Assembly (NCBI GenBank): GCA_022841745.1
Contig: JALHQW010000022.1
Coordinates: forward strand, 1-64,000
DNA from: Saprospiraceae bacterium
Lineage (GTDB): Bacteria; Bacteroidota; Bacteroidia; Chitinophagales; Saprospiraceae
Direction of reading: 5' to 3'
Length of the DNA: 64,000 nt
Part shown: piece after piece, positions 1 to 64,000 of the stretch
Layout: each line of letters begins with the position of its first letter
How positions within the stretch are numbered: position 1 is the first letter of the stretch
Translations under genes and position numbers: made by a program
The notes under the pieces: model-generated
The model's database searches: none
The model's input: only the letters and a program-made list of their open reading frames with translations
Told to the model about the DNA's origin: nothing

Positions 1-309
1 TATTGTGTAGAAAAGTGTTTTACGCAATAGCAAATGTCAACCATTTTTTCAAAGAACTATTGGTTTTGCTGCATTTTTTTCACCTATTGTGTAAATATGC
101 AGCGGAGTTAGAGTTTAAAGGTGAAGCAATGCCCCGCCCTGCCTCCACGGGTAAACTCATGGAGGCTGCGGCCTGGCCTTATAGGCCATCTGCACTATTT
201 TTTATAAAATCAGGCTTATGGTTAAAAAGATATATGCATCACTATTGGTCACCACCATTGCAAGCAAGGAAGTAGGGCTGCTCGGTGCAGCCAGTAATTT
301 CGGGTAGCA
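1..309. other. Intergenic region without a recognised gene
   Basis: No ORF here looks like a real gene. Visible are a 9-bp direct repeat (tattgtgta at 1-9 and about 92-100) and a short palindrome near 175-190 (tggcc, ttata, ggcca). It lies downstream of the response regulator that ends at 310, so it may hold that operon's terminator, but I see no convincing GC-rich stem followed by a T-run. Whatever gene lies left of the window edge cannot be judged. Confidence 0.4.
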
Positions 310-957
310 CTAATTGCGCATGACCTTTTCCCAGTAAACCTTGTTGACTGCTTCCGTGCGGTTTTGCACGTGCAGTTTCGTGTAAATTTTGTGGAGGTGC
401 TGTTTTACAGTGCCGATGCTGATGGAGAGCTTTTCACCGATTTCCTTGTAGAGGTAGCCTTTCGACAACCATTCAACGACTTCATGCTCCCTGGCGGAAA
501 GGACATCTGGCGATTCGGCAGCGACCGTTTTTGGCGATTGAAAGGTCGCTATCACTTTTCGTGCAATTTGGGAACTCATGGGCGAACCGCCGCCGTGCAG
601 CTCCCGAAGCGCATTAAGGATGTTTTCACGAGGACTTTTTTTGAGCAAATATCCATTGGCACCGGCTGCCAGCGCTTCGAACACTTTGTCGTCGTCTTCA
701 AAAACGGTAAACATCATGAATTGTGTAGCTGGGCACAAGGGTTTGAGTATGCGCAGGCAGGCGATACCATCCATGCCAGGCAGGTTGATGTCCAACAGCA
801 CAATATCAGGTGGGTTTCCGGGAATGTCCCTGCAAGCGGATTCGGCATCGCTGTGCAACAGCCTGCACTCAAAACCAGGGTCGCTTTCCAGCAAGGTTCG
901 AAGGCTTTCCCGCACATCGTCCCCGTCTTCCACGATTGTTACGCTGATAGATTTCAT
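310..957 (-). CDS. NarL/FixJ-type response regulator (REC + LuxR HTH)
   Basis: DNA-binding response regulator of 215 residues. An N-terminal receiver domain (about residues 5-120) has the acidic pocket near residues 10-14 and the phospho-acceptor Asp56 in the context LLDINLPGMDG, followed by a conserved Lys in LLKKSP. A C-terminal LuxR/GerE helix-turn-helix (about 152-205) has LSAREHEVVEWLSKGYLYKEI and the recognition helix IGTVKQHLHKIYTKL. The ATG at 957 is chosen because the receiver fold starts immediately after it; the upstream in-frame extension reads through the kinase gene's 3' end and has no domain. It lies 56 bp downstream of the histidine kinase at 1014-4043 on the same strand, so the two form a cognate pair. 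Targets are not evident; a neighbouring cell-surface or NO-related gene is only a guess. Confidence 0.93.
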   Translation of the reverse strand: MKSISVTIVEDGDDVRESLRTLLESDPGFECRLLHSDAESACRDIPGNPPDIVLLDINLPGMDGIACLRILKPLCPATQFMMFTVFEDDDKVFEALAAGANGYLLKKSPRENILNALRELHGGGSPMSSQIARKVIATFQSPKTVAAESPDVLSAREHEVVEWLSKGYLYKEIGEKLSISIGTVKQHLHKIYTKLHVQNRTEAVNKVYWEKVMRN

Positions 958-1013
958 GGGCCAAAGGTGAGGGATAACCGCGGAACCCGCAATAGAGCAT
1001 TTGTTATACGGGT

Positions 1014-4000
1014 TTAGCCGTCTGAAAGTGGAACCCTCAACCGAACCAATGTTCCAGCCTCGTTCGCTATCGAAAGCTCGCCTTTGATGCTCTCTGCCCG
1101 CCGCCGCATGTTGAGGATACCGTTTCCTCCTTTCCAAGCGGTATTGGTCGGGTGGAAGCCAATCCCATTATCGAGTATGGTCATTTCCAAAAAGTCGTTG
1201 AATTGAATGGCAACGGTAAACTGGGTGGCATTGGCGTGCTTAACGGTATTGTGCAGGCTTTCTTTTAAGATGAGAAAAATATTGCGCCGGGCCTCCCCGC
1301 TGATGAATTGGTCAGGCACCTCCAGCGGCAGGTCGAAACGGCATTTGATATGGCTGGCTTCGCAAAACTCCATCGTGTAGCCCCGGCAATAAGCGACCAA
1401 GTTCTCCAGCGAGTCGTTCTTTTGGCTCATGGCCCAAATGATTTCATTCATCCTTTCGAGCAGTTCCGTGGCAGATGCCACTATTTTGTCGGATGGGCCG
1501 TTGCCGTTGGGCAGTTTAAGCGCTTCGCTGAGGAACTTGATTTTTGCCAACCCTGATCCGAGGTCGTCGTGCATCTCGGCGGCTATGCGGTTGCGCTCCC
1601 TTTCAAGGGCGAGCCGGTTTTCTATTTTTAGTTGGAAGATGCGCTCTTTCCGACGAAAATAGGTCGAAATGCCCCCCCATATTGCCCCACCAAAAGCTAT
1701 GATTGCGAGAAGCAAAAACCACCAAGTTTGCCAGAAGGGCGGACGGATGAAAATTTCAAGCCGACGGGGCGTCTCGTTCCACACCGCATCGGAGTTGGCA
1801 GCCCAAAGCAGGAAAGTGTAGCGCCCGTGAGGGAGGTTGGCATAGCGGACGAAATTTTTGGTGCCTGCCTCCACGGGGCGCTCGTCCAAGCCCTCCATTT
1901 GATAGCGAAAACGGGTCTGCAAGGGGTCACTGTATTCCAGTGCCGCAAACTCGAAAGAAAGCGTATTGTCCTTCCAATCGCACTCGATGCTTTGCATTTC
2001 GTTGACGTTGCTGGCCTCCGTTCGGGCGCAGCGAAGGTTGGCGGGTGCTTCATCGTTCACCAAAATAGCAGTAATCATTGGGCGGGCGGGCGAATCTATC
2101 AGGCGGATGTGGTCAGGGTGAAAGGTGGTGATGCCCCTTTGGGAGCCGAGCCAGATTTCGCCGTTTTCCCGCTGGAGGTAGCCAAAAGTGTTGAATTCGA
2201 GGCTGGAAATGCCGTCTGCGAGGGTAAAATTTTGAAACGCCTCCCGTTTGGGGTCGAAGCGGGAAACGCCTTTGTTGGTGCTCAGCCAGAAAAAGCCCAA
2301 GCGGTCGGGCAGCACGGTGTAAACGGTTTGGCTGGGCAAGCCATCTTTTTCCGTGAAACGTCGGGGCTTCTTTGTTTTCAAATCGAGCCGAACCAGCCCT
2401 TGTATGGTGGCAATCCATAAAACCTCGGCTGCGGCATCTTCATAAAAAGCATTCATCTGGCCACCGATTGGCAAATCTTGTGCGAGTCGCCAAATTGGCC
2501 CCGGCTCGAAAATGCACAGCGAGACGGCATTCTTATTGCCAAATAATCGCCCACAACTGTCCTCGAACAAGACGACATAAGGTTCCGAAGCATCAATGCC
2601 TTGTACTTTTTCAAAATGAAAATTCCCAGCCGGGTTTTCGACTGCCCGAACGACACCTCCCTGGAGCGGGGCAAAGAAAATCTCCCCATTGCCGAGTTGA
2701 AGCGCATGTAAAAAAATATCGTCGCTGACTTTTTCAAATCTTTCTTTTTGGGCGCTCCAACGTGCAAGCCCTCCCCAAGTCAGCGCCCAAATGCGGTGTT
2801 TTTTGTCTTGAAAAAGCTGGAAAATATTATTGGATGGAAGGTCTTCCTTTTTGGCAATTAATCTAATGAACTGCCTTTCCGGGTTAAGCAGCACGATGCC
2901 GTTTCCATCCGTCAAGCAAAAAAAATTACCTTTTTCATCCTCAATAATGGATTTATAGCTCAAAGCAGGTAGGCCTTCTTTATTTTCCGAACCAAGGATG
3001 TTTTCAAACTTCTTCTTTTTCCAGTTGAAAAAATCCACGCCGACATTACTGACCGTTATCCAAAAATTCCCGTCCCCGTCGCCGACGATGTTACCAAGGG
3101 CATCACCGGAAAGGCTCCGTGGGTTGGCGGGTTCATGCCAGAACTGTTGTGTGAAGCGTTCCAATTTTTTGTCAAAAACGGCCAGACCGCTGTCAAGTGT
3201 GCTCAGCAGCAATTGTTCTTCGCCAAAAACAACCATATTGGAAATATTTCCAACAGCACCTTTTTCCGGGTGGTTGTACAGCGTCAAGGTGTCTGGATTC
3301 ATCCTGAAGGCACCCAATCCTTGCTTCGTGGATAGCCAGAAAGTTCCGCTTTTATCCTGCCTGACATCTTGGAAATGCAAGGCAAGTTTTCCGTCTTTAC
3401 CGTCGAACAAAATCCGTTGGGCGAATTCAGGCTGATAAGTATTGATTTGCAAACCTGGCAAGTTGAATGAATAGGCGAGTAGGCTTTCAACCCTGCCGCT
3501 TTCATCCAGCACCAGCCTTCCCCGCTGCACTTGTGGGCATAGTTTGTGGCGATATTGGAATTTGCCTGTTTTCGTGTCGAGCAGGTACAATTCATCAGGC
3601 TGAACAATGACCCACAAGTTTTCCTCCCCGTCCAAGCCTGCCACAAAATAGCCTGGTCGAGGCTGCCCGTTTTCCTGCCGCAGAAAAAAACGGCGGAAGC
3701 AATCGTCCTTGCGCACGTAGCAGTTGACTGCTTCGAAAGTCGAAAACCACAGGTCGCCTTGCCTGTCTTCAAAAAAAATGCTTTGGATGTTGTTGCCAAG
3801 CAAGGAAGTTGAGTCGGCTGGGTCGGGCTGATAGACCCGGATTTGGCGCCCATCATAGCGGTTCAGCCCTGCTGTGGAGCTAATCCAAACAAAGCCCCTG
3901 GAGTCCTTGAAAACAAAATAATTATTAGCCTGCGACAAACCCGATTCCAGGCTGAGGTGATGAAAAGCAGGGCTACTCAGCTGGGCGAGGCAGGTGGATT

Positions 4001-4043
4001 GAAGGAAAAGTAAACATCCGAAAATGCGGAAATACAGGTACAC
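1014..4043 (-). CDS. Propeller-sensor histidine kinase (Reg_prop / Y_Y_Y / HisKA_3)
   Basis: Membrane sensor kinase, 1,009 residues. A signal peptide (about 1-20, ending CLAQ) leads into a long periplasmic region of ligand-sensing propeller repeats (motifs such as FKDSRGFVWISSTAGLNRYDG, FFEDRQGDLWFST) and a Y_Y_Y domain before one transmembrane helix at about 774-796. The cytoplasmic part has a HisKA_3 dimerisation helix with phospho-acceptor His825 (AAEMHDDLGSGLAKIKF) and an HATPase_c domain (N-box around NTVKHAN, G1 box DNGIGF near 958-963). The start codon is GTG: an in-frame stop lies only 9 bp upstream and no ATG precedes the signal peptide. It presumably phosphorylates the LuxR-type regulator 56 bp downstream. 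This architecture is common in Bacteroidota for sensing polysaccharides or other outer signals; the ligand here is unknown. Confidence 0.93.
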   Translation of the reverse strand: MYLYFRIFGCLLFLQSTCLAQLSSPAFHHLSLESGLSQANNYFVFKDSRGFVWISSTAGLNRYDGRQIRVYQPDPADSTSLLGNNIQSIFFEDRQGDLWFSTFEAVNCYVRKDDCFRRFFLRQENGQPRPGYFVAGLDGEENLWVIVQPDELYLLDTKTGKFQYRHKLCPQVQRGRLVLDESGRVESLLAYSFNLPGLQINTYQPEFAQRILFDGKDGKLALHFQDVRQDKSGTFWLSTKQGLGAFRMNPDTLTLYNHPEKGAVGNISNMVVFGEEQLLLSTLDSGLAVFDKKLERFTQQFWHEPANPRSLSGDALGNIVGDGDGNFWITVSNVGVDFFNWKKKKFENILGSENKEGLPALSYKSIIEDEKGNFFCLTDGNGIVLLNPERQFIRLIAKKEDLPSNNIFQLFQDKKHRIWALTWGGLARWSAQKERFEKVSDDIFLHALQLGNGEIFFAPLQGGVVRAVENPAGNFHFEKVQGIDASEPYVVLFEDSCGRLFGNKNAVSLCIFEPGPIWRLAQDLPIGGQMNAFYEDAAAEVLWIATIQGLVRLDLKTKKPRRFTEKDGLPSQTVYTVLPDRLGFFWLSTNKGVSRFDPKREAFQNFTLADGISSLEFNTFGYLQRENGEIWLGSQRGITTFHPDHIRLIDSPARPMITAILVNDEAPANLRCARTEASNVNEMQSIECDWKDNTLSFEFAALEYSDPLQTRFRYQMEGLDERPVEAGTKNFVRYANLPHGRYTFLLWAANSDAVWNETPRRLEIFIRPPFWQTWWFLLLAIIAFGGAIWGGISTYFRRKERIFQLKIENRLALERERNRIAAEMHDDLGSGLAKIKFLSEALKLPNGNGPSDKIVASATELLERMNEIIWAMSQKNDSLENLVAYCRGYTMEFCEASHIKCRFDLPLEVPDQFISGEARRNIFLILKESLHNTVKHANATQFTVAIQFNDFLEMTILDNGIGFHPTNTAWKGGNGILNMRRRAESIKGELSIANEAGTLVRLRVPLSDG

Positions 4044-4052
4044 CGATTTAGG

Positions 4053-4358
4053 TTAAATTAAAAATAGCAGCCTGAATTCGGCAAATGAAAGAGGTATATA
4101 AGTTCCTGACTTGTCGCAAAAAGGCGGGCAAGGCAAAATGGCTAAATCGCTAAGATTGCTCAAGGCGTTTCCTGCCGAGTCCACAGCAATGATTGCAGTC
4201 GTGTTGCTGCTATGATATATGACGCTTATCTGACGCACGTCAACAGCATTGGTTTGCCCTTTCAAATGACTGACATAGTCTTTCTCGTAAAGCAGGCTGC
4301 TGGCGGGTCTCGGGTCGCCAGAGCCACCAATTGTGATTTGAGAAACTGTTACTTGCAT
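4053..4358 (-). CDS. Small hypothetical protein
   Basis: 101-residue protein of unknown function starting MQVTVSQITIGGSGDPRP. It contains several beta-prone stretches (VRQISVIYHSS, TTAIIAVDSAGNAL) and two cysteines in LPCPPFC, but no signal peptide or membrane helix. The ATG at 4358 is preferred over an in-frame upstream start at 4424 because the extra 22 residues are rich in Arg/Thr and unlike a folded N-terminus. Its stop codon lies 9 bp before the GTG of the sensor kinase, so it is probably translated from the same message and leads the operon. I do not recognise the family; it could be a small accessory protein of the two-component system or an unrelated passenger. Confidence 0.55.
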   Translation of the reverse strand: MQVTVSQITIGGSGDPRPASSLLYEKDYVSHLKGQTNAVDVRQISVIYHSSNTTAIIAVDSAGNALSNLSDLAILPCPPFCDKSGTYIPLSFAEFRLLFLI

Positions 4359-4491
4359 GGTGAAAATATTTAGGTTTGAAAAATAGTGACAAAGTCCAGT
4401 AGTGCGGGTTCGGAGCTTCTTCAATCGCCATTTACTTATGGCTCAATCGGTGAAGGTTAAATACTTTTTGGAGAAAGGGAGATGATTTTTG

Positions 4492-4688
4492 TCATTGTCT
4501 TAAAGGGCTTTCTTATAAAAACTGCGCTTGGTTAATTAGTCGCTTTTGTCATCGCCAAAGGCGACCTGCGACGTCATGCGGGACTGCCCTCGTGATGTCG
4601 CAGGTCGCCTTTGGCGATGACAAAAGCGACTTAACAGGACAAAGTATGGATTTACAATTTTTATAAGAAAGCCCTTCATTGTTTTAAA
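4492..4688. mobile_element. MITE-like element: nested inverted repeats with a possible target duplication
   Basis: The outer 19-bp arms are exact reverse complements (4503-4521, aagggctttcttataaaaa; and 4658-4676). Nested inside is a second exact pair of 34-bp arms (4539-4572 and 4597-4630; the left arm begins gtcgcttttgtcatcgcc). Just outside, tcattgtcttaaa (4492-4504) and tcattgttttaaa (4676-4688) match at 12 of 13 positions, as a target-site duplication would. There is no coding capacity. These properties fit a non-autonomous miniature inverted-repeat element, or else a large bidirectional terminator; the nested design and flanking repeat favour the former. Confidence 0.5.
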
Positions 4689-4782
4689 AGAAAATCGGAG
4701 ACAAAATTTCTCAAAGGGTTTATTCCACTTTGCAATGATTCATTGAAAGCTGAGCAGACAAAACCGGGCATGCGTCATCACC

Positions 4783-4914
4783 GTGCAGCGCAGTTGCTAT
4801 AACTGCGCCCACTACCGCATCCAAGGCAATGGCCATTTTTGCCAACTGATGAACACCCCGCTGCAAGCCTCGGAACTGCGGGTGGACTGCCCGGAGTATG
4901 AGGTGGTGGGGTGA
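4783..4914 (+). CDS. Possible small four-cysteine (zinc-ribbon-like) protein or fragment
   Basis: A 43-residue reading frame from a GTG at 4783 to TGA at 4914 with Cys5, Cys8, Cys20 and Cys36 in the arrangement C-x2-C-x11-C-x15-C (CYNCAHYRI ... HFCQLM ... VDCPEY). Such spacing suits a small zinc-binding knuckle. The frame is open from a stop at 4744, and no ATG start exists, so it may be the tail of a once longer gene. It sits head-to-head against a decayed ric fragment in a region otherwise empty of genes, which supports a degraded locus. I do not know the family; the start is a guess. Confidence 0.3.
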   Translation: MQRSCYNCAHYRIQGNGHFCQLMNTPLQASELRVDCPEYEVVG

Positions 4915-4924
4915 GTAACCATAC

Positions 4925-5088
4925 CTAATTTGCCAATGCCTGTTCCACTTGGAAGGCACGGGGGAACATGATATTGTTCTCCAAATGGATGTGTTGGTGT
5001 AGGTCTTCTTCAAAATCCCGCAGCAAGGTGAATGCCACTCAACAGGTCGTGCAGCCGTCGGCGGGGGCAGTGTACTGGTATTTTTCAA
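4925..5088 (-). pseudogene. Decayed C-terminal fragment of a Ric (YtfE/ScdA) iron-sulfur repair gene
   Basis: Read on the minus strand this encodes QYTAPADGCTTC, a TGA stop, then VAFTLLRDFEEDLHQHIHLE and NNIMFPRAFQVEQALAN with a terminal TAG. It is closely similar to the last 50 or so residues of the intact Ric at 21026-21739 (HQYSPPADGCTTYRVAF, EEDLHMHIHLENNIMFPRAI). The internal TGA replaces an Arg codon, and the first three quarters of the gene are missing. The conserved metal-ligand context HIHLENNIMFPRA survives. This is therefore a remnant of a second ric copy, not an expressed protein. It abuts the T9SS gene that ends at 5100. Confidence 0.85.
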
Positions 5089-5099
5089 ATAGTGTGTTG

Positions 5100-6140
5100 T
5101 TAATTTTTCACCACCCTCACCCGCTCTGTCCGATTGCCAAAATCCACCTCCAACCAAAAAACGCCTGCCTGCAAGCCCGACAACCCCACCTCCTGTCGCC
5201 CGTCTTGCAGCATACCCTGCCATACCCGCCTGCCCGCTACATCGAAAAGTTGGGCAGTAAGTTCGCCTTGTTCTGAGTGGATGTCAATTTGGAGGATGTT
5301 GGAGAATGGATTGGGGTAGAGAAGAATGTCCTCCTTCGCCCCGAAGTCAACGGTAACTATCTGCGAATACTCATAGCTGCCGTCCATGTCCACCTGTTTT
5401 AGGCGGTAGTAGTTGGTGCCCCTCAAAGGATTTTTGTCCAGGCAGCCATATTCCAATATTTTACTGGAAAATACTGCTGCCTGCACCTTGGTGAGATACT
5501 GAAAATTGCGACCATCGGCCGAGCGTTCCACGTCGAAGTGGCTACTGTTGATTTCGCTTGCAGTGGACCATTCGAGGGCCACGTCGTCATTTTGCCGAAA
5601 GGCGTCAAACGCCAACAATTCAACAGGTAATACAATATTTGCATCCCCGTTGATGGCTGGCTCGTAGTCGTCCCCATTAACATTAAAGTTAGGTTTGGAA
5701 GAGGGGTTGAAGCTCGGTTCGCATATTTCAAATAACCCTGTGACAGGGGGCGAGATGTTGATGTTTGCGATGGTTTGCCATGTACCACTGCTCCAGTTTT
5801 GCGGGAAGAACAATGGCGCCACGTTTAATTGGTAGATTTGAAATTCATGCGCTCCTTGTACCGATTCTGGCCCCGATTTTACCACCCCGTAAGTTCCTGA
5901 AGGGTTGCCCAAATTTACATTGTAACTGTTCAGCCATTTGATGCCGAACGTGATGTCTAAGATGGCATCCGCAGTGGTGGGACAAGGATTGGCAGGGTTG
6001 ATGCAGCGCATATTGACTTTAAGGGTGTTGTTTCCCACGGCTACCAGGCCTATTTCATACACACCTGTGATTTGAGCGAGTATCGGCATGCGGGCCATGC
6101 CTAAGACAATTACCAGGAGTAGAATTACTTTTTTCATCAT
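5100..6140 (-). CDS. Secreted protein with a type IX secretion sorting domain
   Basis: 346-residue exported protein. The N-terminus MMKKVILLLVIVLGMARMP... is a Sec signal peptide ending near ILAQ. Residues about 22-165 form a beta-rich domain with one possible disulfide (CINPANPC); the middle (about 175-265) contains LPVELLAFDAFRQNDDVALEWSTASEINSSHFDVERSADG, a sequence class that commonly precedes T9SS domains. The C-terminus (about 270-346) has the sorting-domain signature LLYPNPF..., DVAGRRV, L-x-AGVFWLEV and a final basic R-V-R-V-V-K-N strand. It should therefore cross the outer membrane by T9SS and be attached to the surface or released. The enzymatic or binding role of the N-terminal domain is not recognisable. 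It is downstream of, and on the same strand as, the giant repeat protein. Confidence 0.85.
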   Translation of the reverse strand: MMKKVILLLVIVLGMARMPILAQITGVYEIGLVAVGNNTLKVNMRCINPANPCPTTADAILDITFGIKWLNSYNVNLGNPSGTYGVVKSGPESVQGAHEFQIYQLNVAPLFFPQNWSSGTWQTIANINISPPVTGLFEICEPSFNPSSKPNFNVNGDDYEPAINGDANIVLPVELLAFDAFRQNDDVALEWSTASEINSSHFDVERSADGRNFQYLTKVQAAVFSSKILEYGCLDKNPLRGTNYYRLKQVDMDGSYEYSQIVTVDFGAKEDILLYPNPFSNILQIDIHSEQGELTAQLFDVAGRRVWQGMLQDGRQEVGLSGLQAGVFWLEVDFGNRTERVRVVKN

Positions 6141-6213
6141 TATTGGATTTTTTGCAGATGGAGCAAATTTGCCTAATTAAAAGTTTGGCAAACCTGACTC
6201 CATCATGATTGAG

Positions 6214-9200
6214 TTAGGGAAGTTGTTGCATGAGAATATAGTTCGGCGTGGCGATGCCCACGTTGAGCAGGACGACCACCCGGTCGTTGCTGCCACCGTT
6301 GTACTTCACGTTGCCGTCCATGTTCACATCCTCTGTGTGGTAGCCGCTGACGATATTGTTCGGGGTGGCGAAGCCGACCTTTGTCAAAATCTTCACCCGG
6401 TCGTTGCTGCCGCCGTTGTACTTCACGTTGCCGTCCACGTTGGCGTTGCCCGACCATAGGCCCATTACCCCGCTGCCGAGGTTTTTCTGGGCATTGGTGC
6501 CGTAGGTGGGTATGCTGGTGAAGTCAATGGCGGTAGCCGAGGTGGACAGGCTGAACGTACTGGCACCCATGGCGCCGAGGTGGTTGCGGTGCCGCACGGA
6601 CACATAGAAATTGTCGGAAGTAATCCCCTTGAACAGCACCGGCGATACGCCGTCCAGTTCCACGATGTCGCCGTCCCGCTGGAGGAGGGCGGAGCGGGTA
6701 GCCAGCACGGTGGCGCTGTTGTTTTTGTCCCTGAGCTGGAGGAATACCCAGTCCACGATGGCATTGCTGCCCGTGACGTTGAACACCGAGGCACTGGCCC
6801 GCTCCGAGCCGCCGCCGCCCACGTGGGTGAAGCCGAGGGTGGTGTAAGGCTCCGCTATGGGCAGCAAGTTGCCTGAGCGCAGGGCATCGTTCATGGTGCC
6901 ACCGCTATAGGGGCCTTGCAGGAATGCCTTGGGCGAGCAGCGCAACTGGCAGGGGGCAGCCTTCCACAGTTCCGAGCCGTGTATGCCGTCATTGGCACTG
7001 AAAAACAGCGTACCGTTCACGTTGGTGAGGTAGTTGGGGAATGAACTGCTTGACCCGGCAAAAATATTCTTGACCATCACCGTCCCGGCGGCGGTGCCGT
7101 CGCTCTTCCACAGTTCTTGGCCATTGGTGCCGTCAGTGGCACCTAAGAATAGCGTGCCGTTCACGTTGGTGAGGTTGTTGGGGGATGAACCGTTTGCCCC
7201 GGCATAAATGTCCTTTACCAGCACCGTCCCGGCGGCGGTGCCGTCGCTCTTCCACAGTTCATAGCCATTTGTGCCGTCATTGGCTTGGAAAAATACCTTA
7301 CCGTTCACGTTGGTGAGGAGTTGGGGGGATGAACTGCCTGCGATGTCCTTTACCAGCACCGTTCCGGCGGCGGTGCCGTCGCTTTTCCAAAGTTCTCTGC
7401 CATTCGTGAGTTCATTAGCAGTGAAGAACAGCGTGCCGTTCACGTTGGTGAGGTACTCGGGGTATGAACTGGATGCCCCGACGTAAATGTCCTTGACCAG
7501 CACCGTCCCGGCGGCGGTGCCGTCGCTCTTCCATGGTTCAAAGCCATTCGTGCCGTCATTGGCAATGAAGAACAGCGTACCGTTCACGTTGGTGAGGAAA
7601 AAGGGGTTTGAACCGCCTGACCATAACAAAATGTCCTTGACCATCACTGTCCCGGCGGGGGTACCATCGCTCTTCCAGAGTTCTATGCCATTCGGGCCGT
7701 CATTGGCTTGGAAGAACAGCGTGCCGTTCACGTTGGTGAGGAAGGCGGGAGATGAACTGCTTGACCCGGCGTAGATGTCCTTAACCAGTACCGTCCCGGC
7801 GGCGGTGCCGTCGCTCTTCCACAGTTCTTGGCCGTTCGTGCCATCGGTGGCAGTGAAGAACAGCGTGCCATTTATGTTGGTGAGTCCGCTGGCGTTTGAA
7901 CTGCTTGCCCCAGTATAAATGTCCTTGACTAATACCGTCCCTGCTGCGGTGCCATCGCTCTTCCATAGCTCTATGCCATTCGTGCCATCGGTGGCAGTGA
8001 AGAACAGCGTACCATTTACGTTGGTGAGACTGGCAGGGGAAGAACTGCCTGCCCCGGCGTAGATGTCCTTGACCAGTACCGTACCAGCTAAGGTGCCGTC
8101 ACTCTTCCAGAGTTCTGTACCGTTCGTGCCGTCATTGGCACTGAAGAAAAGCGTCCCATTAACGTCCGTGAGATATGCGGGGGATGAAGCAGGGGTATTG
8201 ACATTGATGTCCTTGACCATCACCGTCCCGGCGGCGGTGCCGTCGCTCTTCCACAGTTCTTGGCCGTTCGTGCCGTCATTGGCACTGAAGAACAACGTGC
8301 CGTTCACGTTGGTGAGAAGTTGGGGGAATGAACCGCTTGACTCGGCATAAATGTCCTTGACTAGTACCGTCCCGGCGGCAGTGCCGTCACTCTTCCACAG
8401 CTCTGTGCCATTCGTGCCGTCATTGGCCCTGAAAAACAGCGTGCCGTTCACGTTGGTGAGGTAGTCGGGGCCTGAACTGCTTGACCCTGCCACTATGTCC
8501 TTGACCAGTACCGTCCCGGCGGCGGTGCCGTCGCTCTTCCACAGTTCCTGGCCGTTCGTGCCGTCATTGGCACTGAAAAACAGCGTGCCGTTCACGTTGG
8601 TGAGGTAGTTGGTTTGTGAATGGTTTGACCCGGCGTTAATGTCCTTGACCAGCACCGTCCCGGTGGTGGTGCCGTCGCTTTTCCACAGTTCAACGCCATT
8701 CGTGCCGTCATAGGCAGTGAAGAACAGCGTACCATTTACGTTGGTGAGGTAGTTGGGGTATGAATGTTCTCCACCTGGCATAATGTCCTTGACCAGTACC
8801 GTCCCGGCGGCAGTGCCGTCGCTCTTCCACAGCTCTGTGCCATTCGTGCCGTCATTGGCCCTGAAAAACAGCGTGCCGTTCACGTTGGTGAGGTAGTCGG
8901 GGCCTGAACTGTTTGCCCCTGCGTAAATATCCTTGACCAGCACCGTCCCGGCGGCGGTGCCGTCGCTCTTCCACAGTTCCTGGCCGTTCGTGCCGTCATT
9001 GGCACGGAAAAACAGCGTGCCGTTCACGTTGGTGAGGTTGGCGGGGTTAGAACTGCTTGACCCGGCAAAAATATCCTTGACCAGCACCGTCCCGACGGTG
9101 GTGCCATCGCTTTTCCACAGTTCATAGCCATACGTGCCAACATTGGCAATGAAGAACAGCGTGCCGTTCACGTTGGTGAGGTTTTGGGGGGATGAACCGT

Positions 9201-12200
9201 TTGCCCCGGCATAAATGTCCTTGACCAGCACTGTCCCGGCGGCAGTGCCGTCGCTCTTCCATAGTTCAGAGCCATTCGTGCCGTCATCGGCACGGAAGAA
9301 CAGCGTACCATTTACGTTGGTGAGGTTGTCGGGGTATGAACTCGAGGGCGAAATGTCCTTGACCATGACCGTCCCGTTGTCGGTGCCATCGCTCTTCCAC
9401 AGTTCTGCCCCGTTAATACCGTCATTGACCTGGAAGAACAGCGTGCCGTTCACATTGGTGAGATTGGTAGGAGTGGAATTCAAAATGACATGAATATTCT
9501 TGACCATGACCGTACCGACGGCGGTGCCGTCGCTCTTGGATAGTTCTGTGCCATTCGTACCATCAGTGGCATTGAAGAATAGCGTGCCGTTCACGTTGGT
9601 GAGCCAGTTGAGGCTTGAACTGCCTGACCCTGGTCTTATGTCCTTGACCATGACCGTCCCAGCGGCGGTGCCGTCGCTCTTCCATAGTTCCCAGCCATTT
9701 GTGCCGTCGTCGGCTTGGAAGAACAGTGTGCCGTTCACATTCGTGAGGTTGGTGGGGAAAGAACTCCCGCCATAAATGTCCTTGACCATGAACGTCCCGG
9801 CGGTGGTGCCGTCGCTTTTCCACAGTTCATTACCATTGGGTCCGTCATTGGCCTGAAAGAACAATATGCCATTCACGTTGATGAGATAACTAGGGTATGA
9901 ACTGCCTGCTCCTGCATTAATATCCTTGACCAGTACCGTCCCGGTGGTGGTGCCGTCGCTCTTCCATAGTTCATACCCATTTGGGCCGTCAACGGCGCTG
10001 AAGAACAACGTGCCGTTCACGTTAGTAAGGTGGTTGGGGGATGAACTACTCCCAACATAAATATCCTTGACCAGCACCGTCCCGGCGGCGGTGCCGTCGC
10101 TCTTCCAGAGTTCATAACCATTCGTCCCGTCATCGGCAGTAAAGAACAGCGTGCCGTTCACGTTGGTGAGGTTGTTGGGGGATGAACTGTTTGCCCCGGC
10201 CCAAATATCCTTGACCAGCATCGTCCCGGCGGCGGTACCGTCGCTCTTCCACAGTTCATAGCCATACGTGCCGTCATTGGCACGGAAGAACAGCGTACCA
10301 TTCACGTTAGTTAGGTTGGTGAGGGATGAACTGTTTGCCCCTGCACGAATGTCCTTGACCAGCACCGTCCCGGCGGCAGTGCCGTCGCTCTTCCAAAGTT
10401 CTGTGCCAGTCGTGCCGTCACTGGCACTAAAAAACAACGTACCGTTCACGTCGGTGAGGTAGTTGGGGGATGAACTGTTGTATTGACCGGTATAAATATC
10501 CTTGACCATCAACGTTCCGGCGGTGGTGCCGTCGCTTTTCCACAGTTCATAGCCATACGTGCCGTCATCAACGGCACTGAAAAACAGTGTACCATTCACG
10601 TTCGTGAGGTTACCTAGGGCGGAACCGGATGACCCGGCGAAAATGTCCTTGACCAGTACCGTCCCGGCGGCGGTGCCGTCGCTCTTCCATAGTTCATGGC
10701 CATTCGTGCCGTCATCGGCACTGAAGAACAGTGTACCGTTTACGTCTGTCAAATTCTGCGGGTTCAGCCCCGCCGAATAATCGTACAGGGCGATGTCCTT
10801 CACCATTTCGGTTACTTCGCCCTTCACATTGGGGTCGTTGTCGTCGCAGTCGTCGCTGTTGGTCACATAGTTGGGCGGTGCGGTGCAGGTATAGGTATAT
10901 ACAGCGGGGTTTCCGAAGCCGTCGCCATCAGCATCGGCGAAGTAGGTGGCGTAGAGACCCTCATCCACCTCGCCGTCGCAGTCGTCGTCGAGGCCATTGC
11001 AGACCTCCGTTGCGGCGGGGTTGATGGCGATGTTGCCGTCGTTGCAGTCGTCGGTACCTGTGCTGCCGGGTGCAAGTTCGGTGAGCACGAAGCCGTTGGT
11101 GGGCCGCAGGCATTGCACCACGGAGGAGCTGCCGTAGTCGTCGCCGTCGGCGTCAATGTACCAGGTCTGGTTGGGGTGTTCGAGCGGGTCGGCGTCATCG
11201 CAGTCGTCGGTACCCGTGCTGCCGGGGGCGAGTTCGGAGAGCACGAAGCCGTTGGTGGGCCGCAGGCACTGCACAATGGAGGAAGCGCCGTAGTCGTCGG
11301 CATCGGCGTCAATGTACCAGGTCTGGCCGGGGTGTTCCAGCGGGTCGGTGTCGTTGCAGTCGTCGGTACCCGTGCTGCCGGGGGCGAGTTCGGAGAGCAC
11401 GAAGCCGTTGGCGGGCCGCAGGCATTGCACGATGGAGGAAGCGCCGTAGTCGTCGGCGTCGGCGTCAATGTACCAGGTCTGGTTGGGGTGTTCGAGCGGG
11501 TCGGCGTCGTCGCAGTCGTCGGTACCCGTGCTGCCGGGGGCGAGTTCGGAGAGCACAAAGCCGTTGGCGGGCCGCAGGCACTGCACGGTGGAGGAGGCAC
11601 CGTAGTCGTCTCCGTCGGCGTCCACGTACCAGGTCTGGTTGGGGTGTTCCAGCGGGTCGGCGTCGTCGCAGTCGTCGGTACCCGTGCTGCCGGGGGCGAG
11701 TTCGGAGAGCACGAAGCCGTTGGTGGGCCGCAGGCACTGCACGGTGGAGGAGGCACCGTAGTCGTCTCCGTCGGCGTCCACGTACCAGGTCTGGTTGGGG
11801 TGTTCGAGCGGGTCGGCGTCGTCGCAGTCGTCGGTGCCCGTGCTGCCGGGAGCGAGTTCGGAGAGCACGAAGCCGTTGGTGGGCCGCAGGCACTGCACCA
11901 GGGAGGAGGCGCCGTAGTCGTCGCCATCGGCGTCAATGTACCAGGTCTGGCCGGGGTGTTCCAGCGGGTCGGTGTCGTCGCAGTCGGTGTTGTTGGCTAC
12001 ATAAGCGGCCGGTTGGATGCAGGCTGGTATCCCGCCAACCGGGTTGCCAAATCCATCGTTGTCGGTATCGGGATAATAGGTGGAAACACCTGAATATTTC
12101 AGTATCAACCCGCTTGCGCCGGACACCCAGACATTGTTCGCATCCGAGCCACTAACATCGTTCAGTGCACTGGAAGTGCCGGAGGTTTGGGTGTGCCATA

Positions 12201-15186
12201 CGGTACCGTTGTATTTCTTGATGGTGCCGCTCCCGCCCACTGCCCAGATATTGTTTCCATCCACACCCCATAGCCCAGAGAAATATTCGGAGGTACCGGA
12301 AGTCTGCGCTGCCCACGAGCTGCCGTTCCATTTGAAAATGTTGCCGCCGCTGCCCACTGTCCAGATGTTGTTGGCATCCACCCCCCAGATGGAGGCGAGG
12401 TAGGTCACGGAAAGCGGCGTTTGCGAACTCCACGACGAGCCATCCCATTTGTGGATGATGCCATTGTGTCCCACCGCCCAGGCGTTATTGGCGGAAGTGC
12501 CCCAAACATCGTAAATATTGTTGCTGTTGGGTGAGCTTTGGGTCGTCCACGACGAGCCGTCCCACATCCGTATGACCCCAGCTTCGCCAACCGCCCAGAC
12601 GTGGGTAGCGTCTATGCCCCACACATCGTAGAACCAGTTGGAGGTGCCGGAAGTCTGGCCGCTCCAGGTGGTGCCGTCCCAATGCCGGATGGTGCCGTTT
12701 TCGCCAACCGCCCAGACGTTGGTGGCACTGAGCCCCCATACTCCTGAAAGGGTGTTGCTTGTGCCGGAGGTCTGTGTGCTCCAGATACTGCCGTTCCAGT
12801 ACAAAATAGTACCGGCCTCACCCACGGCCCAGGCGTTGTTGGCATCGGCTACGTAGAGCGTACTAAGTCCCTGCGAGGTGTTAGACGTCTGCACTGCCCA
12901 GGTGTTGGGGGCTTCTTCGTCAATGATGCCGTCGCAGTCATCGTCGAGGCCATTGCAGGCTTCAGTGGTGCCGGGGTTGATGGCGCTGTTGCCGTCGTTG
13001 CAATCGTCGGTTCCCGTACTGCCAGGGGCGAGTTCGGAGAGCACGAAACCGTTAGCGGGCCGCAGGCATTGCACTACGGAGGAGACGCCATAATCGTCAG
13101 CGTCGGCGTCAATGTACCAGGTCTGGTTGGGGTGTTCGAGCGGGTCGGCATCATCGCAATCGTCGGTACCCGTGCTGCCGGGAGCGAGTTCGGAAAGCAC
13201 GAAGCCATTGGTGGGCCGCAGGCACTGTACCACGGAGGAGGCGCCGTAGTCGTCGGCATCGGCGTCAATGTACCAGGTCTGGTTGGGGTGTTCGAGCGGG
13301 TCGGCGTCATCGCAGTCGTCGGTACCCGTGCTGCCGGGGGCGAGTTCGGAGAGCACGAAGCCGTTGGCGGGCCGCAGGCATTGCACCACGGAGGAGGCGC
13401 CGTAGTCGTCGCCGTCGGCGTCAATGTACCAGGTCTGGCCGGGGTGTTCCAGCGGGTCGGCGTCGTCGCAGTCGTCGGTACCGCTGCTGCCAGGGGCGAG
13501 TTCGGAGAGCACGAAACCATTGGTGGGCCGCAAGCACTGCACCACGGAGGAAGCGCCGTAGTCGTCGCCGTCGGCGTCAATATACCAGGTCTGGTTGGGG
13601 TGCTCCAGCGGGTCTGCGTCGTCGCAGTCGTCAGTACCCGTGCTGCCGGGGGCCAGTTCGGAGAGCACGAAACCGTTGGAGGGCCGCAGGCACTGCACGA
13701 TGGAAGAAGCGCCGTAGTCGTCGGCGTCGGCGTCAATGTACCAGGTCTGGTTGGGGTGTTCCAGCGGGTCGGCGTCGTCGCAGTCGTCGGTACCCGTGCT
13801 GCCGGGTGCGAGTTCGGAGAGCACGAAACCATTGGTGGGCCGCAGGCATTGCACCACGGAGGAAGCGCCATAGTCGTCGGCGTCGGCGTCAATATACCAG
13901 TTCTGGTTGGGGTGCTCCAGCGGGTCGGCGTCATCGCAGTCGTCGGTACCCGTGCTGCCGGGTGCGAGTTCGGAGAGCACGAAGCCATTCGTGGGCCGCA
14001 GGCACTGTACCACGGAGGAAGCGCCGTAGTCGTCGCCGTCGGCGTCAATGTACCAGGTCTGGTTGGGGTGTTCGAGCGGGTCGGTGTCGTCGCAGTCGTC
14101 GGTACCTGTGCTGCCGGGGGCGAGTTCGGAGAGCACGAAGCCGTTGGTGGGCCGCAGGCACTGCACGATGGAAGAAGCACCGTAGTCGTCGGCGTCGGCG
14201 TCTATGTACCAGGTCTGGTTGGGGTGCTCGAGGGGGTCGGCGTCGTCGCAGTCACTGCCGCCCAGCAGGCCAGTGGTTTTGTAGCCAGCGCCGGGGGAAG
14301 TACATTGGGTGACGCCGGTACCAGTGTAGTAATCGTCATCGTCGGCATCGAGGTACCAGATGACAGGGGAGAGCCACCCGGTTTCGGCAATGGCAAACAT
14401 GGAAAGGGTGTTGACCCCGGTTTTTTCAAACCAATTTTCGGTGGTATTGCGGGTATTGAAACCTTCGAGTGCCCAGGTAGTACCGCCGTCGTCGCTTCGG
14501 TAGAGGGTCAGGTTGGACTCGACAAGGCCGTTCAATTCAGCTTCGAAATAGTAAAAGCGCACCGTGGCGTTCAGCCCGGTGTTGTTCGCAGGCTGTACCA
14601 CATAGTATCGCTCGATGCTTTCGAAACAAGTCACCGTGATGGGCTGGTGCCCCCGCCGGATGAGGGTGGAGCCGAGGTCGGCCGCCGAGGTGATGACGAC
14701 GCCGAGGTTGCCGGGGTTCGCCTGACTGGGGGCGTTGAGGGTCGTGGTCAATTGCACCTCGCCGTTGGAGGAGGTTAAAATCCGCTTGCTCTCGCCTTCG
14801 GACAGCAGGATGCCGCCGGGCTGCCCCAGCACGATGTCGTTTCCGTTCAGGTCGAGGTTGCCCGCCGTGAAGCTAAGGTCGCCGTTTACGGTGATGTCTT
14901 TTTGCAGGGAAATCGCCCCGGCGCTTCGGTTGACTATGAGGCCGCTGAAGGCATCGGCGGATGAGCCAGCCACCTCGCAGCCAGCCGCCTGTGTGCCCGT
15001 AAACGCTACCGTGCTGCCACCCGGCGTGAAGGTACCGCTGTTGTTCCAGTGGGCGTTTTTCAGTACGATGCGGGCGCTGCCGCTGGCCTTGACGTAGGCA
15101 CCGGCGGTGGTCTTGAAGCTGCCCTGCGCCTGAATGCCAAGTACCGACAAACAGCAGAGTCCGATTGGGAGTATCCATTTTTTCAT
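6214..15186 (-). CDS. Giant secreted multi-repeat protein (MopE-like, beta-propeller and ELWxxDGT repeats)
   Basis: 2,990 residues. A signal peptide (about 1-20, MKKWILPIGLCCLSVLGIQAQ) precedes a 290-residue beta-rich N-terminal domain. Then come eight 52-residue repeats (DCDDADPLEHPNQTWYIDAD type, acidic and probably Ca2+/metal-binding, like MopE repeats), seven about 41-residue blades (NNIWAVGGSGTI type) that should close a seven-bladed propeller, six more 52-residue repeats, and about 27 copies of the ELWKSDGT repeat. The C-terminus ends with two acidic loops (NVDGNVKYNGGSNDRV and NMDGNVKYNGGSNDRV), dockerin- or EF-like, and the tail YILMQQLP; there is no canonical T9SS sorting domain. It is likely a surface adhesin or matrix protein. 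Despite thousands of bases of near-identical repeats the frame is intact. The collar-domain gene 42 bp upstream may be co-transcribed. Exact function is unknown. Confidence 0.9.
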   Translation of the reverse strand: MKKWILPIGLCCLSVLGIQAQGSFKTTAGAYVKASGSARIVLKNAHWNNSGTFTPGGSTVAFTGTQAAGCEVAGSSADAFSGLIVNRSAGAISLQKDITVNGDLSFTAGNLDLNGNDIVLGQPGGILLSEGESKRILTSSNGEVQLTTTLNAPSQANPGNLGVVITSAADLGSTLIRRGHQPITVTCFESIERYYVVQPANNTGLNATVRFYYFEAELNGLVESNLTLYRSDDGGTTWALEGFNTRNTTENWFEKTGVNTLSMFAIAETGWLSPVIWYLDADDDDYYTGTGVTQCTSPGAGYKTTGLLGGSDCDDADPLEHPNQTWYIDADADDYGASSIVQCLRPTNGFVLSELAPGSTGTDDCDDTDPLEHPNQTWYIDADGDDYGASSVVQCLRPTNGFVLSELAPGSTGTDDCDDADPLEHPNQNWYIDADADDYGASSVVQCLRPTNGFVLSELAPGSTGTDDCDDADPLEHPNQTWYIDADADDYGASSIVQCLRPSNGFVLSELAPGSTGTDDCDDADPLEHPNQTWYIDADGDDYGASSVVQCLRPTNGFVLSELAPGSSGTDDCDDADPLEHPGQTWYIDADGDDYGASSVVQCLRPANGFVLSELAPGSTGTDDCDDADPLEHPNQTWYIDADADDYGASSVVQCLRPTNGFVLSELAPGSTGTDDCDDADPLEHPNQTWYIDADADDYGVSSVVQCLRPANGFVLSELAPGSTGTDDCNDGNSAINPGTTEACNGLDDDCDGIIDEEAPNTWAVQTSNTSQGLSTLYVADANNAWAVGEAGTILYWNGSIWSTQTSGTSNTLSGVWGLSATNVWAVGENGTIRHWDGTTWSGQTSGTSNWFYDVWGIDATHVWAVGEAGVIRMWDGSSWTTQSSPNSNNIYDVWGTSANNAWAVGHNGIIHKWDGSSWSSQTPLSVTYLASIWGVDANNIWTVGSGGNIFKWNGSSWAAQTSGTSEYFSGLWGVDGNNIWAVGGSGTIKKYNGTVWHTQTSGTSSALNDVSGSDANNVWVSGASGLILKYSGVSTYYPDTDNDGFGNPVGGIPACIQPAAYVANNTDCDDTDPLEHPGQTWYIDADGDDYGASSLVQCLRPTNGFVLSELAPGSTGTDDCDDADPLEHPNQTWYVDADGDDYGASSTVQCLRPTNGFVLSELAPGSTGTDDCDDADPLEHPNQTWYVDADGDDYGASSTVQCLRPANGFVLSELAPGSTGTDDCDDADPLEHPNQTWYIDADADDYGASSIVQCLRPANGFVLSELAPGSTGTDDCNDTDPLEHPGQTWYIDADADDYGASSIVQCLRPTNGFVLSELAPGSTGTDDCDDADPLEHPNQTWYIDADGDDYGSSSVVQCLRPTNGFVLTELAPGSTGTDDCNDGNIAINPAATEVCNGLDDDCDGEVDEGLYATYFADADGDGFGNPAVYTYTCTAPPNYVTNSDDCDDNDPNVKGEVTEMVKDIALYDYSAGLNPQNLTDVNGTLFFSADDGTNGHELWKSDGTAAGTVLVKDIFAGSSGSALGNLTNVNGTLFFSAVDDGTYGYELWKSDGTTAGTLMVKDIYTGQYNSSSPNYLTDVNGTLFFSASDGTTGTELWKSDGTAAGTVLVKDIRAGANSSSLTNLTNVNGTLFFRANDGTYGYELWKSDGTAAGTMLVKDIWAGANSSSPNNLTNVNGTLFFTADDGTNGYELWKSDGTAAGTVLVKDIYVGSSSSPNHLTNVNGTLFFSAVDGPNGYELWKSDGTTTGTVLVKDINAGAGSSYPSYLINVNGILFFQANDGPNGNELWKSDGTTAGTFMVKDIYGGSSFPTNLTNVNGTLFFQADDGTNGWELWKSDGTAAGTVMVKDIRPGSGSSSLNWLTNVNGTLFFNATDGTNGTELSKSDGTAVGTVMVKNIHVILNSTPTNLTNVNGTLFFQVNDGINGAELWKSDGTDNGTVMVKDISPSSSYPDNLTNVNGTLFFRADDGTNGSELWKSDGTAAGTVLVKDIYAGANGSSPQNLTNVNGTLFFIANVGTYGYELWKSDGTTVGTVLVKDIFAGSSSSNPANLTNVNGTLFFRANDGTNGQELWKSDGTAAGTVLVKDIYAGANSSGPDYLTNVNGTLFFRANDGTNGTELWKSDGTAAGTVLVKDIMPGGEHSYPNYLTNVNGTLFFTAYDGTNGVELWKSDGTTTGTVLVKDINAGSNHSQTNYLTNVNGTLFFSANDGTNGQELWKSDGTAAGTVLVKDIVAGSSSSGPDYLTNVNGTLFFRANDGTNGTELWKSDGTAAGTVLVKDIYAESSGSFPQLLTNVNGTLFFSANDGTNGQELWKSDGTAAGTVMVKDINVNTPASSPAYLTDVNGTLFFSANDGTNGTELWKSDGTLAGTVLVKDIYAGAGSSSPASLTNVNGTLFFTATDGTNGIELWKSDGTAAGTVLVKDIYTGASSSNASGLTNINGTLFFTATDGTNGQELWKSDGTAAGTVLVKDIYAGSSSSSPAFLTNVNGTLFFQANDGPNGIELWKSDGTPAGTVMVKDILLWSGGSNPFFLTNVNGTLFFIANDGTNGFEPWKSDGTAAGTVLVKDIYVGASSSYPEYLTNVNGTLFFTANELTNGRELWKSDGTAAGTVLVKDIAGSSSPQLLTNVNGKVFFQANDGTNGYELWKSDGTAAGTVLVKDIYAGANGSSPNNLTNVNGTLFLGATDGTNGQELWKSDGTAAGTVMVKNIFAGSSSSFPNYLTNVNGTLFFSANDGIHGSELWKAAPCQLRCSPKAFLQGPYSGGTMNDALRSGNLLPIAEPYTTLGFTHVGGGGSERASASVFNVTGSNAIVDWVFLQLRDKNNSATVLATRSALLQRDGDIVELDGVSPVLFKGITSDNFYVSVRHRNHLGAMGASTFSLSTSATAIDFTSIPTYGTNAQKNLGSGVMGLWSGNANVDGNVKYNGGSNDRVKILTKVGFATPNNIVSGYHTEDVNMDGNVKYNGGSNDRVVVLLNVGIATPNYILMQQLP
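6957..10770 (-). repeat. ELWxxDGT repeat tract (about 27 copies) inside the giant gene
   Basis: Tandem units of roughly 135-150 bp encode LTNVNGTLFFxANDGTNG, xELWKSDGTAAGTVLVKDI and a short variable linker such as YAGANSSSP. I count 26 full copies and one partial copy (HGSELWKAAPC) at the 3' end. The ELWKSDGT core is nearly invariant (exceptions include ELSKSDGT and EPWKSDGT), while the linker varies in length and sequence. High DNA identity between units makes the tract prone to recombination and assembly collapse. Confidence 0.9.
11049..11985 (-). repeat. Second MopE-like 52-residue repeat block (6 copies)
   Basis: Six tandem 156-bp units encode DCDDADPLEHPNQTWYIDAD, then GDDYGASSxVQCLRPTNGF and VLSELAPGSTGTD. 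The block ends with a different terminal module (DCNDGNIAINPAATEVCNG, LDDDCDGEVDEG). Each unit has one Cys in DCDD and one in VQC, so disulfides within or between units are possible. Variation between units is mostly A/G (DADADD or DADGDD), T/A (RPTN or RPAN) and N/G (HPNQ or HPGQ). Confidence 0.9.
12080..12900 (-). repeat. Seven-blade propeller repeats inside the giant gene
   Basis: Seven consecutive units of about 41 residues with the pattern W-G-x-DANNxWAVGxxGxIxxW-x-GSSW-xxQTSGTS. Seven copies with a shared GxI-x-x-W strand suggest one closed seven-bladed beta-propeller placed between the two MopE-like blocks. DNA identity between blades is much lower than in the flanking 156-bp repeats, so this block appears older or under different selection. 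Confidence 0.8.
13009..14254 (-). repeat. First MopE-like 52-residue repeat block (8 copies)
   Basis: Eight tandem 156-bp units of the same type as the block at 11049-11985, for example successive taccaggtctggttggggtg cores at 13115 and 13271. It ends in DCNDGNSAINPGTTEACNG and LDDDCDGIIDEE. The two blocks have nearly identical units, pointing to duplication or ongoing gene conversion on both sides of the propeller. Confidence 0.9.
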
Positions 15187-15228
15187 GGCCTGAAAATTTT
15201 TGGTTGGAGGTTTCCGGTTTGCCGCTTG

Positions 15229-16023
15229 TCAGTATTTGATGATGTATTGGACGTAGGCGTTTTTGGGGCGGGTTTCGGAAGAAACCCTGGGAGTGCCATT
15301 GCCGCCGTCCGAAATTGCCGAAGAGGCGTAGTTAGAACCTGGATTCTGTACTGAACCTGACCCGCAGGTTAACCCTCCTTCTCCCGCCTCGGAGGCCCTG
15401 GTAGTTAACACTATATTGTGGTGGTGCCCTTGAAAAGCATCCAATTGATAACTCCCTACATTATCCCCAGTCTGTCCGCCGACATGTAAATTGGTACGAG
15501 AACCTGCATCGGGGTCATTTCCTGCCCCATTGTCCCAACCCCTGGGAAAGCGGCCCCGCAGGTCGGGCAAGTTGAAATCAGGGGCACCATTGCCGCCCCA
15601 CGAGGTTCCTATTGCTGCAAACAAAGCGGGATAGGTGGCATTGCTGACCGAGCTGCCATTGCAGGCAAGGTAGCCAGCGGGCACGGTGGTTCCGCCATAA
15701 GCCATGATAGTCCCGACAGGTACTGCACTGCCCGTCCCTGCCGAGAGCTGCGCCCAGGCACTGTTGGTAAAGTAGAAATACGCCTCGATGTCTGTGTCGA
15801 AGACGAGCATGCCCTCGGTAGGATTGAGGGCGCCAAGGGTATTGCGCTGCGCCGTGGTCATGCGAGGGAAAAGCGCGCCCTTGGTGGTGGATTTTACGTC
15901 CAGCATGGCATTGGCATCGGGCGTGGAGTTGTCATCGTTGATGCCGACGTTTTGGGCTGGGAGGGAAAAGGCAAGCGCTATTGCAAGGCAAGCTAAGATT
16001 GTATTGAGGAATCGCCGATTCAT
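15229..16023 (-). CDS. Exported phage tail-collar-domain protein
   Basis: 264 residues. A signal peptide (about 1-23, LACLAIALAFSLPAQ) is followed by NVGINDDNSTPDANAMLDVKST and PRMTTAQRNTLGALNPTEGM, a motif often found in Bacteroidota surface proteins, and then a phage Tail Collar domain (about 100-200: VPVGTIMAYGGTTVPAGYL, ACNGSSVSNATYPALFAAIG, PDLRGRFPRGWDNG, GQTGDNVGSYQLDAFQGHHHN). The C-terminus TRPKNAYVQYIIKY is typical of collar proteins. With a signal peptide and no phage genes nearby, it is probably a cell-surface fibre-like protein. It lies 42 bp upstream of the giant repeat gene on the same strand and may share its transcript. Confidence 0.85.
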   Translation of the reverse strand: MNRRFLNTILACLAIALAFSLPAQNVGINDDNSTPDANAMLDVKSTTKGALFPRMTTAQRNTLGALNPTEGMLVFDTDIEAYFYFTNSAWAQLSAGTGSAVPVGTIMAYGGTTVPAGYLACNGSSVSNATYPALFAAIGTSWGGNGAPDFNLPDLRGRFPRGWDNGAGNDPDAGSRTNLHVGGQTGDNVGSYQLDAFQGHHHNIVLTTRASEAGEGGLTCGSGSVQNPGSNYASSAISDGGNGTPRVSSETRPKNAYVQYIIKY

Positions 16024-16084
16024 AGGATAATGGGTTTTATAGTTCTAAAAATGTGGATGATGGGTCAGGAGGTTGGTGGAACCC

Positions 16085-16117
16085 AGATTTCCGAAATCTT
16101 TGAGATTTCGGAAATCT
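16085..16117. repeat. Perfect 15-bp inverted repeat
   Basis: agatttccgaaatct (16085-16099) and its exact reverse complement (16103-16117) are separated by 3 bp. It lies upstream of the collar gene (start 16023) and downstream of the LytS-type kinase gene, and could act as a terminator for the kinase transcript, although no clear T-run follows. Confidence 0.6.
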
Positions 16118-16236
16118 TCCATCTAAAGTTCCAAACTTAGTCTGCCCCATTCTGGCCACACCTACCCAATGACTAATCCGCACACCCCACCGCGTGTTTG
16201 GTTATTTTGACTTATTAAATGGTAAAAAAGCCCCCC

Positions 16237-19200
16237 TCAATGCTGCCACGTAATAGTGACCCTTGTACCGGCAGGAGCGCCGTCCGCATGGGTGAGGTCT
16301 TCGAAGGAAAGGTGGGCGTCCCGGAACTGGTGCTTCGACAGCAGCGCCATCCGCTCCCGGCTGATTTGGACGCCGAAGGATTTGTTTTTCCGCACTTCCA
16401 GGTTGCGGAATTCCCTGGCACGTTCCCGTCCGATGCCGTTGTCTTCGACGATACAGCGGAAGCCGTTGGGGAGGGCATCGAGGCGGATGCTTAATTTGCC
16501 CCTACCGTCGTTTTTATGGAGCAGCCCGTGCCAGATGGCGTTTTCGACAAAGGGCTGCAACAGGAGCGGGGGGATTTGCAGGTGGTGGATGTCCACCTGT
16601 TCGTCCACTGCGATTTCGTAGTCGAATTTGTGCTTGAAACGGGCTTGCTCGATTTCCAGCAACAGGGAAATGATTTCCAGTTCATCGTGCAGCGGTATCA
16701 TTTCCTGCTTGGAGCATTCGAGTGCCTTCCTTACCAGCAGGCTGAACTTGTCCACAAATTCGAGCGTGGATTCCTGCTCCCCCTTGATGATAGACCATTT
16801 GAGCGAGTTCAGGGCGTTGAAGATGAAATGGGGGTTGATTTGCGCCCGCAGCGCCGACAGTTCGAGGCGGCTGAGTTCCGCTTCAAATTCGGCTTTCATG
16901 GCACGTTCCCGGTTTCGTTGTATTTTTCTGTAAAAATAAACCCAAAACAAAGCGCCAATCAGCAGCGTCGAGGCGAGCAATCGAAACCAAGCAGTCTCCC
17001 AAAATGCCGGGACGATGTGCACGGGCAGGGAAGTGAGTATCAAATCCGACCAGTCGCCGGGAGCATTGCTTGCCCTCAGTTCGAGGGTGTAATTGCCGTG
17101 CGGTATTTCGCCCAGGAAAATGCTCCGCTCGTTTCCGGCTTCCACCCAGTTTTGGTGGTAGCCTTTCAGCCGGTATTGAAATTTGATTTCACTGGCATCC
17201 CAAAACCAGGGCATCCCATAGTTGACCCGGAACGAGCGGTAGGGGTAACCTATGCGGATTTCCTTGGGAAACCGCTGCACAGACGATTTACCGGGAACAG
17301 TGTACAAGGTATAATCGAGTACCTGCGGTAGGGAAAACCTACGGTCGGTTTCCATTTTCGCCGGTTGAAAAGTATAATAGCCATCCAGTGTGCCTAAGAA
17401 CAGGCGGTTACCGGGCAGGCTTCCGAGCGTGAGCAATTGGGCAGGCAACAGCCCATAGCCCCTGCCAAAATGGGAAACGGACAAGTTTGCAGCGTCAATT
17501 TTGAAAAGCCCCGAAGCAGAAAGTGCCCACAGGTCGCCCTTTTCATCGCTCCTTATGGCTTTTACCTGGTCTAATTGATTTTTGCCTACGCTTCCCCCGA
17601 TGACGCTGACTGTTTGGGGGTGCTCGTGTCCAGGCAAGATATATACCAGCCCGTCGCTTGCGCTGCCGACCCAAAGGCGACCATTTTTATCGAGCGCCAG
17701 GGAGTTGAAATCGGCGAACTCGAAGGGCTTGTCCCTGCGGGCGTCTAAGTCGTAGCGATGAAAAGTTTTTCCGCCGTCGTCGGAAAAGCCGAAGCCCCGG
17801 TCGCAGGCAAACCAGACCCGGTTTTCCCCCGTTTCAATAAAGTCGGTAAACTGCCGCCAGGGTATCCGGGCGCCAGAAAGCGTATCAGAAAAGGCTACCA
17901 CCCGGTAATTTTGGCTATCCGATCCCTCGAAAACGATTATCTCCCAATTGGTGCCGATCCAAAGCCGCTGCCGGCTGTCGAGAAAGCCCGACAGCATCCA
18001 TCCAACATGCGCATCCAGGCTGTCCAAGCATTTTAGAAATACCGATTTCGCAGCAGCATCGCCCCGACTGTAACGGTACAGGCTCTTTTCACCCACTAAC
18101 CAAAGCCGCTCTTCCCCGTCCATGAAACAATCCCGGATGCCCAAATCCTGCTCCACCATCTCGATGGGTATTTTTTTAGCCTTGCCTCCTCCTGGCGGGT
18201 TTTCAAAGAAAAAAGGCTCGTTGGTGGTCAAGTAAAAACTGCCGTCTTTCGCAAAAGCCGAATAATGCACCACGGTTCCTGTTTTGGTTTTTCGCAACTG
18301 TTGCTGGTTGGGGTGGTAAATATGCATGCCTTCAATGCCGCCCCCAATCATAGCGAAACTGCCATCCTTCAGTGGGATGATTTTCTCGACCTCTGCCCGG
18401 AGGTTCCAAAATCGGTCGGATTCTAAAGGTGCATTTTTGTCACGGAGCGGGAGGTGTAGTGTGCACTGCCGATCGCCGGGGCGCAACGAAAACAAGCCTT
18501 TTCGCCCATGCACCCAAAGCTCCGTGCCATCCCGCTGCGCTATCGTCGAGACGATGGACAGGTCGAATTGGTTGTCTTTATCCGCTGCATACTGTTCTTC
18601 CCACCGCATTTCAAGCGTGTTGAACACGATGATGCCACTCCACCATGAGCCGATGTACAGCCTCCCGTCGGGATGCATGTAGGAACAGCGAGCCGAACCG
18701 AACTTGACAGTTGCTTCGTCGCCCGGGAAAAAATGCAGTTTCTCGGTGTCCATATCGAAGCGGAAAAGCCCTTCGGAGCAAGTAATCCAAAGCCTCGATG
18801 GCTGGTTTCTGTCCCTGGTGCAGGTCAGCAGGTCGTTGGCACGGGGGTATTTTTTGGCATCCACGAAGTTGGCGGGCAGAAAATGGCGGAACCGTTTTTT
18901 CGCCTTGTCGAACAGGGCAAACCCATCGCTCTCCAATATCATAAAGAGCAAGCTGTCGGCGTCGGTGAGAAAATCAATGGTATTGGATGGCAGGGCACCT
19001 TCGGTTTTTTTATTGCCCAAATAATGCGTCAGTTCAAATGTGTGGGGGTCGAATACGCCCAGCCCATTGTTCAGGAAACTGCAATAAATCCTGTCGTCCT
19101 TGTCAATTTCTATTTTGTAAATATTGCGGAGGTAAATACTGTCCTTACCTGAAATTAAAGGGACATGCACGAAATTCAACCCATCGAAGCGGTATAGTCC

Positions 19201-19380
19201 CTGTTCGGCGCCGAGCCACAAATATCCTTTCGAATCGGTCGCCGCATCGGTCACTTTCGTGAAGGGCATCCCGTTTTCTTTGGACAAAAACTCGACAAAA
19301 TCATATTGCCCATGCGCTATCAGTGGCGTGAACATCCATATCCACCAAGGAAGGCAATAGATTTTAACGAGTTTTTTCAT
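16237..19380 (-). CDS. Propeller-sensor histidine kinase of the LytS type (Reg_prop / Y_Y_Y / His_kinase)
   Basis: 1,047-residue membrane sensor. After a signal peptide (about 1-24, ending IAHG) come periplasmic propeller repeats (TDSKGYLWLGAEQGLYRFDG, DKNGRLWVGSASDGLVYI), a Y_Y_Y-like domain (about 700-790) and a transmembrane helix near 798-818. The cytoplasmic part has the His_kinase (PF06580-type) motif with His851 (LRAQINPHFIFNALNSLKW) and an HATPase with PFVENAIWHG (about 943-952) and DNGIG (980-984). The ATG overlaps the stop of the LytTR response regulator in an ATGA arrangement, so the two are translationally coupled and form a cognate pair. The signal is unknown; the neighbouring gene downstream encodes a surface collar protein, which may be a target. 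Confidence 0.93.
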   Translation of the reverse strand: MKKLVKIYCLPWWIWMFTPLIAHGQYDFVEFLSKENGMPFTKVTDAATDSKGYLWLGAEQGLYRFDGLNFVHVPLISGKDSIYLRNIYKIEIDKDDRIYCSFLNNGLGVFDPHTFELTHYLGNKKTEGALPSNTIDFLTDADSLLFMILESDGFALFDKAKKRFRHFLPANFVDAKKYPRANDLLTCTRDRNQPSRLWITCSEGLFRFDMDTEKLHFFPGDEATVKFGSARCSYMHPDGRLYIGSWWSGIIVFNTLEMRWEEQYAADKDNQFDLSIVSTIAQRDGTELWVHGRKGLFSLRPGDRQCTLHLPLRDKNAPLESDRFWNLRAEVEKIIPLKDGSFAMIGGGIEGMHIYHPNQQQLRKTKTGTVVHYSAFAKDGSFYLTTNEPFFFENPPGGGKAKKIPIEMVEQDLGIRDCFMDGEERLWLVGEKSLYRYSRGDAAAKSVFLKCLDSLDAHVGWMLSGFLDSRQRLWIGTNWEIIVFEGSDSQNYRVVAFSDTLSGARIPWRQFTDFIETGENRVWFACDRGFGFSDDGGKTFHRYDLDARRDKPFEFADFNSLALDKNGRLWVGSASDGLVYILPGHEHPQTVSVIGGSVGKNQLDQVKAIRSDEKGDLWALSASGLFKIDAANLSVSHFGRGYGLLPAQLLTLGSLPGNRLFLGTLDGYYTFQPAKMETDRRFSLPQVLDYTLYTVPGKSSVQRFPKEIRIGYPYRSFRVNYGMPWFWDASEIKFQYRLKGYHQNWVEAGNERSIFLGEIPHGNYTLELRASNAPGDWSDLILTSLPVHIVPAFWETAWFRLLASTLLIGALFWVYFYRKIQRNRERAMKAEFEAELSRLELSALRAQINPHFIFNALNSLKWSIIKGEQESTLEFVDKFSLLVRKALECSKQEMIPLHDELEIISLLLEIEQARFKHKFDYEIAVDEQVDIHHLQIPPLLLQPFVENAIWHGLLHKNDGRGKLSIRLDALPNGFRCIVEDNGIGRERAREFRNLEVRKNKSFGVQISRERMALLSKHQFRDAHLSFEDLTHADGAPAGTRVTITWQH

Positions 19381-20120
19381 AGCAATTTGAGGAATTCATC
19401 CTTCCTGCTGCGCGATATTTTCACCTCGGTGCCATTGGACATGATTAAGCTGCCACCATCGGTTTTTCGGAACTCCGCCACCTCGGCAAGATTTATCAGG
19501 TAGGAGGCATGTACCCTGAAAAACGAATACCCGCTGAGCAGGTCTTCGAAATGCCGGAGCGTTTTGGAAGTGACGACTGGCTTCTTGTTTTTGATGTAAA
19601 GGGTGGAATAGTTGCCCTCCGATTCGACGTAGAGGATTTCTTCGATGTTGAAAAACAAGATGGAATCATGGAGGGGTATGGCAATTTTTTGCTGCGAAGG
19701 CAGGCTCAGGTTGTGCAGCGAAGTCAGCTTTGCCTGCTGCATTTCTTTCGATTTGAGGTTTAGCCTCTTCTGAACTTTTTCTACTGCCGCTTTCAAATCC
19801 GCTTTGCTGATGGGCTTTAGCAGATAGTCTATCGCATTCAGTTTCAAAGCTTTCAATGCGTACTCGTCGTGGGCAGTGGTAAAAACCACTTCGAAGTTGA
19901 AGTCCTTTACCCGCCGGAGCAATTCGAAGCCGTTCATAAACGGCATCTCGATGTCGAGGAACACCAATTCTGGCGCCAGCTTATCAATGAGTGCTGGCCC
20001 TTGCCTGGCGTCGTCGCAGGTGGCGATGACCTGGAGTTGCGGGCAATATTTTTCTATTTGCCAGTTCAGGATTCCCAGACAGTCGGGTTCGTCATCAATC
20101 AGGATGGTTCGATGTGTCAT
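19377..20120 (-). CDS. LytTR-family response regulator
   Basis: 247 residues. The receiver domain (about 1-118) has Asp9/Asp10, phospho-acceptor Asp56 (LVFLDIEMPFMNG), a conserved Thr/Ser in VVFTTAHDEYAL and Lys in DYLLKPI. The LytTR DNA-binding domain (about 145-247) has ILYVESEGNYSTLYIKN, a FFRVHASYLINL motif and a basic SRSRKDEFLKLL tail. LytTR proteins bind paired direct repeats upstream of target promoters. The gene precedes and overlaps the LytS-type kinase by four bases (ATGA), so both should be produced together. Confidence 0.95.
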   Translation of the reverse strand: MTHRTILIDDEPDCLGILNWQIEKYCPQLQVIATCDDARQGPALIDKLAPELVFLDIEMPFMNGFELLRRVKDFNFEVVFTTAHDEYALKALKLNAIDYLLKPISKADLKAAVEKVQKRLNLKSKEMQQAKLTSLHNLSLPSQQKIAIPLHDSILFFNIEEILYVESEGNYSTLYIKNKKPVVTSKTLRHFEDLLSGYSFFRVHASYLINLAEVAEFRKTDGGSLIMSNGTEVKISRSRKDEFLKLL

Positions 20121-20266
20121 GTTTCCGATGGTTGCTGGGTAATTTCGGCGTCACAGGCTCAGTTGTTGCAATAGGCACATAGTTGCCAAGCAAAAAAACA
20201 GATGTTTTTTTATAGGGCAAAGTGTTTGGTGTTGTTGTGTTAAGGTCTGGCTGGTAGCGACCGTAA

Positions 20267-20398
20267 TTACCACTGTCGTGCCGTTTGAGACCCTGCCAAC
20301 CAAAAGGCATTCCGTAGTGGATTCAATGACGTCCCATCCCTTAGTCCATCAAGGATGATTTGGTGGTCGTCGGCAAGCAGGATTCGGCAGGGCGGCAT
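20267..20398 (-). pseudogene. Truncated remnant of a NarL-type response regulator
   Basis: A 43-codon frame starting ATG at 20398 encodes MPPCRILLADDHQIILDGLR, which is the standard beginning of a NarL/FixJ receiver domain (acidic pair DD, then HQIILDGLR). After about 20 residues the similarity ends (DGTSLNPLRNAFWLAGSQTA) and a TAA follows at 20267. No phospho-acceptor region or HTH is found downstream. It is therefore a 5' remnant of a deleted regulator gene lying between the LytTR pair and the hemerythrin gene. The rest of 20121-20555 holds nothing recognisable. Confidence 0.7.
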
Positions 20399-20555
20399 CG
20401 TATTATTTGTAAAGGCGAATGTAAAAAATGAATTTGTTTTAACTAAAAAATGCCTCCTAAAAATTGCCCGTTGTTCGAGGCATGAGGTGGCGACGCCTCA
20501 AAAAGGAGGGTAGAATTTTTCGACTTGGCTTTGAGTACTAATCGCACTGGTAACG

Positions 20556-21023
20556 CTATTCCCAAAACCTATCCGTCCATTCCTCTACAAATGGCTGCCC
20601 ATGGTGCAGGCGCTCGATTTCCGACAACTGCTCCGGCGTGGCAACAGTCTGCAACTCGGTGAAAAGCACCCGCTCCTCATAGCGGATATGCGCCGTGAGT
20701 TCCTTTTCGATGAGGTTCAGGTTTTTGGCCAAATCATCGTTGGCAGTGAAAAGCCGCTTCAGTCTTCGGTGCTCCCGCAATGCCCGCTTGACCATCGGGT
20801 GCCCCTTGTCGCCGAGGATGGGAAAAACATGCCGCTCCTCAACCTCAAAATGGGGGAGCAGGTGGTTTTCAGAAAACCAGTCTGTATAGGCTTTTATCCT
20901 TTCCACCGCCACGCCATTTGACAGCCCGGAGCGGATTTTCCAGCCGAGCAACAGACCGTGGTGGTGCTCCCGGCTCAATGGCTGCAAGGCAGCGTGCCGC
21001 TTCAATGGTTTTGTATCGCTCAT
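20556..21023 (-). CDS. Hemerythrin-domain protein
   Basis: 155 residues forming a single HHE/hemerythrin four-helix bundle. Likely di-iron ligands are in LSREHHHGLLLGWKIR (His20-22 region), LLPHFEVEERHVFP (His and Glu on helix 2), LREHRRLKRLF and LTAHIRYEERVLFTELQ. Such proteins bind O2, NO or iron and often accompany Ric in protection against nitrosative stress. The start is 2 bp after the ric stop codon, so it is almost certainly in an operon with ric and possibly with the rrf2 gene further upstream. A decayed second copy of this gene lies at 22518-22705. Confidence 0.9.
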   Translation of the reverse strand: MSDTKPLKRHAALQPLSREHHHGLLLGWKIRSGLSNGVAVERIKAYTDWFSENHLLPHFEVEERHVFPILGDKGHPMVKRALREHRRLKRLFTANDDLAKNLNLIEKELTAHIRYEERVLFTELQTVATPEQLSEIERLHHGQPFVEEWTDRFWE

Positions 21024-21025
21024 GG

Positions 21026-21739
21026 TTAGTTGGCAAAGTGTTTTTCCAATTCGATGGCACGGGGGAACATGATATTGTTCTCCAAATGGATATGCATATG
21101 GAGGTCTTCCTCAAATTCTTTCAGAAGGGCAAATGCCACTCGGTAGGTCGTGCAACCATCCGCTGGGGGAGAGTACTGGTGGCTGAGTTCCGAGATTTTT
21201 ACGAACCGGTCGCCTTCCACCGAATGCTCCTCCATCATCATGCGGATGGGGTTTTCGACCGTGCCGAACGGCGGCATGCCAGGGTGTTCTTCGGTGGCCA
21301 ATTTGCGCACGAAGGGGAATAGTATTTTTTCCTCCTTCTGCATGTGGAAGGCCAATTCAGTGGCGACATGGGCAAATTCGTCCCTGATTTCGAACAGTTC
21401 GGGATGGCGCTCGCCATGCACCTTGCAGAGTTTGCTCAGGTATTGAGTCAGTTCCGGCAATTTGGCGGTGACATAGCGGTGGTGCTTTTTCTCCACATAA
21501 TCAACCAACAAGTCGAGGGGCCAGTTACGGTAGTCGGCAGTGGGTGCTTCGCTGGAGGTGGTGGCTGATTCGAGCTCCTGCAAGAGCGCTTGCGCTGCCA
21601 TGTCTTTGCTTTCGCAAACCTCATTGATGGTGCGGCCACCCTTGCAGCAAAAGTCAATCCCGTGCGATTGGAACACGGAGGCGGTGCGGTAGTCTTGGGC
21701 GACGATTTCGCCGACGGTCAAATTCTGGTTGAAGTTCAT
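21026..21739 (-). CDS. ric: Iron-sulfur cluster repair di-iron protein Ric (YtfE/ScdA/DnrN)
   Basis: 237-residue cytoplasmic protein that repairs NO- or peroxide-damaged iron-sulfur centres. The N-terminal ScdA_N domain (about 1-60) shows TVGEIVAQDYRTASVFQSHG and the paired cysteines in DFCCKGG. The C-terminal hemerythrin domain (about 80-237) has the ligand motifs VEKKHHRYV, KVHGERHPEL, HMQKEEKILFPF, MMEEHSVEGDRF and HIHLENNIMFPRA. Length and motif order are normal for the family. It lies between an rrf2 regulator (upstream) and a hemerythrin gene (2 bp downstream). A 22-bp dyad at 21756-21777, 16 bp before its start codon, is a strong operator candidate for an Rrf2 protein. Confidence 0.95.
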   Translation of the reverse strand: MNFNQNLTVGEIVAQDYRTASVFQSHGIDFCCKGGRTINEVCESKDMAAQALLQELESATTSSEAPTADYRNWPLDLLVDYVEKKHHRYVTAKLPELTQYLSKLCKVHGERHPELFEIRDEFAHVATELAFHMQKEEKILFPFVRKLATEEHPGMPPFGTVENPIRMMMEEHSVEGDRFVKISELSHQYSPPADGCTTYRVAFALLKEFEEDLHMHIHLENNIMFPRAIELEKHFAN

Positions 21740-21755
21740 ATTACTGCATTTTTGA

Positions 21756-21777
21756 AACAGGATGATTTTGTCCTGTT
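21756..21777. promoter_or_regulatory. Putative Rrf2-type operator upstream of ric
   Basis: Dyad with perfect 7-bp arms AACAGGA and TCCTGTT around an 8-bp AT-rich spacer. Its central 16 bases on the minus strand are AGGACAAAATCATCCT. This matches the GGA-N8-TCC design seen at 22307, 39964, 41745 and 41851. It lies between the rrf2 stop (21793) and the ric start (21739), so ric may have its own regulated promoter. The binding protein is inferred, not shown. Confidence 0.6.
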
Positions 21778-21792
21778 TTTGGTTAAAATTTT

Positions 21793-22227
21793 TTATCGTT
21801 TCAAAAAAGTAAGTCCATCCTTTAGTCCGAGCGCCAAATCCAGCACGGTGGTTTCTTCCAGCATGGCCTTCAGTTCGTTCCGCACAGCGGCAAAACGCTC
21901 GTGCATGGGGCAGGGTTTCAGTGCGTTGCAGGCACGGAGGCCCAACCCGCAGCCCGTGAAAATATGGTCGCCGTCCATGATGGAAACAATTTGGCTGAGG
22001 CGGGTTCCTTCCATTTCCTTGCGCCCGATTTCAAAGCCGCCGTGAACGCCCTGCACCGAGCGGACGATACCGCCTTTGGTCAACTGTTGCAAAATCTTGC
22101 CTGTGAACGCAACGGGAGAGCCAGTCTCTTCGGCGATATCTTTCACGCTGACCCGACTACCTTCCAGCGAGTGGGTGGCGATGAGTAGGGTTGCTCGGAT
22201 GGCGTATTCACAGGCTTTTGAAAACAT
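21793..22227 (-). CDS. Rrf2-family regulator with three cluster cysteines (NsrR-like)
   Basis: 144 residues. The winged helix (about 1-75) has FSKACEYAIRATLLIATHSL, VKDIAEETGSPVAFTGKILQ and the wing VQGVHGGFEIGR. Cys93, Cys100 and Cys106 (C-x6-C-x5-C) are in the loop that holds an iron-sulfur cluster in NsrR/IscR proteins. Loss or nitrosylation of the cluster by NO would change DNA binding. It is 53 bp upstream of ric on the same strand, which fits control of NO repair. The dyad at 22307-22322, about 80 bp upstream of its ATG, suggests autoregulation. Whether it is NsrR in the strict sense cannot be decided from sequence alone. Confidence 0.88.
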   Translation of the reverse strand: MFSKACEYAIRATLLIATHSLEGSRVSVKDIAEETGSPVAFTGKILQQLTKGGIVRSVQGVHGGFEIGRKEMEGTRLSQIVSIMDGDHIFTGCGLGLRACNALKPCPMHERFAAVRNELKAMLEETTVLDLALGLKDGLTFLKR

Positions 22228-22306
22228 GGGTTTTGAATTTTAAAATGGGAAACTGGTAATTCAATTTCTCCTTTTCGATGGCCAAGTTACAGCAAGTTTA
22301 TTAAAT

Positions 22307-22322
22307 AGGACAAATTTATCCG
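22307..22322. promoter_or_regulatory. Putative Rrf2-type operator upstream of the first rrf2 gene
   Basis: AGGACAAATTTATCCG, with GGA and TCC separated by exactly 8 AT-rich bases, embedded in an AT-rich stretch. It matches the other four candidate sites in this window. It lies about 80 bp before the rrf2 start at 22227. Confidence 0.5.
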
Positions 22323-22517
22323 ATTTAAATGGCGGGTAGTTCCATTATTTTACATTGATAAGACAAAATACTGCGCCGTACAAGAAAATGGGGCACCTAA
22401 AAAAAGGGTTGCCAACATCCAGCCCGCCGCCTAAAAAGAAGGGCGATTGTCATCTCTTCACCATTCAGCGAAGGAGTTTTCAGTATCAAAAAGCCATATT
22501 TGGAGCAACTCAACCTC

Positions 22518-22705
22518 CTATTGCAAGCCCTCAATTTCCGTCAATGGTTTGAGCATGGAAACGGTTTGCTCCTCGTTGAAAAGCACCCGCTCCTCGTAGC
22601 GGATATGCGGCTTCCGTTCTTTAAGTGCTTGGCTAACGCTTCGGTAGCGGCAAACAGCCGTTTCAACCTGCTGTGCTCCCGCAATGCCCGCTTGACCACC
22701 GGGCC
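22518..22705 (-). pseudogene. Decayed fragment of a second hemerythrin gene
   Basis: Minus-strand translation gives GPVVKRALREHSRLKRLFAA and TEALAKHL, then after a frameshift KPHIRYEERVLFNEEQTVSM and LKPLTEIEGLQ followed by TAG. The intact hemerythrin at 20556-21023 reads HPMVKRALREHRRLKRLF, then LTAHIRYEERVLFTELQTV and LSEIERLHHGQ. About eight residues are lost at the frameshift, and both the N-terminal half and the C-terminal tail are missing. The third sensor kinase gene starts just beyond it on the opposite strand. The remaining part of 22323-22517 shows no gene. Confidence 0.82.
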
Positions 22706-22832
22706 AAGTTCTTGCGCAATGAACTGTAATTTGACAAATCTTCGTACCTTTAAATCGGTGAAAACAATCCCTAAAATAGGCCCTATGAAACACCCCGTTA
22801 ATGCCGATATCGTTCCTAAGCTTCTTATCCTG

Positions 22833-25800
22833 ATGGAAGCCCTGCAACCCTTCCCCGTTGCTCAACACCCTACCCTACGATTTCAAACAGTTCGGGAAGA
22901 ACGCTCTATTTTTTTCACGCCAATTCTCCTAAATATCGAGCTTCAAAGCCGCATTTTCCGATGCTGGTTTTCCTGCCTGTTGTTTGCGGCAGCATTTCCC
23001 ATTGCTGCCCAGGAACGCCCCCAACTCCTCTTCGACAACTACTCTACCGATGGGCTTTCCAACAATGTAGTCCACGCTACCCTGCGGGACAGACAAGGCT
23101 TTCTCTGGCTCGCCACCGACAACGGGCTGAACCGCTTTGACGGCTATTCTTACAAGACTTTCCTGCATATTTCAGGTGACAGCACTTCCATCGGCGACAA
23201 CACCTGTTATGCCTTGGCGGAGGACTCGAAAGGATTCCTATGGGTGGGCACGGCCAACGGTTTGTACCGCTACAACCCGCTGACTGAGCGGTTTACAGGT
23301 TCGTTTTTGCCAAGAACCATTGACTCCTCCGGCTTCGACGTGAAGCAAGTTTTTATGGATGCGGAAGACTGCCTTTGGATGGGTTCTTCCTTGCCAGTGG
23401 GCTTGTTTCGTTACGATACCCGGAGCAGACGGTTTGACCATTTTGTGAACAGGGCGGCGCAGAAATTCGGTGCAGGCAATGTGGTCAATGACATCTGGAA
23501 AGACAAAAACGGCTTGATTTGGTTGGGGACTTTCAACGGTCTTTTTACCTTCCAGCCCGCTACAGGCGAGTTTGAAAACATGCTGCAAGCCCCGGCGGAA
23601 AAAGACAAATTCCGTGATTTTATCATCACTTCTGTGTTGCAGGATGCCTACCGGGAGCGCCTGCTTTGGCTGACGATTTGGGGCGACGGGCTTTGGAAAT
23701 ATGATAAAATCACCCGAAAAAGCGAGCGGTTTTTGCCGGAGCCACAGTATCGGTACGATGCCATTCACAATGTGCTGCAAGACGCGGTGCAGCCCGATTC
23801 CAACCACTTTTGGCTGGCAGCGGGCGAACTACTTTCCTTCGATGTTGCAAGCAAAAAATTCAACAAATTATCTTCTCAACACCCCGCCCTGCCGCTGAAA
23901 GTCAGTCTTCAACGATTTCATACCGACAAGGCGGGCAATTGCTGGATAGCAGGTTCGGGGGGCATTGCACGGATTTCGGGGCTCCGTCAGCAGTTCGGCA
24001 TCAACATCATTCCAAAATCATTGACCATTCGGGCCATTTTCGACGACCCCATTGCAGGGAAAACCTATTTCGGCAGTATTTACCACAACCGCTCGCTGCT
24101 CATTTTGGATAAAAAAACCGGGCAATGGGAAACAATCCACTTGCCTTTGTTGGATAAAATATTAGCCGGCCCGGTAAAATTCCTGAAAGACAGCAAGGGG
24201 TTTCTGTGGTTTCTCACGAACAAGGGGTTGTTCCGTTTTGACCTTGCGACCCATCGTTTCGAGGAAAAACAAGTCGTGGTTGGAAAGGGGGAAAAGTTGG
24301 GTCAGCGCTTATGCCAAAGGGGGGAGGAAGACGCCGAGGGAAACCTGTGGTTTCTTTTTGACAACCACTACTTAGTGAAATACACGCTTGACGATGACAT
24401 TTTCACCTTGAAACATCAGCAGGTCAGTACGCTGGGAAAAGGGCAAAACGGCAAATTGCTCATCGTCAAACACGACGGTATCCTGCTACTGCACCCGCAG
24501 GCCAGTAAGGTTTTTTATCCTTTTTCCCTGCCCGGCAAAGCAGTTAGTTGCATTGCCGAGGACAAGCGTGGAAATCTTTGGGTGGGCACCTCCACCGACG
24601 GCATTTTTAGCTGGAACCCCGGCGAAGACAAGCCGTCCCGGGTGCGCACCCTGCGCATGGAAACCGGGCTGCCTTCCAATTGGATTCACCAAATCACCTG
24701 CGACCCGGACGGCTTTGTCTGGGCAAATACCCGGCAGGGTCTGGTGAAGATAAACCCCGATGATAGGAGCATGAACCTGTTCACGAAAGAAGACGGCTTG
24801 CTCACCGACGACTTTGACACCGAATTGATTTTCCAGCCGTCCGGGGAAGTGTTTTTACCCTTGTACACATCGCTCTACCATCACTTCGATTTCCGGAAAA
24901 TCCACCAGCCAGACCTTGACAGCCTGCCATTTCATTTCCACACCTTTCGCATTGGCGGCAAGCCCGTTGTTTTTGAAAAAAACATCAACCACCTGCCTGT
25001 GCTTTCGCTGCATTACCCGGACAATGCCTTCTCTGTCGAGTTTGCCGCCCTGAACTTCGACGGGCAAAAAAGCATCCGCTATGCCTTCCGCCTCGCCGGG
25101 CCGGAGGCGGAATGGACCGATGCGTATGCCCACCGCTACGCCGCTTTTTCCCATTTGCCGCCCGGCGAATACTGCCTTGAAGTGCGCATGAGCAACCGCC
25201 AGGGTTTTTGGTCAAAAAACATCCGTTCGCTGAACGTGACCGTACTGCCCGCCTGGTGGCAACGAACCTGGGTACAGGTATTGGCGGGGCTGCTGCTCAT
25301 CGGCTTGATTTCGTGGGTGGTCGCCCGGTTTTACAGCCTGCGTTTGCGGCAGCGCATTGCCGCACTGGAGCGCCAACGGGAACTGGAAGGCATCCGCCGC
25401 CGCATTGCCCAAGACATCCACGACGAGGCGGGCGCCGGACTGACCAAAATCGGGCTGACAGCGCAAGTGGCGGCGCACCTGCCCCCCTCGGATGGCAACG
25501 CCCTGAAACAAAAACTCGACGCCATTCTCGTCGAAACCCGCAATGTGAGCGCCCGTCTCGCCGAGGTGCTGTTTGCCGTCAACCCCCGCTACGACCACTT
25601 CGAGGCGGTGCAAGCGTGGCTGCGGGAATGGAGCCACCGCTTCCTCGAAGATGCCGGGATGGAGGCGGAGTACGATTTTCCAAAAAGCAAATACGACCCT
25701 GTTTTGTCGCCGGAGGTCAAGCGGAACCTGCTCTTGATTTGCAAGGAAGCCCTGAACAATGCCGTGAAATACAGTGGCTCAGCGCGGGTTCGCATCCGTT

Positions 25801-26003
25801 TTTCTTTGGACGAAAAAGGGCGGCGCTACACGTTGGAAGTGCAGGATTTCGGGCGGGGTTTTTCGCCGGAGGCAGTCGGTGCGTTTTCCAACGGGATTGC
25901 GGGGATGAAGGGAAGAGCCTCGCAAATCGGGGCTGCGATTTCGGTGGAGTCAGTGCTGGAAGAAGGGACAGTGGTACTGGTTTCCGGCTTGCTTAGCGGG
26001 TAA
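22833..26003 (+). CDS. Propeller-sensor histidine kinase (Reg_prop / Y_Y_Y / HisKA_3)
   Basis: Membrane sensor kinase of about 1,056 residues. A hydrophobic export segment (FRCWFSCLLFAAAFPIAAQ) ends near 23011 and precedes periplasmic propeller repeats (RDRQGFLWLATDNGLNRFDG, EDSKGFLWVGTANGLYRYNP). A Y_Y_Y domain precedes a transmembrane helix (VLAGLLLIGLISWVVARFY). The HisKA_3 motif is IAQDIHDEAGAGLTKIGL, with the phospho-acceptor His 193 residues before the end; the HATPase N-box region is KEALNNAVKYSG. The G1 box reads DFGRGF rather than the usual DNGxGF. The start is uncertain: ATG at 22833 or 22785 both leave a long leader before the signal segment, and the open frame runs back through a hemerythrin remnant, which is not part of the gene. 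The response regulator at 26110 is its likely partner. Confidence 0.88.
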   Translation: MEALQPFPVAQHPTLRFQTVREERSIFFTPILLNIELQSRIFRCWFSCLLFAAAFPIAAQERPQLLFDNYSTDGLSNNVVHATLRDRQGFLWLATDNGLNRFDGYSYKTFLHISGDSTSIGDNTCYALAEDSKGFLWVGTANGLYRYNPLTERFTGSFLPRTIDSSGFDVKQVFMDAEDCLWMGSSLPVGLFRYDTRSRRFDHFVNRAAQKFGAGNVVNDIWKDKNGLIWLGTFNGLFTFQPATGEFENMLQAPAEKDKFRDFIITSVLQDAYRERLLWLTIWGDGLWKYDKITRKSERFLPEPQYRYDAIHNVLQDAVQPDSNHFWLAAGELLSFDVASKKFNKLSSQHPALPLKVSLQRFHTDKAGNCWIAGSGGIARISGLRQQFGINIIPKSLTIRAIFDDPIAGKTYFGSIYHNRSLLILDKKTGQWETIHLPLLDKILAGPVKFLKDSKGFLWFLTNKGLFRFDLATHRFEEKQVVVGKGEKLGQRLCQRGEEDAEGNLWFLFDNHYLVKYTLDDDIFTLKHQQVSTLGKGQNGKLLIVKHDGILLLHPQASKVFYPFSLPGKAVSCIAEDKRGNLWVGTSTDGIFSWNPGEDKPSRVRTLRMETGLPSNWIHQITCDPDGFVWANTRQGLVKINPDDRSMNLFTKEDGLLTDDFDTELIFQPSGEVFLPLYTSLYHHFDFRKIHQPDLDSLPFHFHTFRIGGKPVVFEKNINHLPVLSLHYPDNAFSVEFAALNFDGQKSIRYAFRLAGPEAEWTDAYAHRYAAFSHLPPGEYCLEVRMSNRQGFWSKNIRSLNVTVLPAWWQRTWVQVLAGLLLIGLISWVVARFYSLRLRQRIAALERQRELEGIRRRIAQDIHDEAGAGLTKIGLTAQVAAHLPPSDGNALKQKLDAILVETRNVSARLAEVLFAVNPRYDHFEAVQAWLREWSHRFLEDAGMEAEYDFPKSKYDPVLSPEVKRNLLLICKEALNNAVKYSGSARVRIRFSLDEKGRRYTLEVQDFGRGFSPEAVGAFSNGIAGMKGRASQIGAAISVESVLEEGTVVLVSGLLSG

Positions 26004-26109
26004 GGAAGGTTTCTCAGCAGTTTTCCTTTCACGCAGAGGGGCTACAGGAAAAAGAATTCACCTTTTTGTGCGATGCCCTTATTTCCAAATCATCCTTAAT
26101 TTGCAGGAA

Positions 26110-26775
26110 ATGAAAGACATGGAAGAAAAACCGGGCAAGCCGCTGCCCCCCGTTATCCGGGTCGCCATCGTGGAAGACGACGACGAGACCCGCAAGCTGA
26201 CCGCCAGCCTGCTCAATATGTACCCTGGCATCGAGTGCGTCGGGGCATTTGAGCGGGCGGAAGACTTCGCCGCAGCCATCGCCTCGCTGCACCCCCACGC
26301 CGTGCTGATGGACATTGGGTTGCCTGGAAAATCAGGCATACAGGCAGTGAAAGAGTTGAAAGATAAACACCGGGGCACGGAGTTCATCATGTTCACCATC
26401 AACGAAGACGCCGAACAAATCGTGGAGGCGCTCGCCTGGGGCGCTACGGGTTATTTACTGAAAAACACCCGTCCCGAAAAAATCGTCGAAGCCATCCGGG
26501 ACGTAGTGGGCGGCGGCGGCAACCTCACCACTTCCGTCACGAGGGTGCTGATGGAGGTGCTGCAAGCCAACCGGGGCAACCGCCAACTCTTGGAAAAGCT
26601 AACCGCACGAGAGCAGGAAACTTTGATGTTGCTGAAAGACGGCTACTCCCGCAAGGAAATCGCCAAAAAACTCTTTCTCTCCGAGGACACCGTGCGCTCG
26701 CATATCCGCAATATTTATGAAAAATTCGAGGTACACAACCGGGCGCAGGTGCTGAAATTGGTTTTTGGGGTTTGA
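26110..26775 (+). CDS. NarL/FixJ-type response regulator (REC + LuxR HTH)
   Basis: 221 residues from the ATG at 26110 (an alternative ATG lies 9 bp later). The receiver domain has acidic residues in IVEDDDETRKL, phospho-acceptor Asp68 (AVLMDIGLPGKSG), Thr in MFTINEDAEQ and Lys in GYLLKNTRP. The LuxR HTH (about 160-215) has LTAREQETLMLLKDGYSRKEI and SEDTVRSHIRNIYEKFEVHN. It follows the sensor kinase by about 106 bp on the same strand. It resembles the regulator at 310-957 in architecture but differs in sequence, so the two systems are probably separate. Confidence 0.93.
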   Translation: MKDMEEKPGKPLPPVIRVAIVEDDDETRKLTASLLNMYPGIECVGAFERAEDFAAAIASLHPHAVLMDIGLPGKSGIQAVKELKDKHRGTEFIMFTINEDAEQIVEALAWGATGYLLKNTRPEKIVEAIRDVVGGGGNLTTSVTRVLMEVLQANRGNRQLLEKLTAREQETLMLLKDGYSRKEIAKKLFLSEDTVRSHIRNIYEKFEVHNRAQVLKLVFGV

Positions 26776-26777
26776 GA

Positions 26778-26797
26778 AATCGCACTTTAGTGCGATT
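26778..26797. repeat. Short palindrome, possible terminator; partial copy at 28114-28136
   Basis: The 9-bp arms aatcgcact and agtgcgatt flank 2 bp immediately after the response-regulator stop. No T-run follows. A degenerate copy (aatagcactttggtgcgattgc) occurs at 28114-28136. In both places an attg lies 20 bp before a GAnnTTTG sequence, which recalls the Bacteroidota promoter (-33 TTTG, -7 TAnnTTTG). Confidence 0.4.
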
Positions 26798-26854
26798 GCC
26801 GGGGCCAATCTTGTGGGAGAACTTTGCGTCAAAATTTCATTAAAATTTCAACAC

Positions 26855-27343
26855 ATGAAAAACATTGTTTTCGCCTCACTTCTCCTTTGCCTTGCTGCCT
26901 GCCAGTCCCCTCAATCCCCTGAAGGGGGTGATGCCGCCGCCGCCAACGAAGCCTTGCTCCAAAGCAACACCGACAAGTTGCTCAACCAAGGAAATTTGGT
27001 TGCTATCCATATCATAACAGTAGAACCTAAGCCCAATGTGACGATGGACCAAGTGCTTGATTTTTACAATACGAAATGGGCGCCTGCCGCTCATCAATAT
27101 TTTGGCTTCCATAGTTTTTTTGGTAAATGCCTTCATGGAACCGAATGTGCAGAAAACAAGATTCTATGGATATCATTTTTTAACACAGCAGCCGACCGGG
27201 ATAAATATTTCAAAATGGATGAAGGCGGTAATGACCTGAATGAGTTGGGTGAAAAAGCTTGGGCACAATTTGCCCCGACTAATGATGCACTACAGCAATT
27301 AGCCACTATTAAAGATGAATGGGGAGACTGGGTGATAAAGTAA
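26855..27343 (+). CDS. Putative lipoprotein of unknown function
   Basis: 162 residues. The N-terminus MKNIVFASLLLCLAACQSPQ has a lipobox (LAAC), so it should be a lipid-anchored envelope protein. The mature part (VAIHIITVEPKPNVTMDQVL, FYNTKWAPAAHQYFGFHSFF, KILWISFFNTAADRDKYFK) looks like a small alpha/beta fold, perhaps of the dimeric ferredoxin-like (ABM/NIPSNAP) class, but the match is impressionistic. Two cysteines lie in KCLHGTEC. The ATG at 26855 is chosen because it gives a proper signal peptide; an earlier in-frame start does not. It is 79 bp after the response regulator and may be under its control. Confidence 0.75.
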   Translation: MKNIVFASLLLCLAACQSPQSPEGGDAAAANEALLQSNTDKLLNQGNLVAIHIITVEPKPNVTMDQVLDFYNTKWAPAAHQYFGFHSFFGKCLHGTECAENKILWISFFNTAADRDKYFKMDEGGNDLNELGEKAWAQFAPTNDALQQLATIKDEWGDWVIK

Positions 27344-27458
27344 TTATCCACTAGCTCATGTTCCCATGCAGCATTCGCACGTTCAAAACGCAGCGAACGA
27401 GTAGGAAGCCGGCGAGACCTTTTCAACTTATTTTTCCAAAAGTCTAATTCCAACTTCA

Positions 27459-27926
27459 ATGAAAAAATCATTCATTCTCCTGTTCGGAGGACTGCTCCTC
27501 TGCGGGCACTCCGTTGGCCAAACCGCTGACCACGAAGCCATTATGCAACTCTGCTACGAGGAAAGCATGGCTTACCATGCTTGTGATTTTGAAAAATGGG
27601 CGACTTACCACGTCCAAAGCGCCGAGGCGGACTTGGCTTACAACAACCCCGACGGCAGCTTTGGCTACGACTCAGGCTGGGAAAAACTCAGCGCCGGCAT
27701 GAAGGAGTGGCTCCAAACTGCCGAAAAAGTGGAGATGAAACTGACAAATACCAATTTCACCTTCGTGATACGAGGCGACATGGCTTTTGTCGCTTACGAC
27801 TCGGATAACCTGAACGCCCAGGGCAAGACCATGAAGCTGCGGGAATACCGCACCCTGCTGCGCAGCGACGGGCAGTGGAAAATACTTGCTGTGCAGGTTT
27901 ATGGCAATCACCTTTCGGGGAAGTAA
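27459..27926 (+). CDS. Exported SnoaL/NTF2-like protein
   Basis: 155 residues. A signal peptide (about 1-20, ending SVGQ) is followed by an NTF2-like cone fold: ADHEAIMQLCYEESMAYHAC, FEKWATYHVQSAEADLAYNN, then beta strands NTNFTFVIRGDMAFVAYDS and MKLREYRTLLRSDGQWKILA. The final strand pattern R-L-L-R-x-D-G-x-W-K-I is typical of DUF4440/SnoaL-like proteins, which bind small molecules or act as simple enzymes or accessory subunits. The role here is unknown. It lies 115 bp after the lipoprotein gene on the same strand. Confidence 0.75.
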   Translation: MKKSFILLFGGLLLCGHSVGQTADHEAIMQLCYEESMAYHACDFEKWATYHVQSAEADLAYNNPDGSFGYDSGWEKLSAGMKEWLQTAEKVEMKLTNTNFTFVIRGDMAFVAYDSDNLNAQGKTMKLREYRTLLRSDGQWKILAVQVYGNHLSGK

Positions 27927-28357
27927 CCGGGCGTTGTGTGACGAAACTTACTCGCAGAATTGGGGCGGCACGAACCATGAGATTTGGCAGCGTAGCCCTC
28001 ATTTTTCAAAATAAACAAGCTGGGAAGGCAAATTTTCTTGGCAAGTTCAAATCTTGCCAAACCTGCTCTTTGCCTCGAAATGAAACGCTTGCAAGGCTTC
28101 TGGCTGCCGGTAAAATAGCACTTTGGTGCGATTGCGGGGGTGGGCGGGAAGCAAGAGATTTGCGGAGGGATTTTAATTTTTTCCGAAGTAGCCATGGGCT
28201 ACATTTTCTTGTTAAACATTGTGGGGGAACTACACGAAACCATGAAGTTCCGCATAACATCATTTGTTATATGCAAATCCACCTTGTACTACCCTGGTAG
28301 AATTTGGATGTTGGCATCTAATGCAAATTGAGTTAAAACCTTAACAAAGTTGCCATT
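27927..28357. other. 431-bp intergenic region
   Basis: No gene is supported on either strand. The region contains the degenerate palindrome copy at 28114-28136 and then becomes A+T-rich towards the next gene. The promoter of the 1,273-residue protein gene must lie here or in the last 100 bp before 28358, but no clear TTTG / TAnnTTTG pair at standard spacing was found. Confidence 0.4.
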
Positions 28358-31300
28358 ATGAAAAATTCTTATCCTTTACGAAATGCTTATTTATCCCATA
28401 CTTCTGAAGCGTTATTGAAGCAACCAATTTCAATACTTCTAACGGTATCCAATCAGGCAGAAGGGGCGCTCAACCAAGTTGGGATATTTTCCATTTTTGA
28501 CCTTGGCTCCTCTCATTTGTTTGGTGCTGCCCGTCAAATTCAAGAAGCGACAAAAATTCAAGACACAAGAAATTTTCAAAAGTTCTCTGCCGACTTGATA
28601 GACGCTGTTGCAAGAACATACACCGTTAGTGAAATCGCCAATTCCTCTATAGAAGTTTTACGTTCTTTAGACCAGCCAACGGCAGTACTAATCCAAAATG
28701 CGCTTGGAGTAAGCACCATAGGCGAGCTTGCCTCTTGGCCACCCTACCACACTGCAAGGGCTATCATAAATGACTCATTTGGGTTATCGAACTCCATAAT
28801 CGAGGATGAAGAGCGCCCCGATGAACTCATCCCTGTGATGCGTAAGTATGCCACAGAAAAAGTACAGTACGATGTACTTGTACTTGATAAAATTTTGGTG
28901 CCGAAACCAATTATTTGGATAGCTAATCCTTCTGCTGGTTTATCTAATCCAACAGATGCATTGATTTCGCCGGGTATTCATGCACCAGGAGTTGACCTTT
29001 TGTTATCGGGCGCTATTGACATTAGCGACATTGTGAATGCAACGCTTGAGGCAAAACCTGCGCTTGGCGCCGTGCTAACGTATCGGCAAAGCTGGTATCC
29101 TCAGGGATTGGCTTTGGGTCACCTGCTCCATTCCATGGCGCTTGCCCCCGGCGAAAGCACCAGGATTGCCATGGTTGATTGGACAAGGGCGGTACGTGCC
29201 AGCATCTCCGAGAATACTTCTCAGGCAGAAGCGCTTTTTGCAGACATTAATCGGAACCGTTCGATTAGCGAGGTCACTTCGGCAGTGGCAAAGGAGGCTC
29301 AAAGTGGTTTTTCAGAGTCGGAATCAAGTGCAACACAAAACCAAAATGCTAACACTTCGGGCAGAGCTACGCTATTTTCGAATGCTGATGTAAAAGCAAC
29401 CATCAACAAGGAAGAAAAAGATGGCTTAAAATTCAATGGCAACTATGAATTAGGCGCTGCTTCAAGCGGCAATTCAAATGCAAAATCTACAACCACCGGT
29501 TGGGCATCATCCAAATCCTCGTCCTTCGGGGACAGAACGCTCAATGCAACCATGCAGCAGAACATTACGGACCGGACTCAACAGGCTTCAAACAGTGTCC
29601 GCAACAGAAGGGCTACTGCTGTTACCGAAACCTCACAAAAGGAAAGCGAGACACTGAGTACAAGGGTGGTGACCAATTACAACCACATGCATGCTTTGAC
29701 CGTCCAGTATTTTGAAGTGGTTCAAATCTATAATGTGGTTTTGGAGCTGGCGAGAGTGACTCCTTGTCTGTTTGTGCCGATGAAATTGGTAACGTTTACA
29801 GAGTCTGTTATCAGGCGATATCGTAATGTTCTTGCTACTGCTGGATTAATACCTTCTGTAAGAGCATTAAGCTATTTTGAAACTAACCATTTGGCTATCG
29901 AAATCCCAGACAAAGTTGGCAATTGGGCATTCTTAGATGAAATTAATGTTGGTTTTAGATCAGTAGTTGGTTTTGATGATTCTAAGACTATATTTATACC
30001 CTTTGAGAAAGGTTTTGTTTTGCATTGGGTTGGAGTGGATGATGCGTATTGCGCCGATAAGTTCACAGATGTTGTTGTTAAATTAAAAAACGGTTCCACA
30101 AGAGAATTTCCACTTCACAATGATGGAGGAAGGTTTATTGATAGGAGTTTGTATAACCCTTTTTATTATGTTTCTTTAACGGGACAGTCACCTAATTTTA
30201 TACCTGTAATCAGTATTGATGAAATTTCTGAAATATTATTAAAAACAAGTATCCATACCATAAATTTACCAAAAGAAAGCGAAGTTATGCTGACATTTAA
30301 TGTCATTGGAAATCCAAACGTTAGAAGCCAAATACCTCATTTTAGGCTAAAAGGGAAAATAAATGTTAAAGCCGATGAAACCGAAGTAAGTATTTTTAAA
30401 ATTCAAAAAACTATTACCGATCAAAATATTATCAGACACCTGGAAGAAAATGCCCTGCATTACAGCACCGCAATTTGGCGCTCTCTGGACGCATCCACCA
30501 TTACCACTCTCTTAGCGAGCTATTCCCTGTTTGGCAAAAGCCTGATAGAGAACATAGACCCTGTCCCTGTCTCGGTCACTGGAAACTATATTGTATTTCG
30601 TTTTTATGGCAATGCTGATACGTCCGATTGGAATGAATTTCTGCGCAAGCATGAACTAGACAACCCCAGACCATTGGAAGAAATAATTCCTTTGCCAAGC
30701 GGAGGCGTATTTGCAGAAGCTGTTTTGGGCCGTTCCAATGCCGCTGAGAAGTTGGACATTACCCGGTTTTGGAACTGGCAAGACTCTCCCATTCCAATTT
30801 TGCCGCCTGAAATCAGTCCGCTCAGCGCAGGTGGTAAAGCAAATGACCAGACACCTACCACGGGGAAATTAGAATCCTCCTTAGTCAATATCATTAACCC
30901 GCCTTCTCTTCCTGACCCTGCCGGGTTAGCACCCCTTTATGCCGCCATTGCCAACGGCAATATGTTTAGGGATATGAGCGGCATGGCACAAACTGCTGCT
31001 CTATTGCAGTCTGCTCTGCAATCTGCACAGGCTGGCGCTGCAAATGCCACCGATGCTGCCGGGACTGCACAACAGGTGGCTGCAAACCAATTGACGGATA
31101 TTTTGAAAATTGCAGCACAAATTGCGGCAGCGGCGATGGGAGTGCCTACAGGAGCCTTAGGTGGTGGTTCAAGTACAACGCATAATCTGCCTGCCACCCC
31201 TACCAATAAGGGGTTAAACGTGAATGCGGGACAGAAATTAGATGAGAAGAATTTAGCAGCATCTAATGTTCCTTCCTATAAAAAAAGCGATGCTCCTGAT

Positions 31301-32179
31301 GCTAATGAAAATGAATGGTCGCCTTACCCGGGTGGTAATTCTGATACTGCTAACGTAGCAAATTCCAATCCTTCAGGAGGTTTATTTCCGAATGAAACTG
31401 CGGCATTGAATGGACCTTTGACAAGTGGAGGCGGGTTGTTGGGCATGGCACTTGACACAGTACTTGGTGCAAAACCCGATGAAGGTGGTGGTGCAGGGGC
31501 TGCAATAGCTGGTAAGGGTCTTGAAATTTTAGCTAAAACAGTAGAAGGGGAAATACTCAAGCTTCTTTCGGCTCCAACCATTGAAATTAATGGCTTCGAG
31601 AATGGTAGCGCCCTACTTTTTGATGTACCTGATTCTAACAGGTATGATCTAGTGGACGAAGAAGGTATTGTTTTCAAATTCATAAACCTCGGTGCCAGCT
31701 CCCTTTTCGACGGAATTAGTGGTAATATTTATGTCTATTGGCAAAACTGCAAATTAATTGATTCCCCTGAAAATATTAAGGTCTTTAAGCCAGGTTCAAA
31801 ATGGCTAAAGATGGCGCAAGTCAATTGCAAAAGACAGATTAGGATTGAGTATGATGGCTTTTCTTCGATTGGCAAAGCTATTTCCAAAGCCGAAATCAAT
31901 TTATCATTGATTCCTGGAAATCACCCAAATATGCGCTCACCCACTACTTTTCGTATTGATAATGTTTCTTCTGCTATTTTAGATCCTCTTGAAGTAATGC
32001 CATTCATCAGATTAACTATCAATATAGAGAAGTCTGTACTTACTACTGGCAATCTGGGTCCATTCTCGAAAGTATTCAAAATCAAAAACCAAAATGAGCA
32101 ATACGGGCTCATAAAAACAGTCTTCATTGTTTATGATACTGAATTAGGTATTGTGGTGGATGATATTTCACCACTGTAA
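28358..32179 (+). CDS. Large protein of unknown function (1,273 residues)
   Basis: No family was recognised. There is no signal peptide or membrane helix. An N-terminal alpha-rich part (1-165) contains LIQNALGVSTIGELASWPPY. A strongly patterned segment follows (QSWYPQGLALGHLLHSMALA, PGESTRIAMVDW, about 245-275), then a Ser/Asn/Gln/Thr-rich low-complexity stretch (about 283-435) that may form a fibre or coiled coil. The patterned RVVTNYNHMHALTVQYFEVV (about 436-455) leads into a beta-rich middle, an Ala-rich helix (about 870-930: ALQSAQAGAANATDAAG), a Gly/Asn-rich linker, and a beta-rich C-terminus (about 1060-1273). Base composition is unusual: the line 30181-30240 is 17/60 G+C against 38/60 in 34741-34800, which suggests foreign origin. 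The two genes downstream are co-directional. It could be a surface or tail-fibre-like structural protein. Confidence 0.75.
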   Translation: MKNSYPLRNAYLSHTSEALLKQPISILLTVSNQAEGALNQVGIFSIFDLGSSHLFGAARQIQEATKIQDTRNFQKFSADLIDAVARTYTVSEIANSSIEVLRSLDQPTAVLIQNALGVSTIGELASWPPYHTARAIINDSFGLSNSIIEDEERPDELIPVMRKYATEKVQYDVLVLDKILVPKPIIWIANPSAGLSNPTDALISPGIHAPGVDLLLSGAIDISDIVNATLEAKPALGAVLTYRQSWYPQGLALGHLLHSMALAPGESTRIAMVDWTRAVRASISENTSQAEALFADINRNRSISEVTSAVAKEAQSGFSESESSATQNQNANTSGRATLFSNADVKATINKEEKDGLKFNGNYELGAASSGNSNAKSTTTGWASSKSSSFGDRTLNATMQQNITDRTQQASNSVRNRRATAVTETSQKESETLSTRVVTNYNHMHALTVQYFEVVQIYNVVLELARVTPCLFVPMKLVTFTESVIRRYRNVLATAGLIPSVRALSYFETNHLAIEIPDKVGNWAFLDEINVGFRSVVGFDDSKTIFIPFEKGFVLHWVGVDDAYCADKFTDVVVKLKNGSTREFPLHNDGGRFIDRSLYNPFYYVSLTGQSPNFIPVISIDEISEILLKTSIHTINLPKESEVMLTFNVIGNPNVRSQIPHFRLKGKINVKADETEVSIFKIQKTITDQNIIRHLEENALHYSTAIWRSLDASTITTLLASYSLFGKSLIENIDPVPVSVTGNYIVFRFYGNADTSDWNEFLRKHELDNPRPLEEIIPLPSGGVFAEAVLGRSNAAEKLDITRFWNWQDSPIPILPPEISPLSAGGKANDQTPTTGKLESSLVNIINPPSLPDPAGLAPLYAAIANGNMFRDMSGMAQTAALLQSALQSAQAGAANATDAAGTAQQVAANQLTDILKIAAQIAAAAMGVPTGALGGGSSTTHNLPATPTNKGLNVNAGQKLDEKNLAASNVPSYKKSDAPDANENEWSPYPGGNSDTANVANSNPSGGLFPNETAALNGPLTSGGGLLGMALDTVLGAKPDEGGGAGAAIAGKGLEILAKTVEGEILKLLSAPTIEINGFENGSALLFDVPDSNRYDLVDEEGIVFKFINLGASSLFDGISGNIYVYWQNCKLIDSPENIKVFKPGSKWLKMAQVNCKRQIRIEYDGFSSIGKAISKAEINLSLIPGNHPNMRSPTTFRIDNVSSAILDPLEVMPFIRLTINIEKSVLTTGNLGPFSKVFKIKNQNEQYGLIKTVFIVYDTELGIVVDDISPL

Positions 32180-32217
32180 TAAATTGGCTCATGTTCCCTT
32201 TGGGCTGAAACGAACCG

Positions 32218-32266
32218 CCGAACGCCAGTTCGGCGGGGAAATTTTCTCCGCCGAACTGGCGTTCGG
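32218..32266. repeat. Perfect 19-bp inverted repeat (hairpin) between two cassette genes
   Basis: ccgaacgccagttcggcgg (32218-32236) and its exact reverse complement (32248-32266) flank an 11-bp loop (ggaaattttct). It can act as a terminator or mRNA-stabilising hairpin between the 1,273-residue protein gene and the beta-helix gene. Confidence 0.75.
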
Positions 32267-32310
32267 AAGAATGAAATAATTGGCTTAACGCTGTTTGAAA
32301 TAAAACTCAA

Positions 32311-34302
32311 ATGCAACCCAACATTTTCGAACTCGACGTCAAACAATATGGTGCCTACGGCGACGGCATCCACGACGACCTCCCTGCCTTCAACGCCGCC
32401 ATATCCGCATTAGGCGGAGTTGGCAAGAACTCAGCCGGTGCCACCCTCTACGTCTCCAAAGGCAAATACCGCCTCAGCGGACAACTTCAAATCCGCAGGG
32501 GCATGATATTGAGAGGGGCATCCGGTGCCGGATGGTACAGCGGCACACAGCTTATTTTTGATGATGGCACGCACGGGCTTGTCGTGACGAGACATAACAC
32601 CTCCATTGATGATGGCAGGGGCGATTGGTCCACCATTGAAAACGTAGGGATTATAGCAGCGGATAAAACCGTTCCCGACAAGCACGGCATCTGGCTGCAC
32701 GCCCGTTGCAGAATTTCAAATTGCTATATCAGCGGTTTTTCAGGACACGGCATTTGCATCCACGCCGATGCGGTCAGTTTCCCGAAGGAAGCTCCGCTAT
32801 GGGCTGCCGGAACTGCCTACAAAATAGGTGACAACGTACTGAATGACAATGGCAAATGGTATTTCTGCACCCAAGCCGGAACCTCGGCAAGTTTGGGAGG
32901 ACCTGCCGGAATGGGTAGCGCCCTTGCGGATGGCGGCTGCAAATGGAACTATGTACAAGGAACGAATGCCAACAATTGGGCGGTGGAATATTGCCGGATA
33001 GAAGCAAACGGAAAATCGGGCATCTTCTGCAAAGGCGGCGACTCCAACGCCGGATATGCGCTAGGCGTGGATAGTTCCGACAACAGCGAATGGGGCATCA
33101 ATGACGAATCCTTCCTCGGTAATACTTATATCGCCTGCCATGTGGCTGGCAATAAACGAGGTGCTTACAACAGCGCCACGCTCGCCGGCGTGACTACTTT
33201 CATTGGCTGTTATTCGGAGGGAGACCAGCCGCATTCCCAGTTTTCCAAAAGTACCGTAAATATCGGCGGGCTTCACGGCGCAGGCATTCAGGGCTCATTT
33301 TCCGACCTCCGTTCCAACAGGCATAACGCTTCGGAATTTCGAACCAGAACGGGCGGCGAGGGAACCGCTGAAAATCCTTTCACTTACGAACATTTAATCG
33401 GAGTAGGCGACGAAAGCGGCTCGGGAGCAGTCATGCGCCTGTCCGGCAGCCTGAATAACTTTTATTGGAAAAGGCTGCTGAACCAGGCAGGACACCCACA
33501 GAGTGTAGTCTGGAATTTTGCCAACTTAGGCGTATCCTACGCCTGGGGCATGGCATTGGAAGAAGCTATTCACAGGGCGGGTGCGGGCTTGGGCAGGCAA
33601 TTAAAACCCGGTCAATTGTTTACCGGCGAGAACTACGGATTGCTGCTTCAGGGAGCCATGCTGAATGCCGTCGAGGATATTTCCCGAATGGAAGGTTCTT
33701 CATTGGTTGGCGACATTGTTTTTAACAAGGCGGCAATACCCGGCGGGAATGCAGGCTGGATATGCACCGGGCGTGGCACCAACGGGATTTTCACGGAAGA
33801 CATTACTGCCACTGCGGACAGCACGACAAGCATTGCACTCAGCCCCGGCACTCATTATTTGTGGGGGCTAAAAGTGGGGGAAAGGGTGATGATAAACGGT
33901 ATTGATACATATGTTACAGCCAAACCCACCGGGCATTCGGCAAACACGGTCACTCTTGCCGACCCGATTCCGGCAGGCACAGGGCTTTCGATAGATTATG
34001 TCAATCCAACCTGGGTGGCGTTCGGCGAGATTTCCGGTGGCATTCCCGACGCTACGCTGATGCCAGGCGAAACCATTCAACATACGATGAAAGGGAGATT
34101 GGCAATCGCTGCCGGGAGTGATTCGGTGGTGGTTTCCAACAACAAAGTATCACCCGACTCTTGTGTTTTCGTTACCATCCAGACCTGCGACGATACCTTG
34201 ACACACATAACTTGCGTAGTTCCGGATACAGGAAGTTTTACCATTTTTGGCAATGCTCCGGCAAGCGACAATGTCTATGTCTGCTGGAAATTGGAAGTCT
34301 AA
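32311..34302 (+). CDS. Pectate-lyase-3-type beta-helix protein, tailspike-like
   Basis: 663 residues. The N-terminus FELDVKQYGAYGDGIHDDLP AFNAAI is the classic start of pectate lyase superfamily / phage tailspike beta-helices. Repeated strands follow (GATLYVSKGKYRLSGQLQI, GMILRGASGAGWYSGTQLI). A short insertion at about 160-205 (APLWAAGTAYKIGDNVLNDN, GKWYFCTQAGTSASLGGPAG, KWNYV) resembles the small carbohydrate-binding WxxGTxY-x-xGDxV modules found in phage tail proteins. The C-terminal third is beta-rich (DSVVVSNNKVSPDSCVFVT). No signal peptide is present, so export would need a non-Sec route or the protein acts inside or in a particle. It lies between the unknown 1,273-residue protein and the DUF2310-like protein, all on one strand. 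Confidence 0.8.
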   Translation: MQPNIFELDVKQYGAYGDGIHDDLPAFNAAISALGGVGKNSAGATLYVSKGKYRLSGQLQIRRGMILRGASGAGWYSGTQLIFDDGTHGLVVTRHNTSIDDGRGDWSTIENVGIIAADKTVPDKHGIWLHARCRISNCYISGFSGHGICIHADAVSFPKEAPLWAAGTAYKIGDNVLNDNGKWYFCTQAGTSASLGGPAGMGSALADGGCKWNYVQGTNANNWAVEYCRIEANGKSGIFCKGGDSNAGYALGVDSSDNSEWGINDESFLGNTYIACHVAGNKRGAYNSATLAGVTTFIGCYSEGDQPHSQFSKSTVNIGGLHGAGIQGSFSDLRSNRHNASEFRTRTGGEGTAENPFTYEHLIGVGDESGSGAVMRLSGSLNNFYWKRLLNQAGHPQSVVWNFANLGVSYAWGMALEEAIHRAGAGLGRQLKPGQLFTGENYGLLLQGAMLNAVEDISRMEGSSLVGDIVFNKAAIPGGNAGWICTGRGTNGIFTEDITATADSTTSIALSPGTHYLWGLKVGERVMINGIDTYVTAKPTGHSANTVTLADPIPAGTGLSIDYVNPTWVAFGEISGGIPDATLMPGETIQHTMKGRLAIAAGSDSVVVSNNKVSPDSCVFVTIQTCDDTLTHITCVVPDTGSFTIFGNAPASDNVYVCWKLEV

Positions 34303-34338
34303 TTTCCGTTTTTCGTACACGTTTTTGAATCAAAAACC

Positions 34339-35160
34339 ATGTTCACCTTCGACCTCCTCCTCGACCTCTCCCAATCCGGCTGCCAGCCGGAAATAGTGGA
34401 ACATTTAGACAACCTGCTCCGTGCCCTGCGTGACACGGGTCAGGTCGTCAATGAGGACAGCCCGTTTGTTCAAAAAGGCACCACGCTTCGGGTGTCAATT
34501 CTCTGCCCGGAAGCAGGTGCGTTGGATACTTTGACTTACAGCGTTTTCACCATTAATTGGCTGAAAAAACTGGAGGATGCCCTGCTGACACCCATCAGGT
34601 TCATCCCGACAGGCAAGGACCCACGCTTCGAGCCTTACATCGAAAGGGAAAAACCGTCCTTTTATGTCCTGCGGCATAGCGGCTATTCTCCCTTGGTGAA
34701 CGGCGATACGGGAGATTGCATCCCTTTGTACAAAATCCCGCAGACCTGGCAGTACGTCTCCGTCATGGATGGCGCTCCGCTTGGCGACCGGGAAGGGTAT
34801 CACGACGTCTGGTCGTGGCACCAAAATTACGAGCGCATCTATGGGCTTTGGTTCAATGGTGGAGTCGGGGAGCGGTTTGCATTGCGGCAAATGCAGGACC
34901 CCGGCTCCGAATTGTCCAAGCAAGGCAGGGCGGTGTGCCGGAGCATCGAAGAAGTCAGTGGCATCCCTGCCTACTATTTTTTGTTCAATTACCGAAGGCG
35001 AAACCAGCAACGAGAATCTAACTGGAAATGCCCACTATCGGGAAAGGACTGGTTGTTGCCATTGGCAAAACGAGGAGATTTTATTGCTTTTCGTTGCGAG
35101 GAAAGCAGGCTGGTTTCCTCGTTTACCTCAAACTCCTCTGCTTGGTCGGCTTCTCACTGA
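34339..35160 (+). CDS. DUF2310-like protein with a degenerate zinc ribbon
   Basis: 273 residues. The C-terminal half matches my memory of the DUF2310 family (Zn-ribbon-containing, possibly nucleic-acid-binding): YERIYGLWFNGGVGERFALR, DPGSELSKQGRAVCRSIEEV, SGIPAYYFLFNYRRR, then a ribbon-like segment KCPLSGKDWLLP ... FRCEESRLVSSF. In DUF2310 proteins this is usually CPxCGxxW ... CxxCRLVS; here the second cysteine of each pair is Ser (CPLS, CEES), so zinc binding is probably weakened or lost. The N-terminal half is alpha/beta. It starts 36 bp after the beta-helix gene, indicating an operon. A stem-loop at 35227-35251 could end the transcript. The function of DUF2310 is not known to me. Confidence 0.65.
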   Translation: MFTFDLLLDLSQSGCQPEIVEHLDNLLRALRDTGQVVNEDSPFVQKGTTLRVSILCPEAGALDTLTYSVFTINWLKKLEDALLTPIRFIPTGKDPRFEPYIEREKPSFYVLRHSGYSPLVNGDTGDCIPLYKIPQTWQYVSVMDGAPLGDREGYHDVWSWHQNYERIYGLWFNGGVGERFALRQMQDPGSELSKQGRAVCRSIEEVSGIPAYYFLFNYRRRNQQRESNWKCPLSGKDWLLPLAKRGDFIAFRCEESRLVSSFTSNSSAWSASH

Positions 35161-35226
35161 CAGCCGTGTCAATCAAGGTGCTTTGGCAGTCCGCTTCGCA
35201 AATAGAAGAGGGAGAAAACAGGCTGA

Positions 35227-35251
35227 AAGAGGCGACAACTTGCCGCCTCTT
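35227..35251 (+). terminator. Candidate terminator after the three-gene cassette
   Basis: An 8-bp stem (aagaggcg / cgcctctt) with a 9-base loop, followed by cgttta. It lies 66 bp beyond the DUF2310-like stop codon. The T-run is short, so factor-independent termination is plausible but not certain. Confidence 0.5.
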
Positions 35252-35310
35252 CGTTTATGAAAACTCGGTATCTAATTGTGTTCGCAAATCATTAATTCAA
35301 AGCCTTTAGG

Positions 35311-36687
35311 TTATTTCCTCCAAGGCAAATCCAACACCCGCTCCCCAGCGAGGTAGCCAAGCCGCAGCCCCTCGTCGCAGTCCATGCGGAAGTGCACGCC
35401 AAGCGGGATGCGGGAGTAGGCGTTTTCGTTTGCCATTTCAACGAAAGTATTGAACGAGCGTGGCGTTCCCCTGAACTCCGTCCTGTCTTTGTGGCAGTTG
35501 TCGGTGAAGTGGTAATTGAACCCGAAAACATCGGTCAGAACGGTTGCCCCAGCGCCGGCAAAGCCGGAATGGCCTGATGGGTAAGCGGGAAATGGAGGCG
35601 TTGCACCTTCAACGGTCGTGTTGCTGAGGATGCTCGTCCAGTTCGGGTCGAAGTTGCGCCGGATGTAATGCACGGGGCGCTCGTAGTTGTAAATGTACTT
35701 CGAATTCCAGATGGCGATGCCAGCATCGCACAGCGCCATGCCCATTTTGGCATAAAGCTCCACGGTTCTATCCAGCTTAAGTCCTTCAATATCAACGATT
35801 TGGTTGGCAATGGCCACCTGCCGCATTGCTGGCTCGAAAGTCTGCTGGAAGAAGTCGTCGCTCCAAAACTCGGCTATCCACCAAGCATCCTCGTCCTGCC
35901 CCGCCTTGATTTTATCCACCCAGATTTGGGTTTCTTTTGCCTGGTTGTAAATCTGGGAATTCGGGTCTTCACTCCAGGCGAGCGGCGGTTTGGCGACCAA
36001 GTCTGCCTGGCTCATGGCAAAGGGGCGCACCTGGCCCCAGTATGGGAACAGCGCTGCCGAAAAGTCAGGGAAAGATGGCTGCCACAAGCCGTCACCTGAT
36101 GGCGGAGCGTAGCTGGCAGGCTGTGGGTCGAGGTAAGCCTCGTGCCCAGCGGCGTCGGTCTTCGACCAGTCGAAAATGGCGGTGGCGACGGCCTCGCCAA
36201 ATGCTTTTGAACGGTCAAAAACCTCGGCTTCCACCTGGGCAGCGTACTTGTCCTCAAAAGACTGGTTGAGGTCGGCGATTTTAGCCAAATCATTCGCCTG
36301 GATATGTGGGTAAAAATTTTGCAGCATGATATGATAGGCTGCATTCACGGCTGTTGGCCAGTGGTACTGTTTCCCAGCCTCGATTTGCGGCAGCGACAAC
36401 CCGGCAAAATGGCCGCCCAATGAATTGTACTCGGGCATACCGGGCACGGCGGCTTCGTAACCTGCCAATCCGGTGTACGCAAATGCACGGGCGGCAGCGG
36501 GTGGGCGGTAGCCCGGCGAGTAGCGGTCAATGTCCTGTACAAGTTGGAACCATGAAAGTGGTACTTCCGCTGAAAACTGTTTAGCAGCCACGGATTCTTC
36601 AACAATAGGGTCGTTATCTTGCTTGCAGGAGAAAACGCCCAGCATGAGTAGCACCAACAGGGGTGCGGTAAAACGTAGGAATTTCAT
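35311..36687 (-). CDS. Vanadium haloperoxidase / PAP2-like lipoprotein
   Basis: 458 residues. The N-terminus has a lipobox (LMLGVFSCKQ), so it is probably a lipid-anchored envelope protein. The fold is the all-alpha vanadium-dependent haloperoxidase/PAP2 type, with the C-terminal active-site signatures YNYERPVHYIRR, PPFPAYPSGHSGFAGAGAT (PSGH) and SRIPLGVHFRMDCDEGLRLG (SR-x5-H). Members either oxidise halides with H2O2 using vanadate or hydrolyse phosphate esters; sequence alone does not tell which. It lies downstream of the NO reductase gene on the same strand, but a 70-bp perfect palindrome separates them, so it is probably transcribed separately or attenuated. Confidence 0.85.
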   Translation of the reverse strand: MKFLRFTAPLLVLLMLGVFSCKQDNDPIVEESVAAKQFSAEVPLSWFQLVQDIDRYSPGYRPPAAARAFAYTGLAGYEAAVPGMPEYNSLGGHFAGLSLPQIEAGKQYHWPTAVNAAYHIMLQNFYPHIQANDLAKIADLNQSFEDKYAAQVEAEVFDRSKAFGEAVATAIFDWSKTDAAGHEAYLDPQPASYAPPSGDGLWQPSFPDFSAALFPYWGQVRPFAMSQADLVAKPPLAWSEDPNSQIYNQAKETQIWVDKIKAGQDEDAWWIAEFWSDDFFQQTFEPAMRQVAIANQIVDIEGLKLDRTVELYAKMGMALCDAGIAIWNSKYIYNYERPVHYIRRNFDPNWTSILSNTTVEGATPPFPAYPSGHSGFAGAGATVLTDVFGFNYHFTDNCHKDRTEFRGTPRSFNTFVEMANENAYSRIPLGVHFRMDCDEGLRLGYLAGERVLDLPWRK

Positions 36688-36778
36688 ACGATTATAATTT
36701 TAAGTGTGAAAAAAATGGATAGAATTTATGGTTAGCCCAATTGAAATCAATGGACGAATTTTGCCAAATCCAAGCCTT

Positions 36779-36848
36779 TTTTGAGAGGCGGGGTTATCGA
36801 ACCCCGCAGTTCCGGAACTGCGGGGTTCGATAACCCCGCCTCTCAAAA
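36779..36848. repeat. 70-bp perfect palindrome downstream of norZ
   Basis: Every base from 36779 pairs with its partner up to 36848 around a centre at 36813/36814 (35-bp arms, no loop). The arm contains gagaggcggggttatcgaa and ccccgcagttcc. It begins 8 bp beyond the norZ stop codon at 36856, so it can form a strong hairpin at the 3' end of the norZ mRNA. A close relative occurs at 45255-45320. Confidence 0.85.
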
Positions 36849-36855
36849 GTGACTG

Positions 36856-39255
36856 CTATGCCGCCATAATCTCTTCCTCTGTCATTTCTGGTTCGTTTTC
36901 GGTGGTTTCGTCGGATGGTGTACCCAACAATTCAACCCCTGTGGAAGCCCCTTTGAGCGACCCCCACCTCGATACGATGAACCAAGCCAGCGGAATCACG
37001 CCGCCAAAGAAGAACACGGAAGCACCAATGCCACGCAGCCAGGTCAGTTTTTCAAAAATGCCGCCGCCAGTAAACGCATGCGAGCGGGCAAACCACAGCC
37101 CATTGTCCACGATGGCCTTGAACTGGATGGCCCCTGCGGGGAACAGGTCCAGCATGACCATCAGCATCAGGCCAGCGTTGATGGACCAGAAGGCGAACTT
37201 GACAAGCTTTTCGCTCCAACGGTTTCCCTTGAGCAAAAGCCGGGAGGCAAACAGCATGGCCGCCAGCGAAATATTGCCGTAAACCCCCATCAGCGCAGCG
37301 TGTGCGTGGTTGATGGTGAGGTAGGAGCCATGCTCAAAGTAGTTCATGATGGGCAGGTTCACGATGATGCCCATGACGCCCGCCCCAAAGAAGTTCCAGA
37401 AATTGGTGGCGACGAGGAACAGGAAAACCTCCGGAAACCCGAAGTTGCCTAATTGGTCTTTTCCTACTCCGTTGACCGCCATCCGGGGCATGTTTTTGAA
37501 GCGCCATGCCTCCACCGTCAGCAGGATAAGCGGGACAAATTGCAGGGTGGAAAACACCGAGCCGAGCGCCATCGTGGCCACTGGTTTTGCGTTCCAGTAG
37601 AAATTGTGCGAAATGCCCAGCAGCCCCGTTCCAAGGAAAAGAATGGTGGCAAAATAGACCACCCGGATGGCGGCCTGACGGCTCACCAGCCCCATCAGCA
37701 CCATCAAATAGCTGACAATGACCGTGATAAACACTTCAAAAAACGCCTCCACCCACATGTGGATGACCATCCAGCGCCAGAAGTCGGCAATAACGAAATT
37801 GGTCTCTGGCGTGGCCACGAAGCCCGACAAAAACAGCAACGGGATGCCGATAACGGAGTAGATAATCCAATTGGGCAGGTTCCAAGGTTCCCCTTTTACG
37901 AAGGCTGGTTTTACGCCCCTGTAAACGACGATACCCCATATCACGAAGATGACCATTAGCAAAGCCTGGTAAATTTTTCCAAAGTCAACATACTCCCAAC
38001 CCTGGTGGCCCAGTAGGTGCCACCACTCACCGAATACGCCTTTTGGCCCAAGCACCATGCCCAGCAGTGAGCCACCCGCCAATACGATAAGCATCCAGAA
38101 CAGCGTGTTGATGAGCGGAAGCTGCCCGGGGATTTCCTTTTTGGACAGGATGGGGCAAATGAAAATGGAGGAGGCAATCCAGCAAATGGAAATCCAGTAG
38201 AGCGCCAGCATCAGGTGCCAACTGCGGGACATGGTCACCGGGAACACCTCCGATGGGTAGATGCCGAACCATCCCAGAAAGTTGACAAAATCGTTGATGG
38301 TGATGATACCGCTCGCCACTTGCAGGAAAAACAGCAAGGCTGCCACGGCGAAAAACTTATAAGTGGCTCGCTGCGTCGGGGTCGGCTTGAAATTGGCGAC
38401 CTTTTCAGCAGTCAGCAAATCCTTGCCAGCAGGCTTGAAAAATTTGTTGGGCAGCTGGTTGTATTGTCCGATATAGTACAGCACGATGCCGCACATCAGT
38501 ACAAATGCCAGCATCCCCAACACGCTCCATAGTATGACGGGGGAAGTAGGGGTGTTGCCAGCCGCTGCGTCATAGGGCCAATTGTGGGTATAGCTGAAAT
38601 CGCTGCCCGGCCGCTTTACGGCGCATACCCAAGCTCCCCAGAAGAAGAAGGAAGCCAGGTTTTCCACCTCCTGGCGGTCGGCGATGTAGTCCTTTGGCGG
38701 GAACGAGCCTTCTGCGTTTTTGTCAATGAAAATATCGGTGTAATAGGTCCTCAGCTTTCCCAGCGAATAAGCTTGGGCGGGGGTCAGGGTCACGATGTTC
38801 CCAGCTTTGTCGTAACGGTTTTCCTTCAGTTCCGCCTTGATGTTTTCCCCGATGATTTTCAGTTCCATGTCGGTGGCGTCCCGGCCATTATTCTTTTTGA
38901 AATCAGCAACCTGGTACTCGTTCATGTAAACGGTGATGTAGTGCAGGGCCTCGGCGGTGTAGTCGGGGCCCCGCTGCGCACCATCGCCCATGAAAGAGCC
39001 GTACTCCATCAAAGCGTATTTGTGGAAGACCTTCTGGCCTTCCTCGATGGTCGTTTTGTCCATCATCACCTCGCCCGTAGGCGACTTGAAGCCGGTCATG
39101 GGTGGGGCGTCATTGTAGGTCTGGTAGCCAATCATGCCGACACCAGCGACGCTGATGATGAGGATGAAGGTGAGCGGTTGCCACCAATTTTTGGTGTTCA
39201 TGAAATAGCTGATGCTCTTCGTTCCGTTGGCGCTTTCGTTGCTTTCCGCTTTCAT
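36856..39255 (-). CDS. norZ: Quinol-dependent nitric oxide reductase (qNor)
   Basis: About 799 residues from the ATG at 39255; other starts are a TTG at 39309 and an ATG at 39201. It reduces 2 NO to N2O in the cytoplasmic membrane. The N-terminal extension typical of qNor (an anchored helix, then a soluble domain with EEGQKVFHKYALMEYGSFMG and GAQRGPDYTAEALHYI) replaces the separate NorC subunit. The rest is a heme-copper-oxidase-like bundle of about 12 helices with conserved His/Glu sites, for example SRSWHLMLALYWI, HLLGHQGWEYVD, WMVIHMWVEAFFEVF and TINHAHAALMGVYGN. No norC gene is nearby, consistent with qNor. It is downstream of an rrf2 gene (39509-39946) on the same strand. A palindrome follows its stop. 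Confidence 0.95.
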   Translation of the reverse strand: MKAESNESANGTKSISYFMNTKNWWQPLTFILIISVAGVGMIGYQTYNDAPPMTGFKSPTGEVMMDKTTIEEGQKVFHKYALMEYGSFMGDGAQRGPDYTAEALHYITVYMNEYQVADFKKNNGRDATDMELKIIGENIKAELKENRYDKAGNIVTLTPAQAYSLGKLRTYYTDIFIDKNAEGSFPPKDYIADRQEVENLASFFFWGAWVCAVKRPGSDFSYTHNWPYDAAAGNTPTSPVILWSVLGMLAFVLMCGIVLYYIGQYNQLPNKFFKPAGKDLLTAEKVANFKPTPTQRATYKFFAVAALLFFLQVASGIITINDFVNFLGWFGIYPSEVFPVTMSRSWHLMLALYWISICWIASSIFICPILSKKEIPGQLPLINTLFWMLIVLAGGSLLGMVLGPKGVFGEWWHLLGHQGWEYVDFGKIYQALLMVIFVIWGIVVYRGVKPAFVKGEPWNLPNWIIYSVIGIPLLFLSGFVATPETNFVIADFWRWMVIHMWVEAFFEVFITVIVSYLMVLMGLVSRQAAIRVVYFATILFLGTGLLGISHNFYWNAKPVATMALGSVFSTLQFVPLILLTVEAWRFKNMPRMAVNGVGKDQLGNFGFPEVFLFLVATNFWNFFGAGVMGIIVNLPIMNYFEHGSYLTINHAHAALMGVYGNISLAAMLFASRLLLKGNRWSEKLVKFAFWSINAGLMLMVMLDLFPAGAIQFKAIVDNGLWFARSHAFTGGGIFEKLTWLRGIGASVFFFGGVIPLAWFIVSRWGSLKGASTGVELLGTPSDETTENEPEMTEEEIMAA

Positions 39256-39354
39256 GTGCAAAGGATTTTCAGGCCAACCGCAGGCGGCAGGGCCTACTGA
39301 GGTTGACAAAATTTGAAGGGATGATGCTGATAGAGGTGAGCTTTAGCTGCTACT

Positions 39355-39441
39355 TCACCATGCTTGGATGAAGTTGGAGGCCATCAGGAAACCGATGGGC
39401 AAGTTGTCGGGCAGCTCTTGGATAATGAACTTGGCCGTCAT
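39355..39441 (-). CDS. Possible 28-residue leader ORF upstream of norZ
   Basis: A short frame MTAKFIIQELPDNLPIGFLM followed by ASNFIQAW lies between the rrf2 gene and norZ on the same strand. It looks protein-like (balanced, amphipathic) rather than random, and could be a leader peptide or a fragment of a lost gene. A weak relative of the shared dyad (aagagtcttttatctt, 39473-39488, 10 of 16 matches to the cytochrome site) and an interrupted GATAAAA / TTTTATC repeat lie just upstream of it, so regulation of norZ could act here. Nothing else is seen in 39256-39508. Confidence 0.3.
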   Translation of the reverse strand: MTAKFIIQELPDNLPIGFLMASNFIQAW

Positions 39442-39508
39442 GTGGACTGATATTAGGTGATAAAAAAGAATTAAGAGTCTTTTATCTTAAAAATGATTCA
39501 AAAAAAAG

Positions 39509-39946
39509 TCACGCCACGAGGCGGAACCTTTCATCGCTCACCTTCTCGCCCAGTTCGGCGAGTGAAGTGATGTCAAATTCTTCTTTCATGGCCCGTTTCG
39601 CCTCCTTCCAGAAGTCGTGTACGGGGCAGGGTGCTTCCACCCCGCAGCCGGGCAAGCCCAGCAGGCATTTGTCAAAAAAGTCCGCTCCTTCGAGGACATG
39701 GACAATGTCTGTCAAAAATAGCTGTTCGGCAGGCTTCGTCAGGGCCACGCCGCCGTTCGGCCCCCGATAAGATTCAAGGATACCATGCTGGGTCAGCGTT
39801 TGAAAGGTTTTAGTGAGGAAATGGAAAGAGATGTTCAGTTTTTCGGCAATCTCGCCGATGCTCACGTAGCCCGTCCGCTCCCTTTCAGATGCCATGTAAA
39901 CCAGCGCCCGCAATCCATAAACAGTGGCTTTTGAAAGTACTCTCAA
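39509..39946 (-). CDS. Rrf2-family regulator with three cluster cysteines, next to norZ
   Basis: 145 residues. The winged helix has LSKATVYGLRALVYMASE, IGEIAEKLNISFHFLTKTFQ and the wing YRGPNGGVALTKP. Cys94, Cys101 and Cys107 have the same C-x6-C-x5-C spacing as the other two Rrf2 proteins here. Direct adjacency to norZ on the same strand suggests it controls NO reductase in response to NO or iron-sulfur status. A dyad at 39964-39979 lies 18 bp before its start and could serve autoregulation. Confidence 0.88.
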   Translation of the reverse strand: MRVLSKATVYGLRALVYMASERERTGYVSIGEIAEKLNISFHFLTKTFQTLTQHGILESYRGPNGGVALTKPAEQLFLTDIVHVLEGADFFDKCLLGLPGCGVEAPCPVHDFWKEAKRAMKEEFDITSLAELGEKVSDERFRLVA

Positions 39947-39963
39947 GACTCGAATTTGTATTT

Positions 39964-39979
39964 AAGACAATTTTGTCCC
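39964..39979. promoter_or_regulatory. Putative Rrf2-type operator upstream of the second rrf2 gene
   Basis: On the minus strand GGGACAAAATTGTCTT, i.e. GGA-N8-TCT with the same AT-rich spacer as the sites at 21756, 22307, 41745 and 41851. It lies 17 bp from the start codon at 39946, overlapping the expected promoter or leader. Confidence 0.5.
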
Positions 39980-40024
39980 AAAACTACGCCAAAGATTTTT
40001 ATTGCAAAGAAAAATTGTGGGCTT

Positions 40025-41221
40025 TTAATGCTTTTCTAAGAACTTGACAAACGGCCCAGTTACGAAAAGTAGAATTCCCAACGCCATCACCCCACTGAAA
40101 AGCAGCAAGGGCAGCAATGCACTCCCCCACCCCATGCCGCTGGTGCCCAGCAGCACCTCGGTTGCCAAGAAGCCAATCAGGAACAATGCGCTGCCAATTT
40201 TGGTGGCTTTCCGCAGGTCGAGCCATTTCATTTCAAAAAACAAGGCAATAAAAAAGCAGGTGATGACCCCCAACAGGCAGAGGTGCAGGTAGCCGATGAT
40301 GAGGTTCCTGCCGGCAAATGCTACGGCTTGGATGGGCGGGAAAACGGATAGAAACTGGAGGATGTACTTCAAAATGAACGAGCCAACGGCAAACCAAAGG
40401 AAGGCACGAACCCATTTGTTTTTCGTTGAAAACCAAGCCCTTGCACCTCCAACTATCATTCGTGAAAAAATCAAAAGCCCTGCCATTTGCAGCAGCGCCG
40501 CTATTGCCGCAGGCACCCAAACCGCCCTGCCAAAACTCATACCTAGCAGTGAAAGCAAGTAAGCAGGGATGATTGAGATCGTGAACAAAGCATAAAACTG
40601 CCTTGCCTTTTGGGCGTCGAAGTTCACGCTGTCCATCTCCAGCCATTTGAAGAAAATGCCCAGTGCCACGAACTGGAACCAGCCGTTATACTGGAAGTGA
40701 AGGAAGAAATAGACCGCTGAATTGTATGCCTCTGAGCCACCCAGACCCTTGGCCGACAGCGCACCAATGGCAAAGGGTGCCAGCGTCGAAAGCAGCCCCA
40801 ACCATAGCCCCGTTTTCACCCAGCGCAGCGGTAAGGAGTTAGGCAAAAGCCGAACGTCTTTGAAAAACCGGAAAATGAACCAGTAATTGAGCACTTGGAA
40901 CAGCGTGGAGCAGATAATGGAGTACAGCCCGTAGCCCTGCAAGGCGAAACTGACCAGTACGCCCACGATGACCACGACGGTCAGCTTGAATTGAAAGGCG
41001 TATCTCCCTGATTGGATTTGTTCTTTTGATAAAAAAAGGTTGGCCAATAGAAGCATCATGGCTGTATAAACCCAGCCCTGAAAAGCGGTGTGCGAGTGGG
41101 CGTGGAGCAGGTGATCGTAGGCAAGGGGCAATTTCAAGAAAGTGGAAAGCCGCATCAAAGTGCCTACCAGCGCAATGACCAACAAAAACAGCAGGCTTAT
41201 TTTGCTCCAACTCCCATTCAT
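40025..41221 (-). CDS. Polytopic membrane protein of the nor region, possibly heme-binding
   Basis: 398 residues with about 11-12 predicted transmembrane helices and almost no soluble domain. The first loop holds LLHAHSHTAFQGWVYTAMML, and conserved-looking His residues recur within helices (YFFLHFQYNGWFQFV, LIIGYLHLCLLGVI). This resembles the core of heme-copper-oxidase-like or NnrS-like proteins, but I cannot assign a family with confidence. It sits between two rrf2 genes, upstream of norZ on the same strand, which strongly implies a role in NO metabolism or sensing. The gap to the upstream rrf2 gene is 36 bp. Confidence 0.75.
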   Translation of the reverse strand: MNGSWSKISLLFLLVIALVGTLMRLSTFLKLPLAYDHLLHAHSHTAFQGWVYTAMMLLLANLFLSKEQIQSGRYAFQFKLTVVVIVGVLVSFALQGYGLYSIICSTLFQVLNYWFIFRFFKDVRLLPNSLPLRWVKTGLWLGLLSTLAPFAIGALSAKGLGGSEAYNSAVYFFLHFQYNGWFQFVALGIFFKWLEMDSVNFDAQKARQFYALFTISIIPAYLLSLLGMSFGRAVWVPAAIAALLQMAGLLIFSRMIVGGARAWFSTKNKWVRAFLWFAVGSFILKYILQFLSVFPPIQAVAFAGRNLIIGYLHLCLLGVITCFFIALFFEMKWLDLRKATKIGSALFLIGFLATEVLLGTSGMGWGSALLPLLLFSGVMALGILLFVTGPFVKFLEKH

Positions 41222-41257
41222 GCACTGGTTCGTTTGCTTGGCAATAGTTTTGGAATT

Positions 41258-41668
41258 TTAGTAGCCCTTCCCGTCCAGCATTCCACCTATCGAGCAAGCC
41301 GATAGCGTAGCCTTCAGTCCTTCCCTGCTACCATAGAAATGGTGGTGCAATGGGCATGGAAGCTTACTTGAACATGTCGGCATACCAAGGATACAACTCG
41401 TCAGTGCCCCCTTCCCGTCAATGCACTCCACAATGTCCAATAACGTCACATTTGAGTTTGCCTCGCTGATATAGAACCCTCCATGAGGCCCCTTCACGCT
41501 GCTGATGAGGCTATGGCGGGAAAGCTGTTGCAAAATCTTGGCGAGGAACTGCTGCGGCACTTGCAGAGCATCGGCGATTTCTTTTACGCCCATGTTCTTC
41601 TCCCTGCCCTCTTGCGCTGTCATATAGATTACTGCCCGAATGGCATATTGGCAACTTTTGGTAAACAT
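41258..41668 (-). CDS. Rrf2-family regulator with three cluster cysteines, divergent from the nos set
   Basis: 136 residues. Winged helix with FTKSCQYAIRAVIYMTAQE, VKEIADALQVPQQFLAKILQ and wing VKGPHGGFYISE. Cys92, Cys99 and Cys105 repeat the C-x6-C-x5-C pattern. An extra Cys6 is shared with the Rrf2 at 21793. It is divergent from the cytochrome c/nosZ set and upstream of the 12-helix membrane protein. Two copies of the shared dyad lie in the 242-bp divergent region, so it may control both directions. Confidence 0.88.
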   Translation of the reverse strand: MFTKSCQYAIRAVIYMTAQEGREKNMGVKEIADALQVPQQFLAKILQQLSRHSLISSVKGPHGGFYISEANSNVTLLDIVECIDGKGALTSCILGMPTCSSKLPCPLHHHFYGSREGLKATLSACSIGGMLDGKGY

Positions 41669-41744
41669 GATTCAAAATTGAGTGGCGAGCATGCGCCGCA
41701 AGCAAATTATCGTTGAACAATGAAACCGCAAATCTCACCTATTT

Positions 41745-41760
41745 CGGATAAAAATACCCT
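41745..41760. promoter_or_regulatory. Putative Rrf2-type operator on the rrf2 side of the divergent region
   Basis: CGGATAAAAATACCCT: GGA-N8-CCC, one base off the GGA-N8-TCC rule. It lies about 77 bp upstream of the rrf2 start at 41668, close to the 80-bp distance seen for the site at 22307. Confidence 0.45.
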
Positions 41761-41850
41761 TTTTTACTTAATGACAAATATCAGTCTGACACCTGATAAT
41801 CGTCATCAACCAAGCAATTGGCAAAGGGCAAACTTTGCCCCATCGAAAAA

Positions 41851-41866
41851 AGGATAAAAACATCCG
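41851..41866. promoter_or_regulatory. Putative Rrf2-type operator upstream of the cytochrome c / nos set
   Basis: AGGATAAAAACATCCG: perfect GGA-N8-TCC, 44 bp before the cytochrome c start. An 11-bp direct repeat (ctgataatcgt at 41793-41803 and 41884-41894) and a 7-bp-stem hairpin (41820-41839, ggcaaag / ctttgcc) also lie in this intergenic region. Confidence 0.55.
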
Positions 41867-41910
41867 AAATTCGATTACAAAATCTGATAATCGTTTAAAA
41901 TCAGTTGTTT

Positions 41911-42387
41911 ATGAAAAAGCAAGTTTTAAACCTCCTCGCATTGTTGATGCTCCTTGCAGCCATTGGCTGCTCCTCCGACAAGTCGGAACCAGCCGCAGCG
42001 GGCGGCGATGCCGCCGCCAAACCCAAGTCCATGGTCTCCGATGAACCAGACCCACTGGAAAACAAAGGCGTAGGCCCCATCACCTCTGTGGAACTGGGCG
42101 CTACCGTTGACCAAGCCATGGCCGACAAGGGCAAGGCCGTTTACGACAAGATGTGTACTGCCTGCCACAAAGCCACCGAAAAGTTCATCGGCCCAGCCCC
42201 AACGGGCATCCTTGACCGCCGCTCACCAGAGTGGGTGATGAACATGATTCTGAACCCTGAGAAAATGGTAAAGGAAGATCCAATCGCCAAAAAACTGCTC
42301 ATGGAGTTCAACGGCTCGCCAATGGCCAACCAGAACCTCACCGAGGAAGAGGCCAGACAGGTACTTGAGTATTTTAGGACGCTTTGA
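41911..42387 (+). CDS. Lipid-anchored mono-heme cytochrome c
   Basis: 158 residues. Signal peptide with lipobox (LLAAIGCSS), an Ala/Gly/Lys/Pro-rich linker, then one class I cytochrome c domain with the heme motif CTACH and a probable distal Met in NGSPMANQNL. The closing helix is TEEEARQVLEYFRTL. It is the first gene of the nos set, 114 bp upstream of nosZ, and would donate electrons to N2O reductase in the periplasm, as proposed for clade II nos clusters. ATG 41911 is used; a TTG two codons earlier is less likely. Its TGA stop overlaps the start of a heptanucleotide array. Confidence 0.9.
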   Translation: MKKQVLNLLALLMLLAAIGCSSDKSEPAAAGGDAAAKPKSMVSDEPDPLENKGVGPITSVELGATVDQAMADKGKAVYDKMCTACHKATEKFIGPAPTGILDRRSPEWVMNMILNPEKMVKEDPIAKKLLMEFNGSPMANQNLTEEEARQVLEYFRTL

Positions 42388-42480
42388 TTGGTGATTGGTG
42401 ATTGGTGACTCGTGATTCGTGCCTCGCAGCCCGAATCACGAGTCACCAATCACGAATCACGATTAACGAACCACGATTCA
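42386..42480. repeat. Inverted heptanucleotide arrays between the cytochrome c gene and nosZ
   Basis: The left array is five heptads, GATTGGT three times, then GACTCGT and GATTCGT (42386-42420). After gcctcgcagccc comes the opposite-orientation array (GAATCAC, GAGTCAC, CAATCAC, GAATCAC and further degenerate units). The arms can fold into a long hairpin. It begins within the TGA of the cytochrome gene and ends 21 bp before the nosZ ATG. Confidence 0.85.
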
Positions 42481-42501
42481 TAATAAAAATCAATTCCTGA
42501 T

Positions 42502-44490
42502 ATGAAAAATCATTCAAACCAGCTTTCAAACTTAATGCTTGCAGCAATGGCAGCGCTCGTGCTCGTGCTGGCAAGCTGCGGACAAGGTAACAAGGGCGCA
42601 ACAACTGGCGCTTTGGGTAGCAATGCCGCTCAAAAAACTTATGTAGCACCTGGCTCGCTCGATGAGTTCTACCTGTTCACTTCCGGCGGTTTCAGCGGAC
42701 AAATCGGCGTGTATGGCCTCCCTTCTGGCAGGTTGTTCAAGCAGATTCCCGTATTCTCCCTCGACGCTGAAAAAGGCTATGGCTTCAACGAGGAGACCAA
42801 GCCATTGCTGCAAACCTCGCATGGCTTTATCCCTTGGGACGACTCCCACCACCCGGCCCTCTCGCAGACCAACGGCGAAACCGACGGGCGCTGGATTTTC
42901 ATCAACGGCAACAATACGCCCCGCCTCGCACGGGTGGATTTGAGCACATTCGAAACAGCCGAAATCCTTGAAATCCCGAACTCAGGTGGCAACCACTCCT
43001 CACCTTACCTGACCATGAACACCGAATATGTGGTGGCAGGTACCCGTTTCAGTGTGCCGATTCCGCAAAAGGACGTGGCCATTTCGAGCTACGCCGAGAA
43101 CTTCAAAGGGGCGCTTTCCTTCGTAAAAGTGGACCCAAAAACGGGCCGTATGAACGTAGAGTTCCAAGTGCTGATGCCCGGCCTCAACTTCGACCTGGCC
43201 AGCAGCGGCAAAGGCCCATCGCACGGTTGGACCTTCTTCACCAGCTACAACTCCGAGCTGAAAAACTCGCTGTTGGAGGTTAACGCCTCCCAAAATGACA
43301 AGGACTTCGTGGCCGCCATCAACTGGAAAAAAGCCGAGGAATACCTCAAGGCTGGCAAGGCCAAGGACTTCCCCGCCAACTATTACCACAACGTTTACAG
43401 CGATGAAACGCACACGGCCACTTCCACGCAGCTAAAGTCGGTGAAGGTGCTGATTCCGAGCGAATGCCCCGGCCTCGTTTACCTGCTCCCAACGCCCAAG
43501 TCGCCACACGGTGTGGACGTTGACCCAACTGGTGAATACATCGTTTGCTCTGGCAAGCTTAGCGCCGACATCACGGCACACTCGTTCACCAAGATGCTAA
43601 AGGCCGCCGACAACAAAGAATTTGACGGTGATATTAGTGGCGTACCCATTTTGAAATTTGAATCCGTATTGGGTGGCACGGTGAAGGAACCCGGCCTTGG
43701 CCCGCTCCACACCGAGTTCGACGCCAATGGCAATGCCTACACCAGCTTCTTCATCTCTTCCGAAATCGTGAAATGGAAAGTAGGAACTTGGGAGGTCGTT
43801 GACCGCCAACCCACGTACTACTCCATCGGTCACCTTTGCGTGCCGGGCGGCAACTCTGCCAAGCCGGAAGGCAAGTACGTCATCGCCTTGAACAAAATCA
43901 CCAAGGACCGCTACCTGCCCACTGGACCTGAATTGACCCAAAGCGCTCAACTGTACTCCATTGACGGCGACAAGATGGAACTGCTGCTCGACTTCCCAAC
44001 CGTTGGCGAACCGCACTATGCACAAGCTATATCGGCCAGCCGGGTGATACCAAAACAGAAGCAGTTCTTCAAGCTGAGCGAGAACAAGCACAAATACGTG
44101 ACCCCCACCGAGAAGGACGCTAAAGTGGTTCGGGAGGGCAACGTCGTACACGTCTATATGACCACCATCCGCAGCCACTTCATGCCGGACAATATTGAGG
44201 GTGTTAAGGTCGGCGACAAAGTCTATTTCCACGTCACCAACTTAGAGCAGGACTTCGACGTGCCACACGGCTTCGCCGTCATGGGCGCTACCAATGCCGA
44301 GTTGCTCATCATGCCTGGACAGACTGAAACGCTACTTTGGGAACCCAAAAAAGAAGGTGTTTTCCCCATGTACTGTACTGACTTCTGCTCGGCCCTTCAC
44401 CAAGAAATGCAGGGTTATATCCGGGTATCGCCCGCCAGTTCTGCCACTGCCCTGAAGTGGTGGTTGGGTGAGGAGAAACCGGTTCAGTAA
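42502..44490 (+). CDS. nosZ: Nitrous-oxide reductase, clade II
   Basis: 662-residue periplasmic copper enzyme that reduces N2O to N2. The N-terminus is a Sec signal with a lipobox-like LVLASCGQG, not a Tat twin-arginine motif, which marks the clade II (atypical) type. The propeller domain carries the CuZ histidine motifs DDSHHP, GPSHGW, KSPHGVDV, GPLHTEF, SIGHLCV and GEPHYAQ. The cupredoxin domain carries CuA ligands His589 (DVPHGF), Cys625, Cys629, His633 and Met636 (CTDFCSALHQEM). All key residues are present, so it should be active once loaded with copper by NosL/NosDFY encoded downstream. Heptad arrays flank it on both sides. Confidence 0.98.
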   Translation: MKNHSNQLSNLMLAAMAALVLVLASCGQGNKGATTGALGSNAAQKTYVAPGSLDEFYLFTSGGFSGQIGVYGLPSGRLFKQIPVFSLDAEKGYGFNEETKPLLQTSHGFIPWDDSHHPALSQTNGETDGRWIFINGNNTPRLARVDLSTFETAEILEIPNSGGNHSSPYLTMNTEYVVAGTRFSVPIPQKDVAISSYAENFKGALSFVKVDPKTGRMNVEFQVLMPGLNFDLASSGKGPSHGWTFFTSYNSELKNSLLEVNASQNDKDFVAAINWKKAEEYLKAGKAKDFPANYYHNVYSDETHTATSTQLKSVKVLIPSECPGLVYLLPTPKSPHGVDVDPTGEYIVCSGKLSADITAHSFTKMLKAADNKEFDGDISGVPILKFESVLGGTVKEPGLGPLHTEFDANGNAYTSFFISSEIVKWKVGTWEVVDRQPTYYSIGHLCVPGGNSAKPEGKYVIALNKITKDRYLPTGPELTQSAQLYSIDGDKMELLLDFPTVGEPHYAQAISASRVIPKQKQFFKLSENKHKYVTPTEKDAKVVREGNVVHVYMTTIRSHFMPDNIEGVKVGDKVYFHVTNLEQDFDVPHGFAVMGATNAELLIMPGQTETLLWEPKKEGVFPMYCTDFCSALHQEMQGYIRVSPASSATALKWWLGEEKPVQ

Positions 44491-44493
44491 AAT

Positions 44494-44566
44494 CGTGATT
44501 GGTGATTCGTGATTCGTGATTGGGCAGCCCCTTCACGAGTCACGAATTACCAATTACCAATCACGA
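44494..44566. repeat. Inverted heptanucleotide arrays after nosZ
   Basis: CGTGATT, GGTGATT, CGTGATT, CGTGATT, then the core gggcagccccttc, then opposite-orientation units (ACGAGTC, ACGAATT, ACCAATT, ACCAATC). It starts 3 bp after the nosZ stop and ends 3 bp before the next ATG, so it fills the whole gap. The core ggcagccccYtc is shared with the array at 47892-47965. Confidence 0.85.
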
Positions 44567-44569
44567 AAA

Positions 44570-45193
44570 ATGAAAGCCTTTCCAAAAATTTTATTCTTTA
44601 TTGCTGCCACATTTTTGCTGACGTTGTTTATCTTTCCCATGTGGCAGATAACCTTGGTTGCTCCGCAATATCCAAAGGGTGTGACCATGTATATCTGGAT
44701 AAATAAAATAACGGGCAGCGAAGAAGGGACGCTCCAAAATATCAATATATTGAACCATTATGTGGGCATGAAATATATTGAGCCGGATGCCATTCCAGAA
44801 TTGAAATATTTCCCATTCGTGGTCATAGCCCTGGCAGTCTTGGGCATGGTCTCGGCGCTTACCGGTCGTTGGAAAATCTGGGCCGGTTGGCTGGCTTTGC
44901 TTGCAATTGCATGTGCTTTAGGGCTTTATGATTTTTACCTTTGGGAATACGATTATGGTCATAACCTAAGCCCAACAGCCCCTATAAAAATACCTGGCAT
45001 GGCATATCAGCCGCCATTAATTGGGAATAAAATGCTGCTTAATTTCCTGGCTAAATCATGGCCCTATATTGGGGGTTGGTTTATTGGAGGAACGTTTGTG
45101 CTGGGCGGCATTGCGGTTTGGTTGCAGCGCAAAAAAGAATTAACCCAAAAGCAGGAAATTAATTCGGAGAGAAATATTGCGGTAGCTGTTTAA
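44570..45193 (+). CDS. Membrane protein of clade II nos clusters
   Basis: 207 residues. Four hydrophobic segments are visible: N-terminal KILFFIAATFLLTLFIFPMW, then VVIALAVLGMVSALTG, IWAGWLALLAIACALGLYDF and a C-terminal YIGGWFIGGTFVLGGIAVWL. The loop after the first helix contains a patterned WINKITGSEEGTLQNINILN and HYVGMKYIEPD, facing the periplasm. Genes of this type sit between nosZ and nosL in Bacteroidota nos clusters from my memory; the role is unproven, perhaps copper or electron delivery to NosZ. The ATG at 44570 is preferred; the longer frame starts inside the repeat. Confidence 0.8.
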   Translation: MKAFPKILFFIAATFLLTLFIFPMWQITLVAPQYPKGVTMYIWINKITGSEEGTLQNINILNHYVGMKYIEPDAIPELKYFPFVVIALAVLGMVSALTGRWKIWAGWLALLAIACALGLYDFYLWEYDYGHNLSPTAPIKIPGMAYQPPLIGNKMLLNFLAKSWPYIGGWFIGGTFVLGGIAVWLQRKKELTQKQEINSERNIAVAV

Positions 45194-45254
45194 TTAAGGC
45201 AATAGGTTTATTAATTGAATTAAAGGCTGCCATTGACAAATTTGCACAGGCCAA

Positions 45255-45320
45255 TCGAGAGGCGGGGTTATCAAACCCCGTTGTTCTGGAACAGCGGGGT
45301 TTGATAACCCCGCCTCTCGA
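45255..45320. repeat. 66-bp near-perfect palindrome upstream of nosL
   Basis: Arms begin tcgagaggcggggttatcaa and continue aaccccgttgttc, with the reverse complement up to 45320. It shares its outer arm sequence with the palindrome at 36779-36848 (gagaggcggggttatcRaa). It occupies the gap between the membrane protein gene and nosL. Confidence 0.8.
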
Positions 45321-45418
45321 AAGAAAACTGCCATATCCTGTATTCTCAGTTCCTAAAAACCTAATAAGTCGCTGACTAAGGTCTTTCTAAATCAATTTCA
45401 ATTTAATCACCTCATCAC

Positions 45419-45847
45419 ATGAAAAAGCTCGCAATACTATTGCTGTTTGGCAGCTTTTTAACTGCCTGTACCCCCACCGCTGAGCCAGTTGCCTTTGGCG
45501 AAGACATGTGCGCCCACTGCAAAATGACCATCGTTGACGAGCCTTTCGCAGCTGAGGCAGTCAGCCAAAAAGGGAAGGTCTATAAGTTCGACGCCATCGA
45601 GTGCATGGTCGAGTTTTTGAAGATAAAACAGTCCGACGAAATGGCCTTGATGCTCGTGCGGGACTACGAAAATCCCAAGGAATGGCAGGATGCCACCCAA
45701 TGCAACTACCTGATTTCCAAGGATTTGCCCAGCCCTATGGGCGCTGGACTTTCTGCATGGCTTTCCAAGGAAAGCGCAGAGACTATGCAATCGGAAAAGG
45801 GCGGGGAGGTGTATGATTGGGAAGGTTTGAAACAACAGTTTAACTGA
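45419..45847 (+). CDS. nosL: NosL copper chaperone lipoprotein
   Basis: 142 residues. Lipobox LTAC anchors it in the envelope. The NosL domain has FGEDMCAHCKMTIVDEPFAA (CxxC-x-M), YKFDAIECMVEFLK and the C-terminal LPSPMGAGLSAWLSK. NosL binds Cu(I) and supplies the copper sites of NosZ. Stop codon TGA overlaps the first bases of a repeat array leading to nosD. Confidence 0.95.
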   Translation: MKKLAILLLFGSFLTACTPTAEPVAFGEDMCAHCKMTIVDEPFAAEAVSQKGKVYKFDAIECMVEFLKIKQSDEMALMLVRDYENPKEWQDATQCNYLISKDLPSPMGAGLSAWLSKESAETMQSEKGGEVYDWEGLKQQFN

Positions 45848-45919
45848 GGTATGGAGGTATGGGGTATGGAGGTATGCGACGCCCTCCATACCTCATACCT
45901 CCATACCTCCATACCTCAG
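45846..45919. repeat. Inverted 7/8-bp repeat arrays between nosL and nosD
   Basis: Units of ggtatgga type (GAGGTAT, GGAGGTAT, GGGGTAT, GGAGGTAT), then gcgacgccc, then the inverse units (tccatacc, tcatacc, tccatacc, tccatacc). It starts inside the nosL stop and ends 5 bp before the nosD ATG. The unit sequence differs from the gattcgt family but the design is the same. Confidence 0.8.
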
Positions 45920-45924
45920 TTTAC

Positions 45925-47160
45925 ATGTTTAGATGGATTTTTATAAGCACTTTATTGCTTGCAGGGCAGGCAGTTTTTCCGGCAAATACCCTCCGAGTTT
46001 GCAAGTCCTGCCCTGCTAATTCCATTCGGGAAGCCATCCGACTGGCGAGTCCGTGTGACACGATTTTCGTGGAAAGCGGCACGTACAAAGAAGGCAATAT
46101 CCTGATTGACAAGGAGTTGACGCTAATTGGCCGTGGCCAACCCGTGCTGGATGGAGAGGGTAAAACCGAAATCGTCACCATAGCTTCCAACCATGTTCAT
46201 TTCGAGGGGTTTGTCATCAAAAACGTGGGCACCAGCTACTCGCAAGACCGTGCGGGCATCCGGGTTAAAGAAGCCACCGAATTTTATGTGAAAGGCAACC
46301 GGGTGGAAAATGCCTTTTTCGGCATTTATTTACAGAAGTCGAAAAACGGCATCATTGAGGGTAACGAGGTGGTGGGAGAGGCAAAGGACGAGGTGAGCAG
46401 CGGCAACGCCATCCACCTCTGGTACTGCGATAACGTGCTGATTATCAACAACAAAACCATAGGCCATCGGGATGGAATTTACTTGGAATTCGTGAATTTC
46501 AGCACCGTACAGGGCAACTACAGCGAGCGGAACGTGCGCTACGGCCTGCACTTCATGTTTTCCAATGACGACATTTACCGTGGTAATACTTTCCACGACA
46601 ACGGTGCGGGAGTCGCCGTGATGTACTCGAAGCGCATAGGCATGTTCAGCAACCATTTTGAAGAAAACTGGGGCCCTGCGGCATACGGGTTGCTGCTGAA
46701 GGAAATCCACGATGGGCAAATCGAGGGGAACACTTTTCAGGAAAACACAGTCGGCATCTTCGCCGAAACGAGCAATCGCATTGTTTACACCAAAAACCAA
46801 TTTATCCAAAACGGCTGGGCACTCAAAATCTCTGGAGGCTGCCAGCAGAACAACCTCACTGCCAATAATTTCATCGGCAACAGCTTTGACCTCGCCGTGC
46901 ATTCCGCTGGCACGGACAACAAATTCGATGGCAATTTCTGGAGCGACTACGCAGGCTATGATTTGGACAAAAATGGCATTGGTGATGTGCCGCACCGCCC
47001 CATGAAACTGTTCAGCTACGTGGTGAGCAAGACGCCCGAAAGCCTTGTTCTCCTGCGCAGTTTGTTCGTGGATATTTTGAATTTTTCTGAGAAAGTTAGC
47101 CCTATTTTTACGCCCGAAAACGTGGTTGACAACCAACCTTTATTGGCAGAAAGCACTTAA
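45925..47160 (+). CDS. nosD: NosD, periplasmic copper-site maturation protein
   Basis: 411 residues. A signal peptide (about 1-20, LLLAGQAVFPAN) precedes a right-handed beta-helix of CASH/PbH1 repeats (ASNHVHFEGFVIKNVGTSYS, YLQKSKNGIIEGNEVVGE, GLHFMFSNDDIYRGNTFHDN). The conserved NosD pattern SAGTDNKFDGNFWSDYAGYD and DKNGIGDVPHRP is near the C-terminus. It works with the NosFY ABC transporter in assembling CuZ of NosZ. The ATG at 45925 is chosen because it gives the signal peptide; the longer frame starts in the repeat. nosF follows 35 bp later. Confidence 0.95.
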   Translation: MFRWIFISTLLLAGQAVFPANTLRVCKSCPANSIREAIRLASPCDTIFVESGTYKEGNILIDKELTLIGRGQPVLDGEGKTEIVTIASNHVHFEGFVIKNVGTSYSQDRAGIRVKEATEFYVKGNRVENAFFGIYLQKSKNGIIEGNEVVGEAKDEVSSGNAIHLWYCDNVLIINNKTIGHRDGIYLEFVNFSTVQGNYSERNVRYGLHFMFSNDDIYRGNTFHDNGAGVAVMYSKRIGMFSNHFEENWGPAAYGLLLKEIHDGQIEGNTFQENTVGIFAETSNRIVYTKNQFIQNGWALKISGGCQQNNLTANNFIGNSFDLAVHSAGTDNKFDGNFWSDYAGYDLDKNGIGDVPHRPMKLFSYVVSKTPESLVLLRSLFVDILNFSEKVSPIFTPENVVDNQPLLAEST

Positions 47161-47195
47161 GGAAATTGCCGCATGACACCTTTTTAATTGAAGAA

Positions 47196-47903
47196 ATGAT
47201 TTCGATACACCATCTGCACAAAGCCTTTGGAAAAAACCACGTCCTGAACGGCGTTGACCTGACCTTCGACCAGCCTGGTATTGTGGCCGTGCTGGGGCCG
47301 AACGGCTCCGGCAAGACGACCATCATCAAGTCCATCCTCGGCATGGTGCTGCCAGACGAGGGCATTATCAAAGTGCAAGGCGAGGACATCAAGGGCAAAT
47401 GGCTATACCGCAACCAGATTGCCTACCTTCCGCAAATCGCCCGCTTCCCCGAAAACCTGACCGTGGCGGAACTGCTCCGCATGGTGAAAGACCTGAACAC
47501 TGGCACTGCCCACGATTCCGAATTGATTGAACATTTCGGGCTTCACGACTTCCTCGACAAGCGCCTTGGCAACCTCTCTGGAGGCACCCGCCAAAAGGTT
47601 AACCTTGTGCTCACTTTCATGTACGATTCCCCCATTATCATCCTTGACGAACCGACCGCCGGGCTTGACCCCATTTCGCTCGTGCGCCTCAAGGAACTCA
47701 TCAACCAGCAGCGCATGAAGGGCAAAACCATCCTCATCACTACCCACGTTATGGGCCTTGTGGAAGAATTGGCCGATGAGGTGGTATTCTTGCTGGAAGG
47801 TCATATCCATTTTAGGGGCAGTTTGCAGTTGCTGAAATCGCAGACGGGTGAGGGGAACGTGGAGAAGGCTATCGCTTCACTCTTGGAACGTCGTGATTCC
47901 TAA
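47196..47903 (+). CDS. nosF: NosF, ABC transporter ATPase
   Basis: 235 residues. Walker A GPNGSGKT (34-41), Q-loop in YLPQIARFPENLT, ABC signature LSGGTRQK, Walker B IIILDEPTAGLD and the H-loop in ITTHVMGL are all present. With NosY it forms the transporter that supports copper-sulfide cluster assembly in NosZ. The ATG at 47196 starts directly at the first strand (MISIHHLHKAFG). The last codons and the TAA lie inside a heptad array. Confidence 0.95.
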   Translation: MISIHHLHKAFGKNHVLNGVDLTFDQPGIVAVLGPNGSGKTTIIKSILGMVLPDEGIIKVQGEDIKGKWLYRNQIAYLPQIARFPENLTVAELLRMVKDLNTGTAHDSELIEHFGLHDFLDKRLGNLSGGTRQKVNLVLTFMYDSPIIILDEPTAGLDPISLVRLKELINQQRMKGKTILITTHVMGLVEELADEVVFLLEGHIHFRGSLQLLKSQTGEGNVEKAIASLLERRDS

Positions 47904-47965
47904 CTGGTGATTCGGCCTGGCAGCCCCCTCATCACGAATCACCAATCACTTATTACCAATCACCA
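47892..47965. repeat. Inverted heptanucleotide arrays between nosF and nosY
   Basis: CGTGATT, CCTAACT, GGTGATT, then cggcctggcagccccctc, then ATCACGA, ATCACCA, ATCACTT, ATTACCA, ATCACCA. It includes the nosF stop codon and ends 2 bp before the nosY ATG. Confidence 0.85.
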
Positions 47966-47967
47966 CC

Positions 47968-48750
47968 ATGCTAAAAATACTCAAATACAGCTTCTACGAC
48001 CTTATCCGCAGCCGGTGGACGTACAGTTATGGTGGGTTCTACCTGCTGTTCACGCTGTCGCTGTTGTGGCTGAGCAATGATTTGTCGAAGGTCGTCATCT
48101 CGCTGATGAACGTGGTGCTGCTGCTCTGCCCGCTCATCGCTACCATGTTTGGGGTGATGTATTACTACAATTCGAGGGAATTCACGGAGCTGCTGCTGGC
48201 GCAACCCGTGCGGCGAACGAGCATTTTCTTAGGGCAATATTTGGGCGTAGCAGGCTCCTTGTCAGCAAGTTGGATAATCGGCGTGGGGGTACCGTTTGCG
48301 TTGTACGGCGTCTTCGGCTCCGAGCAGGCGGGCAATTTCGCCATGCTGCTGTTCGTGGGGGTGGTGCTGTCGTTTGTGTTCAGCGCCATGGCTTTTTTCA
48401 TTGCCTTGAAAAACGAAAACCGCATCAAAGGCTTTGGTTTGGCGATATTGGCTTGGTTGTTCTTTGCCGTGATTTACGATGGCTTGCTGCTGCTTTCTCT
48501 TTCCATGCTCACGGAATATCCGTTGGAAAAGTTCTCGCTCATCGCCTCTGTGATGAACCCAATTGACCTTTCCCGCATCCTCATCTTATTGAAATTGGAC
48601 GTGTCGGCACTGATGGGCTTTACGGGGGCAGTGTTCCGCAAGTTCCTTGGCACGGGGCTTGGGATGGGGGTTGCTTTTGCGGTGTTGTTGCTTTGGGTGG
48701 TTGGGCCTGTTATGGGGATTAGGCGGGTGGCAGTGAAGAAGGATTTTTAG
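47968..48750 (+). CDS. nosY: NosY, ABC transporter permease
   Basis: 260 residues with six predicted transmembrane helices (for example FYLLFTLSLLWLSND, VVISLMNVVLLLCPLIATMF, FAVLLLWVVGPVMG). The motif YYNSREFTELLLAQPVRRTS after helix 2 is the coupling region typical of NosY permeases. It partners NosF encoded just upstream. It is the last gene of the nos set. Confidence 0.93.
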   Translation: MLKILKYSFYDLIRSRWTYSYGGFYLLFTLSLLWLSNDLSKVVISLMNVVLLLCPLIATMFGVMYYYNSREFTELLLAQPVRRTSIFLGQYLGVAGSLSASWIIGVGVPFALYGVFGSEQAGNFAMLLFVGVVLSFVFSAMAFFIALKNENRIKGFGLAILAWLFFAVIYDGLLLLSLSMLTEYPLEKFSLIASVMNPIDLSRILILLKLDVSALMGFTGAVFRKFLGTGLGMGVAFAVLLLWVVGPVMGIRRVAVKKDF

Positions 48751-48780
48751 AAATAAATTCTGTATTTGGTAATTATATTC

Positions 48781-48788
48781 TATATTTG
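48781..48788 (+). promoter_or_regulatory. Possible -7 promoter element of the higBA pair
   Basis: TATATTTG fits the Bacteroidota -7 consensus TAnnTTTG, 20 bp before the higB ATG. A TTTG lies at 48765-48768, but only 12 bp upstream, shorter than the usual -33 spacing, so the assignment is tentative. Confidence 0.35.
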
Positions 48789-48808
48789 TAAAAACAAACG
48801 ATGAACAC

Positions 48809-49102
48809 ATGGTCGTTATCAGCAAAACCCAGCTTAATCAATTCGGGCTTCAACATGCCGATGTAGCCGAAGCCCTCGATGAGTGGTACAGGCTGGCCAA
48901 ACAGGCTGATTGGGGCAATATGGCAGAACTCAAGCAAAGCTTCAATTCTGTTGATTATGTGGGCAACGACCGTTTTGTTTTCAATATCAAGGGCAACCGC
49001 TATCGGCTCGTTGCCATGATATTTTTCGACATTCGAACAATGTTTGTGCGCTTTATCGGCACACATGCTGAGTACGACAAAATTGATTGTTCAACCATTT
49101 GA
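48809..49102 (+). CDS. HigB-type toxin of a type II toxin-antitoxin pair
   Basis: 97 residues, matching the HigB toxin (mRNA interferase, RelE-like fold) pattern: DEWYRLAKQADWGNMAELKQ, VDYVGNDRFVFNIKGNRYRL and MIFFDIRTMFVRFIGTHAEY. The last motif (F-V-x-F-x-G-T-H-x-E-Y-D) is characteristic of this HigB subfamily. The putative antitoxin begins 10 bp downstream; toxin-first order is the usual HigBA arrangement. It is unrelated to the nos set in function and probably a later insertion. Confidence 0.88.
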   Translation: MVVISKTQLNQFGLQHADVAEALDEWYRLAKQADWGNMAELKQSFNSVDYVGNDRFVFNIKGNRYRLVAMIFFDIRTMFVRFIGTHAEYDKIDCSTI

Positions 49103-49111
49103 ATCTAAGAT

Positions 49112-49501
49112 ATGATTACCAAAATCAGAACTGCCGCCGAATATGAGCAAGTGATGCAAATCATTGAAGGCTACTTGCAGAAAGCTACGCAGGGTGGCGG
49201 TTTTCATAGCCTTCCGAAAGCTGAGTCTGCTGAACTTCAACGGCTTTCTTTATTGGCAGAAACTTGGGAAGACAGCATCCCACTCCTGCCAATCAAGCAG
49301 CCCGAAAACCTACCTGAGATGATAGAACTGAAAATGTACCAGCTAAAATTGAAGCAAAAGGATTTGTCGGTCTTGCTTGGCATCCCACCTTCCCGTCTTT
49401 CTGAAGTGCTAAAAGGGAAGCGCAAAATCAACCTCGACCTCGCCAAACGACTCCACGAAAAGTTGGAAATTGATGCTGGTTTCATTTTGAGGTGTGCATA
49501 G
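49112..49501 (+). CDS. HigA-type antitoxin with XRE helix-turn-helix
   Basis: 129 residues. The N-terminal part (AAEYEQVMQIIEGYLQKA) is typical of HigA partners that clamp the toxin. The C-terminal XRE HTH has LKLKQKDLSVLLGIPPSRLS, EVLKGKRKINLDLAKRLHEK. It should neutralise the upstream toxin and repress the shared promoter. It is convergent with the OstA-like gene, 11 bp away. Confidence 0.88.
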   Translation: MITKIRTAAEYEQVMQIIEGYLQKATQGGGFHSLPKAESAELQRLSLLAETWEDSIPLLPIKQPENLPEMIELKMYQLKLKQKDLSVLLGIPPSRLSEVLKGKRKINLDLAKRLHEKLEIDAGFILRCA

Positions 49502-49512
49502 AAAAAAATTAA

Positions 49513-51774
49513 TCACTCTTTCCCCTTCGGCAACTCCCCCTCCAAAGTCTTCGCCTCCAAACTTGGCTGCACCGTAGGAACAGGCATTGCCACAGTTTTC
49601 GCCTTCAACAAATCCTCCACCCCCGTTGGCCTCCGCTCGATTTGCCAACTAAAGCCCGGCATTTTCAGCCCCTCGTGGTCGGCCTTGGCCATGGGAAAAA
49701 GCGTCGCCTTGGGCTGGGTGTAGAACTTGATGCCCTCCACTTCGTTGTTGCCAAACAGCATGAGCATCTCGCTGCAAACGGTCTTGTTCACGCCGATATA
49801 AGCCTTGTTGTCGTCGAGGGCGTAATAAACCGACTCGGCATTGCCTTCCACCCGCACCCGGCGCAGTTCGCTGCTGTCGAAAAAGGCGATGCTATGCTTG
49901 CCTTTGATTTGGTTGAAAAAGAACTCGTCCGGCGAATTGATGATAAAGCTGTTTTGACGAAGGAAAATGCGGTCAATCTTGTCATTCGCCAATTGGATGT
50001 TCACCGTGTCGGCGGTGAACTGCGAGGTGTCCGACCAGATGATGGGCTGCTTGAACAGCCGGAACATGGAGTCCACGCTGCTGTACGAAAGCGAATCGCA
50101 AAGGGCTTGCAGGTCGCTCTTGAAGATGCGCACGTCGTGGTAGGCGAGGATGATGCGATTATCCTTCGATTGCGGATTGCGGATTGCGGATTGCGGATTG
50201 GGGGCGGCTGCTATGCTGTCTGTTTTTAGGCTATCTGGTAAAGGAGCGGATGGGGTTTGCAGGCTGTCTTTTGCTGGTTTATTGTCTTCCGAAGGAATTT
50301 CAAAAAGCTTTTGTGGAATGGCCGGTTCTTTCTGTTTACTTGGCGGCCTAACGGGCTGTTTGTCAGCTTTTTGCGAAACGGCTGGCACCTCATTTTTCAC
50401 TATAATTGAATCATTGGGCGTTGCCAATATGCTGTCTTTTTTGGCGGCAGCCAAGGTATCAATTGGTTCAAAAGACAGGAGTGTGTCCGCACTGATGAAT
50501 ATCGAATCGCCATCAATCTGTCGAATCAGCAGCGGCCTGCCGTACTTGCCGCCGCTGGCCTTGAAATAGTTCTTGGATTTGCTGTGCTCCGCAAACGCTG
50601 CCACCAAGGTGATTTTCTCGGTAGTGTCCTGCAAGATGACATTGCCCTTGGCGATGCCTACCTCCCGCTCCTTGTCGTAGTCCACTTGGTCGGCATCAAG
50701 TATTTGCGCCCCATCCACGATGTGTGAGCGACCACGGGTAGCATAGGTGCCTTTTTTGGAATCATAAGTGACCGTGTCGCCTATGATGTTGCGCTCGTCG
50801 TCCACGATATGGGCATTGCCTTGTAGGATGGTCACGCCCGTTTTTTCGTTGTAAACAATGCGGTCGGCGGTGGCATTGGTGGTGCTGTCCTCGAAATGGG
50901 CGTTGCCGATGAGCGTGATTTCCTCCTTAAAGCCGTCGTATTCCATTCGCCTCGCCCATGCTTTTTGGTCGCCCTTGAGGTATTGCGGGTTCTTGTTGAA
51001 AGAGCCTTTCTTGTTGGGGATATTGTAAAAACCGCCCTCTGTGTAAATCTTGGCGGTGTCCTGTAAAATCAAGGTTGGTGCTACGAAAACGACCGTTTTC
51101 ACGTCGGCGAAGAACTTCAAAGTATCCGTCCGCAAGGTGAAATCGGGGCTTTCCACCACCACTTTTTCCCGAAAGAAAATCTCGTCGGTATCGGTATGGT
51201 AGTAGCCCTTCACGCTGGTTACATAGGTGGAGTCGTCGGTCAAGGTGGCCCCAGTCGTGTAGCGGGCTATTTTGGTATTGGCATCGTAAACAAGGTGGTC
51301 GGTGAAGAGCTTTTGATTGCCCCGTACGAGGGAAACATCCACGAACAAGTCGGCGATTTTCTTATCGGCCTGGTAGAGCGCCGAATCAGAGAAGATGGTG
51401 GTGGAATCGCCGTGCTGGAGGATGAAATTGCCTTTCGCAGCTACCCTGATGCTGTTGAGGATGATGGCGCTGTCGCAAAAAATATAGATATCGTCTTGGT
51501 TCAGTTCCACATTGCCGTTCAGTTTTTTGAGGGTGTCAATGCCAATGATGTTGAAACTGAACTCGTCGGAGAAAAGGATATTGATGAAATCGCTGCCGTT
51601 CTGGGCTGGTTGGCCTGCTTGAGGCTGAACACCAGGTGGCACAGGGCGGGTGCTCGGCACGGGCACAGTCGGTCTTGTAGCGGGCGGTTTAGTGGTGGGC
51701 ACGGTCGGCTTGTCCTTTTGGCCGAAGGCCGAAAAGAAAAGGAACAAGCCGAATATGGTCAGGATATGCCGCAT
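49513..51774 (-). CDS. OstA/LptA-like organic-solvent-tolerance protein
   Basis: 753 residues. Signal peptide (about 1-18, LFLFFSAFGQ), a Pro/Thr-rich linker, then repeating OstA beta-jelly-roll strands (LNQDDIYIFCDSAIILNSIR, HGDSTTIFSDSALYQADKKI, ADRIVYNEKTGVTILQGNAH, ADQVDYDKEREVGIAKGNVI). This is the LptA/LptD-N type of fold that carries lipopolysaccharide through the periplasm; in Bacteroidota such long OstA proteins probably act with LptD. A low-complexity Lys/Pro/Ser/Asp stretch (about 440-540) interrupts two OstA parts, and contains a heptanucleotide array (50168-50202) encoding NPQSAIRNPQS. The array makes the reading frame potentially unstable. Confidence 0.85.
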   Translation of the reverse strand: MRHILTIFGLFLFFSAFGQKDKPTVPTTKPPATRPTVPVPSTRPVPPGVQPQAGQPAQNGSDFINILFSDEFSFNIIGIDTLKKLNGNVELNQDDIYIFCDSAIILNSIRVAAKGNFILQHGDSTTIFSDSALYQADKKIADLFVDVSLVRGNQKLFTDHLVYDANTKIARYTTGATLTDDSTYVTSVKGYYHTDTDEIFFREKVVVESPDFTLRTDTLKFFADVKTVVFVAPTLILQDTAKIYTEGGFYNIPNKKGSFNKNPQYLKGDQKAWARRMEYDGFKEEITLIGNAHFEDSTTNATADRIVYNEKTGVTILQGNAHIVDDERNIIGDTVTYDSKKGTYATRGRSHIVDGAQILDADQVDYDKEREVGIAKGNVILQDTTEKITLVAAFAEHSKSKNYFKASGGKYGRPLLIRQIDGDSIFISADTLLSFEPIDTLAAAKKDSILATPNDSIIVKNEVPAVSQKADKQPVRPPSKQKEPAIPQKLFEIPSEDNKPAKDSLQTPSAPLPDSLKTDSIAAAPNPQSAIRNPQSKDNRIILAYHDVRIFKSDLQALCDSLSYSSVDSMFRLFKQPIIWSDTSQFTADTVNIQLANDKIDRIFLRQNSFIINSPDEFFFNQIKGKHSIAFFDSSELRRVRVEGNAESVYYALDDNKAYIGVNKTVCSEMLMLFGNNEVEGIKFYTQPKATLFPMAKADHEGLKMPGFSWQIERRPTGVEDLLKAKTVAMPVPTVQPSLEAKTLEGELPKGKE
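50168..50202 (-). repeat. Five-copy heptanucleotide array inside the OstA-like coding region
   Basis: GATTGCG four times and GATTGGG on the plus strand; on the coding strand CCGCAAT units encode the three-heptad, seven-residue period NPQSAIR. It is in frame now. Gain or loss of one heptad would shift the frame at about residue 535 of 753. Confidence 0.9.
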
Positions 51775-51839
51775 GAATTTGTTTTGGACAAAACGAGCTG
51801 GGCAAGATTTTAGGAAGGCATTGGGTTTTCAGTAACATT

Positions 51840-51910
51840 GTAGCCGCCAAACTTGTTTGGCTGGCTTTGCTTGTTTACTATCGAGCCAGCCAAACAAGTT
51901 TGGCGGCTAC
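51840..51910. repeat. Perfect 27-bp inverted repeat overlapping the rpe stop codon
   Basis: gtagccgccaaacttgtttg and gctggct (51840-51866) pair exactly with 51884-51910 around a 17-bp loop. The right arm includes the TAG stop of rpe (51907-51909 on the minus strand). It can form the rpe terminator and insulate the OstA-like gene. Confidence 0.85.
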
Positions 51911-52578
51911 ACCCACACCTCCGCTTTCCCAAGTGCCTTCAGCTTCGAAATGGTATCCAATGGGTCTTTTGAATGAAAAACGCTGCTGCCTGCTACAAGC
52001 ACATCTGCTCCGGCTTTCAGGATTTCCTCGGCGTTTTGCAGGCCAACGCCACCATCCACTTCTATGTAAGTGCTGAGGTTTTTCACAATGCACATCTGCC
52101 GCAACTGCTTGATTTTCAGCAGGCTGTTGTAAATAAACTTCTGGCCACCATAGCCAGGGTTCACACTCATGATGAGCACCATGTCGAGGTCTTCCAACAC
52201 ATCGTCGAGGAGGCTGACGGGCGTATGGGGGTTCAGCGCCACCCCAGCTTTTGCCCCAGATTCCTTTATCTGTTGGATGGTGCGGTGCAAATGGGTGCAG
52301 GCTTCGTAATGGACGGTGATCACATCCGCCCCGGCCTTGCGGAACTCGCCGATGTACTTCTCTGGCTCCACAATCATTAGGTGGACATCGAGCGGACGCT
52401 CGGCCATTTCCTTCATGGTTTTCACGATGTCCATGCCGAAGCTGATATTGGGAACAAAGCGGCCATCCATGATGTCCACATGGAACCAATCCGCTTCACT
52501 GCGGTTGACCAGGTCGAAGTCGGCCTGTAGGTGGCGGAAGTTGGCGGCGAGTACGGAGGGGGCGATAAGGTGGTTCAT
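51907..52578 (-). CDS. rpe: Ribulose-phosphate 3-epimerase
   Basis: 223 residues, a standard-length TIM barrel that interconverts ribulose 5-phosphate and xylulose 5-phosphate in the pentose phosphate pathway (cytoplasm). Signature motifs are IAPSVLAANF, WFHVDIMDGRFVPNISFG (catalytic Asp and metal ligands), VHLMIVEPEKYI, LIMSVNPGYGGQ and IEVDGGVG with VAGSSVF for phosphate binding. All catalytic positions look intact. It is separated from two small unknown genes upstream by 13 bp and may be co-transcribed with them. Confidence 0.97.
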   Translation of the reverse strand: MNHLIAPSVLAANFRHLQADFDLVNRSEADWFHVDIMDGRFVPNISFGMDIVKTMKEMAERPLDVHLMIVEPEKYIGEFRKAGADVITVHYEACTHLHRTIQQIKESGAKAGVALNPHTPVSLLDDVLEDLDMVLIMSVNPGYGGQKFIYNSLLKIKQLRQMCIVKNLSTYIEVDGGVGLQNAEEILKAGADVLVAGSSVFHSKDPLDTISKLKALGKAEVWV

Positions 52579-52591
52579 GTTTTATTAGTTG

Positions 52592-52846
52592 TCAATGTCC
52601 AATTGAAGCAAGCTGGCTTCTCAGCATTTTTGAATCTTCGACACTTTCATCTATGCCTTTAATCAAATCATTAAAAAACTGGGTTTTCTCGGCTACTGGC
52701 ATTTTTTTCATGACTGCCTCCATCCGTTTCCAAAAAGCATTGATTTCCGCTTCTGTTGTCTGCAGCAGGTATTCGTCTAAATAAGACTGGAAATCTCTTC
52801 CAACTGATAAACTGTTTACGCCCATTGTTATTGAATTAAAGTCCAT
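52592..52846 (-). CDS. Small hypothetical protein
   Basis: 84 residues, mainly helical (SYLDEYLLQTTEAEINAFWK, RMEAVMKKMPVAEKTQFFND). Family not recognised. Its ATG overlaps the 3' end of the gene at 52836-53030 by 11 bp, indicating coupling, and its stop is 13 bp before rpe. The overlapping pair of short genes resembles a toxin-antitoxin layout, but neither protein matches a family I know. Confidence 0.65.
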   Translation of the reverse strand: MDFNSITMGVNSLSVGRDFQSYLDEYLLQTTEAEINAFWKRMEAVMKKMPVAEKTQFFNDLIKGIDESVEDSKMLRSQLASIGH

Positions 52847-53030
52847 TTTCCGCCTTCCATTTCCAGATTGCCCTCAACTCATCCAATGCACCGTCAATCC
52901 TCTCATCGGCATATTTAACGCCTTCTGGAATTTCATGGCGATGGCGAACGAAAAAAATAAGCTGGCCTTTCAGGATTCGTTCTCGTCGGTCCAGTTTTCT
53001 CAAAATCGCTAGTTTCTCTTGCTCATTCAT
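52836..53030 (-). CDS. Small hypothetical protein, overlapping partner
   Basis: 64 residues from the ATG at 53030 (an in-frame ATG at 53057 is possible): MNEQEKLAILRKLDRRERIL, KGQLIFFVRHRHEIPEGVKY, then a helix ending WKWKAENGL. It is charged and helical, without export signals. Overlaps the next gene by 11 bp. Function unknown. Confidence 0.6.
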   Translation of the reverse strand: MNEQEKLAILRKLDRRERILKGQLIFFVRHRHEIPEGVKYADERIDGALDELRAIWKWKAENGL

Positions 53031-53078
53031 TTGAGTTCCAAAATTAGGAAAATCCACTTCGTCCCCAAAGGATTTGTG

Positions 53079-54068
53079 CTAAAGACTGGTCGTCAACCAC
53101 CTCAACGTCTTCATCAGCCCCTGCTCCAAACCCAGCGGAGCATAACCCAACTCCCTTTTGGCTTTGTCTATCGAAAGCTCCCAGTTATAATGGAATCGCT
53201 TGACCCACGGCGGCGTCAAGATAGGGGGTATTCCCGTCAATTTGGCCCGCCATTCCATCAAATGTCCGGCGATGTTCATCACAGGCAGTGGCACTTTTAT
53301 CATTCGTTGCTTTTTGCCCGAAAGGGCAGCCAAAATCTCGAAAAATTCATTGAAGGAGACATTGGCGCCGCCAATAATGTACCGCTCCCCTGCCCTACCC
53401 CTCTGCATGGCCAGCAGGTGGCCCTCCACCACATCATCAATAAAAACATAGTTGCCGATGCTGTTGCCATCGCCGGGCAGCAGGCGGAACTTGCCGTCGA
53501 GGTACATGCGCACCATCCTCGTAACGCCGTTGCTGTCACTTAGAAGGCCGGGGCCATAGACCCGACTGGGGTTCACGGTCACAATGTCCAAGCCATTGCC
53601 AGACATCCGTTTGGCTACCTCCTCGGCTTGCCCCTTGCTTCGGTCGTAGTCGGTGAAATAATCCACCGTGCGGGGGGCATCCTCCCATGAGGGTTTGCCG
53701 GGTTGAGAAGGGTTCATCGTCCCAGCCGTTGAAGTGAAAACAATACGCCTAGCGCCCGCCTGATGCGCAGCCTCAAACACATTCACGGCACCATCGAAAT
53801 TGTATTCATAAAATGTGCGGGGATCTTTGTCCCAAGGTTTTGCGAAAGCAGCCACATGAAAAACGGCGTCGCAGCCCGCCACGGCAGCTTCAAGGCTCGG
53901 CTTGTCGAGCAGGTCGCCTTTTTTCAGGATGACATTGGACAGGTCTTTCAATTCACCAACCTTCGATTCACTTCGGTAAAGGGCATGAACGGTATTGCCT
54001 TCGGCAACAAGGCGCTTGGTGAGTTGCGTGCCGATGTAGCCGGTAGCGCCTGTGATGAGGTATTTCAT
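53079..54068 (-). CDS. Extended SDR: NAD-dependent epimerase/dehydratase
   Basis: 329 residues. Rossmann motif GATGYIG (7-13), catalytic Tyr141 and Lys145 in YDRSK, Ser/Thr in VFTSTAGT. The substrate domain has SRVYGPGLLSDSNGVTRMVR and NYVFIDDVVEGHLLAM. Close relatives are dihydroflavonol-4-reductase-like or 3-beta-HSD-like enzymes, which act on a hydroxyl or keto group of a small substrate; the substrate here cannot be read. Upstream of its start lies a heptad array (54073-54107). Confidence 0.88.
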   Translation of the reverse strand: MKYLITGATGYIGTQLTKRLVAEGNTVHALYRSESKVGELKDLSNVILKKGDLLDKPSLEAAVAGCDAVFHVAAFAKPWDKDPRTFYEYNFDGAVNVFEAAHQAGARRIVFTSTAGTMNPSQPGKPSWEDAPRTVDYFTDYDRSKGQAEEVAKRMSGNGLDIVTVNPSRVYGPGLLSDSNGVTRMVRMYLDGKFRLLPGDGNSIGNYVFIDDVVEGHLLAMQRGRAGERYIIGGANVSFNEFFEILAALSGKKQRMIKVPLPVMNIAGHLMEWRAKLTGIPPILTPPWVKRFHYNWELSIDKAKRELGYAPLGLEQGLMKTLRWLTTSL

Positions 54069-54072
54069 AAAA

Positions 54073-54107
54073 CGGTGGACGGAGGACGGTGGACGATAAA
54101 CGGAGGA
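54073..54107. repeat. Heptanucleotide array upstream of the SDR gene
   Basis: CGGTGGA, CGGAGGA, CGGTGGA, CGATAAA, CGGAGGA in tandem, starting 4 bp before the SDR start codon (gene on the minus strand). The period is seven, as in the nos arrays, though the unit sequence differs and no inverted partner array is seen. Confidence 0.7.
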
Positions 54108-54156
54108 CAGTTTGCCCCGAACCCTCGGGGTGGACTGCCTTGAAAGTTGCTTGAAT

Positions 54157-54196
54157 AATAAGGCCGGGCACGTCAGCTGACATGCCCGGCCTTATT
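54157..54196. terminator. Strong hairpin terminator between two minus-strand genes
   Basis: Arms aataaggccgggca and tgcccggccttatt (14 bp) with a 12-base loop. It lies 10 bp beyond the stop of the metalloprotease gene on the minus strand, and on that strand is followed by an A/T-rich stretch. It most likely terminates the metalloprotease transcript. Confidence 0.75.
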
Positions 54197-54206
54197 GGTT
54201 CATGAA

Positions 54207-57200
54207 TTATTCAATTACAATCTTGCGGATGAACGAACCAGCGGTGGTCTTCACTTGCAGGAAGTAAAGGCCAGCAGCGGCTTGCTCGACTTTCAGGTTC
54301 AGGTTCGAGCCACCAAGCCCAGCGATGATGGTAGGCACGGTGCGCCCTTGCACGTCCGTCAATTTGGCACTCAAGGCATTGCCAGCACCATTGCCCAGCA
54401 CTACGTTCACCACGTCGGTAGCGGGGTTCGGATAAATGGCGATGGTGCCTGGCTCCTCATTACCAGAATTGCCGATGATAGCATTAGGATCCATTTTGAT
54501 ATTAAAACGTGGCGTGCCCGCAAAACCACCGCTGCCGTCGCTTACCGTGAAGGTGAAGTAATCATAAAGCGCAGCGGCGTTGGTATTCGTGTAGGTCATT
54601 TTGCTGGCATATATATCGAACATCGTAAAATGATCGCCAACGCCAATCGCTTGGCCGTTCAACTTGACCTGTCCATGCTGGGTATTTGATACGATGGTGA
54701 ACTCCAAATCAGTGGACACGTTGTCGGCATCCGTAACCTCCAGCGTATTCTTGTAGATAAGGTTAGTGGCACCCGGCGGTACACCAAGCGTATCGTTCTT
54801 GATGATGAGCGGGTTCGCCGAAGACAATGCAGCGCATACCTGTAGTTCCCAATCGTCAAACTGGCCACCCTCGCCTTCCGAATTTACCACTTCCAACTCA
54901 AGTGTCCAGTCGCCTTGGGCATTTTTTCCATTGAAATTGGCCAGTGGATCAATCGTTTTGTATTCCGCATTAGTCACTGGGCAGTTGGTCAGGGTATTCG
55001 GGGATTGGTCATCAAAACCGCAATTGAAATTCTCGCCATTGCAAGAAGGTTCGGACATCAAGACCACCTTTGTGTTGTCGGGGCCTTTCAACCTTGCTTC
55101 AAGGTGGCGAACAGCTACGTGTTTGCCCTTTATCCTAATCACATTAAGGTCAGAAATCACGCCTCCTTGCGGGAAATTGACTTTAGATGTAATGAGCGGT
55201 AAACCAGAACCTGAAATAATGATATTGTTTTGGTCACCTGCACTGGCTTTATTGACGCAAGATTGGGATGCCGTTTGGAAGGCAAAGGGGTCTGCATAAT
55301 TGGCAACGCCACAAAGATTGGTGGCACGGATGCGCCAATAGTAGGTTTTGCCATCCTCCAAGGATACCGTTGGAATGTATTCATTGTCCGTCAAGCCGCT
55401 TGCCTGGTCAATGATTTGGGTGAAGCCCGGGTCGGTGGCTATTTGGATTTCATAGCTGTCGGCATTTGGGTGGTCAGTCCAGCCAAAAGTAGGCAAGGTG
55501 CCCTGGCCTGGTGCGCCATCAGCGGGCGAAGTTGCCTCAATGCCCGTCAGGTCGGTTGGTATGACGTCAAAAGTCACGATGTTGAACCGGGTCGCAGCAC
55601 CTGCAGCAGTTCCCTGTACAAGTAAGAACTCGTTTAGACCTGTAGTTATGTTGCTCGAATTGATGTGCATGGTCGTTGACTGGCCAGCCATGACTGGATT
55701 GGGGTCAAACGTGACTTCTGAGACTGGAATTGGGCCACCCATGCTAAAGGTGATTTCGCCTGTGAAACCCAAGTACCCTTCTGTATTGATAATTATGTCC
55801 AACTCATCGCAGACAATCGCACCTTCGTTTGGTGTAGCCGTAAAGAGAAAGCCAGGTTCCGTTGGAGCCAAAATGGTGAAGTTCTGATTGGAAATATCGA
55901 AGAATACGTTATCAGCTGCTTCAACCATAACTCGAGCTGTGGTGGATGGTATATTGGGCATAACCACATTGGCGGAACCATCGTTCGGGACATTTGCGAC
56001 CAAGAGTTCAGGATAGGTAAGGCCGCCGTCAATACTGAGGCGTATGTTAACTTTTTGGCAATTTACCGGGGCAATATTGGTGTTAGCCACGCCCCATTTC
56101 ACTTCTACCATTTGGCCAACCTCGTAAGTTTCACCACCATTGGGAGTATTCACTAAGAATGGCCCTGCACTTGCCCTACAATTGAAAACAATCTCCTCGT
56201 AATTGAATGCGCCCGCACTTACATGGTTGTCACGGGTCACAAACCGGAAAGTAAGTACCCGGTCGGTCGTAGGCAGTACCTCCCTGATATCATTGGTATT
56301 GCTGATGATGGTTTCTATTTTGGGGAAGATGCGGGTCGGGTTGCTTGTTGGAGGGTACCAACGGAAGAGCGGTGCCGTGCCAATTGGGCTGCCCAGCGGG
56401 CTCCAAGGCCCCAGGTCGTACTGCTCCCAAGTATAGGTCAATTGGGCGAACGGGTCATCTACATCAGAACCTACGCCCGTCAATTTGAAGGGGGTTGATT
56501 TAGGAATGGAAAATCCACCTTCGATAGGGATTTCGGATACCGGCATTTCATTGCCTTCGGCAACGACCTGCTTGCAGGCAGCACCGCCGCCCGTGCGGGT
56601 GAACTCTTGGATGCGGAGCATGGAGTTGATATGGAAGAATGGGTCGCTAACGGCTTGCACGTGGTTGTTGCCGCAAACGCCATTGCCATTGTAGCACATA
56701 ATGGTGGAGCCACTGCCGGGTTCGTAACCTGTTTCAGGTGTTTCGTTCTCGTTGTCGCAACTATTGAAAGTATGCGTTGCATTGAACTGGTGACCAATCT
56801 CGTGGCCTGCTATGATATAGAACAAGGGGCCATCATAGACAGCAAACTTGCAGGAAGCAGCCCTTGCTTTTGGGAAAGCCGATAAGCCACCAGTGCCATT
56901 GCAAACGCCCGCTAAGTTGGCCAAGCCGCCACCGTTCGTGCCAAACACATGGCCAATGTCGTAGCCATCCACCGTAAAGGCAGCGTTCAATACCGCCGGG
57001 TTCTCGCTAATCATCTCACTGGTATTGCCATTGGTATAAGGGTCAGGATTGGAGAAAAAGAACACCTGTTCCGTGTTGTCAATCAGAAGTAGGCGAACCG
57101 CAGCATCCCGCTCGAAAACGCTGTTCACATTATTTATCACAGTCACCACGTTGGCCAAAACTGTGGCTGCTGTATTGCCATAGTCTCCTGAATATTCCCT

Positions 57201-57839
57201 GGTAGTGGCCACTGCAAGGCGATAAGTATAGAGGTCAACCGGCGCAGCAGCACGGGAAGTACTTTCAATGAAATTTTCATTGAAGCCGTGAATCTCTTCC
57301 TCGTCATGCTTCACTTCGCAATGGAACTGGTTTGCCTCCGGTGTTGAAAAATCAACGTCTTTTAACCAAAAGCTGAGGTAAACCTGCTCCTCTGGCGAGT
57401 TGGGAACCACTAAAATGGTCGCAGTTCCCGTATGGATAATGGAATTGAACCCCTGTGGCGAACAACTGAAACGGATGGTGGTGCCGGGGTTGACCTTGCT
57501 CTTGCCTGCATAGGTCTTTATCATCGGGAACTTGGCGGCCAGCCCTGGCTCCATGATGGGCGATTCCCAAACATTGAACGGATGCATGGTGCCATCTGGC
57601 ATGGGTAGCACCAGTTCCAACGGCTCGTTTTGCGCAGCAGTCGTGAACTCCATAGGCGCATGGCGCAGGTAGTTTCGCATGGCATCAAGGTCGAGCGATT
57701 GCGCCCGCCAAGCTTGCGGCATGAAGCCCGGCCTATGGAAGTCCGAGCGGTTGGATTCGCTCCAAAAACCTGCCGACGACTGGCCGAACAGCGCCAAAAC
57801 CGTAAACAGGGCGAAACAGGAAGTAATTAGTTTTTTCAT
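54207..57839 (-). CDS. T9SS-secreted reprolysin-like metalloprotease
   Basis: 1,210 residues. Signal peptide (about 1-19, FALFTVLALFGQ), propeptide (to about 200), then an M12B-like zinc protease with HEIGHQFNATH (His346, Glu347, His350, His356) and a downstream Met in TIMCYNGNGVC. Following domains are a beta-rich region, a fibronectin-type-III-like module (about 800-880: GTLPTFGWTDHPNADSYEIQ), a proprotein-convertase P-like domain (about 890-1010: VIRIKGKHVAVRHLEARLKG, GDWTLELEVVN), a cadherin-like region and a C-terminal T9SS sorting domain (about 1135-1210: IAIYPNPATDVVNV, AAAGLYFLQVKTTAGSFIRK). It is predicted to be exported and surface-bound and to digest proteins. Confidence 0.93.
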   Translation of the reverse strand: MKKLITSCFALFTVLALFGQSSAGFWSESNRSDFHRPGFMPQAWRAQSLDLDAMRNYLRHAPMEFTTAAQNEPLELVLPMPDGTMHPFNVWESPIMEPGLAAKFPMIKTYAGKSKVNPGTTIRFSCSPQGFNSIIHTGTATILVVPNSPEEQVYLSFWLKDVDFSTPEANQFHCEVKHDEEEIHGFNENFIESTSRAAAPVDLYTYRLAVATTREYSGDYGNTAATVLANVVTVINNVNSVFERDAAVRLLLIDNTEQVFFFSNPDPYTNGNTSEMISENPAVLNAAFTVDGYDIGHVFGTNGGGLANLAGVCNGTGGLSAFPKARAASCKFAVYDGPLFYIIAGHEIGHQFNATHTFNSCDNENETPETGYEPGSGSTIMCYNGNGVCGNNHVQAVSDPFFHINSMLRIQEFTRTGGGAACKQVVAEGNEMPVSEIPIEGGFSIPKSTPFKLTGVGSDVDDPFAQLTYTWEQYDLGPWSPLGSPIGTAPLFRWYPPTSNPTRIFPKIETIISNTNDIREVLPTTDRVLTFRFVTRDNHVSAGAFNYEEIVFNCRASAGPFLVNTPNGGETYEVGQMVEVKWGVANTNIAPVNCQKVNIRLSIDGGLTYPELLVANVPNDGSANVVMPNIPSTTARVMVEAADNVFFDISNQNFTILAPTEPGFLFTATPNEGAIVCDELDIIINTEGYLGFTGEITFSMGGPIPVSEVTFDPNPVMAGQSTTMHINSSNITTGLNEFLLVQGTAAGAATRFNIVTFDVIPTDLTGIEATSPADGAPGQGTLPTFGWTDHPNADSYEIQIATDPGFTQIIDQASGLTDNEYIPTVSLEDGKTYYWRIRATNLCGVANYADPFAFQTASQSCVNKASAGDQNNIIISGSGLPLITSKVNFPQGGVISDLNVIRIKGKHVAVRHLEARLKGPDNTKVVLMSEPSCNGENFNCGFDDQSPNTLTNCPVTNAEYKTIDPLANFNGKNAQGDWTLELEVVNSEGEGGQFDDWELQVCAALSSANPLIIKNDTLGVPPGATNLIYKNTLEVTDADNVSTDLEFTIVSNTQHGQVKLNGQAIGVGDHFTMFDIYASKMTYTNTNAAALYDYFTFTVSDGSGGFAGTPRFNIKMDPNAIIGNSGNEEPGTIAIYPNPATDVVNVVLGNGAGNALSAKLTDVQGRTVPTIIAGLGGSNLNLKVEQAAAGLYFLQVKTTAGSFIRKIVIE

Positions 57840-58063
57840 GCTGAAGAAATGGATATTAGATTTTTAGTGATAGGGCAAGGTTCGCAAAATGCCTTGTTTG
57901 GCGCAAAGCTAAACAACCGAGGGCTGTTTTTTTGGTTTAGGATGCCATCTGGTTGGTAATATGACAAATTCAACGAAAATGCAGGATATGACAAAGGTGC
58001 TACATGAAATCAAAGTGACGCTACAGAAAACAGCGGTATCATTGCCATTTCAACCTGACAGCC

Positions 58064-59143
58064 ATGCAGCCAACCACCAATTCCCGCAATTTCGGCCTTG
58101 ACCTGTTCAGGGCGTTGGCTATCTTGCAGGTCGTGCTTGGCCACAGCCAGTTTTGGCTCATCGGTACCCCGCTACAAGGGTTCCCATTTTTCCGTACCAC
58201 CGATGGTGTGGACATGTTCTTCGTGCTTAGCGGTTTTTTGATTGGCGGCATCCTGCTCCAGGATTTGGAAAATACCCCTGTTTTTTCAACCCAAAGCTTG
58301 TTCAACTTCTGGAAAAGGCGCTGGTTCCGAACCCTCCCTAATTATTATTTGATCCTGATAATCAATTACTTATTGGTCAAATCAGGAATTACCTACGGCG
58401 ATTCGACCCAATTCAACTGGAAGTTCTTTCTTTTCCTTCAAAACTTCTCTACGCCATTTCATGGCTTTTTTTGGGAGTCGTGGAGCCTCGCAGTGGAAGA
58501 GTGGTTCTACCTTTTCTTCCCGTTGGTAATGCTATTTGGCCTTCGTTGGCTTTCGCCAAAAACAGCCTATTTAGCGGCGGTGTTCGTCCTGCTATTATTG
58601 CCGCTTGCCTATCGCCTTTTGATTTATTCCCCGACCGTGAGCGACCAAGATTTTGATTTTGCGCTCCGCAAAATAGTGCTCACCCGCCTTGACAGCATTG
58701 GTTATGGCCTATTAGCCGCCTATTTCTACCGATACCATAGGCCCTTGTGGGAAAAATGGAAATGGCCTTGTTTTATCTTGGGAGTAGTGGTCATGTCGGC
58801 ACTCATCAACCTACACCCAAGCCTATCAAGCTATTATGCGCAGGTATTTTTTTTCATGCTGATTTCAATTGCCATCATGCTCTGGCTGCCGTTGGCAACG
58901 AGCCTGAAAGCCATGCCCGGCCTGCTAGGCAAAGCCATCGAGCATGTGAGCAAAATCTCCTATTCCATGTACTTGCTCAACCTTGGCGTCATCATGGCCA
59001 TCATGCAACGCCATTTCCCTCCAACCGACCAACTTGACAGGTACGGTAAATTTGCCCTCTACTGGTGTTTGGTCATTGGGCTTTCCACCCTACTTTACCG
59101 CTATTTCGAAAGGCCGGTGATGAACCTGCGGGACAGGTTCTGA
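58064..59143 (+). CDS. Acyltransferase 3 family membrane protein
   Basis: 359 residues with about 10 transmembrane helices, matching OafA/YrhL-like membrane O-acyltransferases. The N-terminal signature is LDLFRALAILQVVLGHSQFW with the catalytic-type His27, followed by GVDMFFVLSGFLIGGILL and the R-x-x-R pattern near WKRRWFRTLPNYY. The C-terminal half has SWSLAVEEWFYLFFPL. Such enzymes add acetyl or similar groups to surface polysaccharides or glycolipids. The acceptor is not evident. It converges with the DUF1684 gene. Confidence 0.9.
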   Translation: MQPTTNSRNFGLDLFRALAILQVVLGHSQFWLIGTPLQGFPFFRTTDGVDMFFVLSGFLIGGILLQDLENTPVFSTQSLFNFWKRRWFRTLPNYYLILIINYLLVKSGITYGDSTQFNWKFFLFLQNFSTPFHGFFWESWSLAVEEWFYLFFPLVMLFGLRWLSPKTAYLAAVFVLLLLPLAYRLLIYSPTVSDQDFDFALRKIVLTRLDSIGYGLLAAYFYRYHRPLWEKWKWPCFILGVVVMSALINLHPSLSSYYAQVFFFMLISIAIMLWLPLATSLKAMPGLLGKAIEHVSKISYSMYLLNLGVIMAIMQRHFPPTDQLDRYGKFALYWCLVIGLSTLLYRYFERPVMNLRDRF

Positions 59144-59146
59144 AAC

Positions 59147-59770
59147 TCATTTGTGTTTTTTTTCGCCCACCCAATTCATTTCCCCAGCCAAAATTGGGAT
59201 TTCCAAGGTGTTCTCCGAAGGCGGTATCGGACAGTTGTAGCCATCCGAGTAATGACACCAAGGATTGTAACATTTGTTGAAGTCAATGACGGGATTTCCG
59301 GCTTCCAATTCTGAGGCTTTCAAGTCCATGTAGCGGCCGCCGCCGTAGGTCGTCTCGTCGTTGGTGGCATCCCGAAAAGGCAGGAACAGGTGATTGGCAT
59401 ACAACGGGTTATTGCCCATGCTAAGGTTTTTGTAAACCGACAATTGCAGTTTTTGCCCCTCCAGTTCAAAACTGAGCACGCCATATTTCACGTACAGCCT
59501 GGTGATACCGCTGTAGGTTGGCAGGTCGAACGGCTTCTCATCGGGCGTCCTTTGGAAATTACACGACACCTTATACTGCTCATTGGACGGGAAAAAACGG
59601 AGCTTGCCCAGGTCGCTTGAGTCAAGTGGCGAGCGTGCGTTTTCAAGAAAGCCACGCTTATACTCTTCTCGGTGCTTCGCAATGGTGGCTGCAAAGTCCG
59701 TGTCTGCGCTTTGGCCGAAGGCCGATGAAAAGCTGAATGCCAACCATAAAATGCAAGCGATTATTCTCAT
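59147..59770 (-). CDS. DUF1684 domain protein, exported
   Basis: 207 residues. Signal peptide (about 1-19, SFSSAFGQ). The DUF1684 core has LPFRDATNDETTYGGGRYMD, VIDFNKCYNPWCHYSDGYNC and PIPPSENTLEIPILAGE. The conserved Cys/His-containing segment CYNPWCHYSDGYNCPIPP suggests a metal or disulfide site. Function of the family is unknown. It is convergent with the acyltransferase gene (3-bp gap). Confidence 0.9.
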   Translation of the reverse strand: MRIIACILWLAFSFSSAFGQSADTDFAATIAKHREEYKRGFLENARSPLDSSDLGKLRFFPSNEQYKVSCNFQRTPDEKPFDLPTYSGITRLYVKYGVLSFELEGQKLQLSVYKNLSMGNNPLYANHLFLPFRDATNDETTYGGGRYMDLKASELEAGNPVIDFNKCYNPWCHYSDGYNCPIPPSENTLEIPILAGEMNWVGEKKHK

Positions 59771-59811
59771 TTCTTAATTTTTATTCAAAATAAAAACCAA
59801 TGACTGCCAAA

Positions 59812-61287
59812 TTAAAACCCTTCATCATCGTCATCGTCTTCCCCGTTCAGCATATCGGCCAGCGAGTCGTTGAAGGTTAAGGTGGCCTCCACGAAGTTTT
59901 TGTTGATGACATTGCATTCGGAAAGTCCGTGCAGCACCAATTCCATGAACGTATAAGCATTGGCTTTAGGTAGGTCAAAACCCTCCACAAACCGGCGCAG
60001 GCCTGCCACCCGGTCGAGTTCCTTTCGGAAATCCTGCTCATTGATGTCATTGAGCAAGTTCACGGCATTACCGCCTGAAAACCAAGCCTTGATGATGCCA
60101 TAAGGGTCACTCTCCCGCCCCTTCCGCAGCTTGTCAGGGTCTGGGAAATATTGCAGGAAAATATCTTTGATGGAGTCGCCAATCAGTTCGAGCGCCACGG
60201 AATAGGGGCCTTCCTGTTCGCCTTCGTAAACCAATTCCACCTTGCCCGTAATAGCCGGAATGACGCCCCAAAAATCGGTGAGGCGGACAGTTGCCGACTT
60301 CTCACCATTAATCAACATGCGCCGCTCGGCGGTGCTGACGAGGTTCTCGTAGCCACTGATGCTGATTCGTGCCGAGACGCCGCTTTTTTCGTCCACCAAC
60401 TCGCTCTCACGGGCCGTGAAGCTGATTTGCTCCAGCAAAACCTGCAGGACGGGTGGCACATCCACCGTTTTCAATTGTTCAGGTGCCAACTTCGCCTCTT
60501 GCTGCGTGATGCGCTGCGCCACCTCCAAGGTGCGGGGGTAATGCGTCAGGATCTGGCTTTCGATACGGTCTTTCAGCGGGGTAATGATGCTTCCCCGGTT
60601 TGTATAATCCTCTGGGTTGGCGGTGAAAACAAACTGTATTTGGAGCGGCAGGCGCAGCTTGAAGCCCCTGATTTGCATATCGCCTTCTTGCAGGATATTG
60701 AACAAAGCAACTTGGATGCGGGCCTGCAAATCCGGCAACTCGTTAATAACGAAGATGCTGCGGTGCGACCTCGGTATCAGGCCATAGTGGATAACCCGCT
60801 CATCTGAATAGGGCAGCTTCAAAGTAGCCGCCTTGATAGGATCCACATCGCCAACCAGGTCAGCGATGCTCACATCGGGGGTAGCCAGCTTTTCCACGTA
60901 GCGGTCGTTACGATGTACCCATTCGATGGGCGTATCATCGCCCTTCTCGGCAATCAAATCAAAGGCATACCGGGAAATGGGAGCCAGCGGGTCGTCGTTT
61001 AGTTCGCTGCCCGCTACGATGGGCATCCATTCGTCCAGCAACTGTACAAGCATCCGGGCAATACGGGTCTTCGCTTGCCCACGCAGGCCGAGCAGTACGA
61101 TATTGTGGCGGCTCAGCACGGCCCGTTCTATGTCGGGCAGCACCGTGTCCTCGAAGCCAAAGATACCTTCGAACACCGTCTGCTTTTTCTTCAGTTTCTG
61201 TATGAGGTTTTGGCGAAGCTCGTCCTTCACGGAACGGGAGCGATAGCCAGTGGCTTTGAGTTCGCCAAGCGTTGTTGCTTTTTTCAT
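59812..61287 (-). CDS. MoxR/magnesium-chelatase-like AAA+ ATPase
   Basis: 491 residues from the ATG at 61287; the longer upstream frame runs into repeats. The P-loop region is NIVLLGLRGQAKTRIARML (Gly-rich with Lys-Thr), Walker B-like IFVINELPDLQARIQVALFN, a sensor in VFTANPEDYTNRG and an Arg-finger region in LKDRIESQI. A helical lid follows, and the tail is very acidic (NGEDDDDDEGF). This resembles MoxR or ChlI/BchI-type chaperone ATPases, which usually work with VWA-domain partners; none is adjacent on this strand. It may help assemble or load a metal enzyme. Upstream are four palindromic repeats. Confidence 0.85.
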   Translation of the reverse strand: MKKATTLGELKATGYRSRSVKDELRQNLIQKLKKKQTVFEGIFGFEDTVLPDIERAVLSRHNIVLLGLRGQAKTRIARMLVQLLDEWMPIVAGSELNDDPLAPISRYAFDLIAEKGDDTPIEWVHRNDRYVEKLATPDVSIADLVGDVDPIKAATLKLPYSDERVIHYGLIPRSHRSIFVINELPDLQARIQVALFNILQEGDMQIRGFKLRLPLQIQFVFTANPEDYTNRGSIITPLKDRIESQILTHYPRTLEVAQRITQQEAKLAPEQLKTVDVPPVLQVLLEQISFTARESELVDEKSGVSARISISGYENLVSTAERRMLINGEKSATVRLTDFWGVIPAITGKVELVYEGEQEGPYSVALELIGDSIKDIFLQYFPDPDKLRKGRESDPYGIIKAWFSGGNAVNLLNDINEQDFRKELDRVAGLRRFVEGFDLPKANAYTFMELVLHGLSECNVINKNFVEATLTFNDSLADMLNGEDDDDDEGF

Positions 61288-61296
61288 GGATTGATT

Positions 61297-61446
61297 TAAC
61301 ACGGTCTGCCAGTCCTCCGTGCTTGATGTAACACGGACTGCCAGTCCGTGCCTGGGTGTAACACGGTCTGCCAGACCGTGCTTTCGTATTATTTTAGTTT
61401 GTCGGCCCTTTGGTAGCATGGAAGCACGGTCTGGCAGACCGTGTTA
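61297..61446. repeat. Four-copy palindromic repeat cluster upstream of the AAA+ gene
   Basis: Three direct copies of taacacggtctgccagaccg type (with variants, at about 61297, 61330 and 61360) and one inverted copy (about 61424-61446, gcacggtctggcagaccgtg). Each copy is itself a palindrome, so the whole region can form several hairpins. It lies in the promoter region of the AAA+ gene. Confidence 0.8.
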
Positions 61447-61503
61447 CGGCAAAGTTGCGGACTTTGGGGGAAACGTTTTGGATGGGAGAAGGTTTTATTT
61501 CGC

Positions 61504-62154
61504 TTACCTCGCCCCAAACAGCAATGTCCCGACCCTCACCATGGTGCTGCCTTCGGCAATGGCCAATAAATAATCCCCGCTCATGCCCATTGAAATTTCC
61601 TTGAAACTGGTTTGCTCCGCAAAATACTGGGCTTTCAGTTTTTCAAAAATGCTCCGCAAATGCCGAAACTCCCGCTGTACCTGCACTTGGTCATCGGTGA
61701 AAGTGGCCATGCCCATCACACCGGTGATTCGCACATTTTTAAAAGATTGAAATTCAGCGGATTGGAGCAGTACCATCGCCTCCGTTTCATCCAATCCAAA
61801 CTTGGTTTCCTCCTCAGCGATGTGAAATTGCAGCAGGCAATCAATTACCCGACCATGCTTGGCCGCTTGCTTGTCAATCTCGGCGAGCAATTTCAGACTG
61901 TCCACCGATTGGATGCAAGCCACAAACGGGGCGATGTATTTCACCTTGTTCGTCTGTAAATGCCCGATGAGATGCCACTCGATGTCTTTGGGCAGGGCCT
62001 CGTACTTGGCCACGAGTTCCTGCACTTTGTTTTCTCCAAAAATACGCTGGCCACGGTCGTAAAGCTCCCTTACCCGCTCCGGCGGATGGGTTTTGGATAC
62101 TGCGATGAGCTTGGTTTGGGTGGGGGCGAGCTGGGCTTGGATTTTTTCGAGCAT
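61504..62154 (-). CDS. YggS/PROSC-type PLP-binding protein
   Basis: 216 residues from the ATG at 62154. The PLP lysine is Lys21 in LIAVSKTHP. Further family motifs are FGENKVQELVAKYEAL, WHLIGHLQTNKVKYI, IQSVDSLKLLAEI, GVMGMATFTDD and SMGMSGDYLLAIAEGSTMVR and VGTLLFGAR. It is a single-domain alanine-racemase-like barrel that regulates PLP homeostasis rather than a catalytic racemase. Length is at the short end of normal for the family. Confidence 0.95.
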   Translation of the reverse strand: MLEKIQAQLAPTQTKLIAVSKTHPPERVRELYDRGQRIFGENKVQELVAKYEALPKDIEWHLIGHLQTNKVKYIAPFVACIQSVDSLKLLAEIDKQAAKHGRVIDCLLQFHIAEEETKFGLDETEAMVLLQSAEFQSFKNVRITGVMGMATFTDDQVQVQREFRHLRSIFEKLKAQYFAEQTSFKEISMGMSGDYLLAIAEGSTMVRVGTLLFGAR

Positions 62155-62170
62155 ATTTCTCGTATTACAG

Positions 62171-62270
62171 GATGGTAACACGGATTGGGCGGATTAGGCG
62201 GATTTAAACGGATTTTTTTTACAGTAAATCCGTCTTTATCTGTCCCATCCGCCCAATCCGTGTGACCATC
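62171..62270. repeat. Near-perfect 24-bp inverted repeat between yggS-like and CoA-transferase genes
   Basis: gatggtaacacggattgggc ggat (62171-62194) and its reverse complement (62247-62270) match at 23 of 24 positions, with 52 bp between that carry further ggcggat / aatccgt units. It may terminate the CoA-transferase transcript. Confidence 0.75.
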
Positions 62271-62278
62271 CTCCACAA

Positions 62279-63355
62279 CTATTTAATCTTAAACACCGCC
62301 GTCCGCACCCGTTTGCTCACTCCCCCACCCTCCGTTTTTTCCTCCAAGACCAAGTCCTGCGCAGCGGGCAAATCAAACACTTCCTGCAAATTCCGAATAG
62401 GGGCGACGGGCACTTGGGCGGCATGACAGCGTTCCAGAATCGTTTGCGAAGCAAAACAGCAAAAGGCGGCTTGCAGTTGCGAAGCAAGTTCATCCCGATT
62501 TTCGAGGCGGAGCGCATTGGTCGTAAAGCGCTCGTTATCAGCGATTTGCGGAGCATCCAATAAATGGCACAGCGCTCGAAACTGCTGCTCCGTTCCCGCC
62601 GAGACGATTAGCATTTTCTTGTCTTGGGTCGAAAACACCTCGCCATACGGCGCAATGTTCGGATGGCGGCTGCCAATGCGTTGCGGCAAATGGCCGAGGT
62701 TAAGCCAGTTGGTGGCTTGGTTGGCAAGTGAAGCCACGCCCGCATCAAAGAGAGAAACCGTCACCTCACTGCCCTTGCCCGTCCGCTCCCGTTGGAGCAA
62801 TGCAACCAGAATCCCCTCCTTCAATTGGTGCGCCGCCAACAAATCCATCAATGCCACGGGCATTTTGACGGGTGGCCCACCCGACTCGCCGTTCATGTAC
62901 ATCCAGCCCGTTTCAGCCTGTATGGCCACGTCGAAGCCGGGGCGCAGGTCGTCTTCGCCATAGGCGCTGATGCTGGCGTAGATGAGCCGGGGGTTCCATT
63001 GCGCCAGCGAAGCACAATCGAGTCCAAGCTTGGCAGCACCGCCTTTCTTGAAATTGGAAATGACCACGTCGGCCTCCTTTAGCCGATTCATCAGCTGCTG
63101 ACGGTCAGCGGCTTGCGTGAGGTCGAGGAAGACGTGTTGCTTGCCCCAGTTCACCGAATAGAAGTACGCCGATTCGGGGCTGGCGGGGTCTTCCGAGGGC
63201 ATTTTCCAATGGCGGGTAGTGTCGCCGCCCTTGGTCTTGTTTTCCACTTTGATGACCTCGGCCCCCAACTCAGCGAAGAACATGCCGACGGCTGGGCCAG
63301 CGAGCACGCTGGCCAGTTCGACGATTTTTAAGCCTTGGAAGATTTGATACTGCAT
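62279..63355 (-). CDS. Family III CoA-transferase (CaiB/BaiF type)
   Basis: 358 residues from the ATG at 63355 (a TTG six codons earlier is less likely). Family motifs are LKIVELASVLAGPAVGMFFA, LGAEVIKVEN, FKKGGAAKLGL, SAYGEDDLRPGFDVAIQAET and RERTGKGSEVTVSLFDAGV. These enzymes move CoA between carboxylic acids; the substrate pair cannot be told. It is slightly shorter than typical 380-400-residue members but looks complete, ending VRTAVFKIK. It is divergent from the SulP gene. Confidence 0.92.
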   Translation of the reverse strand: MQYQIFQGLKIVELASVLAGPAVGMFFAELGAEVIKVENKTKGGDTTRHWKMPSEDPASPESAYFYSVNWGKQHVFLDLTQAADRQQLMNRLKEADVVISNFKKGGAAKLGLDCASLAQWNPRLIYASISAYGEDDLRPGFDVAIQAETGWMYMNGESGGPPVKMPVALMDLLAAHQLKEGILVALLQRERTGKGSEVTVSLFDAGVASLANQATNWLNLGHLPQRIGSRHPNIAPYGEVFSTQDKKMLIVSAGTEQQFRALCHLLDAPQIADNERFTTNALRLENRDELASQLQAAFCCFASQTILERCHAAQVPVAPIRNLQEVFDLPAAQDLVLEEKTEGGGVSKRVRTAVFKIK

Positions 63356-63430
63356 TTTGAAAAATGTCCGCAAAAGTACTCACCTTGTAGCTGTGTAATT
63401 TGCATCACATGACTTAAATCATGGGGGGCG

Positions 63431-63438
63431 TAGTTTTG
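63431..63438 (+). promoter_or_regulatory. Possible -7 promoter element of the SulP gene
   Basis: TAGTTTTG fits the Bacteroidota -7 consensus TAnnTTTG, 43 bp before the ATG. An imperfect dyad atgacttaaatcat (63409-63422), loosely like a Crp/Fnr box, lies just upstream. No TTTG at the standard -33 spacing was found. Confidence 0.3.
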
Positions 63439-63481
63439 CAGGGCAATTTGACATTGGCGTTGCCGCACAAAAAATATATAA

Positions 63482-64000
63482 ATGCTCAACATAAAATCCT
63501 TCATGCCAGCCCTCAGTTGGCTTCCGAATTATAAAAAAGAATGGCTTCCTGGCGACCTATCGGCGGGCCTGACGGTAGGTGTCATGCTCATTCCGCAGGG
63601 CATGGCCTACGCTATGTTGGCTGGCTTGCAACCGATACATGGCTTGTATGCGGTGACAGTTCCGCTCGTGTTATATGCGCTGTTTGGCACTTCGAGGCAA
63701 TTGGCGGTGGGGCCGGTGGCAATGGTGTCGCTGCTGACGGCGGCGGGCATCGGCGCACTGAAGCCGGAGACCCCGGAAGCCTACCTTGCATTGGCGCTCA
63801 CACTGGCCTTCATGGTCGGGGCGATACAGTTCTTGATGGGCATTTTCCGACTTGGATTCTTGGTCAATTTCTTGAGCCACCCGGTCATCAGCGGCTTCAC
63901 CTCGGCTGCGGCCATCATCATTGGCCTGAGCCAATTAAAGCACCTGCTGGGCATCAAGATACCGAACAGCGAGCACGCCCATGAAATCGTGATTGCGGCA
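63482..64000 (+). CDS. SulP-family anion transporter, N-terminal part (cut by window end)
   Basis: 173 residues visible. The start [20 protein letters not shown] leads into the SulP transmembrane signature: [59 protein letters not shown] and [18 protein letters not shown]. These proteins carry sulfate, bicarbonate or other anions; a STAS domain would be expected beyond the window. The gene is on the plus strand, divergent from the CoA-transferase gene. Confidence 0.95.

Follow-up and report, generated by a model that had tools for sequence, protein, structure and literature searches.

A 22-bp dyad precedes Rrf2 regulator genes beside ric, nor and nos in Saprospiraceae and their relatives

The window (the whole 64,000-nucleotide stretch of Saprospiraceae DNA analysed here) carries three Rrf2-family regulator genes, rrf2A, rrf2B and rrf2C, set among the following genes.

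20556–21023, minus strand: hemerythrin-domain protein immediately after ric (PF01814)
21026–21739, minus strand: ric, Fe-S repair di-iron protein (TIGR03652, above cut-off)
21793–22227, minus strand: rrf2A, regulator from the ric-linked Rrf2 clade (PF02082, rrf2_super, tree)
36856–39309, minus strand: norB, NO reductase with a fused cytochrome c-like domain (PF22085 and COX1)
39509–39946, minus strand: rrf2B, regulator from the nor-linked Rrf2 clade (PF02082, rrf2_super, tree)
40025–41221, minus strand: polytopic membrane protein (no Pfam or NCBIfam match)
41258–41668, minus strand: rrf2C, regulator from the nos-linked Rrf2 clade (PF02082, rrf2_super, tree)
41905–42387, plus strand: cytochrome c, at the head of the nos set (PF00034)
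42502–44490, plus strand: nosZ, N2O reductase of the Sec-dependent (clade II) type (TIGR04246, above cut-off)
45419–45847, plus strand: nosL (PF05573)

NosZ scores 931.6 bits against the Sec-dependent equivalog (cut-off 625), placing it in clade II. We take the polytopic membrane protein, whose relatives adjoin rrf2C in other genomes, to be NnrS-like; the gene name nosD is likewise our presumption. All three regulators match the Rrf2 family (PF02082; 80.8, 103.8 and 93.7 bits, cut-off 30) and score below the cut-offs of the NCBIfam equivalogs for NsrR (28.2, 65.8 and 42.6 bits against 182) and IscR (52.9, 69.6 and 55.4 bits against 207.55). Each has a C-x6-C-x5-C arrangement, and the corresponding columns C93, C100 and C106 are cysteine in 175, 174 and 175 of 175 Rrf2 proteins. 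These three conserved cysteines suggest that the proteins are Fe-S sensors.

De novo searching upstream of rrf2 genes across the order returns a 22-bp dyad, TWWARGAY-AWWWWT-RTCYTWWA (widths of 18 and 22 were fitted), with a log-likelihood of 252 against 48–66 in 12 shuffled sets. The top signal had been the start of the coding region, which was removed by ending the upstream regions at the start codon. The same search on ric upstream regions alone finds no such palindrome. An earlier matrix was fitted on 53 rrf2 upstreams, the window's three included, and a refitted one on 175, again with the window's three, which do not contain sites 1 and 6 below. At a threshold of 10 (used throughout, except for 8 in divergent rrf2/nos regions), the refitted matrix finds exactly six sites in the whole window, the five marked by the initial annotation and one more; 60 shuffled windows, preserving dinucleotides only as do all our shuffled controls, hold 0.18 on average and 2 at most.

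21756–21777: site 1, within the 53 bp that separate rrf2A from ric (score 5.5 earlier, 11.6 refitted)
22304–22325: site 2, predicted operator of rrf2A (20.9 earlier)
39470–39491: site 6, new, predicted operator between rrf2B and norB (11.2 / 11.3)
39961–39982: site 3, predicted operator of rrf2B (18.4 earlier)
41742–41763: site 4, predicted rrf2C-side operator in the divergent region (15.9 earlier)
41848–41869: site 5, predicted operator on the cytochrome c / nos side (12.1 earlier, 15.9 refitted)

The initial annotation had described its five sites as sharing GGA-N8-TCC. All five dyads are present, and the exact form occurs only at sites 1, 2 and 5; site 3 ends in TCT and site 4 in CCC. The 16-mer of site 1 lies at 21759–21774, within a 24-bp dyad whose arms match perfectly, AAACAGGA-N8-TCCTGTTT (21755–21778). 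Distances to the listed starts hold at 17–79 bp; the cytochrome c start is possibly ATG 41911 rather than TTG 41905. As motif definitions the short forms proved too weak. Where 15.8 occurrences of exact GGA-N8-TCC are expected, the window has 20, a count equalled or passed in 15 of 100 shuffles; RGGAYAAAWWYATCCG with up to three mismatches occurs 17 times against 8.25 expected (1 of 100 shuffles reaches 17), itself a weak test. A 14-bp core frequently falls within genes genome-wide. GGA-N8-TCC is one flavour of the 22-bp dyad.

With a matrix trained on separate loci, 59 of 121 unseen rrf2 upstreams carry a site, against 70 of 6,050 shuffles; this set lacks two upstreams sharing DNA with the training set, the window's rrf2B among them, and gave 61/122 against 52/6,100 before their removal. 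No site was found in the other 62 of the 121, 16 of which belong to an EHTVGK-type clade (0/16). Named genomes outside the earlier loci, leaving out previously included loci and two sharing training DNA, have a site in 35 of 60 cases (36 of 3,000 shuffles). All named loci together give 51/80, 20 of the 80 being already among the earlier loci, and 4 of 9 named isolates outside the metagenome-assembled genomes (MAGs) reach a score of 10. The rrf2 loci are the best-scoring matches of our searches plus stretches picked from match lists, after dropping proteins below 115 residues, matches starting past residue 15, upstreams below 80 bp and duplicates.

By subfamily, a site is found at 30 of 32 relatives of rrf2A (at least 50% identity) and, at score 10, at 6 of 14 relatives of rrf2B, two counts that mix training and new loci; among unseen relatives the figures are 12/17 for rrf2A (at least 50% identity), 11/14 for rrf2C and 3/13 for rrf2B. 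Several other rrf2B relatives keep a worn copy of site 3 at the same place. Gaps between rrf2B and nor have a site in all four cases examined, the window included (scores 11.3–18.7), and site 5 is kept in 6 of 6 aligned close loci, two of the six from one MAG. The dyad recurs at corresponding positions across the order, as well as in some members of the Flavobacteriales (which include Yeosuana, Tenacibaculum and Galbibacter), and it precedes genes of the Rrf2 clades encoded next to ric, nos and nor. The initial annotation's tie between dyad and Rrf2 genes with adjoining nos, nor and ric genes stands, with conservation at orthologous places; density, its own touchstone, is far above shuffles when the full dyad is counted. 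Of 35 ric orthologues, only 3 carry their own site at 10 or above. Among 20 tandem loci with ric downstream of rrf2, only two have a gap site, the layout of site 1 recurring in locus L256 (score 13.0). Site 1 is the weakest of the set.

A strict scan of 198 genomes, with patterns derived from training sites, finds neighbours that are mainly rrf2, DUF2249, Fe-S assembly or terminal-oxidase genes. Ten of 13 sites lie by rrf2, DUF2249, sufB or oxidase genes, and three have no explanation; four of the six rrf2 matches are training loci (L322, L324, L325 and L330), and leaving these out gives 6 of 9. Allowing one mismatch, the window's own genome has 29 sites against 16 in a reversed control, and 20 of 27 (the known 41743 and 41849 left out) fall inside open frames; we rejected a wider regulon in this genome on these counts. 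One near-perfect site (C29:70738, score 21.4) sits at the 3′ end of a gene, which counts against the operator reading. One intergenic site beyond the window (C48:3576–3595, score 10.2), 28 bp before a 516-codon frame, could be a new promoter site.

Divergent rrf2/nos regions (gaps of 60–700 bp) carry a site in 46 of 47 cases and two sites in 38 at threshold 8, using a matrix partly trained on their rrf2-side sequences; shuffled regions give 61 and 1 of 1,880. The first matrix at score 10 finds a site in 43/47 and two in 30/47, or 39/43 and 26/43 after clustering (shuffles, 20 and 0 of 1,290). Among cultured relatives, Phaeodactylibacter xiamenensis (L361) has this nos-linked rrf2 layout. Fixed registers relate the dyads to predicted promoters, which have a −33 TTTG box and a TAnnTTTG −7 box. 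The latter (at least 5/6 letters) lies at offset +35 in 28 of 85 cases, against a mean over offsets of 2.6%. The overall best offset is +7 (32/91), within the operator, whose centre resembles that box; as a −7 box the operator centre shows just a slight preference for the sense strand (41 against 24, p = 0.046), and we therefore prefer the +35 register. Directly before the nos-side operator, a −7 box is found in 42 of 46 regions (shuffled flanks, 367 of 2,300). In the window, the predicted elements are:

22282–22289, minus strand: −7 box of rrf2A at offset +36, TAACTTGG (5/6)
39979–39986, minus strand: −7 box of rrf2B, overlapping site 3, TAGTTTTG
41772–41783: CRP/FNR-type box TGAC-N4-ATCA, centred −64.5 from the predicted nos start
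41794–41805: CRP/FNR-type box TGAT-N4-GTCA, centred −42.5 from the predicted nos start
41830–41837, plus strand: −7 box of nos, AAACTTTG (5/6 of TAnnTTTG)

The predicted starts are 41842 for nos and 22277 for rrf2A. Relative to the TAnnTTTG box, the dyads sit over the −33 box (rrf2A and rrf2C) or at the predicted start (rrf2B and nos), a geometry expected of repressors. A TGAY-N4-RTCA box is present in 46 of 47 nos regions (0.9 on average in shuffles) and is centred at −40 to −43 in 34 of 42. The −41.5 position is the place of class II activators. With such boxes beside the dyads, nos is probably where an FNR-type activator encounters an Rrf2 repressor.

The initial annotation had envisaged one common operator. 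Instead there are three flavours, which track the Rrf2 subfamily on the tree and differ in their outer letters: CGGA (ric), AAGA (nos) and TTTRAGAC (nor). Within this genus, one half of the nos-side operator reads CGGA (6 of 7 aligned loci) and the other AAGG or AAGA, which makes it a hybrid. A speculative and rather unlikely extension is that the three paralogues of this 20-kb locus, sharing one dyad plan, each read different outer letters, and that the rrf2A and rrf2C products both act at nos, as a heterodimer or in competition, with an FNR-type activator at −41.5 gating it; if true, this would tie the reduction of N2O to the repair of NO damage. In the recognition helix, residue 40 was considered for co-variation with the half-site: a C half-site accompanies A or Q in 31 of 44 cases and other residues in 2 of 61. 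These raw counts are strong, and the tree offers too few independent pairs, so we set the co-variation aside.

Taken from sequence, the likely reading is that the dyads are operators of the adjacent Fe-S Rrf2 repressors, that NO or cluster loss derepresses their targets and that nos also depends on an activator. Each Rrf2 dimer would carry an Fe-S cluster on the three conserved cysteines and would bind the dyad before its own gene and that before the neighbouring operon, repressing rrf2A and rrf2C through occupation of the −33 box, and rrf2B and nos through occupation of the transcription start. Repression would be lifted by NO, or by other loss of the cluster, and NO and N2O could then be removed. 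At nos, a CRP/FNR-family activator near −41.5 would give the positive signal, and this promoter would then need both activator and repressor release.

The dyads could be Rrf2 operators that answer to redox, iron or Fe-S status, as with IscR, RirA and RsrR, rather than to NO. We regard this as possible if doubtful. No NCBIfam equivalog claims these proteins, models for IscR, RirA and suf regulators match them as well as or better than that for NsrR, and sufB lies downstream of one strict site. At the position aligned (on 5n07) to Asp8, a cluster ligand in Streptomyces NsrR, 100 of 175 proteins have E, 41 have K, 12 have Q and 6 have V. On the side of NO sensing are the neighbours, ric, nor, nos, globin, hemerythrin and DUF2249, which are largely an NO and N2O set. 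That another DNA-binding protein occupies the dyads is improbable: the CRP/FNR-type boxes do suggest a further regulator at nos, but the dyad precedes the rrf2 genes themselves, its flavour tracks their clade and it is absent before the EHTVGK clade.

It is more improbable still that the dyads act as RNA hairpins, as attenuators or terminators. Site 1 does fold (−8.7 kcal/mol, z −2.9) and lacks a clear −7 box ahead of it, and the stretches at sites 2 and 6 have z values of −2.3 and −1.9, as expected of any dyad. Against this, the dyads at rrf2A and rrf2C are upstream of the predicted start and would not be transcribed, whereas that at nos follows it; a DNA element fits both placements. The chance that AT-rich dyads were simply picked by eye is negligible. 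It could draw on the lack of enrichment of GGA-N8-TCC and on cores inside genes, and is contradicted by the unseen-locus, shuffled and conservation tests, being already refuted for sites 2–6 taken together; the layout of site 1 is known from two loci.

Repression by Fe-S Rrf2 proteins, as favoured here, recalls the NsrR regulon of Proteobacteria, Bacillus and Streptomyces, which likewise uses an Rrf2 protein with three cysteines and has ric (ytfE/dnrN), norB and nnrS among its targets; release by NO is what we infer for the present system, and, unlike in that regulon, nos is a main predicted target. The NsrR operator is given as gATGyAT-N5-ATrCATc (PMC1274295), a form with two matches in the window at three mismatches (1302 and 3296), none near these genes. 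RsrR of Streptomyces venezuelae, also of the Rrf2 family, likewise has a pair of dyads between divergent genes; its repeats are described as 11-3-11 bp, and its gene set is large and of another kind (PMC5015018). The repeat format is not seen in our ungapped 22-bp dyad. Escherichia coli IscR has a recognition helix of the same fold, with base-contacting Ser40 aligning to residue 40 (PMC9338935), and differs in gene set.

Rrf2 genes beside clade II nosZ have been noted before in Bacteroidota and Melioribacter (PMC6264515, PMC3534657), the accessible text of both covering neighbourhood and giving no operator, promoter register or regulon; the role of Rrf2 in clade II nos clusters has been called hard to predict, with cultured models lacking (PMC6264515). 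The TGAY-N4-RTCA box resembles the TTGAC-N4-GTCAA of HcpR, of the HcpR/DNR group in the CRP/FNR family (PMC1274295). Here it sits at nos promoters together with an Rrf2 dyad. In the open-licence PMC papers searched, we found no described operator of this form.

Bacteroidota carry much of clade II nosZ, which removes the greenhouse gas N2O. The analysis offers testable wiring, comprising an operator sequence, a promoter register, the regulator that probably goes with them and an additional box for an activator, and this diagram can be scanned for in any Bacteroidota genome. The paralogous Rrf2 proteins with their diverging half-sites form a natural set for studying specificity and, as probable repressors docking at the dyads, may decide when NO and N2O are consumed.

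In the window, ric and then a hemerythrin gene lie downstream of the regulator gene rrf2A, norB lies downstream of rrf2B, and rrf2C diverges from a gene set comprising cytochrome c, nosZ and nosL, to which nosD presumably also belongs. The genome spans 8.43 Mb in 178 contigs; the closest named matches to rrf2C are from Saprospiraceae MAGs (82–86%). Traces of duplication are also visible: a C-terminal fragment of a second ric copy (4928–5083, minus strand; ~70% identity over 51 residues, in-frame TGA) is a remnant, and two fragments next to rrf2A (22521–22702, minus strand), 62–71% identical to the hemerythrin protein of 20556–21023, are probably what is left of a duplicated gene. Long internal repeats (77–92% identity, offsets often multiples of ~144 bp) occupy 6961–14253.

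The initial annotation joined these genes through five GGA-N8-TCC sites. All five 16-mers are present and the sites are real, but site 1 (rrf2A–ric gap) is 21759–21774, and sites 3 (rrf2B) and 4 (rrf2C side) are not exact GGA-N8-TCC. As a motif GGA-N8-TCC fails, with 20 exact matches in the window against 15.8 expected. The proposed 16-mer at three mismatches is too weak a definition (17 matches against 8.25 expected), and the genome has 12 exact copies of the core GGAYAAANWYATCC, several of which look coding. Judged by these definitions alone, the dyad finding would be doubtful.

A template-free palindrome search upstream of 53 distinct rrf2 genes of the order, with a motif refit started from a seed plus the best palindromic words, gave the consensus TWWARGAYAWWWWTRTCYTWWA (log-likelihood 252.2, against 48.5–66.1 in 12 dinucleotide-shuffled sets). 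At a score of at least 10, this first matrix recovers 40/53 upstreams of its own training set, together with 3/35 ric, 7/28 cytochrome c, 1/17 nosZ and 0/4 nnrS-like upstreams; 0.7% of 1370 shuffled upstreams reach 10. The enrichment over shuffled DNA anticipated by the initial annotation is borne out for the full dyad, which is far commoner at rrf2 upstreams sharing no DNA with the training set (59/121 against 70/6050 shuffles; 61/122 with two upstreams that overlap training DNA). Named genome records reach 10 at 51/80 loci, 20 of the 80 having been in the earlier locus set; the 60 new loci give 35/60 against 36/3000 shuffles. Of the nine isolates in the full set of named records, four reach 10 (Phaeodactylibacter xiamenensis, Yeosuana marina, Tenacibaculum soleae and Galbibacter marinus), the five below 10 being Wenyingzhuangia, Ochrovirga, T. 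ovolyticum, T. haliotis and Formosa maritima. The dyad is found in 0/16 upstreams of the Rrf2 clade with an EHTVGK-type recognition helix (L193 and several of L198–L215, loci of other genomes), which should have a different operator. With the matrix refitted on 175 rrf2 upstreams, only sites 1–6 reach 10 across the whole 64 kb (60 shuffled windows: mean 0.18, maximum 2).

Conservation differs from site to site. Site 2 (rrf2A) has a counterpart in 30/32 rrf2A relatives at ≥50% identity (12/17 unseen relatives), and site 3 in 6/14 rrf2B relatives (3/13 unseen), further ones bearing worn copies at the same position. Divergent rrf2/cytochrome c–nosZ regions, the setting of sites 4 and 5, carry at least one dyad in 46/47 cases and at least two in 38/47 (shuffles, 61/1880 and 1/1880), L395 being the sole exception. 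Clustered at 80% identity and scored at 10 with the first matrix, they give 39/43 and 26/43 (shuffles, 20/1290 and 0/1290). Among six close aligned loci, site 5 on the nos side is conspicuous and site 4 is absent from one. Site 6, between rrf2B and norB, escaped the initial annotation; all four rrf2B–nor gaps examined hold a similar dyad. A short frame of ~28 codons (39350–39440, minus strand) starts after it, ahead of norB, whose true start may lie inside the listed frame. Site 1 is the weakest of the six: a short rrf2A–ric gap with a dyad occurs only in the window and L256 (2/20 tandem loci).

Excerpts of PMC9723704 give the −7 box of the phylum as TAnnTTTG, at −12 to −5. On the rrf2 side, outside the operator, this box peaks at +35 from the operator start (28/85 matching at 5–6 of 6 positions, 23 of them exactly, against an average of 2.6% across offsets), so that the operator would span roughly −47 to −26 and cover the −33 box. 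The matches at +7 (32/91) fall inside the operator and stem from the likeness of its centre to the box. For rrf2B family members, the −7 box extends into the operator. On the nos side the −7 box starts 8–18 bp upstream of the operator in 42/46 regions (shuffled flanks, 367/2300), so the operator falls on the first transcribed bases. The nos-side elements in the window are:

41772–41783: TGAY-N4-RTCA box
41794–41805: TGAY-N4-RTCA box
41830–41837: predicted nos −7 box, AAACTTTG, with the predicted +1 at 41842 and the operator at +7 to +28

Judging from these predicted positions, a protein on the dyads would block RNA polymerase. Lying downstream of the start, the nos-side dyad is not an ordinary activator site. 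An RNA element might be considered, and site 1 also forms an RNA hairpin; by the predicted starts, the dyad is untranscribed on one side and transcribed on the other, which makes a DNA element more likely.

Besides the Rrf2-type dyad, TGAY-N4-RTCA is present in 46/47 nos regions (shuffles: mean 0.9, maximum 4) and in 42/43 after clustering. In the 42 regions whose −7 box is usable, TGAY-N4-RTCA is centred at −40 to −43 in 34, at −62 to −66 in 23 and at both in 17. CRP/FNR class II activators usually sit at −41.5, so nos looks doubly controlled. No CRP/FNR protein was found among the window proteins scanned, a subset of frames.

The rrf2 genes are themselves preceded by the dyad, whose outer letters track the Rrf2 clade: CGGA halves are ric-linked, AAGA nos-linked and TTTRAGAC nor-linked. 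Rrf2 residue 40 aligns with Ser40 of IscR, a base-contacting residue according to excerpts of PMC9338935. It is A or Q in 31/33 proteins whose site has C at the fourth place, with 13 further A/Q proteins whose site lacks that C, and there are too few independent changes on the tree to judge the link. Three cysteines are all but invariant, so the proteins likely carry an Fe–S cluster, and the neighbouring genes suggest NO as its signal.

Two strict 22-mers, one per flavour, scanned over 198 genomes of the order, found 11 and 2 sites; the corresponding reversed controls yielded 8 and 1. The raw counts therefore prove little, and neighbourhood is more telling. Six of the 13 adjoin rrf2 (L321–L325, L330), with globin downstream of rrf2 in L325 and L330 and ric next after globin in L330. 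Two lie upstream of DUF2249 genes (L320, L326), one ~108 bp upstream of sufB (L319:1501–1522) and one ahead of a COX2/COX1 pair (L331); three lack explaining neighbours (L327, L328, L329). Four of the rrf2 matches (L322, L324, L325, L330) are motif training loci; without them, 6/9 have rrf2, DUF2249, sufB or COX2/COX1 neighbours. Fe–S assembly may be part of the regulon in some species. Elsewhere in the window's own genome, the only intergenic candidate (contig C48:3576–3595, L169; score 10.2) lies 28 bp upstream of a 516-codon frame. The top-scoring dyad outside the window (C29:70738–70757, L180; 21.4) coincides with the 3′ terminus of a 110-codon frame, with no start downstream.

By role, the closest known system is NsrR, but the window Rrf2 proteins do not reach its equivalog score and its operator is not matched here. 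An Rrf2 gene next to clade II nosZ has already been noticed, in excerpts of PMC6264515 and PMC3534657. No published operator of this form was found in the open-licence PMC papers searched. The kind of system is a known one, the Rrf2 repressor regulon; as read from sequence, its operator here would be particular to Bacteroidota and N2O reductase would be under joint control.
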